Source: Salminus brasiliensis (Eukaryota; Chordata; Actinopteri; Characiformes; Bryconidae). From it: DNA of 64,000 bases. Within the stretch, counting starts at the first letter, position 1; each line of letters opens with the position of its first letter. Made by a program: the position numbers and the translations under genes. The stretch spans positions 87,368,355-87,432,354 of the forward strand of contig NC_132878.1 of assembly GCF_030463535.1 (NCBI RefSeq). Direction: 5' to 3'. Below are positions 1-64,000 of the stretch, in pieces. The notes under the pieces were generated by a model, which ran no database searches, had not been told where the DNA came from, and saw only the letters and a program-made list of their open reading frames with translations.

Positions 1-121
1 GTGTCCATGCATCGCGTTACAACCATCCTACAGTTTCTTCAGTGATTCCATGACATTGGTTTTGGTCTTGTTGTACAGTGTGGAGATCGCTGTTTCAGTA
101 AAATATCTTTGAGATTGAGCT

Positions 122-409
122 TTGACATTGCTTTCTCAATGGTCATCTGGTCCTCCTGCCAACCAAAATGCCATTGAGCAAACAAAACTTAAACTCATTG
201 AGCAGGCAATGTCAAAGCTTTCACCCAACTCGGAAGGGGCGAAGCAAATGACAAACTCTGTCACTTCTTTTATTGCCAAGCATCAGCATCCAAATTCAGT
301 GGAAACGTGTAATGTGGTTTCTCTTGTCAAATGCATTTCTATAGTGCTTTTCACAACAGACATGGCCACAAAACAACTTTACAGAGATCTGGGTCCAAGC
401 CCCAAGTAA
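122..409 (+). pseudogene. Decayed hAT/BED-type transposase fragment
   Basis: A 95-codon open stretch. Its middle (FIAKHQHPNSVE, then SLVKC) resembles the hAT/ZBED transposase pattern in which 'FIAKD..P.SVVE..GF..L' is typical. There is no upstream zinc finger and no downstream catalytic or dimerisation region, and the frame closes quickly, so this is a relic rather than an exon of a working gene. The family match is from memory of the motif and is weak. An unrelated exon of the downstream gene is the main alternative. Confidence 0.3.
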
Positions 410-439
410 GCAAGTGGCGGCTCTTTCTCTATAAATTCC

Positions 440-1000
440 CCCAATTAGATAATAAGCATTTAGAAATGGTGCATAAAAGAATCCAGCTCCGTAGTCAATA
501 GAAAGGCAGAGTACAACCTTTATTTCTGCATAAAGTGTACAAAATAAGATGAAGACTAAGGCACTACATGTAATGCGTTAGCCTAAGACAGCCAGCACTC
601 TCCCAAAGCAGTCTAAAAAGTATGGCTCCGCCTGGGCCTTATATACTGTCCTTATCTTGCTGTGGCTAAAGAGTGCTAACACCTGCAAGGCCAATTGTGC
701 TGATTATCGCAATACTGCAGAATTTTGGGTTTTTTCCTAGTCTCCCAAGGGTATTACACTAATCTTGAGTGTACAGCAATGCTGACTGTCTCAGCCATGG
801 TCATTGTAGCAGAATACACATGTAGAACATGTTTATGAGTACATAATGTATTCTTACATGCAAATAATCCATCACAAGCCAATGTCGACAGTGCCTAGAA
901 AACTGGACTCCCTCAAAGCAAGAAAAAAGAAACCTTGAGGGGAACCAGGACTCAAAGGAGGAACTCATCCTCCTCCGTCCAGACCAGATAGCACAAAAAA
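440..1000. repeat. Dispersed repeat, copy 1 (also near 18.15 and 22.65 kb)
   Basis: The stretch from about 440 to 580 (key words GCATAAAAGAATCCAGCTC and TAGTCAATAGAAAGGCAGAG) recurs with substitutions at 18150-18280 and, more degraded, at 22650-22770. Three related copies in one window show an interspersed element. The sequence after 890 (CTTGAGGGGAACCAGGACTC) looks like another common fish interspersed sequence. Class unknown; an LTR or MITE are both possible. No coding potential seen. Confidence 0.55.
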
Positions 1001-1094
1001 TAACAGCAAAAGCATGAAAAGATGAATAACTAATGTTTGTTGTGTTTAGAAAATAGGGCTAACATTTTTATTTAGTTTTGTTTTCATCCTAGTT

Positions 1095-1215
1095 TCATAG
1101 CAACCGCCTATGTAAACATAGCTACCACCTAGCAACATCATAGCTACCACCTAGCAACTACTTACAAAAACCATAGCAACCATCTTGCAATACCATAGAG
1201 TACCATAACAAACAA
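1095..1215. repeat. TAGCAACCACC-type degenerate minisatellite
   Basis: Short run of degenerate, roughly 20-bp units of the form 'CATAGCAACCACCTAGCAAC'. The same motif family occurs at 7.25-7.43, 7.98-8.13, 8.25-8.51 and 9.83-9.92 kb, and is hugely expanded at 33.7-36.1 kb. Confidence 0.75.
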
Positions 1216-1269
1216 GTAGCGACTGGCACTGGGAATCACTGTGGCAGACACTGAATATATGTATATATT

Positions 1270-1292
1270 CGTCGCCCAGATGTAAAATTGTG

Positions 1293-1348
<56 letters not shown>

Positions 1349-1371
1349 CACAATTTTACATCCGGGCGATG
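1270..1371. repeat. Near-perfect palindrome centred on a (TA)n tract
   Basis: Arms of about 26 bp (GCCCAGATGTAAAATTGTGC on the left, its reverse complement with two mismatches on the right) flank an uninterrupted (TA)n of roughly 50 bp. The whole 100-bp unit can fold into one long hairpin. It could be a tiny foldback/MITE element or a microsatellite that grew at a palindrome centre. The open frame through it (tyrosine/isoleucine repeats) is an artefact. Confidence 0.8.
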
Positions 1372-1447
1372 AATTGACGACAAAGGCCAGAATCAGGCCA
1401 GCGCTCTTTGATTTCTTTGGTTTACATTGACGTGACTGAACAGATAA

Positions 1448-3121
<1,674 letters not shown>

Positions 3122-3438
3122 TTTCTCTTTATCTTTCTGCTCCTTCTTGTCTTAACACAGTTTTTACTGCTATACCTAATTTGCCAACTTGCTAAAGAAT
3201 GTTTTTATTTAGTCATCTGGTGTTTTTCATCAATATTTTTTAAATTAACTTTGTAAAAGCTTTGTATGTTTTTTTTGTGTAGGACAAATAATTCAATATT
3301 TTTGTACACTGTAATTTTTACACTGACTGGTTTGTATAATATTATATTGTGTATGTGAAACACGTTTGAGGTATGAATTTTGCATTGTGAGACTTGGCCT
3401 AGATAGTTTCATTTTTATTTATTTACTTTTCATAAGAA

Positions 3439-3444
3439 AATAAA
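3439..3444 (+). terminator. Polyadenylation signal AATAAA of the 1481-3121 gene
   Basis: Canonical AATAAA about 320 bp after the stop codon at 3119-3121, in AT-rich 3' UTR-like sequence and followed by a GT-containing stretch. Confidence 0.55.
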
Positions 3445-3449
3445 CAAAC

Positions 3450-4200
3450 AGTATCTACAAAAGGTTGTCATTTTAGTCAATCTTTGTCAGTCTTTAGATG
3501 TTTAGACTTTGCAGTATGAATATGGAGACAATGCCAAATACAGAGCTTGATTTTAATCTGTGTATTCAGATCTGTCTTTAGTTCTTCATAAACACTCATT
3601 CAATGCCCTGGCAACTGTGACTTGTACTTTTGGGAATTCTCTAATTTACTTAAATTAGTTAATTTTATTTTAATAGTTTACTTTTAAACCACATTACAAT
3701 ATATTTTCATTCAAATGCCTTTTCCAGCTGCATTTATACATTATTCATATTGAATTAAAATAATTGCATATACAAATGAAAGCAGTTTACTCCAAAATAA
3801 GTAATAGCCACATAAGTAAAGGGTGTGCTATAAGAGGTAACACACACAAACGGAAAGTGAGAATATATAAAATACAAATATCTACAAATAACAAATAAAA
3901 CAATTCTTTAATCAATAAAACAATAAAAGAAAATTCTCACTGTATTACTAGTATTATGTCAAACATGGAAACTGTGATGCAGCACATGAACATTCTAAAA
4001 GAAGAAGAATCAATCCTTGATACTGAACAGTTATTCTGAGTAAAAAAGTTACTTTACTTAAAAACAAAATGACATTAGGCACACAGCATATATGCTCTGT
4101 TATATAAAGTTAGTGATATTAAGTACAAAACCTCAACTAGATAAAAAAAAAATAGTCGTACTAACAGTCTTCCTGCTTTCCTCATACTTAAACGAGATCC
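3450..4200. other. AT-rich intergenic spacer
   Basis: Between the poly(A) signal of the left gene and the SINE at 4.2 kb I see only low-complexity AT-rich sequence with no open frame, splice pattern or repeat structure I can support. Confidence 0.6.
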
Positions 4201-4214
4201 CACCAACTGTTCAA

Positions 4215-4347
4215 ACTGGCTCAGCGGTTAGAGCACCAGGCTATTGATGTGGGTTCGATTCCCGGGCTCGGCAAGCTGCCACTGTTGAGCAAGGGCGCTG
4301 GAGTTGGCTGCCGCTCTGGGTGTGTGTGTACTCACTGCCCCTAGTTC

Positions 4348-4379
<32 letters not shown>

Positions 4380-4455
4380 TCACTACCACAGATGGGTTAA
4401 ATGCAGAGGACACATTTCGCTGTACAGTGACAAATATGTGCACCTTTACCTTAAT
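4215..4455 (+). mobile_element. tRNA-derived SINE (family 1), copy with internal (GT)n
   Basis: It contains Pol III A-box-like 'TGGCTCAGCGGTTAGAGC' and B-box 'GGGTTCGATTCCC', then a shared body (GCAAGCTGCCACTGTTG, GCGCTGGAGTTGGCTGCC) and a tail 'GATGGGTTAAATGC...CACATTTCGCTGTACAGTGAC...GTGCACCTTTA'. Copies at 11.0, 30.1 and 43.3 kb share the same head, body and tail. A (GT)n tract sits at the same internal position in the 43.3-kb copy. Confidence 0.85.
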
Positions 4456-4743
4456 TGTCTTGCATAATTCAACGACTAAGTTTGTAAACAAAGCCATTCT
4501 GTGTGGTTTAATATTAAATCCAATTTTCTAGAGGCACTAAGTACTGATAGGAGCCAAAAGCATCTTAGTGTTGAAAAACTAAAACCTCAGAAATCTACTA
4601 TGTGAAATGGTTAAGTATGTGCTGCTATTTATGGTGAAAAGGTAAAAGGCAAAATAGGTCACAAATACAAATCTCCTAATTCACCATTATCAACATCACA
4701 TATGTATAAAAGTAATATAAACCCACAATTTGGCTGAAAACCT

Positions 4744-7700
4744 TCACAAGCATCTACTTCTAGGTGCCATATCAACAGGTAGAATCCTCAGCTGAGTCGG
4801 TTTACGGAACGTATAGAAAAACGGATACACTCCCTTCGTAAAAGGGAACATGTCTTTGTGAAGAACAGTGTTAGAGCGAGAATCTAAGAACTTTACTTTG
4901 ACCTCACCACAGTAAAAGTGCAGCTTTACTTTCAGCCTTCTCAGTTTGCTTTGTTGAATTAAAGGCTCTGACTCTGATGAGGAGTATGCATTATATTCAC
5001 CTTTCCTAAAGCTGATACCTAAGACTCCCTTCAGGACAGCCTTCCCTTTCCTTGACTTAGGAGTTGAGGTCACACCCACCAGCCAGTCTGTGCAGCCATC
5101 AACTTCTACCTCCCAGCAGTGCTTTCCAGAGGAAAGGCCTACAGAGCCTAGAACGCATGAAATTGAACTGAACCTCTCTGGGTTATCAGGAAGCTGGCAA
5201 CGGTCGGCTCTAAGACTCAGGCTGGTCAGGTCCTTAGACAAGTTAAGCAGCGGGCTGGCCGTGTTGGGGTCCAGAATCACAGGAGCTGCAATGAGAGCAT
5301 GACAACAGTCACACACAATTCATTTTTATGTGGCCGTGTTAAATCTCTTAGAATTTAATGAGCTGCTTATGCATTAAAGGCATCTATTTTGTAAAAGTTG
5401 TAATATAATTATAATGACAAAGGGTCATGCTTATGAAGGATTATAAGAAGAGATATGTTTGTTAGAAGACATTTATGTATAAACCACAATGGTATAATAA
5501 TAATGGAACATTGGGGGCATAATGCAGTCCTACCCTGCTCCGTCTATCAAATGATTCAATTGGCAACCTAGTATTACAAACCTAGTAGAAACGTGATCAG
5601 TTTATAAAACGATGCTGCAGTTCCAATCCCAGTCTACTCACTGTATTCAACAATGTCCTGCATCTTCTCCCACACTTCGAACTTAAGGTTGCCCAAGTGC
5701 TTTGCTACATCTATGAGTGCTCCTGAGTCTATCTGTGGATCCTTTAGCGAGCATCGAGATCTGGAAGAACAGTGGAGTCAGAGAGATGCTGCAGCTTCAG
5801 TTTAGAATCACAGAGAACAGAGAAGCCAGAGAGAGCTTACTTACCTTTTCATCAGATCGTTGATATTCTAAAAAGGAGAGAAAGTAAGAACTTGCATCCA
5901 AAGGCTAATCAAGAAAAAATACATATGGCACAGAAAAACATAGAGAACATTACCAGATTGATCAACTCACTTGTAGGAATGAGATGTCTCCAACTGTCAT
6001 CTCTTTGGACAGTGCTGAGATATTGTCAGTAAGGGCCTTTATCTTTCTGTCCATGTCCAGAATCTTGTACTGTATCTTCTGACTTTTGACCCCCTCTTCC
6101 CTCTTTAGAATTGCTATTCTAAGGTCTTCTTCATTCAGTAGAAACTGGTGAAAGGCCTTAAACTTTTTCCTAATCTCTTCCTCAGCTTGTTTGGCCTGTG
6201 TCTAGAGTATTAAACCAAAAAATAAAATCAGTAAAGTTTTAGTTCTGCAAAATATGTACAGTATGATGCCAAATTTCAGTTTCTACTTTGAGCTCCACTA
6301 TGTACGGGAAATCACAGACTCCTGCAGCTCATGCTTGAAGTTTGTTTTAAATGTAGCTAATTCCATAAGCAAAGTACATTTCATCTTGAGAGACAATGCA
6401 GAGAGCTTCTAACCCTGTCCTTTTTTGTTTACTGGCGATTGGCCGATCAAGCTGAAAGAAGACTGATATCGGCCCCAAAAACACTGATCGAGTCATATAT
6501 ACTGATACTGATTTATGTGTATATATACATGTGTATATCTGTATATATTATGTGACTTATAGTGTATGTATAGTTACCAGTATACATAGCCACAGAAAAT
6601 CTTTGTGAATTGTTCTAAAATTACTCAAGAAGAGAACGCCCTAGGCCATGTGCCTAAACTGTGATTCTGACAAATAGTAAAGTATGAGATCAGCCTACCG
6701 AAATAAATAAATGCATATAGCAATATTGTTTTCTTGAAATATTTTATTTTAAGTATCATTATATTATTATAAATATCCAAGTTTGTTGTAGCTGGGACTG
6801 TGTTAACAAACCTTAGAACTGATCCAGGATAAATCATTTATTAAGTTAGACAATTAATCAAACTTAGTACATCTTTAATGCATGTGTGTATAGAATTGAT
6901 TGCTTTGTAGCAAACCATTAAATACGACATGCTGGGTCATCACACCCCTTACAACTTTACCTTAATGTGCTGGGTTTCTTGAGCACACATTTCTTTAGCT
7001 TCCTTGAAGACCTCTAACTTCTCTTTCAGGACCTTCAATGCAGCCTTGAGGTGAGCCTAAGAGAGATTTCACACTTTATTGGCAAAACAAAGCTTAACAT
7101 GGAAGGCTTTGTTTAAAAAACACTATGTGGAATGAGATGCTTGTAAACCAGTGTTTCCATATGTATTAATATCAGGTGAATTACCCAGTAAAGTCAGTGC
7201 ACATCAGCATTGTTCACAATGCCCCCAAATGTCCCCTATGATACAAATACACTAGTGACCTAGCAACACCCCAGTGCCCACTAAACAAAACCATAGCTAC
7301 CACCTATTGACCCCACAGCGCCATAGCAGCTGCCTGGGATAACAGAGCAACCATCTAGCAACATTACATTAACCACCCAGCATCTACCTAGCAACACCAA
7401 TATGCCACTCCAAAGCAACCACTAAGTGTAATAATAATGTAAGACTAAATTGTGTATGTGTGTGTGTGTGTGTGTGCAAAAGAGGTCGGGCCTGCTCCCA
7501 CATCACAGAAGCTCTTGTCGAGAGGAGTGTGGTTATGTATTTTCACTTGTGATTTATATAATTCATATAACCAGATGCATGTTTTTAAGAGGGCTACTCA
7601 TGAATGTAATGTCTTTGAGTTCACAGGAACTGGACCACAGCCATGGATCAGCTACTCCCCGGCTCTGTGTCTATGTCTTATCTTCTTTTTCTTCTACCAA

Positions 7701-10367
7701 AGTGCAGCTGGCTGATGGAAGCTACAGTGAGTTTTTGTTCAAGCAGCCTTGAGAATGGAGGCTAGCTCATCTTAGAAAAAACAGGTGTGAGAAGTCTCTG
7801 TTTCTGAGTTTCCATCCATGACATTGATTATGCTTATATGTTATATGTAAAGCTCTTGAGATCTCAGAGATCTCCTCTATGTTTTATTTACCACAAGAGA
7901 AAGAGTGGGGTGGCTGTGTGATGACTGGGCAAATCGCTTGAGTGGGTGGTCTGGGCTTTAAAACTCTATAATGCTATAATACCCGATAATACCCATCTAG
8001 CAACAAATTCGCTAAACTTGGCAGCCATCTAGCAACATCATAGCAACCACTTAGCACATAAAAGCAAAATGCCAGCCATGTTGCAACACTATAACATCCA
8101 TCTAGCAACCAATTTGCTACTGCTGACTACACCTTTAGTTGGAACGGGAGGGCGGACAAAATAGTATTAGAGTATTTTGGCTAGAAGTCCGGGGTGGGTT
8201 TTGTGTGGTCTGTGTGTGAAGCACACTCCCCTCCAAAAAAGGCTAGGGTACAACTAGCAACACCATAGCAGCCACCTAGCAACACTGTAATACCCATCTT
8301 GCAAACAATTTGCAAAACTGTAGCAACCACCTTGCACCACCAAAGCAACCATCTAGCACACAGAAACAAAATGCCAACCATCTAGCAACATGACAGCAAC
8401 CACCTTGCAATACCAGACTGATCTCCTAGCATCTAGAGACTAAATGATATCCATCTAGAAATGTCATAACAACCTATCAACACTATAACTACCCATCTGG
8501 CAACCAATTTGCTAGTGTGGACTACACCCTGAGATGGGACGGAAGGGTGGACTTCGAATGTGTTATGGTAAGAAGCTCAGGTTGTGAAGCCGGGGCCTCT
8601 CAGGTCATCTTCCAGGACACTGAGCCCTTTATATACCCCCCACCTTTCTCACGTCTATCCCGTGTCAAACAAATGTTGGACTAGAGCTGGGCAATATGAC
8701 AATATTTTATTGTATTGTGATAAATTTAGTTATCGTTACACACAATATGCTTTTCTAAGCATATGGAGCATATTTTCATGCGTAAAAATTTAATTTATTT
8801 TTCATTTAGATGAAGAGCAGCAGATGTTGAATAAAAATCACTGTGTTCAGAACAGGAAAGTATCTGAACAGTACTGTTTTGATTTTACTATTTATTATCG
8901 TAATAAAAATATTGCATATCATGAAAACGTTCTTTAAATATTGTGATATAGCATTTTTACCATATCGCCCAACCCTTGGATTTGCACCCCCCCCCCCCCC
9001 CCTCCCGCCTTTAGAGTGGTAGTCAGAGAGGAGAGGGAGGAGAGGAGTGGTGGAGGTGGGTGTGAAGTTTGTTCCACACAGGATAGACTGAAAGGTGGGG
9101 GTACTGTCTGTGCTTTTTGTCTCTATTTGTCCTGTGGTTTCGAGATCATAGAAGTACATAGTCAGATGATTATTAGATCTCTCACATATACCATATGTAT
9201 TCCATTAGCTTCATTCTCTTAGTATATTATATCCAGAATAACGTACTAATAGACTTAGGTACTTAATCATAAGTTTCGGGAGGACTTTTACTGCTCCATG
9301 TGAAAGGGACCACAAATCAGTTACTTCCCTTCACTCAAAGTGGAACAAACTAGCTACTCCTCCGGTCCTAAGTGGAGGCCTCATCTGTTTTCCCTATGCT
9401 GGCCACAGTAAATTATTGTTCAAGTGACCTTGAAGTTGCAGGGGCTTCTAGTCTGAGGGGCTTCTAAAAACCATATGAGCTTCCTTCCTCTTCATTAATT
9501 AAGCACGTATGATAACGCCCATTTGTTTATTCATATCATAATTAGGCGTAACTAATGCGTTGTAACTTCTTTGTCCTCTGTGAACCAATGGAAGGTGACC
9601 ACACCCCATTGGGGAGATATATAACCTTTTGTAACTTGGTCAACCTTCGAGATCTCTGGGTATTTGCCAGGAGCTTCTCCCCGGCCTCCCCTGTAAGCTT
9701 TTCGATAAATATATTACTTTAGAGGATTAATTGTGACTAGTGATACAATACCTCTGCCTGACAGGTTTTGATGACCTTGAGAAGGAGGGGTTAAGGGCGT
9801 GGTCCTTCTCCCAAAAGCAAGACCACCATATAACCCATCTAGCAACATCAAAGCAACATTGAAAAAACAAAAACAAAAAAAAACCATAGCAACCATATGG
9901 TATTGCATAGCAACCACTGTTTTTTGTTTGTTTGTTTGTTTGTTTTTTTTTGCAATGCAGTGCTGATCTCTCACCCTCTTCTCTTGAGCTGCTTCATCAG
10001 CAGGGCAGAACCTGTGGTTTGTGTGTTTTCGGGAAGCCTGGCAGACCACGCAGGCGAGCTGCTGGTCCTGCACACAGAAGAGCTTGAGGTGCTCCCTGTG
10101 TAAACTGCACAGCGGCTCAGACGGAGCTGCAGCTCCCCGGCTGCTTCCCTGTGAGACGGCCTCGCAGAGGTTCCTCAAAACGAGGTTTCCAAGAGGCTCG
10201 GAGGATGGTTCCCTACACAGTGGGCACTCTCGAGTGGTATTCGCCCTCCAGCTGCTCTCTACGCAGGCCTTACAGAAGCTGTGGCTGCATGAGAGGACCA
10301 CAGGGTCTCTGAAGATGTCGAGGCAGACTGAACAGGAGAGGTCCTCCAAGAACGCGGGGGGTGCCAT
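4744..10367 (-). CDS. TRIM35-like protein (RING, B-box2, coiled coil, PRY-SPRY)
   Basis: Complete six-exon gene: 10367-9975, 7056-6961, 6201-5971, 5867-5845, 5760-5642 and 5285-4744. Exon lengths 393, 96, 231, 23, 119 and 542 nt give 467 codons with every phase intact. Exon 1 carries a RING (CSVCLDIF...CSHSFCKAC...CPLC, about residues 12-53) and a B-box2 ([12 protein letters not shown]...CVVC...H). The 96- and 231-nt exons encode a heptad-rich coiled coil ending DISFLQ. The 23-nt micro-exon (NINDLMKR) and the last exon ([34 protein letters not shown]) are PRY-SPRY hallmarks of this TRIM class. Length and architecture fit TRIM35 and the expanded fish TRIM35-like set: E3 ubiquitin ligases, many linked to antiviral signalling. 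Intron 1 (2.9 kb) is full of minisatellite. The function is inferred from family; which fish paralogue this is cannot be told. Confidence 0.93.
7252..7430. repeat. TAGCAACCACC-type minisatellite in TRIM intron 1
   Basis: Degenerate roughly 20-bp units ('CCATAGCAGCTGCC', 'CATCTAGCAACATT', 'CCACTCCAAAGCAACCACTA'), same family as the 34-36 kb satellite. A (GT)n tract follows at 7450-7476. Confidence 0.7.
7980..8590. repeat. Two tandem copies of a TAGCAAC-bearing module in TRIM intron 1
   Basis: The block ending 'CAACCAATTTGCTA..G..GACTACACC....GGGACGG.AGGG.GGAC' occurs at about 8100-8155 and again at about 8500-8552, each preceded by a run of TAGCAACCA units (7985-8130 and 8250-8510). This shows a local duplication of about 400 bp of repeat-rich sequence inside the intron. 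Confidence 0.65.
8983..9003. repeat. Poly(C) tract
   Basis: An uninterrupted run of about 17 C residues, followed by CT-rich then GGAGAGG-rich sequence. Simple-sequence DNA in intron 1 of the TRIM gene. Confidence 0.8.
9835..9915. repeat. TAGCAACC minisatellite fragment beside TRIM exon 1
   Basis: A short cluster of 'CATCTAGCAACATC', 'CCATAGCAACCATATGG' and 'GCATAGCAACCAC' units just 60 bp from the exon 1 donor, followed by a (GTTT)n run at 9922-9950. Confidence 0.65.
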
Positions 10368-10601
10368 GATATCGGCCTGTCGTTCCTGTATGAATATAGA
10401 TGTTCTCCTTCAGAAAAGGAGCCGATAAAGGTCTAGTTTAGGTCACTTTTAGGTCGTTTTTCCGGAGGTCGCCGTTTAGCTACCTGTCCTCCGCCGTGGA
10501 GCCGAGGAGGAGTCCGTTAGTCAGGGGATTCAAAAGCTGCTCGCGTGAACTTCTGTCTCACGAGCCACGAAAAAGGCGCTAAAAGTGATGACGTAAATCA
10601 T

Positions 10602-10611
10602 TTTCACTTTC
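10602..10611 (-). promoter_or_regulatory. ISRE (GAAAGTGAAA) upstream of the TRIM35-like gene
   Basis: On the - strand the sequence reads GGAAAGTGAAAATG, an exact GAAANNGAAA interferon-stimulated response element core about 235 bp before the TRIM start codon at 10367. A CRE-like TGACGTAA (about 10588-10595) lies beside it. The same ten bases occur before family genes B and D. This is a sequence match; activity is inferred. Confidence 0.65.
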
Positions 10612-11014
10612 CTTCCTCGGATAAAAGCCAGCCTCTAATTTATGATATAAATGAAGCAATAAAATAAAATAGGTTCTATTTTCTTATAGTTTCATGAGAC
10701 CGGACAGTTATCAAAGCCTTTATAACTGCTAGTGTTATTGGGTATGACTGTGTATGTGGTCAATACATGCATGCAAATATAGCTATATATTATATTATAT
10801 ATTATAAAGGATGGGGCAAACATAAAAAAGGATGTACATATATATTGAATGCAGAATAATTTAGACACATGTTTATGGACTCTACATGTATTTTGTGATT
10901 TGAAGGTAAGTGCCTATATGTACATATATGTAGTAAACACATAAGTTATTGTAATTTATGGTAATATATATGTAATATGTTATATACATATATTACATAT
11001 ACATATATATAACA

Positions 11015-11170
11015 TGGGCAGTGGTGGCTCAGCGGTTAGAGTGCCGGGCTATCAATAATAGGGTTGTGGGTTCGATTCCCGGGCTTGGCAAGCTGCAGCT
11101 GTTGGGCCCTTGAGCAAGGCCCTTTACCCATTTCACTGTACAGTGACCAATACATGTAACCTTTACCTTT
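11015..11170 (+). mobile_element. tRNA-derived SINE (family 1), shortened copy
   Basis: Head 'GGGCAGTGGTGGCTCAGCGG', B box 'GGGTTCGATTCCC' and 'GCAAGCTGCAGCTGTTGGGC' are followed directly by the tail 'CATTTCACTGTACAGTGACC...TGTAACCTTTACC'. The central body present in the 43.3-kb copy is deleted. Confidence 0.85.
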
Positions 11171-11384
11171 ATATACATGTAATATATGTATGATATAGAT
11201 CATCGCGCTCCTACCAAAGCTGAGACTCCCCTGCGATCGCCTGAAAATAAATGAAATAAACATTTCACCTCATCAGCCATCAAGTCCTTTCATTTTTAAT
11301 TGGCAAGATGGATCGTGTAGTACATACAGACTGTATGTTATGTTATTGCTGATAGCTGTATGTATATATTTTTATATATACACA

Positions 11385-12058
11385 CAGTGGGGGAAAAAGT
11401 ATTTAGTTAGTCACCAATTGTGCAAGTTCTGCCACTTAAAAAGATGAGAGAGGCCTGTAATTGACATCATAGGTAGACCTCAACTATGAGAGACAAAATG
11501 AGAAAAAAAAAATCTGAAAATCACATTGTCTGATTTTTAAAGAATTTATTTGCAAATAATGGTGGAAAATAAGTATTTGGTCAATAACAAAAGTTCATCT
11601 CAATACTTTGTTATATATCCTTTGTTGGCAATGACAGAGGTCAAACGTTTTCTGTAAGTCTTACAAGGTTGGCACACACCGTTGCTGGTATGTTGGCCCA
11701 TTCCTCCATGCAGATCTCCTCTAGAGCAGTGATGTTTTGGGGCTGTCGGCGGGCAACACGGACTTTCAACTCCCTCCAAAGGTTTTCTATGGGGTTGAGA
11801 TCTGGAGACCTTGAAATGCTTCCTACGAAGCCACTCCTTTGTTGCCCTGGCAGTGTGCTTGGGATCATTGTCATGCTGAAAGACCCAGCTACGTTTCATC
11901 TTCAGTGCCCTTGCTGATGGAAGGAGGTTTGCACTCAAAATCTCACAATGCATGGCCCCATTCATTCTTTCATGTACACGGACCAGTCGTCCTAGTCATT
12001 TTTTAAGTGGGAAAACTTGCACAATTGGTGACTGACTAAATACTTTTATTCCCCACTG
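11385..12058 (-). mobile_element. Tc1/mariner relic with internal deletion
   Basis: Terminal inverted repeats start CAGTGGGGGAAAAAGTATTT at the left, and the right end reads ...AAATACTTTTATTCCCCACTG. Both are bounded by TA, the Tc1 target site. The - strand frames 11965-11600 and 11874-11641 hold the second half of a DDE transposase: the QHDNDPKHT block, then [15 protein letters not shown] with the catalytic Glu. These are in two different frames, so at least one frameshift. The N-terminal HTH domain and first Asp are missing. The element is about 670 bp, where an intact one would be near 1.2-1.6 kb, so it is non-autonomous. Confidence 0.9.
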
Positions 12059-12059
12059 T

Positions 12060-14430
12060 ATATATATATATATACATATATACACGCGGATAGCCTAAAA
12101 CCTTATGACCACTCATGAAGCGGACACAGTAGATTGCTGTTCCTCTGTTGGTTCTCTATATGCAGTCAGTATGCTTTATTACTGCAGCCTTTACTAGCAC
12201 TCAGGCCTCGAGATAAGGCCATGCAGACAAGAGCTCCTCCGAAGTAAAGGAGGCGTCTACATAAAAAAAAAAAAAAAAGGAAGGAAGGGGGAGGAGGAAC
12301 ATTTCTTAAAGTGACCAATGTCTGTTTAGTTGTACAGTTGACTAAAACTGGATGCCTTTATTCCTTTGTTTGGCAGCTAGTGGATCTGAAAGCAGGATTT
12401 GAGGCTCCATTCTCTTAGCCATTAGGTGAGTACATGCTTTGTACTGTACTTTCACTGTAGTTTCTGTGATTAAAACTAAAATAGGTAAGTGTCAAGAAGA
12501 GACCCGAGTAACTAGAATACACAGAGAATAGACCCGAATAACTAGGCCATTCTTTATGTCGCTCTGAAGTGGAATGAGTATATACCGTATAAAGTGGACT
12601 GTGATTGTTATATGACATATGTAAACAACCTCAGGTTAAATCTGGTATTCTGCTATTAAAGCTAATATTCAATAATAATACTAACAATAATAATAATAAC
12701 CAATACTGTTAATTAAACAGTCATGGTCATAACATGGTCAAACAAAGGCATTGTACTGCACGTTTAGTCTTGAAATATCTTCACTTAATAGAACTGAAAA
12801 GAGGAGTCCATTATCTCTCTCTGACTGGGCAGGTTTCAGGTTTCTGAGGGGTATGTTTCAGTTTCCTCACTTCTTACTTTAAAATCCATCAAATCTAACG
12901 GTCTGTTCAGATGAAACAAACAGCTCAGCTCAGCCCACAGATACAAACATATATACAGCTGTTTTTATCTGTTCATTTTTTTGTCACTAAACTCTGCATG
13001 AAAAAGCCCACAATTTTAGACGTGTGCAATTTATTAAAAATCTAGATTTTAAATACTATATATACACAGGTGTGCAAACCATTTGATATGAAGCCCAGGT
13101 GCATTTTGTTTCCAATAATACTGTTAACTTTTGGTAAATTCAGTTAATTGGACATGATTGGGGATTGCCAACACCTGCCTCCTATGTAATTGTAATATTA
13201 TATAATATAAATATATTACATATTTGTATAATATAAATCATGTAATATACATTAATATACATAAATAATGTTAATGTTGCTTTGCTGTAAAATGTTTAAT
13301 ACCTCTAAAATCTACTGTCTGCTGCTTTGTACTGTTTTATGATAGTTTTACAAAAGACTTTTGGCCTAAACGTAATTGTAAAAACACACATGGCTGCAGT
13401 TGCACATGTAGCAAATAGTCTCCAAAGGAAACCTCTTATTTAGCTGCTATTTTATAGTATATTATGTATGGCATTGCTATTACTAGTTTTTATTACTACC
13501 ACTGTAAAATAATTTCACAGTAAGCCATTCTGAAGGTATTGGTTTACATCACATCAGTTCAATTATTCAGACATTTAAAAAAATTGTAAGAAATTTCTGC
13601 TTCACTCTTTTGGTAATAGAAAATCAAAATTTTGTTGCTGATTGAAATAAATGATTAAAATAATGTAATAATATATTATTATGCAGATTAATTCCTACTT
13701 GTCCTGTGAGCTAACACATTATTTTCTAAGATAATTTTTAAAAGTTACTTTGCCTTTAAAGTTATAAAGTTTTGTTCACACACTACTAAATATTCTTTAC
13801 ATTACCAATAAAGATCCACCAGGCTTTTTCTGTCATTTTCTTTTACCTTAGCGTTTAACATTATTAACATATTTTTTATTGTTTTTATTTAAATATTATT
13901 GTTTTTTAATTTTTATTCATACTTTGTGCTGCATGTTTAATCTATGGAATGTGCTACATTTATTTTATTATTAATTAATGTTTTTATTTAAAAAAAAAAT
14001 TTTTATTATACTAAGGCTGTTAATGGTTCATTAGCTCACTAAAGAAAAGTCGTGTTGTTTGAGCAAAGTCAGCAATGATATGTGTGTTTCCTGTTTATTA
14101 TATATATTAAGTTTCACAGTTTATTTCTTTTGTATTGGGTCCTGAGCCAGGTTTGTTAAATATTTCTTTGCTTCTTAGAATATAGGATCAGGCTGACCTG
14201 AGATTGTTCAAGCATAAAACAAGGTATCGTGTTTTGCTGAGGGCAACGCCCTCGGTGGGTGGGCATGTTGGCACAAGTGATTTTAGGAGTTAATTTAAAG
14301 ATGGTTGCAAATAAGATAAGGTATTAAACCCTTATTCTCCATTACTTTTATTCCCCCCTAGGATTACTATTACTTTTATTATTCAGTAAATACATACATG
14401 GCCATGCAAACTGGCTGTTCCTAAATTATA
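12060..14430. other. AT-rich spacer; probable 5' flank and intron of family gene A
   Basis: No coding frame I can support. It contains poly(A) 12260-12276, a TAA cluster near 12670-12700, an ISRE-like site at 12856-12865 and long AT-rich low-complexity stretches (13190-13270, 13850-14010). If gene A is built like its paralogues, its short first exon should lie in this interval or just after it. ATGAAGCCCAG|gt at 13088-13098 is a candidate with the right phase (2) but a weak donor. Confidence 0.4.
12856..12865 (-). promoter_or_regulatory. Candidate ISRE upstream of family gene A
   Basis: TTTCAGTTTC on + reads GAAACTGAAA on -, an exact GAAANNGAAA core in the extended context GAGGAAACTGAAACAT. 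It is about 2.5 kb before the long exon of gene A, a distance comparable to the ISRE-to-exon-2 spacing in its paralogues. With no exon 1 located the assignment is tentative; a chance match in 64 kb is possible. Confidence 0.35.
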
Positions 14431-14470
14431 CCAGTGGGGAGAAAGACAGGAATGACCAGTGGTTCCGAGG

Positions 14471-14471
<1 letters not shown>

Positions 14472-14515
<44 letters not shown>
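14472..14515. repeat. (TA)n microsatellite
   Basis: About 21 TA units, uninterrupted. Confidence 0.9.
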
Positions 14516-14864
14516 TCAGGATTATGCTCTGCATGGTTAGGCACATAAGTACCCTTTCTGGAGCATACATGCTGAAAAGTGAATTCTGTATTGATTATGT
14601 CCTCAGGGAAAAACAGCCATGCATTGTATAGGGCCTTGGGGACAAATGTCTAAATGTTGAAATTAAGTGTTTTTTGCAACAAAGGCTGACACTCATTGGC
14701 TCAAGGCCAGGGGTCAGGTAGTGACAGTAAAAGTAGTAAAACTAGTAGTAAAGTAGTAAAATTACTTTTCACTACCCCAGAGTAAGTTCATTGAAGAGCT
14801 TGAAAGAGTTAATTTCAACTCTGCACATACGAGAAAGACATAACTGAAGGGAAGACGGTTAGCA

Positions 14865-15010
14865 TGGCGCAGTGGCTTACACTAGTACCTACCAGTAAAC
14901 TGCCACACCATGTGGGAGACTGGGGTTTGAATCCCGGTGTGGGTGGGTGTGCTGCACTAAATCAATAAGAGTCCTTGGGCAAGACTCCTAGCAATACATT
15001 GGCCCACTTC
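14865..15010 (+). mobile_element. tRNA-like SINE (family 2)
   Basis: Head 'GGCGCAGTGGCTTACACTAG', B-box-like 'GGGGTTTGAATCCCGG' and tail 'AATAAGAGTCCTTGGGCAAG ACTCCTA'. Shares 'CCATGTGGGAGACTGGGGTTTG' in two parts and the same tail with 39.73-39.91 kb. Partial tails also occur near 42.6 and 45.85 kb. Confidence 0.7.
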
Positions 15011-15347
15011 AGAACCAGACTTGGCTTCTGAACTTTATTTATAACCAATGATTTCTTGCAAGCTTCTTATTATTTGACCTCAGCCCTGTTTTTAAATAAA
15101 TCTGCCATTTTTTAGAGTGTTTGACTTATTTTTGATCCTTTGAGAATCTTTCACTTTTATATATTGTATGTTTATTCAACTTTGCGTCCGTGTAACATTT
15201 GGTATGTATATTAATAGACCTTCTGTTGGTGTAACATTTCATACTTTCCACCAAAAAGTCCCCCAAAGAACCCACATGAAACAGGAAGCAACCAAAACAG
15301 AGCCAAATAAACATGTTGCCTGAACAGACTTTTTTTTTTTTTTTCAG

Positions 15348-16269
15348 CTGCCAATCTAATATAGCCCACCTCAGGATGGACCGCCAGAATGAACGAAATC
15401 ACAAAGAAGTGTTCTTCCCAGGGCAGCACTTGAAGTTTCATGAACTTCGAGAAAGGATCCGTAATGTGTATCTGAACAGATATCAACACATCCCAAGATC
15501 CCCTGATCCTGTCGAGTTTCATGTGTCCAATCTAAGGCACGATACTTGCTACAGCAGCTTCCAGGCCATCATGAGGGATGGCGGATTTAAGAAACCTGGA
15601 CCTGAAGTCACCTCTGCCAAGAGCCTGGTGTGGTGGAGCCTAGCAGTGTCAGAGGACGACATTGCGGAGGCTGAGTGCCGTTTCCTTCAGTACTTCAAAA
15701 TGATTGAAGATTGTAAACCTTTCCTGCGCAAGTTCACCTCCTCACCAGCGTTCAGGAAGTCCTCTAGGATGGGGAACTTTCGCTTCACCTTCTCATTGAG
15801 GGGACTGCTGGCCAATTATAAGGCCCAGTTCTGCATGGGACAAGAACCACAGATACGCATTTATGAGACGGTCGTCTACAAGCAGGAGGTCATGTATTCC
15901 ATAGTGGTCCATGGTCCAGCTGCCCAAAACGACTTTGGGAAATACCCACTTCTGCAAGACTCTAGAGCCAATGCAGTGTGTTTGTTCCAGGGTGAGAACA
16001 TACTATGGAGACCAGAGGGCATGAGCAAGACTCATGCCTTTCGGCTGGTTATGGGTGAAGAGGTGCTGGCTCGCCGAGTGCTTAGGAGGAAGCGGCAATT
16101 TTATGCATGGGATCATGTGGCGGTGGCATTCCACGTCCCACAGGGTAAGACCTTCAAGTTTGACCATGGGACGCTGCGTAGCCACCTGAGCCTCTGTCAG
16201 GGAGCAGAGCTAAACCTTAGCAACGAGGAATTTATACAGTGTGATTTTGAAGCCTTACTAACTCAGTAG
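15348..16269 (+). CDS. Family gene A: divergent member of a four-paralogue cluster of unknown function
   Basis: One long exon after a T16CAG acceptor at 15347. I place the start at ATG 15376 (context AGGATGG), giving 297 aa. The frame is also open back to the acceptor in phase 2, exactly as in genes B-D, so a missed tiny first exon could add a few N-terminal residues. It shares the family core: FxxIMRDGGF, VWWSL, DIAEAE, FTSSPAF, MGNFRFTFSLRGLL, YKQEVMYSIVVH and WDHVAVAFH. The H-x-T of its paralogues is H-D-T here, keeping the His and Thr. It lacks the C-terminal 20 or so residues of B and D. AATAAA lies at 16349-16354. No named domain recognised. The H...Glu order hints at an ADP-ribosyltransferase-like fold (inference only). 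It is the most diverged copy, so probably the oldest split. Confidence 0.85.
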
Positions 16270-16348
16270 CCAGTGTGCTTGATGATGCCAATTACCTTGT
16301 TTTATTCTTAGGATTGTCTTTCTTTGTAGATCTGATTGCAATCTATAC

Positions 16349-16354
16349 AATAAA
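16349..16354 (+). terminator. Polyadenylation signal of gene A
   Basis: AATAAA 80 bp after the gene A stop codon, followed by AAAGCAGTTTG and a T/G-rich stretch. Confidence 0.7.
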
Positions 16355-16379
16355 GCAGTTTGATAAAAAAAAATCTGTG

Positions 16380-18150
16380 TTCTTTTTCTTAAAATTGCTG
16401 TTTAATCTACTTTTTGATAAGGTCAGAATGCATTCTTACATTTTTGCATAATTGATTGCATAATTTAGTCTTCAAAATGAGTGGATGTGAAAAGACATAC
16501 TGCAGGGAAACATAGGATAAAGGTTGGTAAAGTGGGACAGTTGGGAAAACGTAATTTTTCTGTTACTTCTTATTATAATCGAAATGCCATATATAATGAT
16601 CTAATAAAATTTAGCGAGTTCAGACCATACAATTAGCTTAGGATTATTTGGGAGGAGACCTCAGAGGACTTTGGGCTGGAGTTTGGGTGGCTTCTGCTTT
16701 GTGGAAGCCAGCCCCCCTCTGATATGTGGAGCCAGGAATGATAGACGAAAGTTTAAATGGACGAAGGTTGTGAATACTTTGTCATAGACATGTGAAGAAG
16801 GCAGAGATGGAATTCATAGGATGTTTGATTTGGGAGGAGGTTGGGCTTCAGGCATGTTCCTCTTCCCAAAATGTAGAAATGTCTAGAAGCTTAGGTTATC
16901 TTTAATACATCTTTAACCCAAAAGAAAATGAGAAAATACCAAAGCCAGATGAAATGATGTTGCTTCAAATCTCAGCTGAACACACCCCAAAGGACATTGG
17001 TAAAGTGGGACACTTTGCAGTATGTTGTATTTATCATAATATATCATTTCAGTAACAAGAATGAATACAGGTATTCAAATATTTTTTTAAAAAAATGGCA
17101 CATAAATGTAAACATTTTTATGGTTTCTTACCATAAAATCATTGAGAAGAATGATTAAAAACAGACTTGAAATAATATAATAGATGATAGGTTAAGGTAC
17201 CACATTGTAAGACACATGGTGTAAACATCAAGAAATAGAGTGAAGTAAAGCACATGAATTTGGTGTTGTGTCCAAGGATGTAGTGGTAAGAAATCGTGGG
17301 TAACTCTAAACTTCAGTCAGCATGAAGAATCGAAGGATCACATACTGATGGCTATTTACATGTTAAGCAAAGGTATTGTATCACTGGGCCTTAGCATGAC
17401 ACAGCCAGCCCTACCCAAGTTCTAAAGATGTGCAAGAAAAAAGACCCTATGAACTGGGGAGGGGCCTGCTCTGGGGTGAGGGAGAGGTGAGCAGCTTAGC
17501 AGGACTCTATCTTACTGAATATCTTTAGTCCTGCATATTGTTATTGTTCACAGTGTGTCTTTTTCTTTTTCTCTTTCATTTTCAACCATAATTAATAAAT
17601 AGGCGGCCACATTTGTGATTCTCAATGTCGGTTCATTGGCTGAATGTTCTCTGGATAGTTGCAAAATACATACACAAAGAAGAAATCTGAAAGAAGTCAG
17701 AATTGTGGGCTGCTGGCAAATTCTCAGGATATACTTTATATGATCTGTTTTATAAATCTATAATCTAAAGGCCCGAAGTGGTACGTCTTTATGTGACACT
17801 GCATCTGCAACAGTCAAATAAGTCACTAGGTTTCTCTTTAGGCCCTTATCTATGAATGCATGGAGATTGGGTGGCTAGGGATGTTAGGATGTCTAGGGGC
17901 ATCCAGCACTCACACACTGTCAAAGATCCAAATGAAGTAGTAATTGTGGGGTGTGCAATGGTTTGGACTCCCTCGTTATGAAGTCTCACAACTCATTAGG
18001 CCCTAATTGGCTTGTTAGAACTGATTAGGCAGCTTAAGAATTGCCTTTAGGGACAATTCCAGAGTTTGGTAAATTCTCAGACTCCAACCAGACTACAACC
18101 ATAGGTTTTCTCTAAGCAGTTGGCTGGTGTCATTGCTTTCTCCCTATCTT
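16380..18150. other. Intergenic sequence without recognised features
   Basis: AT-rich, non-coding in all frames as far as I can see. Two short stretches 'GGTAAAGTGGGACA' (about 16528 and 16998) hint at an old internal duplication, but nothing stronger. Confidence 0.5.
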
Positions 18151-18300
18151 CCCCAATCAGCTAATAAGCACTTAAAAATGATGCATAAAAGAATCCAGCT
18201 CTGTAGTCAATAGAAAGGCAGAGTACAACCTTTATTTTTCCATAAAGTGTACAAAAAGTATAAACACTAAAGCTTCTAAACAGCCTGGCTCTGATTGTTA
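18150..18300. repeat. Dispersed repeat, copy 2 (cf. 440-580)
   Basis: GCATAAAAGAATCCAGCTC, TAGTCAATAGAAAGGCAGAG and CATAAAGTGTACAAAA match the copy near 480-560 over about 110 bp. Confidence 0.65.
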
Positions 18301-18980
18301 TCATGATGCAATTACCCCTATGCATATTTTGAGTTACAATACATATAGGTTGGATCCGCTTATGTCCAGGCCCTTTCTTGGAGACCTGGGTACTTTTTGC
18401 ATCCGCTTATGTCTTGCGCGTCACATGTTTTTTTTTTTTTTTTTTTTTTAAAGTGCTGACTCCCACATAACTGAGAACTTTGGCAGCCCTCCAAGCTGTT
18501 CACCTCTGCTTCACCCCAACTAAGCCCCTCCCTACTTCGCAAGGGCTATACACCAGTTTAAGCGTGAGACAAAGCCTGGTTGTGTCACGCTAAGGCCTTG
18601 TGGTATAATACATTTGTTTAATATGTTTTTAACGTAAATAACCATCACTGGGTGTCTGAAATTGAAGCTAATGCCTACAAAGCTAAGGACGTCTATTAGA
18701 AGATATCATGTCACAGTGGCCTGAGAATATCACAGCACTAAAGTAAAACTAGTAACAGTGAGAGTTCTGAATTTTACTATATAATGTTTTGTAAACAAGA
18801 CAATTTGACCTGTTTACATATTTATAATTATATAAAGTTATTACATTTACATTGTATTTAAAATGTTTATAACATATAGTACTGTGCAAAGGTCAAAGAC
18901 CACTCTTCATTTATGTAATTAAAGGTTAATCATTTTAGCAGAAATCATATTTAACTGAAAATATCACATATGCCACAACA

Positions 18981-20123
18981 TCAGATATTGTATCAGTATC
19001 TAGATATTGTATCAGATATTGTATCAGTATCTAGATATTGTATCAGATATTGAATCATTATCTAGATACTGTATCAGATATTGTATCAGTATCTAGATAT
19101 TGTATCAGATATTGAATCAGTATCTAGATATTGTATCAGATATCAAATCAGTATCTAGATATTGTATCAGATATCGAATCAGTATCTAGATATTGTATCA
19201 GATATTGAATCAGTATCTAGATATTGTATCAGATATTGAATCAGTATCTAGATATTGTATCAGATATCGAATCAGTATCTAGATATTGTATCAGATATTG
19301 AATCAGTATCAAGATATTGTATCAGATATTGAATCAGTATCTAGATATTGTATCAGATATCAAATCAGTATCTAGATATTGTATCAGATATTGAATCAGT
19401 ATCTAGATATTGTATCAGATATTGAATCAGTATCAAGATATTGTATCAGATATTAAATCAATATCGAGATATTGTATCAGATATTAAACCAGTATCTAGA
19501 TATTATTCAGATATTAAACCAGTATCTAGATATTATTCAGATATTAAATCAGTATCTAGATATTGTATCAGATATTGAATCATTATCTAGATATTGTATC
19601 AGATATTGAATCAGTATCAAGATATTGTATCAGATATTAAATCAATATCGAGATATTGTATCAGATATTAAACCAGTATCTAGATATTATTCAGATATTA
19701 AATCAGTATCTAGATATTGTATCAGTATCTAGATATTGTATCAGATATTGAATCATTATCTAGATATTGTATCAGATATTGAATCAGTATCGAGATATTG
19801 TATCAGATATTAAATCAATATCGAGATATTGTATCAGATATTAAACCAGTATCTAGATTTTATTCAGATATTGAATCAGTATCTAGATATTGTATTGGAT
19901 ATTGTATCAGTATCTACATAATATTCAGATATTGAATCAGTATCTAGATATTGTATCAGATAGTAAATCAGTATCTAGATATTGTATCTAGATATTGTAT
20001 CAGATATTAAATCAGTATCGAGATATTGTATCAGATATCATATCAGTATCTAGATATTGTATCAGATATTAAATCAGTATCTAGATATTGTATCAGATAT
20101 TAAATCAGTATCTAGATATTGTA
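18981..20123. repeat. 31-bp minisatellite, about 37 copies
   Basis: Tandem array of a unit built from TATCTAGATATTG, TATCAGATATTG and AATCAG. Each full unit contains the perfect palindrome TATCTAGATA and two or three (A/T)GATA words. Variants alternate TTGAATCAG, TTAAATCAG, TCAAATCAG and TCGAATCAG; several units have lost GTAT (TAGATATTATTCAG), and that variant recurs in clusters near 19500, 19690, 19860 and 19920, showing block amplification. It lies in the spacer between genes A and B. Confidence 0.92.
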
Positions 20124-20129
20124 TTTTTA

Positions 20130-21250
20130 TTTATATTTATTTTATTTACATATATTTCCAGTTTCAATGTCTAAATATCCCTAATATTTGATAAGGTAAT
20201 TCCTCTTTTAAAAGGGTGTTATTATACATTAGTATGCTATTATATCATCATTATATCAGTGGCAATAACAATACACCAATCTAAAATCATAAAATTAGAA
20301 TAAACTTTTCATTATAATTTATTTTTTTACAGTTATTTCTGTGACAATATGACATCTGAATAGCTATCGTGACAGTGATACTAGGTGACTCTCACAGTAA
20401 TACCATGGCTTACTACAGTTTTAAAAAAATGTTTTTTCCTTAGCAAAACCTTGCGTTTTGGGTTTGTGTATTTCTAGAACTGCTGATCTTCAACAAAATT
20501 TGGTTTCCTGAGATTTTCAACAAGATGTTTCCATCCACAGAACTGCAGCTCACTGGATGTGTACTTTATTACACCAGGCTATTACACAGAACTTACTCAG
20601 CTCAACAGTGAATGCTGCCTGCTGAAAAGACAATAGACCCTGCAGCTTAATTTGGTGAAGCTGGTTGACCAGTTTAGCTTGTGACCTACACAGGGTATGT
20701 TGTTATTGGAGTTTGACTCCAATGGTTTAGCTGGTTAACTAGCAAGACCAATGTTGAAATGGGAATATTAAGCATTAAGCATTAAGAGTAAGCATTAAGC
20801 ATTAAGATATGCTTATAGAGCACAGTGACGCAGTGGAGTCAGATGCAGAAACTGGTTTTGTAGAGTATAGTAGTTGTGTGCAAGCAAAAGAGGAAGCACC
20901 TTGGCTGCAAGCAGATACGTGTCACACATACATAGACAGTTGTGAAAACATGTCAAAATAGTATAATGTGTTCCTGGAACAAGAGCACAAGTGAGACAAA
21001 CCACTGCTAAAAAGATATGGAATTGAGTTCAGTCATACTGGTCCACTAGCTTGATCAAATTGGTCGTGGTAGTAAACCAGATAAACCATCAATAAAAACT
21101 CAATAATAACATGCATACTTATCTGGCTTACCAGAATGGTTATAAGTGTTTGCCTAGATATCCAGCTTTTCCACCACCTTGACCAAGAAAGACCAGCTTA
21201 GACAATCTGAAACCTGCTAACTGGTCTTAGCTGGATTTTTCAGCAGGGGG
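20130..21250. other. Spacer upstream of gene B
   Basis: Non-coding. A small tandem AGCATTAAGCATTAAG run lies near 20770-20808. No gene or element recognised. Confidence 0.5.
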
Positions 21251-21251
21251 T

Positions 21252-21261
21252 GAAAGTGAAA
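21252..21261 (+). promoter_or_regulatory. ISRE of family gene B
   Basis: GTGAAAGTGAAAGTTG contains an exact GAAAGTGAAA core 450 bp upstream of gene B's ATG exon. Identical core to those before gene D and the TRIM35-like gene. It lies at the left edge of the sequence shared with the gene C promoter region. Confidence 0.65.
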
Positions 21262-21702
21262 GTTGCTTAGGGCCCGGTTCCCCAGAATCATCCCAGAGTT
21301 AAGAGTGCTAAGTTGAAGGGGAAACCCAGCCTGGAAAAATGCAAATCTGTTAAGATTTCATTTTATATGAAGCTGGAACATATTAGGGTTTTGATTAACT
21401 GTGTCCGTGAGTCAGTGGAAATACCCATCACAAACAGCAGTAGATATTTTTTGTATTGTTTGTGTGCCTTTGTCTGTCTGTGTGTGTATGTGTGTTACAG
21501 TCCGGTCTCTGATCGTCAACGCCCAAAGGCAGGAAGGTAGGTCTAGAGGGAGGCTTATAGAGCAGTGTTTACAGCTCTTAGCCAGTTTATCTCAGCTGCA
21601 TACTCCTACAAGTTGGCACGGCTGTATTTGTTGGGGGGATTTCCACTGACTTCCACTGACTCTGCTGTACAGAGAACTTCACAAAGAAAACCAGAGGGCA
21701 TC

Positions 21703-24700
21703 ATGGCCGAGAGAAGGTAAACAGACTTCAAATTATTAGTTATACTATATAGTGATAGTACAGCACTTGAGTTTGGCGTTTGAGTAATTTCCCCCACTTT
21801 TATGTTCACGCTTGTTTATGGAGGTCTGTGGTTATACTGACCTTGTTAGGTCTTCAGTTTTAGCTCAGGGTTTCAGAGAGTCTTGTCTGCTCTAGTTCCT
21901 TTGCAATCTTTTTAAAATCTGCATTTATTGACTTATCTACATGTTATTTGTGGTTTAAAGGTTTTCCACACTGTGGACAAAGTTCTAGAAGTAAGTGATC
22001 TGACTATCAATTGAGAGTTAAGAACAACTAGTGTGTTAGATTCTGTCCAATTTATTTGAAACTCATTAACAACTTATATGTTAGGCAGCTTTTCCTTTGT
22101 ACAGAATATAAATTCATTTATAGACCAACCTGACTTGAATACTGTTGCTCTCCCGTGCAAAAACATGTACCTCCATTCTGTTTGCTGTTTTTGACTTTTT
22201 AATATAATCAGCCAGTTGTTTTTTTTACATTCTGTCAAAATCTCATGATATAAGAACCAATAAAAATGATTTTAAATTACTTGGAATATGATTGGACATT
22301 CACTTCTGTTGTAGATTACATGAAGAAGTTGTTTTTCTTCTGCTGTAAAGTTGTCATTTAGTATTTTCTTGACAGTGCTGATATGCTAGCATGGAAATAT
22401 GTGAACTGAATGGGCTACAGTTCTTAAGATATCTGTAAAATGGGCTAGCAAAGACTTCAAAGTGCCACAAGCAAGATAGATGTAAATTGAATGGAAGCAG
22501 GGTAACATGCTCTGACTTTGTCTTGCTGGTTTGAGACAGAGACAGCAGGATAATAGTCAGTAAAATTGCAATAATATTAAGCTTGGAAAAGCCTTCATTA
22601 ATTTCTTAGCAATTTATTGGGGTCTGTGGGATATATTTAGTCTAAACCATCTAATTACTCAATAAAAACCCCGAAATAATGCAAAAATCCTTCCAGCTCT
22701 GAAGTCAATAATAGGGAAACATAAAGTATCCAGAGAAGGTTTAAAGACTAAGGCACTAATACATAATGTGTCAAAAGGTACGTGTGCAATGGTTTGACTG
22801 GCTGCATCTGTCACTCTGATAGGGCAAGTCCATCCAGGTAATGATATAGACATTAATCGTAGAACCTGGGGTCTGGACAATTTGACCTAAGCAGAGGATC
22901 GCCCACCTATATAGATGCAATAGGGATACCCAGACGATGTCCCAAACGAGTTTAAATTGGCGGATCAAATTGCTGCGGGTTTTGAAAATATTCCAATTGT
23001 TTCTGCCATATTTCCAGTTACCCCAAATAAGAATGTGGATCGGATTAACTATGTACACTATAACGTACTGTGCCTGACTAATATCACTCGAGATGCAGTG
23101 GAAGGCCTGAGAGACCAATTAGGTCCGACGTCTCTCATGACCATCCAAAAGGACGGGGTCTGTTTCATGTTCAATGAGGCGTGTTGCACTGTCGTGCCAA
23201 ATCACACTGCACCAGATGGGTCAGTCTCCAGGGCTCTGGAGAGTCTTAGGACCTTATCTAATGAAATGCATGAAGCATCAGGTATCAGTAACCCTTTGGA
23301 GGACTGTATGACAAACAAGTTTGGTCAATGGAAGAATTGAATCATGTCACTTTTCATGTCTATTGCTGTTTTTGTAGCTATTATGGTTACCTGTGCTTGT
23401 TGATGTGTTCCATGTATCAGAACCTTGATTGTTAGATTAATTACTGTCATGTCAGGAAGGAAGAATGACCGAGGACCTCCTCCGGGTTACATAATGCCAT
23501 TGTTGGAGGCTGAACGTGACCCGAAGGACTCTGAGGAAGGGATAGAGATGAAGGATGTTTGTTAGGTCATAAATGACCTAAACAGGGGAACTGTTACAAA
23601 AATGATTGCTGTGTACTAAATGTATAATGTTTCTGATTAGTTGTATATTAACTACAGAATGTCTTTAATTAGGCTAAGAAATTATAAAATGATATAATTT
23701 GTACTGATCAGTGGTATTTGAAAGGCCTAACACTAAATCGGAAAGGCCAGTAAATCGAATAACCATGTATGGGTGCACTTGATTGAAATGTAACTTTTGT
23801 GTTTGAGGGAGGGAGTGTAAGGACAGACAGTCCGGAGCCACAGGACAGTAAATTCTCTGTTTTGAAGGCCACAGAGGCACTGAGAGAGCAGCTGCAAGGA
23901 AAATTTGGCAGAAAACCATTTTGAGATCTGTCCTGGGGGTGGGGAAAACTGTCCTCACACCATATTACAGGGAGGGGTTTTGGGTTTTGGGTTTTGACAG
24001 CCAGTGTTCCCCAGTGCAGTCTGAATCATTCAGATTCTCCCTGCAGTTTATTGTACCCCTTAACCCCTTACCGCAGCAAGCCTTATTACACACTAAGGTG
24101 TATTAATCAGTAACTACAGGGACTTCTGGGGACTTTAGGAACAAACTGATGGGGCTATTCTTTGGTAATAGTAGTTTTTAATAACATTTTTGCCCCACTG
24201 GACGACCATAGGCTGTCCTCCAGTCCTGAAAAGTTTTTACTTTAACCAACAAATTAATAGTGATAATGGTATGCAGCATATTTTTGAGGAAAGTCATTTT
24301 TGTATCAAGTTTTTTTTTTTTTATTACTATCATTTTGTCATTTATTTACATACACTTATTAATTTTTGTTTATGAATTATCATATCTGTGACCTGATCTG
24401 TGAGGGTTTTACCATTTATTTAAAATGAAGACTGAATCAAAAATAATCAAATTGCTCCAAAAAGACTTAACTAGCTATAGTAATAGATGCTAAATATACA
24501 ATGAAATCCCAGTATGAACCGATCAGTCAACACATTACCACCACCTGCCTAATATTGAGGTACCTCTTGTGCTGCCACAACAGATCTGAGCATTTGAGGC
24601 ATGGACTCCACAAGACTTTAGAAGGTGTCCTTTAGTCCTGTAAGTTGTGAGGTGAGGTAAGTTGTCAGTAATCATCTAAAGTGCACTAAAAGTCAAAGTT

Positions 24701-25663
24701 CCAATGTGTCCTTCCTTTTTCAGAAAGTGGACGAAGTATAGAAATTCCAGAGGCTGTGTTGTAACATGCTGTGAAGGTGAGCATGTGAGTTTATCAGAGC
24801 TGAAAGAGGACCCTGGTTTGGACAACCAATACCTGAAGAAGAGAAACATACCCCCTTATCCAGAATCCGCAGTCTTCTACGCACCCAACGTGTGTCACGT
24901 GACTGCGCAGAGCGGCCTTCAGGGAATCTTTGCTAATGGTGGCTTCTGGGTTCCGCACCACGAAGGATATGACAACTTCCTGTGGTGGAGCCTGTCGCTG
25001 ACTGAGTATGACATTGCTGAAGCTGAGGAGAATTTCCTAAATGAGACATTCCCAGATGGCTGGAACCAGAACCAGCAGCCTTTCCTGGAGGATTTCACCA
25101 CCTCACCAGCGTTCCAGGACGAGTCTCGCTACGGCAACTTCCGCTTCACCTTTCCTCTGAGAGAGCTCTTGTCTCAGTACGCCAGACAGTTCTGTGGCAA
25201 ATCCGCCCCAGTTCTACGTGTGTACAACACCCAGATCTACAAGCAAGAGATAATGTACACGGTGTTGGTGCATCCACGACACATTAACCGCTATAAACAA
25301 TACCCTCGCCTGCCTGTTGAGGAAGACGTGTGTGGGTACTTCCAAGGCCAAGTGTCATGGTGGTGTCAGGCTCCTTCAGGCGCCCATCACTACAAGCTTG
25401 AAGTAGACCAAAGGAGGAGAAAAGTGAATGTGAGGACACTTAGACGTGAGGAATATTATGTGTGGGATCACGTGGCTGTGGCCTTCCACATGGAGCCGCA
25501 CTGGATCCTGCGTGTCAATCAGGCACGCCTATATAACAGCTTGACAGTGTGTGAGGTCTCTCAGTTGAATCTCCTGAGGAAGCCAGACACTGGCCTTAGA
25601 GTGGACGATGCTGAAGAAATGCTTAATGATTTGGGTATAGAGTACAACTTAATCTACTATTGA
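21703..25663 (+). CDS. Family gene B: full-length member of the four-paralogue cluster
   Basis: Two coding exons: 21703-21716 (ATG-GCC-GAG-AGA-AG|gtaaac) and 24724-25663, joined in phase 2 to give 317 aa beginning MAERRKWTKYRN. Core landmarks: H-V-T at 63-65, GGF 77-79, WWS 92-94, FTTSPAF 129-135, YGNFRFTFPL 141-150, the invariant Glu of YKQE at 180 with EIMYTVLVHP, and WDHVAVAFH 252-260. No signal peptide, transmembrane helix or known domain seen; probably cytosolic. The H-x-T ... Glu-hydrophobic-Tyr order is reminiscent of PARP/ART folds (inference). The 3-kb intron contains a retroviral env/LTR fragment in the same orientation. AATAAA at 25954-25959. The upstream ISRE suggests interferon induction. 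Sequence 25140-25500 is almost identical to gene C. Confidence 0.88.
22650..22790. repeat. Dispersed repeat, copy 3 (degraded), next to the retroviral fragment
   Basis: TTCCAGCTCTGAAGTCAATA, GGTTTAAAGACTAAGGCACTA and ACATAATG match parts of the 480-590 copy with many changes. Its position directly left of the env relic makes it possible that the repeat is part of the same retroviral insertion. Confidence 0.4.
22924..23400 (+). pseudogene. env: Endogenous retrovirus env (TM subunit) fragment, broken
   Basis: An open stretch (22924-23340) encodes the C-terminal part of a gamma-type Env. It has the conserved ectodomain block upstream of the heptad region, a C-x6-CC cysteine motif at about 23160-23190, and a downstream heptad/tryptophan region ending FGQW. 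A TGA at 23338-23340 separates this ectodomain from a hydrophobic, membrane-anchor-like stretch that continues in the same frame to about 23400. The region before C-x6-CC is shorter than is usual for such proteins. No SU subunit, pol or gag is visible on the left. A relic inside the intron of gene B, same orientation. Confidence 0.8.
23592..24118 (+). mobile_element. Probable 3' LTR of the retroviral fragment
   Basis: Starts TGTTAC directly after the purine-rich AACAGGGGAA (a polypurine-tract-like primer site) and ends ...AACTACA, a TG...CA unit of about 527 bp lying about 190 bp after the env anchor region. A TATA-like ATTATAAAATG lies at 23681-23691. No matching 5' LTR is in the window, so the boundaries rest on the PPT and TG/CA rule only. 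Confidence 0.6.
24510..24660 (+). mobile_element. Tc1-like element fragment (family with copies at 27.5, 57.0 and 58.8 kb)
   Basis: GATCAGTCAACACATTACCACCACCTGCC resembles (in two parts) the terminal words GATCAGCCATAACATTA at 58.8 kb and CACC.TGCCTAATAT. It continues with GTGCTGCCACAACAG, a common fish Tc1-type 3' segment. Short and non-coding. Confidence 0.5.
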
Positions 25664-27870
25664 TCAGGGGTGTACAGTCCTACTGCTGGAGACACCAAAA
25701 TTTTTTTACAAGCCCAACCACAGACCTCCAGTCTAGGCATTCCAAGGGCTGAGACTCGCCTGGAGGTCTACAAGTTCTACAGGGCAGTTTTACTGCCACA
25801 CTTGTGTTTCAGTGCTTTAGTACACCCTGCTTGCATGCTCTGGTGTGAGGGACTCTCACCCACTTTTTATATTTTTATAGTAAAATTTGTGACTGTCTAC
25901 AGACTATACAGCTGTGTCTTCACTGTCTTCAACCTAGCATCTTTCTCCCATTCAATAAAAAAAATGGTAGACTTCCCCTTTAAGCTTGATGTATGTACCA
26001 TATTTTGTGCTTGGTAACCTCATTCATGTTACATCCTTGGCTGTGAGTTACAGTGGCTAAATGTTACATTAATACTAGTCACAGAACCTTGGTATTAAAT
26101 CAGTCAAGGCTTAAATTGACCCAATATGACCTAAAAGGTATTGGGAATAGTACAGGACACTATTGTCTTGCTAATAAATAAAGACATTTAGGCTTAATTC
26201 TGCTATAATAGGTTCTGAAATAACAGAGAGCAACCTGCACATGGAAACATTTCCTTACTGTCAAGCAAAAACCTTGTGTATCTAAAAAAAAAACAACAGC
26301 AACTTTACAGGAGAAGTAAAAGCCCTTCTTAACATTCAATGGAAGTCAATGTAAGAAGATTTAATTTCAAGTCATTTTCCAGCGTTTCTATTGGTTCGTT
26401 CATCGAGACGACTCAAAAAGTAAAAAACAGATACAAGTTTTTTGTATGACAGAGGCGAATTACATACAAATTAAATTCTATGAATTGTTGTATTATAATA
26501 CTGTTTTTTTGTTTTTGTTGCTATTTTTCCTTTCTGCTGGGTGTTCCATGTTTTGCTTGGCTTTGTAGTGATGTAGCATGTTTTACCTGAAAAAAAGCAT
26601 TGAAAGAAAAAAATTGCAATTTGTCTAGAAATAATCTGAATCCTGAAATAGCAAGCCTTCTCTTTTACATTAGAGTGAACTACAAACATCACAAAAACTA
26701 CACAAGTTACAAATGTTGTTTGTTTTAAACTCCTACCCATTTAAATAAAGCATTTTCTAAAGTGACATAGTTGCATGTTTTATACACTGTTTATTATGTT
26801 TCATGGTATTTATATAGTTTCTTATCCAGAGTGACTTAACTCTTATTGCTGTATAGTGGTGTGCTTGACCAATTAAACCCCAGTCTGCCATTGGAAGTTG
26901 GTATTGTTACCCACCAACCACTACACCAACCAGCGTTAGCCCCTCGTTTCAATATTTCAGAGGCCCATCCTTCTCTAGTTAGCTGTTACTGTTCCAGGCA
27001 GTTCTGGACCTGGTACCTGGTAAAAAGATAAAAAAATAGAAAAGGTTCCTTCTCTGAGCACAGAGAATGTGAGCAATTAATAGAATGTGCAAGGGACTCC
27101 AGCAGATCTGATGAGAGAGAGCCTGAAGGTAACACAGACACGGGAGCAACCTGAAACACTGACATCCATCTGCTCCAATGTCCACAAACCTGAGTGATCA
27201 CGTGTGTTGGTCCGTCCTCGCTAGTGTCGGGGCCATCACGTGCGATGGAAGAAGGAGTGGCCGTACGGATTAGGTAATTGGCGGTCTAAATTGGATTAAA
27301 TATGGGGAGGAAATGGCCGGAAAAAAAGGAAAGGCAATTTCTTTGGTAAAACCTTTAAGTTGGTTCCAGAGTTTGGGTATTTCAAGAACTGCTGCTCCTC
27401 TGATATATTCAGCACAACAGCCTCTAGACTGTACTGTCTCTAATCTCAACTCAGAATGGTGTGATAATGTAAAAACATCCACTGAGCGGCAGTTCTGCAG
27501 ATGGAAACACTTTGTTGATGGGAGAGGTTAGCAGAGAATGGCCAGACAGATGAACAGAAAAGCATTAACACGTGGAATCTTGAGATGGATAGGCTGCAAC
27601 AGCAGAAGACCATGTCAGATTTCACTTCTGTCAGCTAAGAACACAAGGCTGAGGCTGCAGTGCGCACAAGATGAAAACTAGAAAAACATGGCCTGGTCTG
27701 ATGAACCACGATTTCTGCTGAAGCACACAGATTGTATGTTTAGGTTTTTAGAAAGATTTACTGCTCCACAGGACTAGCATATAGCAATATATGCAACTAA
27801 ATTAGTTTGAACAAAGTTTCTTGCTGAGAAAGCAGCTGTTGCTTTGCTGCAGCATTTGCAGCTGTAATTG
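25664..27870. repeat. 3' flank of gene B, left copy of the segmental duplication
   Basis: 25664-25960 (starting ATCAGGGGTGTACAGTCC), 26030-26120 (CATCCTTGGCTGTGAGTTAC) and 26230-26420 (TTTCAATGGAAGTC type words) match, in order, 31550-31860, 32262-32350 and 32700-32900 after gene C. A common fish interspersed sequence (CTTATCCAGAGTGACTTA ... GTTACCCAC) lies at 26815-26960, also paralleled at 33490-33640. No gene seen. Confidence 0.6.
27515..27765 (+). mobile_element. Tc1-like transposase fragment
   Basis: Broken frames still read GWATAAAEDHV-type and the diagnostic 'LLSAKNTRLRLQ' followed by 'WPGLMNHDFC' remnants of the Tc1 block that normally reads SAKNRKLRLQW...W..I.WSDESRF. Both termini are missing. 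It lies just upstream of the gene C promoter region. Confidence 0.7.
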
Positions 27871-27879
27871 AAAGTGGTA
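27870..27879 (+). promoter_or_regulatory. Degraded ISRE position of family gene C
   Basis: The right copy of the duplication has GAAAGTGGTA where gene B has GAAAGTGAAA, in comparable flanks (about 30-40 bp before CCAGAAT.ATCC). Two of ten core bases are changed, so the canonical GAAANNGAAA is lost. Alignment of the flanks is by eye and includes a short gap. Confidence 0.4.
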
Positions 27880-28326
27880 TAAACTTTGAAATGCTCACAA
27901 TCCAGTTTTCCAGAATAATCCAAGGACTAGGAATGCTCAGAACAAGGTAAAACTCAGCCGGGAAAAATATAAATCTATAAAATTGAATTTGGTATAAATC
28001 TGGAACTAATTACCACCCATTTCATGGTAGGGTTGTGATTAGCCGTAGCTGTGAGTCAGTGGAAATACCCATCAGAAACAGCAGTACATATTCATTGTTT
28101 GTGAATGTGTGTGTGTGTGCGTTTGAATTTGCGTGTGTGTGTGTCTTGTCTCTGAGCATCAACGGCCAAAGGCGGGAAGGCAGGTCTAGAGCAATGCTTG
28201 TGGTTACAGCTTTTAGCCAGGTTATCTTAGCTGCATACCAGTACAAATTGGCACTGCTGTGTTTCTTTGGGGAATTCCACTGACTCTGCTGTACAGAGAA
28301 CTTCTCTAAGAAAACCAGAGGGCATC

Positions 28327-28988
28327 ATGGCTGAGAGAAGGTAACAGATCTAAAATTATTAGTTATAATATTTAGGGATAGTACAGCGCTTAGCCTACAA
28401 CTGAGTTAGGCGATGTGAGTCATTTTTTCACACTTTTTTTCATGCTTTATTCCTTTGCAACGTTTTAATTAGTATTAATTTACTTATCTACACTCATATC
28501 GCCTGTTTAATTTTAGTTACCATAAGAGTTGTAATAAATGAATAAAGAATGAGCAGAACAATTATGCTGTAAAAAGAGTTTTGCTAATTTTTTTTGCAGA
28601 TTTTATTCATAAAAGTAAGACAATTGAGAGGCAATTTAGTGTAATTGAGTGTCTGAGAGTTGTATTGCATCAAAAATATTTGAAACTCATTTTTAAGGAA
28701 GCTTTTACTGTGGAATATAAATGAATTTTCGACCTGACATTTAAAAACACCTGTGCAAAACCTGTGTTTTCAACTTTTTAACATAATTCGGCAGTTGTTC
28801 TTTACATTGTGTCAAAATGTCATGATGAATTACCAATAGAACTATTTTGCAGATCTCTTAGGAATTTAGATCCGCTCAGAACTCGTTTTCAGTGCACATT
28901 TTCATTCTAGCATAGCAGTGCTGTCACACAAAAACTTTATTACATTTCAGTAAAAGTAGAAAAAAACCCTAAAATAAATAAATTAATG

Positions 28989-29057
<69 letters not shown>

Positions 29058-31495
29058 TTGTAACATTTTAATTGGTCAATTCATCATGACATTTTAACAC
29101 AATGTAAAAAACATATAAATACATAAATTAATCTAATTAGAAATAATTATTTAGATATAATACATAAAATATTTTTCAAATGGACTTTTATTTAAATTTA
29201 ATAATGTTTTTGTGTGACAGCACTGCTATGCTAGAATGAAAACATGCAATAACAAAAGTGTTCTGAGTTTAGGACTAAGAAATCTGCAAAATAGGCTCGC
29301 TAGGACTTCAAAATGGCAAGCAAAAAAAAAAAAAAGTTAAAAAAAAAAGTTAAAAAAAAAAAAGTAAACATGAAACTGAATAGTAAGCAAGTACATACAC
29401 AACTGAATAAAAGTAGTATAAAAGTAGTAGTATTTTATTTTCTTGCAAGGATCCATATTGAGACAGCAGCACAACAGGCTGTTACCTTGCTGTGATATTA
29501 TCTAGAGCTCAAGGAACCATTAATTCACTTCTTAGCATCTGTGTGGGTTCATCTGTGTAATGTGTATGGGTAATGTTTCTGTGAGGAAGCAGTTTTAGAG
29601 AGTGACTTACATGGTTCTCAAGTTATTAAAACAGAATCAATGAAAAGTGCTAAAGAGAAAAACAAAACAAACAAAAACGTGTACACCCATGTTTTGCAGA
29701 TTTTAGTTCGTTGCACCAAAAAAAGTTATAAAGAATAAATAAAAAAAACAAACAAAAAAACAATTTACCACAGTGTTTTAAGCAGGCTTAGTGCCAGGGG
29801 CAGTACTTTCATTTCACCAGAATTCAGAAGAAGGAAGTTTGTGGTCTTTCTGCCGTTTATGACTTTCACAGTCTGAAACTGAATGAGCTGATTTGTACAT
29901 TGCTGCCGAAAAGTCCTTATTTTTAATAATAAATTAATAGTGATCATTGCTAAATGCCTTAAATGTAATTATAGTAAATAGTATAAAATGTTGTATTTGG
30001 GCTAAGTTAGGTTACATTTACTTAAGTTGAAATAATGAGGTAATCAATCTTTTTCAGTTTGATATGAATTCATTTTGTTTAGTTTCTTGTGACTGATCAC
30101 ATATGTGACCTCAGATTGGGGCAGTGGTGGCTCAGCAGTTAGAGCGCCGGGATATCGATAACAGGGTGGTGGGTTTGATACCCGGGCTCAGCAAGCTGCA
30201 ACTGTTGGACCCTTGAGCAAGGCCCTTTACACTCTCTGCTCCCCGGGCGCTGGAGTTGACTGCCCACTGCTCTGGGTGTGTTAAATGCAGAAGACACAGT
30301 GTACACTGTACAGTGACAAATATGTGCACCTTTAGATGTTTAAGCACTTATTTTAAATGAAGAGTGAATGAAAAAAATTAACTGGCTCCTCAGTGACTTC
30401 ACTGTAGGGATAGATGCTGGAAACACTAAGATGTCCCACTATATGTCTCTGAGTTACTTTGTACTTACATAGTTTTGCACTAAGCATCTGCTTTTTCTGT
30501 GGTACAAGATCACTAAATATCATTGAAGGAGAGACTTGAAAAGTAAACTTGAAATTGAGAATTGAATTACTGATTTCTAAACGATCAGTACTGTATCTCA
30601 GTAATCATCTAAATCCAATCCATCTTTTTTCAGAAAGTGGACGACGTATAGAAATTCCAGAGGCTGTGTTGTAACATGCTGTGAAGGTGAGCATGTGAGT
30701 TTATCAGAGCTGAAAGAGGACCCTGGTTTGGACAACCAATACCTGAAGAAGAGAAACATCCCCCCTTTTCCAGAATCCGTGGTCTTCCACGCACCCAACG
30801 TGTGTCACGTGACTGCAGAGAGTGGCCTTCAGGGTATCGTAAAAGATGCCGGCTTCAAGATCATGTGCTGTGAAGATGACGACAACTTCCTTTGGTGGAG
30901 CCTGTCGCTGACTGAGTATGACATTGCTGAAGCTGAGGAGAATTTCCTAAAGGAGACATTCCCAGATGGCTGGAAGCAGAACCAGCAGCCTTTCCTGGAG
31001 GATTTCACCACCTCACCAGCGTTCCAGGACGAGTCTCGCTACGGCAACTTCCGCTTCACCTTTCCTCTAAGAGAGCTCCTGTTCCAGTACGCCAGACAGT
31101 TCTGTGGCAAATCCGCCCCAGTTCTACGTGTGTACAACACCCAGATCTACAAGCAAGAGATAATGTACACGGTGTTGGTGCATCCACGACACATTAACCG
31201 CTATAAACAATACCCTCGCCTGCCTGTTGAGGAAGACGTGTGTGGGTACTTCCAAGGCCAAGTGTCATGGTGGTGTCAGGCTCCTTCAGGCGCCCATCAC
31301 TACAAGCTTGAAGTAGACCAAAGGAGGAGAAAAGTGAATGTGAGGACACTGAGACGTGAGGAATATTATGTGTGGGATCACGTGGCTGTGGCCTTCCACA
31401 TGGAGCCGCACTGGATCCTGCATGTGAAACGAGCACGACTGTTACAACAGTTGACTATGTGCAAGTTAACTCCAAAAAATCTCCTGAGGGATTAA
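28327..31495 (+). CDS. Family gene C: paralogue of gene B with a shortened C terminus
   Basis: Exons 28327-28340 (ATG-GCT-GAG-AGA-AG|gtaaca) and 30634-31495 give 291 aa starting MAERRKWTTYRN. Residues 1-55 and from WWS onward are nearly identical to gene B. The stretch between H-V-T and WWS differs (GIVKDAGFKIMCCEDD versus gene B's GIFANGGFWVPHHEGY), so the family GGF is AGF here. After ILHV the C terminus changes to KRARLLQQLTMCKLT and stops at LLRD, about 26 residues short of B. The 3' flank still matches gene B's, so the tail was lost by a local rearrangement. The upstream ISRE is degraded. It may be a functional variant or be losing function; the frame is fully open. Confidence 0.85.
28990..29054. 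repeat. (TA)n microsatellite in gene C intron, flanked by inverted sequence
   Basis: About 30 TA units. On the left 28800-28925 contains CATTGTGTCAAAATGTCATGATGAATTACC and on the right 29070-29110 contains its reverse complement (GGTCAATTCATCATGACATTTTAACACAATG), so the tract sits in an inverted repeat that includes CACTGCTATGCTAGAATGAAAA. Described here in pieces. Confidence 0.7.
30115..30340 (+). mobile_element. tRNA-derived SINE (family 1)
   Basis: GGGGCAGTGGTGGCTCAGCA, GTGGGTTTGATACCCGGGC, CTGTTGGACCCTTGAGCAAG and the tail GTACACTGTACAGTGACAAA...GTGCACCTTTA. It lies inside the gene C intron, absent from the matching gene B intron, so it inserted after the duplication or was lost from B. 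Confidence 0.85.
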
Positions 31496-31549
31496 GACAT
31501 TACAGTCTAGTCTAGTGACTCAGAGTACCTAGTCTAGTCTCTACTATTG

Positions 31550-33110
31550 ATCAGGGGTGTACAGTCCTACTGCTGGAGACACCAAACATTTTTACAAGCC
31601 CAACTACACACCTCCAACCTAGGCATTCCAGGGGCTGAGACTCATCTTGAGGTTATTTTTTTAGTTCTAGGTTCCACAGGTGGGTGGTTTTACTGCCACA
31701 CTAGTGTTTCAGTGCTGTAGTACACCCTGCTAGCATGCTCTAGTGTGGGGGACTTAGGCTTTTATAGAATAGTCCAACATTTTTCACACTTTTTCTGTTT
31801 TTATAGTCTGTCTACAGATTATACAGCTGTGTCTTCACTGTCTTCAACATAGCATCTTTATCTTCAGTACTGGCTTTTGCCATAGCCTCTCGCCAATTTA
31901 GATTTCGTTACAGCGGTCCTGACAGCAACCCATCAATTTTGCTGCACAATGCCCTGCTCGTACCCCTACACCCGAGGGCACCGGATAACTTAATCGTAAC
32001 CATTAACCTTTAAGCAATGTAGGTCTAATTGCTTTCTGTGTGGCACCTTTTAAATGCATTAAACTCTTCATATGCCTGGTTCTCATCATCACCACTGGGA
32101 AATATTTAGACTCATTGATTTCTGAAATGACAAATTTCAAACCCACTCTAATGTAGGGCTTCTTTGTGTACATCATAACCATTCAATTACTACAGTTTAG
32201 AAAAATGGTGGACTTCCCCTTCAAGCTAGATGCTTTATTTAGTTAAATTTTGTTACATCCTTGGCTGTGAGTTACAGTGGCTAAATGTTACTTGAATACT
32301 GCAGTATAAATGGTGTGCTACCGTTACAGAACCTTTGTATTAAATCAGTCAGTGATAAACTGACCCAATATGACCTAAAAGTCTATGGTGCGTCATATTG
32401 GGATTAGTACGGGACACTATTGTCTTGCTTCAGTTTTCAGAATAAATGAAGATATTTTAAACTGAAGACTGCTGCATGGGTCAGGAGTGGCCAGGCACAG
32501 GCCTATGGTCCTATCATAGGCTTAATGCTGATGGCAGTAATAGAGACACTATAGTCTTGCTGTCTCCTTCTATGCCCTTTAGAAGCCTACAGGAGGTTAG
32601 TGAATGTAGGACTGTCTCTGCTGTGTGAAATGGACATTCTGCAGACATCTTTTCTTCCACCGTCCACAAGAGGGCTGTCGAGGGCTGCACATGTCTAGCC
32701 AGCTGTTTACAGTAGCATTAGCATCTCAACCTGCATATGGAAATATTTTCCTCACTGTCAAGCAAAAACCTTGTATTTCCAACAAACAGCAAATTTACAG
32801 GGGAGGGAAACCTCCTTCTTAGCTTTCAATGGAAGTCTATGTAGAAATATTTCATTTCAAGTCATTTTGGAGCGTTTCTATTGGTCCATTCGTCAGGAAA
32901 GTTTGACACAATGTAAAGAACACTCACATTATGTCACAGTGAAAAATGGACATACAAGGTTTCTGTGACTGCACATTTCAAGTGTTATTCCTTTAATAAT
33001 GTCAGTGGTGTTAATGACTGTTCTACCATGTATTGCTTAGCTTCTTAATAATATAGCATATCTTTTCATGTAGAGAAAAAATACCTGAATAAAACAATGA
33101 ATACAAAAAT
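31550..33110. repeat. 3' flank of gene C, right copy of the segmental duplication
   Basis: Starts with the same ATCAGGGGTGTACAGTCC as after gene B and keeps collinear matches to 26.7 kb, broken by an extra block at 31860-32230 and at 32460-32700 absent from the left copy. No gene recognised. Confidence 0.6.
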
Positions 33111-33479
33111 AATGCACTTTCTTTCATTGTTCAGTTTTTGTGTCTTGAACTCATCTGCATCTTTCCACACACATGCTCAATTTTACCCAACATTTTGGAT
33201 AAAGTGAATTGTCCAACAGTTCCCATTTTATCCGAACAACTTACACTGTTTTTGCTGTTCCAAACCTGACCTGTGCGCCCCCAACTGGTTAAATTTTCAG
33301 TTCTGCTGTGTCTGTAATGATGAAACTGAGATGAAAGCTTCCGATTGATAACTCTCCCACTAGTTGCTGTGGCAAAGCATGAAGCAGTCACTAAGCCCGG
33401 CTTTGGTGCTGAGAGGGGGAGCAGACGCTAATGTTTAGGGTGGAAGTACTCTTAAGAAAACTATTTGTTTACATTTATG

Positions 33480-33650
33480 GAATTTGTCTGATGCTCTTAT
33501 CCAGAGTGAGTCTTTTCTGAATCAGGTTACACAGCTAAGAGAATGCAGTGTAAGGAGTCTTGCCAGGGAAGCATACCCAGTCTGCCACGGCAAGGACTGC
33601 GTTGTTACCCACTATGCTACACCATTCAGCACCAGGCCCCCATTTCAATC
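33480..33650. repeat. Common fish interspersed sequence
   Basis: TTGTCTGATGCTCTTATCCA, GAGTCTTGCC, then GTTACCCACTATGCTACACC: the widespread fish repeat whose second copy lies at 26815-26960. Non-coding. Confidence 0.55.
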
Positions 33651-33734
33651 TTTCAGAGGACCAGTTTTTAGTCATGGTGTTATTTAGAACCAATGCTTTC
33701 TCTAAGGAACAGCTAAGGGACCACATTAGGCAAC

Positions 33735-36085
33735 ACCCATGCACCCATCTGAAAAATCACAGCAACCACCAAAAAATACCCTAGTAACCACCAAGACGCA
33801 CCTTAGCAACCATCTGAAATACCATGACAACTGTCTCAGAAACCACCTGAAGTACTACAGCAACCCCCTAGCATCCACTAAGAAACACCATAGCACCACA
33901 TAGCAACCAAACCTCACATCTTAGCAACTACCTGAAATACAACAGCAACCATCTAGAATACCTTAGCAATTGCCCTAGCAACCGCTTAATAACACCTTAG
34001 CAACCATCTGAAATACCATGGCAACTGTCTCAGCAACCATCTGAAGTACTACAGCAACCCCCTAGCATCCACTAAGAAACAATATAGCAACACCATAGCA
34101 CCACATAGCAACCATACGTGACATCTTAGCAACTATCTGAAATACAACAGCAACCACCTAGAATACCTTAGCAATTGCCCTAGCAACCACTTAATAACAC
34201 CTTAGCAACCATCTGAAATACCATGGCAACTGTCTCAGCAACCATCTGAAGTACTACAGCAACCCCCTAGCATCCACTAAGAAACAATATAGCAACACCA
34301 TAGCACCACATAGCAACCATACGTGACATCTTAGCAACTACCTGAAATACAACAGCAACCACCTAGAATACCTTAGCAATTGCCCTAGCAACCACTTAAA
34401 AACACCTTAGCAACCATCTGAAATACCATGGCAACTGTCTCAGCAACCATCTGAAGTACTACAGCAACCCCCTAGCATCCACTATAAAAAACAATATAGC
34501 AACACCATAGCACCACATAGCAACCATATGTGACATCTTAGCAACTACCTGAAATACAACAGCAACCACCTAGAATACCTTAGCAATTGCCCTAGCAACC
34601 ACTTAAAAACACCTTAGCAACCATCTGAAATACCATGGCAACTGTCTCAGCAACCATCTGAAGTACTACAGCAACCCCCTAGCATCCACTAAGAAACAAT
34701 ATAGCAACACCATAGCACCACATAGCAACCATACGTGACATCTTAGCAACTATCTGAAATACAACAGCAACCACCTAGAATACCTTAGCAATTGCCCTAG
34801 CAACCACTTAATAACACCTTAGCAACCATCTGAAATACCATGGCAACTGTCTCAGCAACCATCTGAAGTACTACAGCAACCCCCTAGCATCCACTAAGAA
34901 ACAATATAGCAACACCATAGCACCACATAGCAACCATACGTGACATCTTAGCAACTACCTGAAATACAACAGCAACCACCTAGAATACCTTAGCAATTGC
35001 CCTAGCAACCACTTAAAAACACCTTAGCAACCATCTGAAATACCATGGCAACTGTCTCAGCAACCATCTGAAGTACTACAGCAACCCCCTAGCATCCACT
35101 ATAAAAAACAATATAGCAACACCATAGCACCACATAGCAACCATATGTGACATCTTAGCAACTACCTGAAATACAACAGCAACCACCTAGAATACCTTAG
35201 CAATTGCCCTAGCAACCACTTAAAAACACCTTAGCAACCATCTGAAATACCATGGCAACTGTCTCAGCAACCATCTGAAGTACTACAGCAACCCCCTAGC
35301 ATCCACTAAGAAACAATATAGCAACACCATAGCACCACATAGCAACCATACGTGACATCTTAGCAACTACCTGAAGTACAACAGAAACCACCTAGAATAC
35401 CTTAGCAATTGCCCTAGCAACCACTTAATAACACCTTAGCAACCATCTGAAATACCATGGCAACTGTCTCAGCAACCATCTGAAGTACTACAGCAACCCC
35501 CTAGCATCCACTATAAAAAACAATATAGCAACACCATAGCACCACATAGCAACCATATGTGACATGTTAGCAACTACCTGAAATACAACAGCAACCACCT
35601 AGAATACCTTAGCAATTGCCCTAGCAACCACTTAAAAACACCTTAGCAACCATCTGAAATACCATGGCAACTGTCTCAGCAACCATCTGAAGTACTACAG
35701 CAACCCCCTAGCATCCACTAAGAAACAATATAGCAACACCATAGCACCACATAGCAACCATACGTGACATCTTAGCAACTACCTGAAGTACAACAGAAAC
35801 CACCTAGAATACCTTAGCAATTGCCCTAGCAACCACTTAATAACACCTTAGCAACCATCTGAAATACCATGGCAACTGTCTCAGCAACCATCTGAAGTAC
35901 TACAGCAACCCCCTAGCATCCACTATAAAAAACAATATAGCAACACCATAGCACCACATAGCAACCATATGTGACATGTTAGCAACTACCTGAAATACAA
36001 CAGCAACCACCTAGAATACCTTAGCAATTGCCCTAGCAACCACTTAATAACACCTTAGCAGCACCTTAGCAACCCCTGGGATTTA
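33735..36085. repeat. TAGCAACC satellite with 205/207-bp higher-order repeats
   Basis: Degenerate roughly 20-bp TAGCAACCA units are organised into about ten 205- or 207-bp blocks. Using the anchor AATATAGCAACACC, blocks start at about 34081, 34286, 34493, 34698, 34903, 35110, 35315, 35522, 35727 and 35934. Type A has ACTAAGAAAC before the anchor (spacing 205), type B ACTATAAAAAAC (207). The order A-A-B-A-A-B-A-B-A-B, with shared private variants inside matching blocks, shows a trimer (617 bp) and a dimer (412 bp) each duplicated as a unit. The array ends about 375 bp before the ISREs of gene D. Confidence 0.93.
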
Positions 36086-36460
36086 GTCAAAGCAGTTCCA
36101 CACTATGGATCATATGGCAACAGCTTAGCAGCTGCCAGGACGTGGGCAACCACTAAAGCTGTGCTACCAGTCTGTGCTGCTGTTTTTCCAGCTATCAATC
36201 CTCTATTTTTCGCCGAGCCAAAAAACAGAGGCCTAAAAACTGTGGACTCACAGCTTTGACAGTGCACCAAAGGTGGGATCTTTATCTGATGATCACTGGG
36301 CATTCGAGTTAGTGTATAAAATCAAACACACAAACTCATTTCTAGAACTTTCTAAAAATGAAAAACTGCAGCAAAACTATCAGTTATTCTCTAATAAGAA
36401 AAACTGACACTGTTTAACCCTGTAAAGAAACACGGCGCCTCTAAATACCCTGAATCCAAT

Positions 36461-36480
36461 GAAAAGAAACGAAAGTGAAA
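36461..36480 (+). promoter_or_regulatory. Tandem ISRE of family gene D
   Basis: GAAAAGAAACGAAAGTGAAA contains two overlapping GAAANNGAAA matches (GAAACGAAAG and GAAAGTGAAA), 200 bp upstream of the gene D ATG. This is the strongest interferon-type element in the window. The following 200 bp are GC-richer than the surroundings, as expected for a promoter. Confidence 0.75.
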
Positions 36481-36680
36481 GTCCTGACACTGCACATGAT
36501 CACACCAGTAAGGGCCAGTCTGACTACAAGTGCCACGTTCGCAAACTCGTAAAGCAGCTCAGACCAGGGTTTGGGGATTGGGCGTAACCTCACTGCTGGG
36601 AGCGTGTCCGGAGGTCCGGAGAGGGCGAGCGGTGTCCGCTTACACACACAGACACACGCCTGGAGAAACGAGCGGGGATC

Positions 36681-39072
36681 ATGGCTGCTCAGAGGTAAAG
36701 AGAACAGGTAGCGCTGTAGGATCATCAGCTGCACAGTGTGCAGCGTTTTCCCGCCAAAATGGAACGGAGGGCGCGAGAGAGAGAGTTGCCGAGGAAACGA
36801 GCGCGGTAAATTAATATATCATAAAGATATATAAGGAAAGCTGAGCTGAGGCGTTTAGATACCGCGGTGTGGAGGCAGGCTGTAAAAATGGAGCACTAAA
36901 GTGACTTCATGTGGAAACAAGCTGGTAAAAACGGCTTAGTAAACTTAAAAACGCCTTCATTAAAATAATACTTCATTTAATTAATATCATATAAATATAA
37001 TTCATTTGTGCCCTGTTCGACCTTTTGGGTTTAGTTTTACAGAACCAGGTTAATAATCAGACAGTCCAAGATAATAATAAAATAAGGCATTCATATATAA
37101 TATCTAAATAAAAGGCATACTACATATATATATGCATACTATTATATATATATATATACACACTTTTATAAATATATAAACAAAGGTAAAATTATTCTTA
37201 GCAATTGTTTGAAAAAACAAAAAAAAAAACAAACAAATTAAAAGTCCACAGAGAAAAAGGTTTCTATTTCATATATTGTTGTATTATTTTCTGGCCTCAA
37301 TATATAATTTCTGTCCTGTAGAAACGTAATTCTTTATGAATATGTTACTGTAGAGACTTGGATGAGCTGCCTTCTGTTGGGTAACTATGTTTAATCAAAG
37401 TCATGACAGGTCATTATGTAGAGAAGCCTATTTCAGTACCCAATGCAGTACCTAATTTTATTATTATTTTTATTAAGCAAATTGTTACATCTAATTATTC
37501 TGAGATACAAGGTTGTTAGTTTGTCTGGGTTTGTCCAGAGATGCTTTCTCATTAGTTTCAGATACTGCCTCACTGTTTTTGAAAAAAAAACAGTGAAAAA
37601 AGTTTCTTATTATTTTATGATGTTTTTCTCGTTCTTTTAAGATTTTTTTCTAATGTTTTAGAGATGATTTCCTTTATTTTAAGGCAGCAATAGACTTCCA
37701 TAGGAATGGGCTTCCATACAAATAGGAATACTATGGAAACTCAACCCGTATTATACTTGTAAGACCATTAATCAATAAGAGACCATCTGAATAAAGTATA
37801 AAATGCTAAAAGCCAGCAGTCGTTGTCTTGCTATGTTTGTCTTGATCTAAAGTGCTGGTGAACTGCTGGTCAGCATAATCTAGATTCTAGAAATTTGTGG
37901 TGGAGAAAAATCAGCGAAACCTGTGGACCTTTTACCACAGTACCTGTACTGTAGGCCCAGCTGTAGTCGATTGACTGCAGTTGGAAAACTGTGAAAATGT
38001 CTTTTAATTAAATCGTAATGGAACGTATCTTTCTTGAGATTAATAAATGAATTCGGTCAAAAATAAAAACACACATTGTTGAATAATCATGTAAATGCAT
38101 AACAAATTAAAAGCCAGTGTTTTTTTTCTTTCCAGAGAATGGATTCTGTGCCAAAACTCCAGAGGCTTTGACTTCATGTGCTGTAAAGGTGAGCATGTGA
38201 GTGTATCAGAGCTGGAAGGGGACCCCTGGATAGACCAGTACTACTTGGGAAAGACCAATATTCCATGGTATCCAAAATCCGTCTTTCATGTATCTAAGGT
38301 ATGTCATGTGACTGGGGACAGTGGCCTCTATAGTATCTTCAATAAAGGCGGATTCCAGAAGCCCCATTTCTTAGATGACAACTTCTTGTGGTGGAGCTTA
38401 TCTGTGACTAAGGATGAAATAGCTGATGCGGAAAAGAACCTCCTAAAGAAGATATTCTCAGCCGGCCAGGCCCACAACCAGCAGCTTTTCCTGGAGGATT
38501 TCACCACCTCACCAGCGTTCCAGAGCAAGTCTCGCTACGGCAACTTCCGCTTCACCTTTCCTCTGAAAGAGCTCCTGCGTCTGTATGCTACGCAGTTCTG
38601 CACCGATTCTTCTCTGGTCTTCCGCATATTTGACACCGAGATCTACAAGAAGGAGATTCTTTACACAGTGTTGGTACATCCACAACACGTTGCCCGCTAT
38701 GACAGGTATCCCCGTCTGCCCTGTGGTGACAGTGCTGTGTGTGGGTATTCCCAGGGCAACATCTCATGGCGCTGTCAGGCTCCTTCAGACAACCTCCGCC
38801 ACCAGCTGGAGGTGAACAAAGAGGAATGCAGAGTTCATGCTAAGCCACTTCAGAGTGAGGTGTATTACGTGTGGGATCATGTGGCTGTAGCCTTCCACAT
38901 GGAGCCAGGCTGGATTCTGCGTGTGGATCCAAACCAACTGTCCAGCAGTGTGAGTGTGTGTGAGCTCTCAGAGATCAACCTCTTGAAAGAGCCAGACACT
39001 GCCCTCAGTGAGTCTGACGCCCATGCAGTACTCGAGAATGTGAGGAGACAGTATGGATTAGGCCTGGTCTAG
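36681..39072 (+). CDS. Family gene D: full-length member of the four-paralogue cluster
   Basis: Exons 36681-36694 (ATG-GCT-GCT-CAG-AG|gtaaag) and 38136-39072 give 316 aa beginning MAAQREWILCQN. Same landmarks as gene B: CHVTGDSGLYSIFNKGGF, LWWSLSVT, FLEDFTTSPAF, RYGNFRFTFPLKELL, YKKEILYTVLVHP, YYVWDHVAVAFH and a C-terminal tail ...INLLKEPDTALSESDA like B's. It is clearly separate from the B/C pair throughout, so an older duplicate. The ISRE pair and GC-rich leader in front of exon 1 fit a regulated promoter. AATAAA motifs occur at 40274 and 40282. Function unknown; no transmembrane or signal segment seen. Confidence 0.88.
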
Positions 39073-39724
39073 GTCCTACTAGCCTACTATTGATCAGGGG
39101 GATGTTTCACAAAGCAGGATTTCTCAGTTAAACAGATAAGATAAGCCAAGTCAAGCCTGTGCAGTACAGGATCAGGTCAGGGGCACTGCTATTCGACAGT
39201 ACTCACGTATGGCCCACCCAGTTTTACCCAGTGATGCTTTAGGTACATTTGTAGTAAATGCTGAGTAATGAGCATTAAACCAATATTGCTATTTGCTTAG
39301 TTTTGGTTCATAACTTATTCAATCAGGGCTATTCCTAGCCTGTATGGGGTCCTATGCAAACATTAGCTGGGCACCTCCACCCAAATACAGTGGGTAAAAT
39401 AAATATTAAACATGTCACCAGTTTTTAAAGTAAATATATTTCTATTCTTACTTTCTATTCTTACTTTTTTGAGATGTTTTCTGTGTGGCACCATGGTAAC
39501 GAGACACATTTTCTTAGGCTATTAGTTAAAGCAGCTGATTTAATTGTGCACTAAGTGGCGGGATTGCTTTCTAATTATGGATAGATTTCAGCTGGTGTTA
39601 TGACTTTCCATTACTTTCTTCATGTGTTCAATACTTTTTCCCTGTGTCATTTCATAAGATAACTTAATTAATGGACATCTATGGTTTCATTTCTTTGCAT
39701 GTGTGGATTCTACATTCTTGATTG

Positions 39725-39910
39725 GTGTGGCGCAACAGATAACACCACTACCTGATAATGGTTGGTGTGGCGCAACAGATAACACTACCTGCCAGTGAGC
39801 TACCAAACCATGTGGGAGACTGGGGTTTGATTTCAGGTCTGGGTGACTGTGCTGCACTACACCAATAAGAGTCCTTGGGCAAGACTCCTAACACTAGGTT
39901 GGCCCACCTA
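39725..39910 (+). mobile_element. tRNA-like SINE (family 2) with duplicated head
   Basis: GGTGTGGCGCAACAGATAAC occurs twice (39724 and 39761), then GTGGGAGACTGGGGTTTGAT and AGAGTCCTTGGGCAAGACTC as in the 14.87-kb copy. The head duplication is local. Confidence 0.7.
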
Positions 39911-39919
39911 TAATAGTTT

Positions 39920-41555
39920 ATGAATGATGAAACATGATTTTTTGATAGAGAACTATCTGCAAAAACCTGTTCTTTGAGTGTCCACTAGATGGATGTGCTG
40001 AGCTGTACAAATATGGCCTAACATTGACAGTACTTTCCGAAAGCAAGATGAAGTCCATTTAGTGCAGCTCCATTCAGTAAATTTTTTTACAGTAGATATA
40101 GTAGATATTTACATATGAGTCAGCTCATATTTCAAATGATATGTCTTTATGGCATTAATTATCATTTCTAATTTCTTTTAAAAACTTTGCACAATTATTT
40201 ACACTTTTCTGTTTAGCATCATAATGTTGTGACATTTGGTTGTTCGTGTAAAGAAGAAACATGAATTAAAGCTAATAAAGCAATAAAAGATTAATACATT
40301 GTGTATGTTTTTTTTTGCTGGATTTTATACCTCTGTGGTAATGGGGCCATATGAAACAACCACATTATTTGATCAAGAGGTGTGTCCCAATAGTTTTAAT
40401 TAAAAAAGTTCAGTGAAATGCATTCATTTTTTTGGCTCATAACAATGGTAGAACCTTTTTTGGACCTATTAAAAAAAACATATTGTTTTAATAGTAAATA
40501 AAAACCCTTAAGGAGCCATTTCACTAGACAAAAACATAACCCTTAATCATTCAAATAAAACCCATTCTAAAAAAAAGAGCACACTGCTTACTCTCCGGGG
40601 GACTCTGGAGGACTTTTTCTTCTGAATGTCTATTATTACATAAAAATGTTTTCTCATGAAAAACATTTTTCTTCTTAAAACCAAGAGACTCTTTCCTCAA
40701 TCCTCCATAGTCTTATATTTCCCAAATCTCTGGTGTAACCTAATGTAAACACAGATGATCTAATATCAAATATTAAATCAAATACTGATGCTCTAAATAC
40801 TGATATGTCTCATGAATCTCCTTTCTGTTTGTGCAGCTTTTGATTTATGACTTTCCACTGTCTGGGTGATTTCATGTAGGTTGTCTACTTCCTGAAATGT
40901 GAATCAACAACACTGAATGAAAGACATCTTTACCCTTTACTGCACTCCTTATCCATGCACTTCTAACTTGGATTGCTCTCAACTCGTCAATTTCACACCT
41001 GCCTTTCAGACTCAATGCCTGATTAATGGCCCCTCAACTCTTGAGGTTTTGTCCAGAATAGGCAGCAGTTGTTTTAATGGTTAATAGGTATAGGCTAATT
41101 ACACACCAATTGTGTTGTCTTTAGCTAAGTTGCTTTGTCATTCAGCTTCTACAAAATTATTTAAATGGAATGCTAATGAAAAAAAGGATATTTTAGGTGT
41201 GACATATTATTATATATGTATATTTATATATATATTTTCTAAAAGATAAGTATAGAGACTAAAGAATACTACACTAAAATAATTAACAGATATTATGCTC
41301 ACATGCACTAGTAGTTCAGTGTAGTTTAGTCAAATTAGAGAACAGCTTGGTAGTCTGAATATTTTTAAATTGCACCTGAAAGTCACCTGTATGTGTTTAC
41401 ATGTGTTTTAGGAGTGCGTATATACAAACCATACCCATGTGACATTTGTCAGCAGTTCCTGGTCTATTGACATTTCATTTTTTTTAATCTTTTATCAAAC
41501 GCGTTGCTGTAATTGAAATGCCATTGCTTGAACCAACATGCACCTGAAAAAAACT
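39920..41555. other. Intergenic spacer right of gene D
   Basis: AT-rich with two AATAAA motifs near 40274-40287 that may end gene D transcripts. No other gene or element recognised. Confidence 0.5.
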
Positions 41556-41560
41556 ATTTA

Positions 41561-42286
41561 CAGTGTATCACAAAAGTGAGTACACCCCTCACATTTCTGC
41601 AGATATTTAAGTATATCTTTTCATGGGACAACACTGACAAAATGACACTTTGACACAATGAAAAGTAGTCTGTGTGCAGCTTATATAACAGTGTACATTT
41701 ATTCTTCCCTCAAAATAACTCAATATACAGCCATTAATGTCTAAACCAGCAACAACAAAAGTCAGTACACCCCTAAGAGACAACACACCTAAATGTCCAA
41801 ACTGAGCACTGCTTGTCATTTTCCCTCCAAAATGTCATGTGACTCGTTAGTGTTACTAGGTCTCAGGTGTGCATAGGGAGCAGGTGTGTTCAGTTTTGTA
41901 GTACAGCTCTCACACTCTCTCATACTGGTCACTAAAAGTTCCAACATGGCACCTCATGGCAAAGAACTCTGAGGATCTTAAAAGATGAATTGTTGTGCTA
42001 CATGAAGATGACCAAGGCTACAAGAAGATTGCCAACACCCTGAAACTGAGCTGCAGCATAGTGGCCAAGATCATCCAGCGTTTTAAAAGAGCAGGGTCCA
42101 CTCTAGACATTAATGGCTGTATATTGACTTATTTTGAGGGAAGAATACATTTACACAGTTATATAAGCTGCACACAGACTACTTTTCATTGTGTCAAAGT
42201 GTCATTTTGTCAGTGTTGTCCCATGAAAAGATATACTTAAATATCTGCAGAAATGTGAGGGGTGTACTCACGTTTGTGATACACTG
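41561..42286 (+). mobile_element. Tc1/mariner element with long inverted repeats, internally deleted
   Basis: Bounded by TA; the left end reads CAGTGTATCACAAAAGTGAG, the right end ...ACTCACGTTTGTGATACACTG. The terminal inverted repeats are about 190 bp long (41561-41755 and 42100-42286). Between them a + strand frame (41983-42100) encodes the N-terminal helix-turn-helix of a Tc1 transposase (VLHEDDQGYKKIANTL, SCSIVAKIIQRFKRAGS). The DDE catalytic region is gone. Non-autonomous, fairly young judging by TIR identity. Confidence 0.92.
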
Positions 42287-43282
42287 TACCTTTGATTTGA
42301 AAGACTTCATAGCCTACACTTTTAACAATTTCCCTCTAAAGTCTCCTTAATGTTAACACTTACTTAGTTTCAGATATCAAATAATAATCATGATTATTTT
42401 AAATGCAAGGAAATGGATTATTCCATGAATAAGGAACCTAATCTTTAAAATATGACACATTACACAATGGCAAATGTCTAAGCTCACAAATTCCATCTGT
42501 ATGATATCTGTAATTCTGCAGCCCCCTTTGGGATTCTAGTAGTGTCAGTTTGGAGTGCAGTTGTTAAAGCGTGGTGGGTATCCAACACTGTCTTCACCAT
42601 GGAGGCCTTAGGCAAGACTCCTAACACTACACTCACTTAACTGTGTAATATGATTCAAGTGTAAAATGTTCTAGATATGAGCATCAGCCATACTATGCCA
42701 TACTAAGCAACCTGCTGTGCACCTGGACATTGTTTTTGTCCGTTCTAGAGGAATGCAAATATTCAAATCTAGAACCACATTCTGTTTGATTTGATGCTTG
42801 TAGCAGATATGCTGAGATATCCTCTTTTTCTCAGACATCTTTTTTTTATTATCTAAAAATCCATTTATCATGAAGTTTTACCACAATATTGAGAACAACT
42901 ACCAGACTAAAATGATGTCAAAAACAAAAAACACAGTCACACAGACCAGGAGGATAGAAAAGTGTCCAGTGAAGTAGTGTTTTTCTTAAGCTAGCGGACA
43001 TTTTATTGATGTAGTTTCTATTGGCATGGAAATAAAAATTGAAAGGAGATCATTTGGCCATATAGTCTGTTAAGGTTATATATTGGTATTGGTTAATAAG
43101 TAAAATTAATGAACTAATGTAGTTGCTTATTTTTAAAGGTATTTAGGTCTCTCTCTCGATCAGACATACATATTGCTATGGTCCTACAATATGGATCTAC
43201 CTGAAGCATCCTGTCCCTAGTGTCCTCTTAAAAACAAACCACACACACACAAAATACAGTTACTCTATGTATATATTTTACT

Positions 43283-43580
43283 ATGGGGCAGTGGTGGCTC
43301 AGCGGTTAGAGCGCCGGGATATCGATAACAGGGTTGTGGGTTCGATTCCCGGGCTCGGCAAGCTGCCACTGTTGGGCCCTTGAGCAAGGCCCTTTACCCT
43401 CTCTGCTCCCCGGGCGCTGGAGTTGGCTGCCCACCGCTCTGGGTGTGTGTGTGTACTCACTGCCCCTAACACGTGTGTGTGTGTGAGTGTGTGTTCACTA
43501 CCAGATGGGTTAAATGCGGAGGACACATTTCGCTGTACAGTCCACACTGTACAGTGACGAATACGTGCACCTTTATCCTT
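43283..43580 (+). mobile_element. tRNA-derived SINE (family 1), most complete copy
   Basis: Full head (GGGGCAGTGGTGGCTCAGCG, GGGTTCGATTCCCGGGCTCG), body (CCCTCTCTGCTCCCCGGGCG), internal GT-rich tract and tail (GGACACATTTCGCTGTACAG ... ACGTGCACCTTTA). About 295 bp; useful as the reference copy for the others. Confidence 0.9.
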
Positions 43581-43599
43581 TACTGTTATATTGAAGATT

Positions 43600-44880
43600 A
43601 TATTACATTTTATTATATTATAGTGTGTTTTTTGGCCAAGAGCCCTGCCACAGAGCAGCTGCCTGTTTTTCAAGAACTGAATCCTGATTCCTGGTTAAAT
43701 TATCATTTGTAATCAGAGTCAGTGATGTATGTAGGACTTTCCGAAAGCCTAGAGTGTCATTTATTCTAATCAAACTGGTCCCACCCACTGGAAATCAGAT
43801 CCTCAGTCCGTTTGGAATAGTGACTGTGGTCAAAGCAACAATATGTAGCAAACATACCTTAAAATAGTAGCTTCAAAATCATGTGAATGCTCCACTGACT
43901 GTAATAGGGAGAATAGCACCTTCATCTTTGTCCTGGTTCGGGCCTGTATGGAATGGTAGCACAAGATCCTTTCATGAGAACTGCATAATGCTACCATGTT
44001 CATAATTGTCATATTTGTGTAAAATCCTGCAATATTTCTCTACCACCTCAGTCCACAGGCTTCCTTCACTCTAGCTTGTCCAGAAATGCACGCAGGGTTA
44101 AGCTAAAAGCATGATTTCCTGCATTAGTTCAGTTCAATTCAGTAAAAGTGAGTTACACTTCCCCACTGTAGGGGGAGCCCAGGAGCAAAAATACCCAATT
44201 CTTGCATAATTTTGCTTCAATGTGGTGCTTTTGACCTGCAGTTCTACCAGTGAAGCCCTAATCGATAGGAGAGTTTGTTTAGCTGTATCTCCTCAGATAT
44301 GACTGAGAAAAAAAACCCTGACTGAACAGTTTTCTGTTTCTGCTGTTGCCAGCCACAAGGCCTTCTCTCAAGGCCTAAAGGGCCATGAGTGTTCCCCACT
44401 GCAGATAGCCCCTCATTACACAAATCCTTAACTCAGATCAGCTGATTTCCTTTACGTTATACTGTGATGGCTGGCATTGGTGGGGAACTCCACAACGTTA
44501 CGCCAAACACTCGTGAGCTCAGATGATGGTTAATGCCTGTAGATGACTCAATGCTTCAGCAAAGCAACAGTGTCAGGTTAAAATTGAAGGGTATTACAAT
44601 TTAAAGAGGGGGAAATCCCCAATCCAGACTTTCTCTTTCCAACTGCACAACAAACCATAAAGCGAAAGCGAAGCCGCGGCTGTAAATATAACCCTAACCT
44701 GATCACTGGCTGGCATCCCCCTCACACGCCAGCATACTTTTCCTTAGTGTGTGTGTACGTGTGTGTGTCCCTTCTCCAGCTCAGTGTTTCCATCTGAAAG
44801 CGGTGGTGCCACCCCCATATAAGGTCACATGGCTCATAGCGATGATGTAATCACAGCAGAGTTCCCTCTCCTTTACACAT
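43600..44880. other. Intergenic spacer before glipr2
   Basis: No gene seen. 44150-44240 (GGGGGAGCCCAGGAGCAAAA and ATTCTTGCATAATTTTGC) is the reverse complement of 61680-61770, an interspersed repeat. From 44885 the sequence becomes GAGA-rich and merges into the glipr2 leader. Confidence 0.5.
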
Positions 44881-44884
44881 GCAC

Positions 44885-45115
44885 ACAGAGAGAGAGGGAG
44901 AAAGAGAGAGGTGGAAGTGTAGAGGGAGAAAGAGGAGAGGACACTGTTGAGGTTTTGAAGGCCTAGTACTGCCTGTACTGAGTTGCCAAGGGGACAGAAA
45001 CATTTCAGCTGGGGGTAGGAGAGCAAGGCTTGGAGAGATCCTGGTATATATTACAGGAGAAACAGAGAGAGAGAGAGAGACAGAGTGAGTGAGAGAGGGA
45101 GGGAGGCTGATCCAT
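44885..45115. repeat. GAGA-rich tract in the glipr2 5' region
   Basis: Several (AG)n and GGGAGA runs (44887-44935, 45062-45105) within 300 bp upstream of the glipr2 ATG at 45183, including a TATA-like GGTATATATTAC at about 45043. Simple-sequence promoter or 5' UTR DNA; whether it acts as a GAGA element is not known. Confidence 0.5.
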
Positions 45116-45182
45116 TATAACAGCTGCCAGGAACTGTGAGAAGGCACTTTCTACAGGCCAGAGTAGAGACTTTCTCCTCATC

Positions 45183-46709
45183 ATGGGCAAATCAGGTAAG
45201 AGATCTGCTTCAGTGTGGCTGGAGGTGGTGGTGGTGGTGGTGGTTCATGTAGCCTAATGTTAGATGGACATGTCCGACCACCTCTCTTGCAGCTGCTGTC
45301 TTATTTTATAAGCCAGCTGCCTGCTTGCCTTGCTCTGTTCTGGTTGTGTGTGTGTATGCATGCATGTGTGTGTGTGTGTGAGAGAGAATGAGAGTGAGGC
45401 TTTCAATCCTTGCATTGTTTCAGAGTCTAGTATGATGTAGTTGGATTTATCAGTAGGCCTCTGCAATACTCACAAGTGTGGTACCAGTGATGCATTGTTC
45501 ATTTTTGAGGGCTTCAGATGGACTTCAGATGTGAACTCCATTGTTTGAAACGCTTGAGAAATTGAGAGAACTTGCAATGAGATTATAAAAGCCTGCGAGG
45601 ATATGCATAGCATTAGCCTTTCCATGTGTTTAGTTGGATGTGTTAGTAGCCAAGTTGTGTACAACTGTAGAATTTGTGTCTATGAGTGTATAAAAGAGCT
45701 TCATTTAAAAAGTCCCCACACCCAAGTCATGCATCACACTGTGAACGAAGGTCATATTGATGTACTGTGGTGTGGTGTGGTGTGGTGTGCTTTCCTAGCC
45801 AGGGAATTAAACCTTCGTTACCTGCCATGTTTAGAGTTCTTGGGCAAGACTCTTAATGCTACAATGCTACAATGCATCTAGTCTACCTAAAGCTTCAAGT
45901 AGAAGCTCACCAGACATTGGACTGTAGTATTGCCTCATGGTGAATAATGCTGCTCCCAGTTGTGTTGTGTAAGCTGGAACTTAGTCACTTAGAAATTCAC
46001 AAGTGATTCGTCTTCGTCTGTTGATAAAGTCTTTTTTTGCGTGTGCTGGAGGTTTCCTTCTGTGCTGATCTGTGATACTATGGTTTGAAAAGCACTGCTC
46101 ACATCTGAGCTTATATACTGTAGTACAGAAGGTTTGGTCAGCATTTAAAAAACCTCACTGTCTGACCAAAAGCAAAACTTTATGGCTACTTATATATTAT
46201 ATTATCGTTTTATATTATGACCAGCTACCTAATGGTGGGAATAACCGCCCTTGGCTCAGATGACACCAGACTGAGACATTGTGATATGGACTGACTGTAT
46301 GAAGTGATGAAATAGAGGTTAACTGGTCAGCTGTGGCACATTGGTTGCTCTGTACCACTCTTCTGGCATCAATGACCCGTGGGGCACCACTGTTATCTCG
46401 TTGGGTGGCACCCCATGTGGAAGAAGTCCTTCCTTGCTATGCCTTCACTACGGCAGCTCTAGAACATCCCACAAAGTTAATGGTTTCCGAGGTGCTACCA
46501 CTGGCCACTCAGTACCCTATTATCATGTCCTTTTGGACATCAGCCAAATCATGTCCTTTGCCTATTACACTTTGCATTACATTTTGCACTCTGCCACAAC
46601 TGACTGGTGTGCTTGCTTATTTATACATTTAGCAAACCCTGTCACGTGGCATCTGTGAGGTCCCAGGCCGAGATCATTCCAAACCGGGGGTGCTCATATT
46701 CTGATATGA

Positions 46710-46802
<93 letters not shown>

Positions 46803-49800
46803 GACCATAACATGCCGTTTCACCACGCCAGCCAAATGACATTTCTTTATTTTCTTAATTTTCTTCTACAGAAGACACACATCGCAATATATACATCATT
46901 GCTTTTTTTTTTTTGCATAATTATGCAGTATAATAATGCAGTATAAACGTATGGCACATTTAATAAATGACTTTTTTTTTCCAATATGTGAAATTCATAT
47001 ATACAAACCGTGCTCTAAAACATGCAGAAAATACCACCTTTTATTTGCTATCTTTATAGGGTTTGTTAGCCATCATTTAACCATCACCAACAGTGGTGTC
47101 CGGTTGAAATGACATGTACACCACAGTTTTTATAGGACTGTGCAGGATTGTGCAGGACTTCCATGTTTAAGACATGAATTGTGGATGTTTGGCGTGTTAG
47201 TTTCTGATCTTCTACAGCTCTGTTCCTCATTCTTAACATATATAACATATGTCTTCATTTGCGATTCCTACTATATAGTGTCCTACTGGTTATTTCAAAC
47301 CTGGTAAAGAACTAAAATAACTAATATTTTTAACACATTTATCTGCAACCAAATTGGCTTTATATAATGAAAAACTATATATCCAAACCCCACAGCTTAC
47401 TGTCAGTGGTTTTGAATTTCTTTCTTTCTTTCTCACTGTCTCCCTTTCCAGCCTCCAGGCTGTTTTGTGAGGAGGTGCTGAAGAGTCACAATGACTACAG
47501 AAAAAAGCACCAGGCTCCCCCACTGAAGCTCAGCAAGAAGCTGTGCACAGAGGCAGCAAGGTGAGGCTGGTTCCTCTGCACTGTCCCTCTCCCCAGCCAT
47601 CTTCTGCATGCCTGTCATTCTACACTCATAAAAGTGAAAATTCTTGGCTGGGAAGAACCATGAATGGATGAACCATGTTTTTTTTTAAATGTAAAAAGGT
47701 TTGTGTGTTGTTTACTACGAGACATTAAAGAACTATCTATTGAAGGGTTCTAGGAAGACTACAAGTGGTTCTTCTTTTAACAACCTTTTTTGGCACCTTT
47801 AATGTTTAGGATTGCAATGCTTTGGGTGGTTCTGAGCTTCTTTTCAATGCAACATTTCTATTGACATGTATAGAATTAAACATATTGGGCCGTCCTCGCA
47901 CCACACGCTCGCCCCCAACAGAAATAAACACAAAAACGTATAGATATATACATATAAAATACTGTGCAAAAAGTTTGACTCCTAAGTCCATTAATAAACA
48001 ATAATATTCTTGGCCACAAAGTTCCTGTAAAAACACTAGAATCAAATGCAAGTGCTTAATATCTTGTAATCTTTGCTCCTGCTGTGTGTGTTGTGTGTAT
48101 TGTAGATATGCAGAAAGTCTGGCCAGCACCAGGATCCTAAAGCACAGTGTTGAGTCGAGCAGAGGAAGCTGTGGAGAAAATCTAGCCTGGGCATCTTACG
48201 ACCAACCCGGTAGGATCTTGCTCTGTTGAGAACATTCTGAGAACATGGTAAAAACTCCCCTCCCTGCTCTCAACAGCTGGGACTGATTTTGTAGTGACCG
48301 TCTCCATGATAGCTTTGTAAGCCGGTGACTAAATGGAATGGAATGTCTGGCCGGTCCAAGGAGATTTATAAAGTGTCACATACTTATGCATTATGGGTCA
48401 TATAGAGTTTACCTTGACAGAAAAGCCCATTTCATGCCTAAGAATCTGTGATTCCTCACTGGATTTGCTGAAGGGTGTTGCTGCTCAACTGTCTGGCCAA
48501 TTGTCCCACCAAAAGAACAGCTGGCTGCCTAGTTTAGGATGATGCTTTAGAGACACTTTCTGAACCTTGATGGGTAAAATGTCATTAAAGGTTGTTTTTT
48601 TTCGTTTCAAATTCTTCATACTCTTGAAATCCAATTATCTTGAGGTCTTATTCTGCTAAAAATGACCAAATGTTGAAAGACTGGATGGAGATGGCCTCCC
48701 TGCAAGTCCTGCAACTTAATTTTAAAGGAAAATTCCAGCGTTTTCCAATGCCAAGAAAAACAACTGGGATAATCGTCTGACACATATTGTTGATTACCAC
48801 GGGCAATGATTAGGGCTATTTTCCCCACATTTAGAAAAGAACTGACAGATCCAGAACTCACTTAAGAGAGGTCGTTCTTGAATTTCTTGAATAAGCATTT
48901 GAAATATGAGAATATAAATATGTACAATGTGAAACTCAAACCTACACTCTATACAAAGGATGTTAGCAAGTGTCAGTAATATTTTTTCCCTCTACAACCC
49001 AGAACATTACTTGTATTTGGATGGACTAAATATTATATCACAGTACTTAAAGACAAACTGCTATTCAAATACAGGCCCATACTAAGTACCATGATATTTT
49101 TTGTCAGATTTGCTGCACTACACACTGCATCCAATTAAACGGGACTAATTATGCTACTTGTAATAAAATATGCAGTTGGTCAGTGTCCTTTAGGCACAGA
49201 CTGCATCCACAAAGTATACAGTGTATCACAATAAGAACATATCATAATATGCTAAAATATTGTCATAATGCCCACCTTTTATAGTATAGTATACCTTTCA
49301 CCAGCAATGATGGAACTCATAATGGGTGTAAAATAGGTTTCACAATGTAGACATAAATGCGATGTTCAATAAAGCTGTTGGGAATCATGCTGATATGAGA
49401 AGCAATAAATGGACATCATGATCACTGTTCACTACTATGCAAAATAATACAATACTAATAGCTACAGTATCATTATTGCAAGCATAATTCGGTGCGTTTG
49501 TTCCTAAAACAGTCAGCTGTCAGGAATGAGACTGACAGGAGGTTGTCAGACAGGGGTTACTACAGAGTAATCAAATATTACAAGTCACAGAAACTTGGTC
49601 GGTCATGTCATTCTCTTTCCTGTTAATGTGTCGGCTTCTGTTCACGGATTGGTCTTCCTGAAGATTTTTGGGGAACTGTACTAATTATCCAGCAAGTCAA
49701 CCTTACCAGTATGTAGTCTAGCTTGTGTTCATACTGGACTCTTTCCTTTCCCCATTTAAATTCTTTAAACACATAAGCGTCTTTATTTTCACACTCTGTC

Positions 49801-51892
49801 CAGATTTCTTGAATCCATGTATGATCAGCCAAGAGCCTATGCAAATTATACCTACACCACTATGTTGCAAATTCTTTCATCTGGAATTTTTTGAATTAGG
49901 CTATAGAAATTCACAGCTTTATTTGCAAATACTTTTAACTGGAAAACTCTACAGAAATGTGAGTTTTGCACAAAGATTTACTGGCAGAATCCAGCAACTG
50001 CCCAGTTGTTTCTACTGTAAGGGTGTTTTGAGAGTGTTTCTTTTTTTAGTGCAGGGAGCTGCACTGTAATTATTGACCATTATAATTCATGGTATGCTGC
50101 AGATGCAGCGGCCTAGAGTTTGGGTTAAAGTATTCCTTTAATGCCTTTAGTGTTTGCTGTGGAGATTCCATGTCTGTGGGATTGCACTTGTGTTTTGGTC
50201 AGTAAGACAAAGAGAACTGGCAAATTTGCACAAGCAAACAGGAAAACATCATCCTTAATTTTCTGAAATTCTGGTACGATATGAAAAATGAAGAAACGCT
50301 AATTCCATTTAATACAAAACGTTTTGAAAATAATAACAGCCTTTTTATTTTGCTGGTGGTATTAATTATAATATAGCATGCCACCGCTTGTGAGGCATTG
50401 AGTAATGCATTCCACTCCCCGCTGACACTCCCCACTGACGCCCACCCCCTACCGAACTGTGTATAAGGTGTTAAATCTGTCTTGTCTGTCGGCTTACTCT
50501 TGTTATTAATCCCAATGTGTTTCCATTTGTTGATTTGACTGTTATTTTAGTAAAAGTATGTGTGTCTATTGTCCCCTAGTCCCTCAATCAATACTGTAAC
50601 AGTGTCTTTTCTCCTGCAGTGTCTTGTCTTTTTTTTCTCTTTCTGACATCATTTTGGGGAAGTGATCTCAACCCAGTCACCGTGGACCCTGTAACATTTT
50701 TGTGAATGCTTGTCACTTTTCCGTCTTCACAAAGGGCACCTGTTCCTGAGAATGAGTCATTTGTTATATCTTCGGATCATTGACTCTATAACTGCTATTA
50801 CTTCCACAGAGTGTGTTCAGGTTTATATTTTACAGACTTGGCAACAAGCCATTTTCATTGAATTTGTTCAGGTTACGAGGGCCGTGGGATCCATCATTGT
50901 AAGAGCAGAGCTTCAAGCAGTTCTGCGCTTTGGAAACGCATTATGAATCTGACTTTTTCAGGCTTTTTTCTTAAAAAATAATTCTATAAGATATCGATTA
51001 ATGAATCCCATTTGTCCTGAAGCAGTCACACCAGTGAAGCTGCTCTGACGCCCTAACAGACTTACAACCTCACACTTCATTGCTTTTTCAGACACAAGGC
51101 CATCAGGCCATATCACTTCTGTTATTCACTGTCTGTTCTTGTTGTCATTGTGTGTCTGTGTGCGCTCACAGGTAAAGACGTGTCCGACCGCTGGTATAAT
51201 GAGGTGAATCAGTACAACTTTAACCAGCCTGGCTTCTCCTCTGGCACTGGTAAGCATGTTCTGGCCCTCAACCACAAATCCAGAAGATGGAAATTTAAGG
51301 AACACTGTTGAATTTCTTAACCTAATCTCTATCTGGCTCATCTGTATCATACATGCTGGACAGTAACTCTAACAGATATGTTTCCCTGTACCTCGAAACC
51401 CAGAGGCATTGACTTAAAATATGTAGTATAATAAACATCATAATCGAAGCCATTGGGCAGCTGCTAGACACAAATGCTGGAGTGCTTCTTTAATGTATGA
51501 ACCCTACTAGTGTAAAAAGCATGGATTTAGTCACAGGATGCTGTGTGAGAGAACTTGATGATTAATCACATCAGCATAAGATCAGAATTCCCTGAAGTTC
51601 AACCTCACCCTGGATGTTCCCTCAAAAGTTGAAGGATGAGCAATGAGCAAGCTCTCCCAGCATACCACACCCCCCCCCCCCCCCAACCCCAAAGTGGGGT
51701 AATATCCCCCTGACCATTTTCCTTTCGCTCATCCCTTGCTTACTTTGATGTCACAGGGTCAGAAAAATAGGACTGGAAGAAGACCATGTGAGGAATTTTG
51801 TCCATTCCTTTCCACCTCCTCTCTCCACACATAAATATTTAGCTTTGTAGTCACACAGCTATCATGAGGTTTATATTAGTGAGACACACACA

Positions 51893-51937
<45 letters not shown>

Positions 51938-53805
51938 TTGAGACGGTCAAGACATCCTAATGTTCTCTTAAGCACACACACGATAATCCCAAGGGACTCC
52001 TCAGTGGTGCAGCTGTCTAAGAGTTGGAGATTGGGAGTTTGGTGCCACCATAGCTGGAAATTAGCAGGGGTGTAGCAGGCGTTTTAAAAGTGTAGGAGAT
52101 GCTGTTAGTACATAGCCCCCCCACAATGCCTTTGAAGGTCAGAGAGTGTGAAACTGGCCTTGTTGTGTTTGGGTGGGTAGGATTACTCTCCCTCCCGCCC
52201 ATCCATCCTGCAGCACAATGCTAGCAAATTCTTGTGTCTGTTAGCCGAGATAACAGAAGTGTCGGTTAGCCTTCTCCTCCAATGATGCAGCATTTTCGAC
52301 AGATGTGCATGCTTACCCTCAGCTTGTCTTCCGACTGGGACAGATCAGCTCAGAAAATGTGTGGTCATTTCCATAGCTAGAACAACATAGCCCAGGTCAC
52401 TGTACCTATCTACACTATATATTCAAATGTTTGTGGACACCCCTTAAAATTAATGCACTCCGCTACTAAGTTGCACCCATTACTGACACAGATGTGCAAA
52501 TGCGTGCACACGCACACAGCTTGTCTAGTCCTTGAAGCGAAGTACTACCAATAGAACAGGGCTCTCTGTAGCAGAGAAACATGAACCTATTGGCACCATG
52601 CCTAATGCCAGGTGTGGGCTAGAGGGGTATAAAGCCCCCCACAATTGAGCCGTGGAGCAGTGGAAGAACTGCGTTCTCTGGAATGATGGTGCTCCATCCA
52701 ATTTTTTTGGGATGATTTGGGAATTTGGGGTGGGGTGGTGATCATCTGTCCTCATTAACACTGAATGCAATCAAATCCTCACAGCAATGCTCCAAAATCT
52801 AGTTGTAGAAAGCCTTCCCTGGATAGTAGAGACAGTTACTCCTTCACAAGATAAACCCTTTTCCCCTTGATTTTGGGAGAAACAATGTACAGGCAGTTGT
52901 CCCAATACTTTTGTCCATGTGATGTATCTATAAATAGCCTTAGCAAGGGTGGATGACTGTATGCGTTAGGAGTCTTGCCCCAGGACTGTTTCTAAGGCCT
53001 TCCAAAGTTGAATGTTACTTAGGGTCAGCACATGTCCATGTCCACATGTTCTCATTAAAAGGTTCCTTTGGGAACCCAAAGGGGTTCTTTGGCAACACTT
53101 TACCGAAGGGCAGCATTCATGAGGCTGTATGGCAACTTACAAAGTAACTTAGATTTTGGAGGTAAACCATTCCCTAACTCCTCCTCCTCAGCCCTATATA
53201 TGCCCTTCATTCTCATTTCACCTTGGTGGGGAACAACATTGCACTCACATCCACCCCATCTCCTCCCTAATTTTACACAACTTACCTCAGGCACAGGGGG
53301 CTCGGCCTCATGCACCCGCCACCAACCCACAACTTCAGCCTAGAGTTCACCTCCCCATTCCAGCTCCACAGACATGGTCCATTTTGGCAAAACCTTTATT
53401 TGCAGAGTCTCACTTGTCATAAAGGCTGCTTTTATCAATTCTTATGTCATTTCATTGATGACCCTGAACTGACCCTTGTTGGAATAAGCCTTTATAAATG
53501 TAGGTTTACATCATTAATCGTGTAGTCGCCATGCTGCCCTATGAACCCTGCTCTTATTTATTTTGTGCGCACTAGTTGCTAGCTAACTAGCTTGCTAAAT
53601 GTGTGCGGTTAAAAAAGACTAAGTAGGAGTCTTCTCTGATCCAGGTCACTTCACTGCGATGGTGTGGAAGAGCTCGAAGAAGCTGGGTGTCGGTAAAGCC
53701 GTGGCATCGGATGGTTCTACCTTTGTGGTGGCTCGCTACTTTCCTGCTGGAAACATCACCAATCAGGGCCACTTCCAAGCTAATGTCCTGCCCCCTAAAA
53801 GCTGA
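45183..53805 (+). CDS. glipr2: GLIPR2 / GAPR-1, Golgi-associated CAP-domain protein
   Basis: Five coding exons: 45183-45195, 47452-47560, 48106-48209, 51172-51249 and 53645-53805. They total 465 nt = 154 aa plus stop, exactly the length of human GLIPR2. The start MGKSA gives the N-myristoylation glycine. Conserved CAP signatures are in order: [80 protein letters not shown], and [10 protein letters not shown] (given in pieces). GAPR-1 binds the cytosolic face of Golgi membranes through the myristate and interacts with caveolin-1 and Beclin-1, restraining autophagy (established for mammals). All junctions are GT-AG. AATAAA at 54314-54319 may end the transcript. Introns hold microsatellites and repeats only. 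Confidence 0.97.
46710..46798. repeat. (TA)n microsatellite in glipr2 intron 1
   Basis: About 44 uninterrupted TA units between GACCA and GAAATGACCATA; the longest TA run in the window. Open frames through it on both strands (tyrosine/isoleucine) are artefacts. Confidence 0.95.
47615..47810. repeat. Fish 'AAAGAACC/GGTTCTT' interspersed element in glipr2 intron 2
   Basis: Words such as AAGAACCATGAATGGATGAA, GGGTTCTAGGAAGACTAC and GTGGTTCTTC recur as GGTTCC and AAAGAACC words at 53.05 and 54.54-54.87 kb. Typical of a small non-autonomous DNA transposon family in fish genomes; class inferred only. Confidence 0.45.
51665..51690. repeat. Poly(C) tract
   Basis: About 18 C residues in glipr2 intron 4. 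Confidence 0.75.
51885..51936. repeat. (CA)n microsatellite
   Basis: About 25 CA units, interrupted once near 51900, in glipr2 intron 4. Confidence 0.9.
52415..52925. mobile_element. Non-autonomous DNA-transposon-like repeat (copy 1)
   Basis: Opens ACTATATATTCAAATGTTTG TGGACACCCC and closes CCCAATACTTTTGTCCATGT. The body (ATTGGCACCATGCCTAATGCC) is shared with 63655-64000, and end fragments appear at 55485-55640, 59275-59310 and 60700-60900. No coding capacity. In the last intron of glipr2. Confidence 0.65.
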
Positions 53806-53819
53806 CCCCAGAAGGCAAC

Positions 53820-55440
53820 ATGAACCAGAGGCTAGATGACATGGGGAGTTGGACACACGTCCGAGAACGGCTAATGGGAGCCCTAGAGGGCCAAACAATA
53901 TCACACTGACCGTGCTATGCAGTATTTGAATGACCTTAACGTGTTAAACTTACTTGAATACTAAAAGCTTAGCTCATGTTCACAAAGATCGGCAGTATGC
54001 TGTCATGCAGATCTGCTGACCAGCATTTGATGTGACAAATTGGTCTGCAAGTGAAATATCTGTAGTACTTTAATCAACCGCTCAGTGTTCCTGATCTTTG
54101 TGAACATGGGCGTTATGTATGTTATTGGAACATTTTAAGAACTTGAACTTTGACTGATTGAGTTCATGATATTCCTAATGGAGATGTGCCTTTATATTTT
54201 TATATTCATATGGTAAGAAAACGCCCATCTAGAATCACCGCTAAGGTGTGATGCAAGCCAATAGGAAGCCCAGGAATCTTTATTTGGGTCATTAATTACA
54301 AAATACTAAACAAAATAAAGGTGCTTCATTAGAGTGGTCCTTTGAGCGGTGCCATAAAACAGGGCTGCTCAATCTTCTCCACAAAGGGCCAGAGTGGTGA
54401 AGGTTTCATTCCAGCCAAGCAGAAGCAAATGTGGCTGGCTAATTCATCAAACAAGTGGGACCTGGTGTGCTGCTGGAACTCGCAGCCACACCAACCATTT
54501 GCGTATACGATTGGACATCACTGCCTTAGAAGAACCACTTTATGTTCCATAAAGAACAATACTTGTAATAGAGAAAAACCTTGAAATTGGTACTTTTTAA
54601 AGAACCTTTATATCAAGTGTTTTTAGACCTTGGAACCAATAGTGGTTCTTCTATAGCAGAGTTCTTCAAATCTGGACCTTGAATCCAGTTTCCAGTCCTG
54701 GACTTTGTCATCCTCGGGAGGTGTGACATTACGTGGCCAATATTTTACATTTACCGTTCCCTTAACTTCCAGTATGCACAGAATCCAGGACTGGAAACTA
54801 AATTCTGGAAGATCCAGATTTGAAGACCTGAGACCTGAGTTCTGTGGCATCATTTAAAGAACCACTAGAAGCACCTTTTATTTTTGCGAGCAAACCTTAT
54901 AGAATGGAATGTCAGCATATACAGTTTTCCACTTCCTCCAAATGTAGCCGAACAGCCAGGGCATGTTTGGTGTCTGAATGTTGCTGCTTTTATTTTACAC
55001 TGAAGCTACAAGTCAGTAGTTAGCCAAATATTTCCTGTAAAAAAACTTATTTCTACCTGCTCAAACTACATCCAAGGTTTCTGTAAGGTTGCAGACTATC
55101 TGTAGCTCCTTTTTTCCTTTTTTTAAGCTTTTTTTTTGTTTGCTAGCAATGCTACATTTCAACCCAAAAAACATCTTGGCTGATTGACTAAATCTGGGTC
55201 AGGTGGAAAATGCTGAACTGTGCTTTACTGTGGATGTCTTTGGTTGGGGTGACTTTCAACACTAAAGGTTTGGAAGTTTCCATTAGCTTCCTTATTCATT
55301 AATAATCCATCATATGTTCTAAATGTTCAGTAAATGCTCTTCATAGGCTGACTGCAAGTCATATCTTGCACAGAAATATCATATTATTTCAACTTCTTGT
55401 GTATTATGTATTAAACTTGCAACTGTTTTGAAATCACTGT
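53820..55440. other. glipr2 3' UTR and following spacer
   Basis: AATAAA at 54314-54319 is a likely end. A small inverted pair around 54660-54840 (AATCTGGACCTTGAATCCAG against CTGGAAGATCCAGATTTGAA) could form a hairpin and belongs to a GTTCTT-type repeat. No gene seen. Confidence 0.45.
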
Positions 55441-55459
55441 ATATGGTAGATTTGTATTT

Positions 55460-55482
55460 ACACACACACACACACACACACT
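55460..55482. repeat. (CA)n microsatellite
   Basis: About 11 CA units, directly followed by ACTATATGGACAAAAGTATCC, an end fragment of the 52.4-kb repeat family. Confidence 0.85.
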
Positions 55483-55677
55483 ATATGGACAAAAGTATCC
55501 TGCTCATTTGTTGTTTCTTCGGAAATCAGAAATAATGGAGTGTGTCCTGGTTCTTTTGGAGTAACTGTCACTACTGTCCAGGGAAGACCTTCTACTAGAT
55601 TTTGAAGCATTGCTCACCACCCCACCAAATTCCCTAATTCATCCCAGAAATAATATATATAAAATAATGCTAGCATA

Positions 55678-55693
55678 AAAAATAAATAAATAA

Positions 55694-55759
<66 letters not shown>
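55678..55759. repeat. (AAAT)n then (TA)n microsatellite
   Basis: AAATAAATAAATAAATAAAT runs into about 30 TA units. Confidence 0.9.
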
Positions 55760-57000
55760 CTGTAAGAAACCGGCATATGGGTCTGCTTTAATTAGATATA
55801 CAAACATACAGAATACAGACACACATTTTCCAGCCTTGTTGGATTTTCACTCTCCCCTGATGTTGTTAAAACAGAACAGATGTTTTTTTTTTTTATCGGT
55901 CTTCCATCAGTAAAGGTAAACCTGACTGTGTTTTTATAACCTTGGTTAAAGGTACTATGAAGCTGTGCCACTTTATGACAGTAGGTGGCACTAACTAAGA
56001 CGCTTCAACTCATGAGGTTCTGAGGTGAGTTTTATCATGCTGGATGCAATATGCTCTAGCACAGTGGTCTCCACCCCTGCAGCACCTGCAGACTTTAGAT
56101 CCATCCCTAATCCACCCCACCTGATCCAACGTCAGGGGGATTCTCAATACAAAGTAGGCCAAGTCCAGACTGGTGTACTTGGTAGAACTGACTTGCAAAT
56201 ACAATCTCCGGAGGATGGGAGAAGGCTGTACAGTGATTTTGCATTCGGAACAGGAGTGAGATGCATTCTGGGATATTTTGCTGTGCCAAGTCATGCCCTG
56301 ATGCATCCTCAACATCACAGGCAGAACAAGAACACGTCCTGAATTTGGCAATGGAGCAGTACTTGGGCTGCAACTGACAACGTTTCAGAGTACAGAGAAG
56401 AACGCAGATTAAGAACTGACCCCTGATTGGCTGAATGTGGTGTGTTGGATTTGGGTTGGAGCTGAAATCTGTGATTGGCTCATTTCTGCTTTTGAAGCAG
56501 ATTTGCTTCTGCAAAACATTTCACACTTGCCAATTCTCTGATGAAGGGCATACGGTCAGTGTGGATGTTAAACGGTGTGGGCAGTGTGAAAATATGCCCA
56601 CTGCCAAGGTCATGACATTTGAACAGGCAAAATGGTATTTTCAGGGCAAGCCCCTGCGTAACAGCTCTAATTTGGGGAGGAGTTGCAGGTCATTTTAGTA
56701 GGAAGCTGACGCTGACCTGTCTCTCCAGATGTTTCCCATGGATTACTTGTTGCTTTTTGCAAGAAAAATGTGCTAAAAGATAATAAGAGGCAGTCCCTCC
56801 TGCTGCTTATCCAGTCTCATCCCCTAAAGTCCTCACAATACACAGATACAAGTTATTTTTATTGGCATCATAGAAAAAGCAAACCATCCTAATTCTCAAT
56901 AAACACGTGCCAAAATGAGCCTTGTTAGCCTTACAAAACCTTGCATTATAGCTCTCTGCCTTAAACTGACTAAAGAAAATATACAGCATGACATTACATA
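55760..57000. other. Intergenic spacer between glipr2 and nacad
   Basis: Several overlapping open frames on both strands at 56.0-56.7 kb, but none shows codon-like conservation, splice context or a recognisable protein. I see no supportable gene here. Confidence 0.45.
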
Positions 57001-57004
57001 AGAA

Positions 57005-57375
57005 CCACAGCCAGGTAAAGTAAATAACATTGCTGATCTGGTTCTAATGGCACCCGTCAATTAGTGCACATACTAGGCAGCAAGTGAACAGTCAGTTCCT
57101 GAAGTTGATGTGTTGGAAGCAGGAAAAATGGGCAGGCCTAAGAATCTGAGACACTTTAACAAGGGCCTAATTGTGATGGGTAGACGACTGGCTCAGAGCA
57201 TCTTCAGAACATCAGGCAGGTCTTGTGGAGTGTTCCCAGCATGCAGCAGTCAAGACCTATAAATATACAGATGGGCACCAAGTCTCAATAATGCTCATGG
57301 AGGTCCCCCCTCACAACTTACAGGAAGTAAAGGATCTGCTGCTATGAGGTAAAGGTGTCCAGGTCTTGTTGTATC
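57005..57375 (+). mobile_element. Tc1-like element fragment, 5' part
   Basis: Contains GTAAATAACATTGCTGATCT, GCAGCAAGTGAACAGTCAGT and AAGGGCCTAATTGTGATGGG, the last reading LIVMGRRLA as at a transposase N terminus. Shares AGCAAGTGAACAGTCAGTTC and CATCAGGCAGGTCTTG words with 58.9-59.03 kb. Frames are broken. Confidence 0.6.
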
Positions 57376-57428
57376 CATGCTTTGATAGGTCAGATCTGTT
57401 TTGGTGGGATGGTGGACCTACATAGCAT

Positions 57429-57430
<2 letters not shown>

Positions 57431-57460
<30 letters not shown>
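57431..57460. repeat. (GT)n microsatellite
   Basis: About 14 GT units. Confidence 0.9.
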
Positions 57461-57461
<1 letters not shown>

Positions 57462-58307
57462 ATCTATCAGCCATAACATTAAAACCACCCTAATATGCCT
57501 AATGTTGCCTATATTAATCTTTATAGTATGTCTCAGGCAACTGGCAGAGTCTCCATTTACCACCAATTTCAGTGATAACTTTCTGTAATGTAGCTCTTAG
57601 AAACACTTTGGATGTCTGATTTCGTTCACCACTAGTGTTAATAAATCTGATTTGGAAGTTTCACATTATCCAATCTTAATGACTTTGCTCATGTAGTGAT
57701 TTAATTATACAGAAAATGTGAAAACTCACTGCAAGTCCTCTTTAATAAAGCATTGACTAGATTAACCAGGTACTGGATGACAACTACAGTCATAATGAGC
57801 TTCCTTGAGGAACTTTAACTTTGGAACTTTAACAACTCATTGACATAAATACACTCATTACTTTTGGTATCAGTGAACTGTAGTTTACTTTGTTTATGTA
57901 CATTTCATTCACAATGTAGAATTTTGAGGATAGGCTAAAAATACAGCATGATCATTTGCTATAGCAAAAAAGGGTGGGATGTGCCACCCTATGTCCCCAT
58001 TAGAGCTGAGAGCAACTGTGTGTAGGCCTTTTATTCAATTTTATTTTATTATTTTATTTTCTTACAGTTTCATCTTGTGTGTAAAGCTGTAATGGCCGCC
58101 TTGGTCGGTGTTGTGTAATGTGTCTTAGATAGAAGCCGCATGGCTGACGCTACAAAGCAGCACATTTGCTTTGACTAAAGTGTGAAGAAATGTGGCTATA
58201 CGCGCCAAATCCAGCATATTCATCAGATTGTGTGTGGGTGATCACAGATTTATTTGGTTTGCAGTTAGGGGTAACTGAAACAACAGCTAGCTCTGGTTGG
58301 AACAGAG

Positions 58308-58313
58308 TTTATT
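58308..58313 (-). terminator. nacad: Polyadenylation signal of nacad
   Basis: TTTATT on + is AATAAA on -, about 100 bp after the nacad stop codon (58414-58416). Confidence 0.65.
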
Positions 58314-58413
58314 CAGCAGGTAAGGGGTATCGAAGGTACAGTGTAGCAGCATTACTGGAAAGGGTGATGGGTATGCCAGGGGGAGAAGCAGGGGGCAGGC
58401 AAGACCTCTTCTC

Positions 58414-63590
<5,177 letters not shown>

Positions 63591-63654
63591 CTGAAACACA
63601 ATACCAGATAGTCAAGGATTTCAGCAACGACCACACATTTGGTGAGCATATATA

Positions 63655-64000
63655 CTATGTCAAAATGTTTGTGGACACCCCTTCTAATGAATGCATTTAG
63701 CTACTTTAAGTGGCATTCTTTGCTGACACAGATGTGCAAATACACACACAGCTTGAGTAGACCATGTAACGAAGCACTGACAATAGAATAGGACACTCTG
63801 GAGCAGATTAACATTAACCTATCGGCACTACACCTGATGCCAGGCATGGGCTAGAGGAGTATATAGCCTCCTATCATTGAGCTGGGTTCTCTGGAATGAT
63901 GGTGCTCTATCTAATACTTAATGGGATGAGTTGGGGATTAGGTGGGGTGATGATCACATCCTGATGTCACTAACACTTTCGTTGATTGTTCGTTGATGAA
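63655..64000. mobile_element. Non-autonomous DNA-transposon-like repeat (copy 2), cut by the window edge
   Basis: CAAAATGTTTGTGGACACCC, TTTGCTGACACAGATGTGCA, GCACTACACCTGATGCCAGG and GTTCTCTGGAATGATGGTGC match 52425-52750 in the same order and orientation. Confidence 0.7.

Follow-up and report, generated by a model that had tools for sequence, protein, structure and literature searches.

Do four tandem genes of the fish Salminus brasiliensis encode a divergent ADP-ribosyltransferase (ART), as a first-pass annotation proposed, and do they serve in immunity? The genes, labeled A to D, lie in a window of 64,000 nucleotides, the whole stretch of DNA that was analysed. Fish hold sets of genes that are linked to interferon and whose chemistry is unknown, and the family to which A to D belong has no convincing model in the libraries that were searched.

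A tandem gene family of ray-finned fishes

The four paralogues that had been announced on the + strand are all present and intact, and their spliced frames contain no internal stop (Table 1). In B, C and D, exon 1 codes for 14 bases (MAxxR, with a codon split in phase 2), and the remainder is a single exon; in A, the splice acceptor, read from the sequence, is 15347/15348. The splicing of B and D agrees with two predicted Salminus brasiliensis database proteins, P0001 and P0013, to which these genes are 100% identical; the splicing of A and C is based on the sequence alone. When P0001 is compared to the window with tblastn, the E values are 0 for B, 1.8e-179 for C, 4.3e-117 for D and 1.4e-52 for A: the likeness between the four genes is thus far above chance.

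Table 1. Positions of the exons, candidate ISREs and conserved or variable segments of genes A to D in the window
Feature	Position	Strand	Basis or remark
Gene A, last (coding) exon	15348..16269	+	ATG 15376 to stop 16269; 297 aa
ISRE core GAAAGTGAAA	21252..21261	+	451 bp before the ATG of gene B
Gene B, exon 1 coding part (MAER and split codon)	21703..21716	+	sequence; predicted protein P0001
Gene B, exon 2	24724..25663	+	full protein 317 aa, identical to P0001
Gene B, motif 1, H63-x-T65...I73....G78-F79 (ART first-strand/helix-like signature)	24896..24946	+	conservation
Gene B, variable cassette, codons 67-90	24908..24979	+	dS comparison; escapes B/C homogenisation
Gene B, motif 2, FTTSPAF...YGNFRFTF, residues 129-148	25094..25153	+	resembles F-T-S-T-S..FG of ecto-ARTs
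Gene B, motif 3, YKQEIMY (E180, possible catalytic Glu)	25238..25258	+	E in 112, Q in 5 and K in 3 of the 120 listed relatives
Gene B, YYVWDHVAVAFH, residues 249-260	25454..25489	+	rival site for the ART Glu motif (compare E-x-x-V-W-D of Gig2)
Gene C, exon 1 coding part	28327..28340	+	sequence
Gene C, exon 2	30634..31495	+	full protein 291 aa
Gene C, counterpart of the variable cassette	30818..30889	+	dS comparison
ISRE AAACGAAAGTGAAA	36467..36480	+	214 bp before the ATG of gene D; GAAAGTGAAA copy at 36471+
Gene D, exon 1 coding part	36681..36694	+	sequence; predicted protein P0013
Gene D, exon 2	38136..39072	+	full protein 316 aa, identical to P0013

The genome holds two more copies, on contig C10, and database searches found 205 relatives, nearly all of them, among the 120 listed, annotated as "uncharacterized" or "hypothetical". 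A species name is attached to 96 of these 120, and all 96 come from what we take, by their names, to be ray-finned fishes, with gar and bowfin at one end of the range and perch-like fishes at the other. Copy number, which the first-pass annotation wanted checked along with the range, comes to several copies in several fishes. A tree built from 115 of the 120 listed relatives and four genome copies groups gene A with 34 other proteins, with support 0.999, in a subfamily that we call HDT. Stretches that fit the family pattern were collected from bacterial and archaeal contigs (31) and from viral contigs (100), and none was confirmed as a relative. A relative from Hoplias, P0015, is 55% identical and bears the zebrafish clone name si:ch211-197h24.9; that clone name is used for relatives of the family, and a literature text search for it led to a single paper, with a stickleback gene list. 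As judged from the listed, named sequences, A to D belong to an unnamed gene family, so far found only in ray-finned fishes.

That the genes match no named family, as was first noticed from the letters alone, is borne out by Pfam, NCBIfam, PADLOC, PHROGs and PDB: none gives a credible match, including to a characterised family of another kind than ARTs. With 80 of the listed relatives (alignment A2) and E up to 10, the Pfam matches are spread over 22 families, none of which occurs in more than 3 members, with a best E of 0.019 and no ART; consensus sequences give one weak DUF (E 0.23), and the exons of the window have no match in Pfam or NCBIfam. PADLOC finds nothing in 6 members, PHROGs gives three matches for 6 members at E 0.095 or worse, and a PDB sequence search with family profiles finds no match. 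The only PDB match of a consensus, to PAXX (E 0.25), was set aside. So were the 2H phosphoesterases, which also have H-x-T, since no second H-x-T is visible by eye.

Interferon-type elements and the mosaic of genes B and C

The window contains three copies of the ISRE core GAAAGTGAAA (10602-, 21252+, 36471+), against 0.29 expected. The core is found 0.2-0.5 kb in front of genes B and D, and also of one of the C10 copies (site 39734983-). For the six genome copies, this makes 3 observed occurrences against 0.016 expected in 6 x 600 bp, in a test framed after the sites were seen and with the base model of the window applied to C10 too. If an ISRE near the promoter is taken as the mark of an interferon-stimulated gene, then B, D and one C10 copy carry it, and A and C do not. 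Of the interferon-type promoter elements named in the first-pass annotation, B and D have a GAAANNGAAA core within 2 kb; there is none within 2 kb of A or C. Because exact copies of GAAAGTGAAA precede B, D and one C10 copy, a role of the family in the interferon response is likely; on the evidence of these cores, the family is probably induced by type I interferon. A TRIM-type neighbour gene bears the same core. Together with the ISREs near three of six genome copies, the presence of several copies in several fishes and the gene conversion described below, it lends support to the suggestion that A to D belong to a family of fish immune effectors.

Genes B and C are mosaics: their core has been homogenised by gene conversion, and they differ in the loop after the conserved His and at the C-terminus. 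They share a run of 266 identical bases, where the maximum of 10,000 permutations is 121, and the intron just before this run shows 37-72% identity per 60 bases. The value of dS between the two genes is 0.99 in codons 67-90 versus 0.044 in codons 91-260.

Likeness to ADP-ribosyltransferases

The conservation counts that follow are taken over the 120 listed of the 205 relatives, and residues are numbered as in gene B. An ordered set of motifs had been described for the four genes. The order is present in all of them, but the details differ in A, which has FTSSPAF, MGNFRFTF, H-D-T instead of H-V-T, and SF..I where the others have GL..I, and in D, which has EIADAE. The glutamate of YK(Q/K)E, described as invariant, is found in the four genes of the window but in only 112 of the 120 relatives: with 5 Q and 3 K, it is not strictly invariant. 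Residues H63, T65 and F79 are each kept in 119 of 120 (with one gap each) and I73 in 115, and S132 and G142 are present in all 120. The middle residue of H-x-T is V in 82 relatives and D in 33, and not Gly as in H-G-T. A crude secondary-structure guess from propensity values is compatible with an ART and not specific for one.

In PARPs the first motif is H-G-[TS], followed by I...[GN]-[FL]; the His-to-Glu spacing is about 100-130 residues in ARTs, and 126 in PARP1. The family resembles PARPs (PF00644; for example PARP12/14/15) in H-x-T, in a helix ending in [GN]-F and in this spacing, with E180 placed 117 residues after H63. It differs from them by the V or D that stands for the Gly of H-G-T, and by the lack of a conserved Tyr (H-Y-E) in the expected place. 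PF00644 matches neither the 80 members nor the consensus sequences at E up to 10, and the genes of the window are absent from the 38 genome matches to this model (E <= 0.001). The DarT model (PF14487) has no match in the genome at E <= 10, and the HYD1 model has one, on another contig (E 4.2).

Two other groups invite comparison. Gig2 genes, which excerpts of the source describe as PARP-like, interferon-stimulated genes of fish and as non-amniote (PMC3617106), share with the family the non-amniote range, the interferon link (likely for the family) and the HGT..I...GF start; their best local alignment falls on family residues 62-126. The Gly of H-G-T, the Tyr of GVYLS and the motif E-E-D-C-V-W-D-P, present in the Salminus Gig2 genes, are Gig2's own, the last being absent from the A-D family, and Gig2 matches the Pfam PARP model whereas the family does not. 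By this motif and the profile comparison below, the family does not show the PARP-like N-terminus joined to a Gig2 C-terminus that marks a Gig2 protein. The residue opposite the Gig2 Tyr in the best alignment, residue 96, is S in 49, A in 26 and K in 18 of the 120; the idea that Trp-Trp stands in for the PARP Tyr was rejected, as the alignment does not show such a placement, and this slightly lowers the odds of an ART. Residue 248 (E-Y-Y-V-W-D), tried as ART Glu in place of E180, was set aside because it is not constant: it is E in 57, Q in 30, V in 8 and K in 7 of the 120. The ecto-ARTs (PF01129, R-S-E class) offer a different likeness, that between FTTSPAF..SRYG of the family and FTSTSL...SRFG of L024, an ecto-ART of Salminus. 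In both, a Glu comes next, about 35-37 residues past the Ser in L024 and 48 in the family (counted by eye). The family has His for Arg in the first motif, lacks E-x-E, and has no Pfam match to this class.

Profiles of the three groups were aligned to the family, the PARP profile being made of 119 of 120 listed proteins (1028 found), with the Gig2-like P0233 placed in the Gig2 profile instead. On residues 55-200, the best alignments cover the HGT of Gig2, the HGT of PARPs and the FTSTS of ecto-ARTs. For Gig2 and ecto-ARTs, the best alignments on four sub-regions all cover the known motifs, and do so collinearly; when residues 55-200 were shuffled, this happened in 0 of 300 cases by column and in 0 of 150 by block. 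With the PARP profile, the His of HGT falls opposite H63 when residues 55-200 or 50-210 are used, a position held in two of four regions. On region 62-317, FTSTS is covered in a different register, and a reversed profile likewise covers FTSTS in four of four regions.

As scores, these alignments are ordinary. The PARP score, 11.7, is below the mean of 60 shuffles; the Gig2 score, 16.9, is equalled by 9 of 100; and on residues 55-200, 4 of 40 shuffles equal the score for Gig2, 10 of 40 for ecto-ARTs and 29 of 40 for PARPs. The full-length ecto-ART score, 21.8, is equalled by 2 of 100 shuffles, and pairs residues 47-61 with the part after the ART Glu, a meaningless place. None of the three profiles has a significant similarity to the family. 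As a control, the same method relates PARP to Gig2 at 91% and misses the accepted relation between PARPs and ecto-ARTs (probability 0.1); its silence on the family is therefore weak evidence.

The proposal of an ART fold is mildly supported and not refuted. H-x-T..I...GF is kept, the His-to-Glu spacing fits, and the alignments on sub-regions fall where an ART would have them; but the scores are unconvincing, Pfam and PDB yield no ART, the full-length ecto-ART alignment lies elsewhere, and the Tyr of PARPs and Gig2 has no conserved counterpart. On these sequences, the ART idea is plausible, and unproven.

A proposed mechanism and rival readings

Our leading reading, at somewhat less than an even chance, is that A to D are interferon-driven proteins of ~300 residues, particular to ray-finned fishes, that have a divergent ART fold and limit infection by ADP-ribose transfer. 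Type I interferon would act via the ISRE cores; an NAD+ pocket would be lined by H63-x-T65 of the first strand, by the strand with FTTS near S132, and by E180 of YKQEIMY; and, inside an infected cell, a protein of the host or of the virus would receive the ADP-ribose, which would limit the infection. Tandem duplication and gene conversion would have given a uniform core and confined the B/C differences to the C-terminus and the loop that follows His63, a pattern that would fit a role of these two parts in choosing the target. What the sequences show is the family with its listed range, the B/C mosaic, the ISRE cores and the conservation; the fold, the enzymatic activity, the target, the antiviral effect and the place in the cell are inferred. 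A bolder version, which we hold to be unlikely, makes the family a new ART clade of ray-finned fishes only, joining a PARP-like H-x-T to an ecto-ART-like FTTS and Glu, driven by interferon, and with an active-site loop diversified by gene conversion in an arms race with viruses.

There is also the possibility, doubtful but serious, of an antiviral family, induced by interferon, whose fold is unrelated to ARTs and perhaps new and which acts by binding and not by catalysis; in it, H-x-T and E are structural and the likeness to ARTs is due to chance. It agrees with the absence of an ART match in every scorable sequence or profile search, with the unkept Gly of H-G-T and the missing Tyr, and with the fact that W217, W252, D253, P199, T174 and Y157, all outside the supposed triad, are among the most invariant columns; the order of the ART motifs and their placement on sub-regions argue against it, and the weakness of the profile method's silence takes away from its support.

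A catalytically inactive ART fold, as in PARP13, serving as a sensor of ADP-ribose or NAD+ or as a decoy, seems improbable: the variable residue opposite the Gig2 Tyr and the Q or K found at E180 in 8 of 120 relatives could be read in this way, but H63 and E180 are kept more often than expected for a dead enzyme.

Least probable of all, the family could belong to Gig1, as the whole or as one branch; Gig1 is an interferon-stimulated gene of fish with an antiviral role on record. Excerpts of the source present Gig1-like genes as fish-specific, interferon-induced, in three tandem copies on salmon Ssa03, and name for them only a PANTHER family, PTHR38706, but give the salmon proteins 222-240 aa, a frame in exon 2, and a region with nlrp3 and abcc6b.1 (PMC12247413), while A to D, compared with this description only, have 291-317 aa, a coding exon 1 in B to D, and other neighbours. 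No protein named Gig1 appears among the 120 listed of the 205 relatives, or in a search limited to short relatives.

If the divergent ART is the right reading, the family would be a second fish-specific arm of ADP-ribosylation beside Gig2, and H63 and E180 are simple mutation targets for testing it. Even if it is not, A to D represent an undescribed, probably interferon-driven family whose copies diverge in restricted loops, and thus a good candidate for host-virus conflict. Given the precedent of the Gig1-like genes of salmon, as excerpts of the source present it (PMC12247413), the family is likewise a good candidate for mapping disease resistance in aquaculture.

An intact cluster and its relatives in ray-finned fishes

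The window lies on contig C1 (NC_132878.1), at 87368355-87432354, in the 1.07 Gb genome of Salminus brasiliensis. The four paralogues A to D that the first-pass annotation had placed there are all present and all intact. P0001 and P0013, two predicted Salminus brasiliensis proteins, match genes B and D at 100%. Genes B, C and D have a common layout, with a first coding exon of 14 bases (MAxxR) followed by one long exon 2. Gene A starts within its exon, much as the gar, salmon and tilapia relatives do: an M, then an N and an R within eight residues. Identity to P0001 over the aligned parts is 86% for C, 58% for D and 39% for A. Another contig, C10, carries two further copies at about 39.73 Mb. 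An open piece in the gene B intron looks like the transmembrane part of a retroviral envelope, and a Pfam scan of this piece gave no credible match. Among the repeats of the window, the 205/412-bp array is the probable source of much of the strong GC skew seen in 32001-36000.

Features of the window and related clusters of the same genome (window positions unless a contig is named)
Feature	Position	Strand	Detail
PRY/SPRY exon of TRIM-type neighbour	4744-5319	-	
RING + B-box exon of TRIM-type neighbour	9714-10409	-	
GAAAGTGAAA	10602	-	~235 bp before first ATG of RING/B-box (TRIM-type) frame, same strand
ATG of gene A	15376	+	
31-bp tandem array	18980-20124		~37 copies
GAAAGTGAAA	21252	+	451 bp before gene B
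Open piece in gene B intron	22924-23337	+	138 codons
205/412-bp tandem array	33799-36060		97% matches; shortly before gene D
GAAAGTGAAA	36471	+	210 bp before gene D
Ecto-ART (PF01129) tandem cluster	C4:42398744-42468891		nine open frames
Gig2-like and PARP12-like tandem clusters	C18:14648064-14667116 and C2:39553665-39711460		

With the gene B protein as query, 205 out of 803 candidates had E <= 0.01; counts on relatives refer to the 120 listed, of which 96 bear a species name and 24 none. All 96 with a species name come from ray-finned fishes, gar and bowfin included, and some species (Colossoma, Clarias, Sparus) have several entries among the matches listed. Labels among these matches are nearly all uncharacterized, hypothetical or unnamed; one relative is named si:ch211-197h24.9, and another, P0102, carries a TIM protein name. 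P0102, from Cololabis saira, is a predicted protein of 518 aa in which the family domain is joined to a PF04548 (AIG1/GIMAP GTPase) domain; this fusion may be a gene-model error. No relative was confirmed in the bacterial/archaeal and viral contigs scanned.

Searches of Pfam, NCBIfam, PADLOC, PHROGs and PDB gave no believable match (the best Pfam E-value was 0.019, in 2 of 80 members). That the genes are Gig1, or a branch of it, seems unlikely: a search restricted to short proteins yielded 23 relatives out of 473 candidates, none of which bears that name, and salmon Gig1-like genes, compared by description only (PMC12247413), have another length, exon structure and neighbours. The family is real and occurs in ray-finned fishes; our literature search found no description of it, and a text search for the zebrafish clone name turned up one paper, which gives it as an entry in a gene list.

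Motifs, profiles and the ADP-ribosyltransferase comparison

In the numbering of the gene B protein, S132, G142, Y157 and T174 are found in all 120 relatives listed, H63, T65 and F79 each in 119 (one gap), and W252 and D253 in 119. The candidate catalytic E180, in YKQEIMY, is present in 112, replaced by Q in five and K in three; these eight (P0018, P0020, P0023, P0087, P0088, P0095, P0100 and P0113) are possible pseudo-enzymes. The motif H-x-T-x7-I-x4-G-F resembles the start of the Salminus PARP12-like protein, HGTSQDVVEGICKHNF, and the distance from His to Glu, 117, falls within the PARP range. Residue 96, which faces the Tyr of Gig2 in the alignment, varies across relatives, and this counts against the ADP-ribosyltransferase (ART) reading. 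An alternative Glu site is offered by E-x-x-V-W-D at 248-253, as in Gig2, where residue 248 is variable (E in 57 and Q in 30 of the 120).

Profiles were built from 119 PARPs, four Gig2 proteins (three from the Salminus genome, the fourth from the PARP search) and eight of the Salminus ecto-ARTs, a family with 14 PF01129 matches in the whole genome. The scores are not convincing: 11.7 for PARP, below the mean of 14.3 of 60 shuffles; 16.9 for Gig2, reached by 9 of 100; and 21.8 for full-length ecto-ART, reached by 2 of 100, in an alignment that pairs residues 47-61 with a part beyond the ART Glu. For residues 55-200, the score is reached by 4 (Gig2), 10 (ecto-ART) and 29 (PARP) of 40 shuffles. 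The method detects the relation of PARP to Gig2 (91%) but misses that of PARP to ecto-ART (0.1%), and its silence on the family is thus weak evidence.

On this question, the position of motifs informs more than the score. The best alignments of residues 55-200 cover the ecto-ART FTSTS as well as the HGT of both Gig2 and PARP, and H63 and F129 fall in the register one would expect. The Gig2 HGT and the FTSTS are covered collinearly in all four sub-regions tried, though in 62-317 the FTSTS is in another register; the PARP position is kept in two of the four. When residues 55-200 were shuffled, 300 times by column and 150 times by block, collinear coverage of both never occurred; single coverage of Gig2, ecto-ART and PARP was seen in 9, 35 and 35 of the column shuffles and in 7, 28 and 29 of the block shuffles. 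An initial 60 shuffles covered Gig2 in 3, ecto-ART in 4 and both in 0, and the summed score was reached by 2 of the 60. Since the sub-regions were picked after a first look at the data, the test fails with the full-length protein, and a reversed profile also covers the FTSTS in 4 of 4 sub-regions, we take the position test as moderate support only for an ART core. An ART-type enzyme would be the best single mechanism, on the strength of motifs and their place rather than of a significant score or fold.

Divergence of the copies and promoter elements

The cluster is a mix of old and young copies, judging from their places in the tree: D pairs with a protein from Astyanax (support 0.94) and B pairs with C (1.0); A belongs to a clade of 35 proteins (0.999), and the copies on C10 to a separate one (0.99 for six). 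Between B and C, dS is 0.044 in codons 91-260, against 0.99 in 67-90 and 0.57 in 261-300 (31 aligned). Together with a run of 266 identical bases (maximum 121 over 10,000 permutations) and an intron that, just upstream of this core, is 37-72% identical per 60 bases, this contrast finds its best explanation in gene conversion acting on the exon core. Positive selection, for which a check had been suggested, finds no support: dN/dS stays below 1 both overall (0.51 for B-C and 0.42 for B-D) and within the cassettes, at 0.42 and 0.59.

The window holds three copies of GAAAGTGAAA, the core of the interferon-type element, versus 0.29 expected. On C10, the second copy has a fourth such core on the other strand, ~0.5 kb ahead of its open frame; for the first copy there, nothing but a looser site is present, ~1.2 kb ahead of the frame. 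Of GAAANNGAAA as such the window has 12 copies, versus 3.9 expected, and most of them are thus away from family genes. Of the interferon-type promoter elements announced for the cluster, the core is found before B and D; within 2 kb of A and C it is absent. From promoter sequence, then, the family would probably be interferon-driven.
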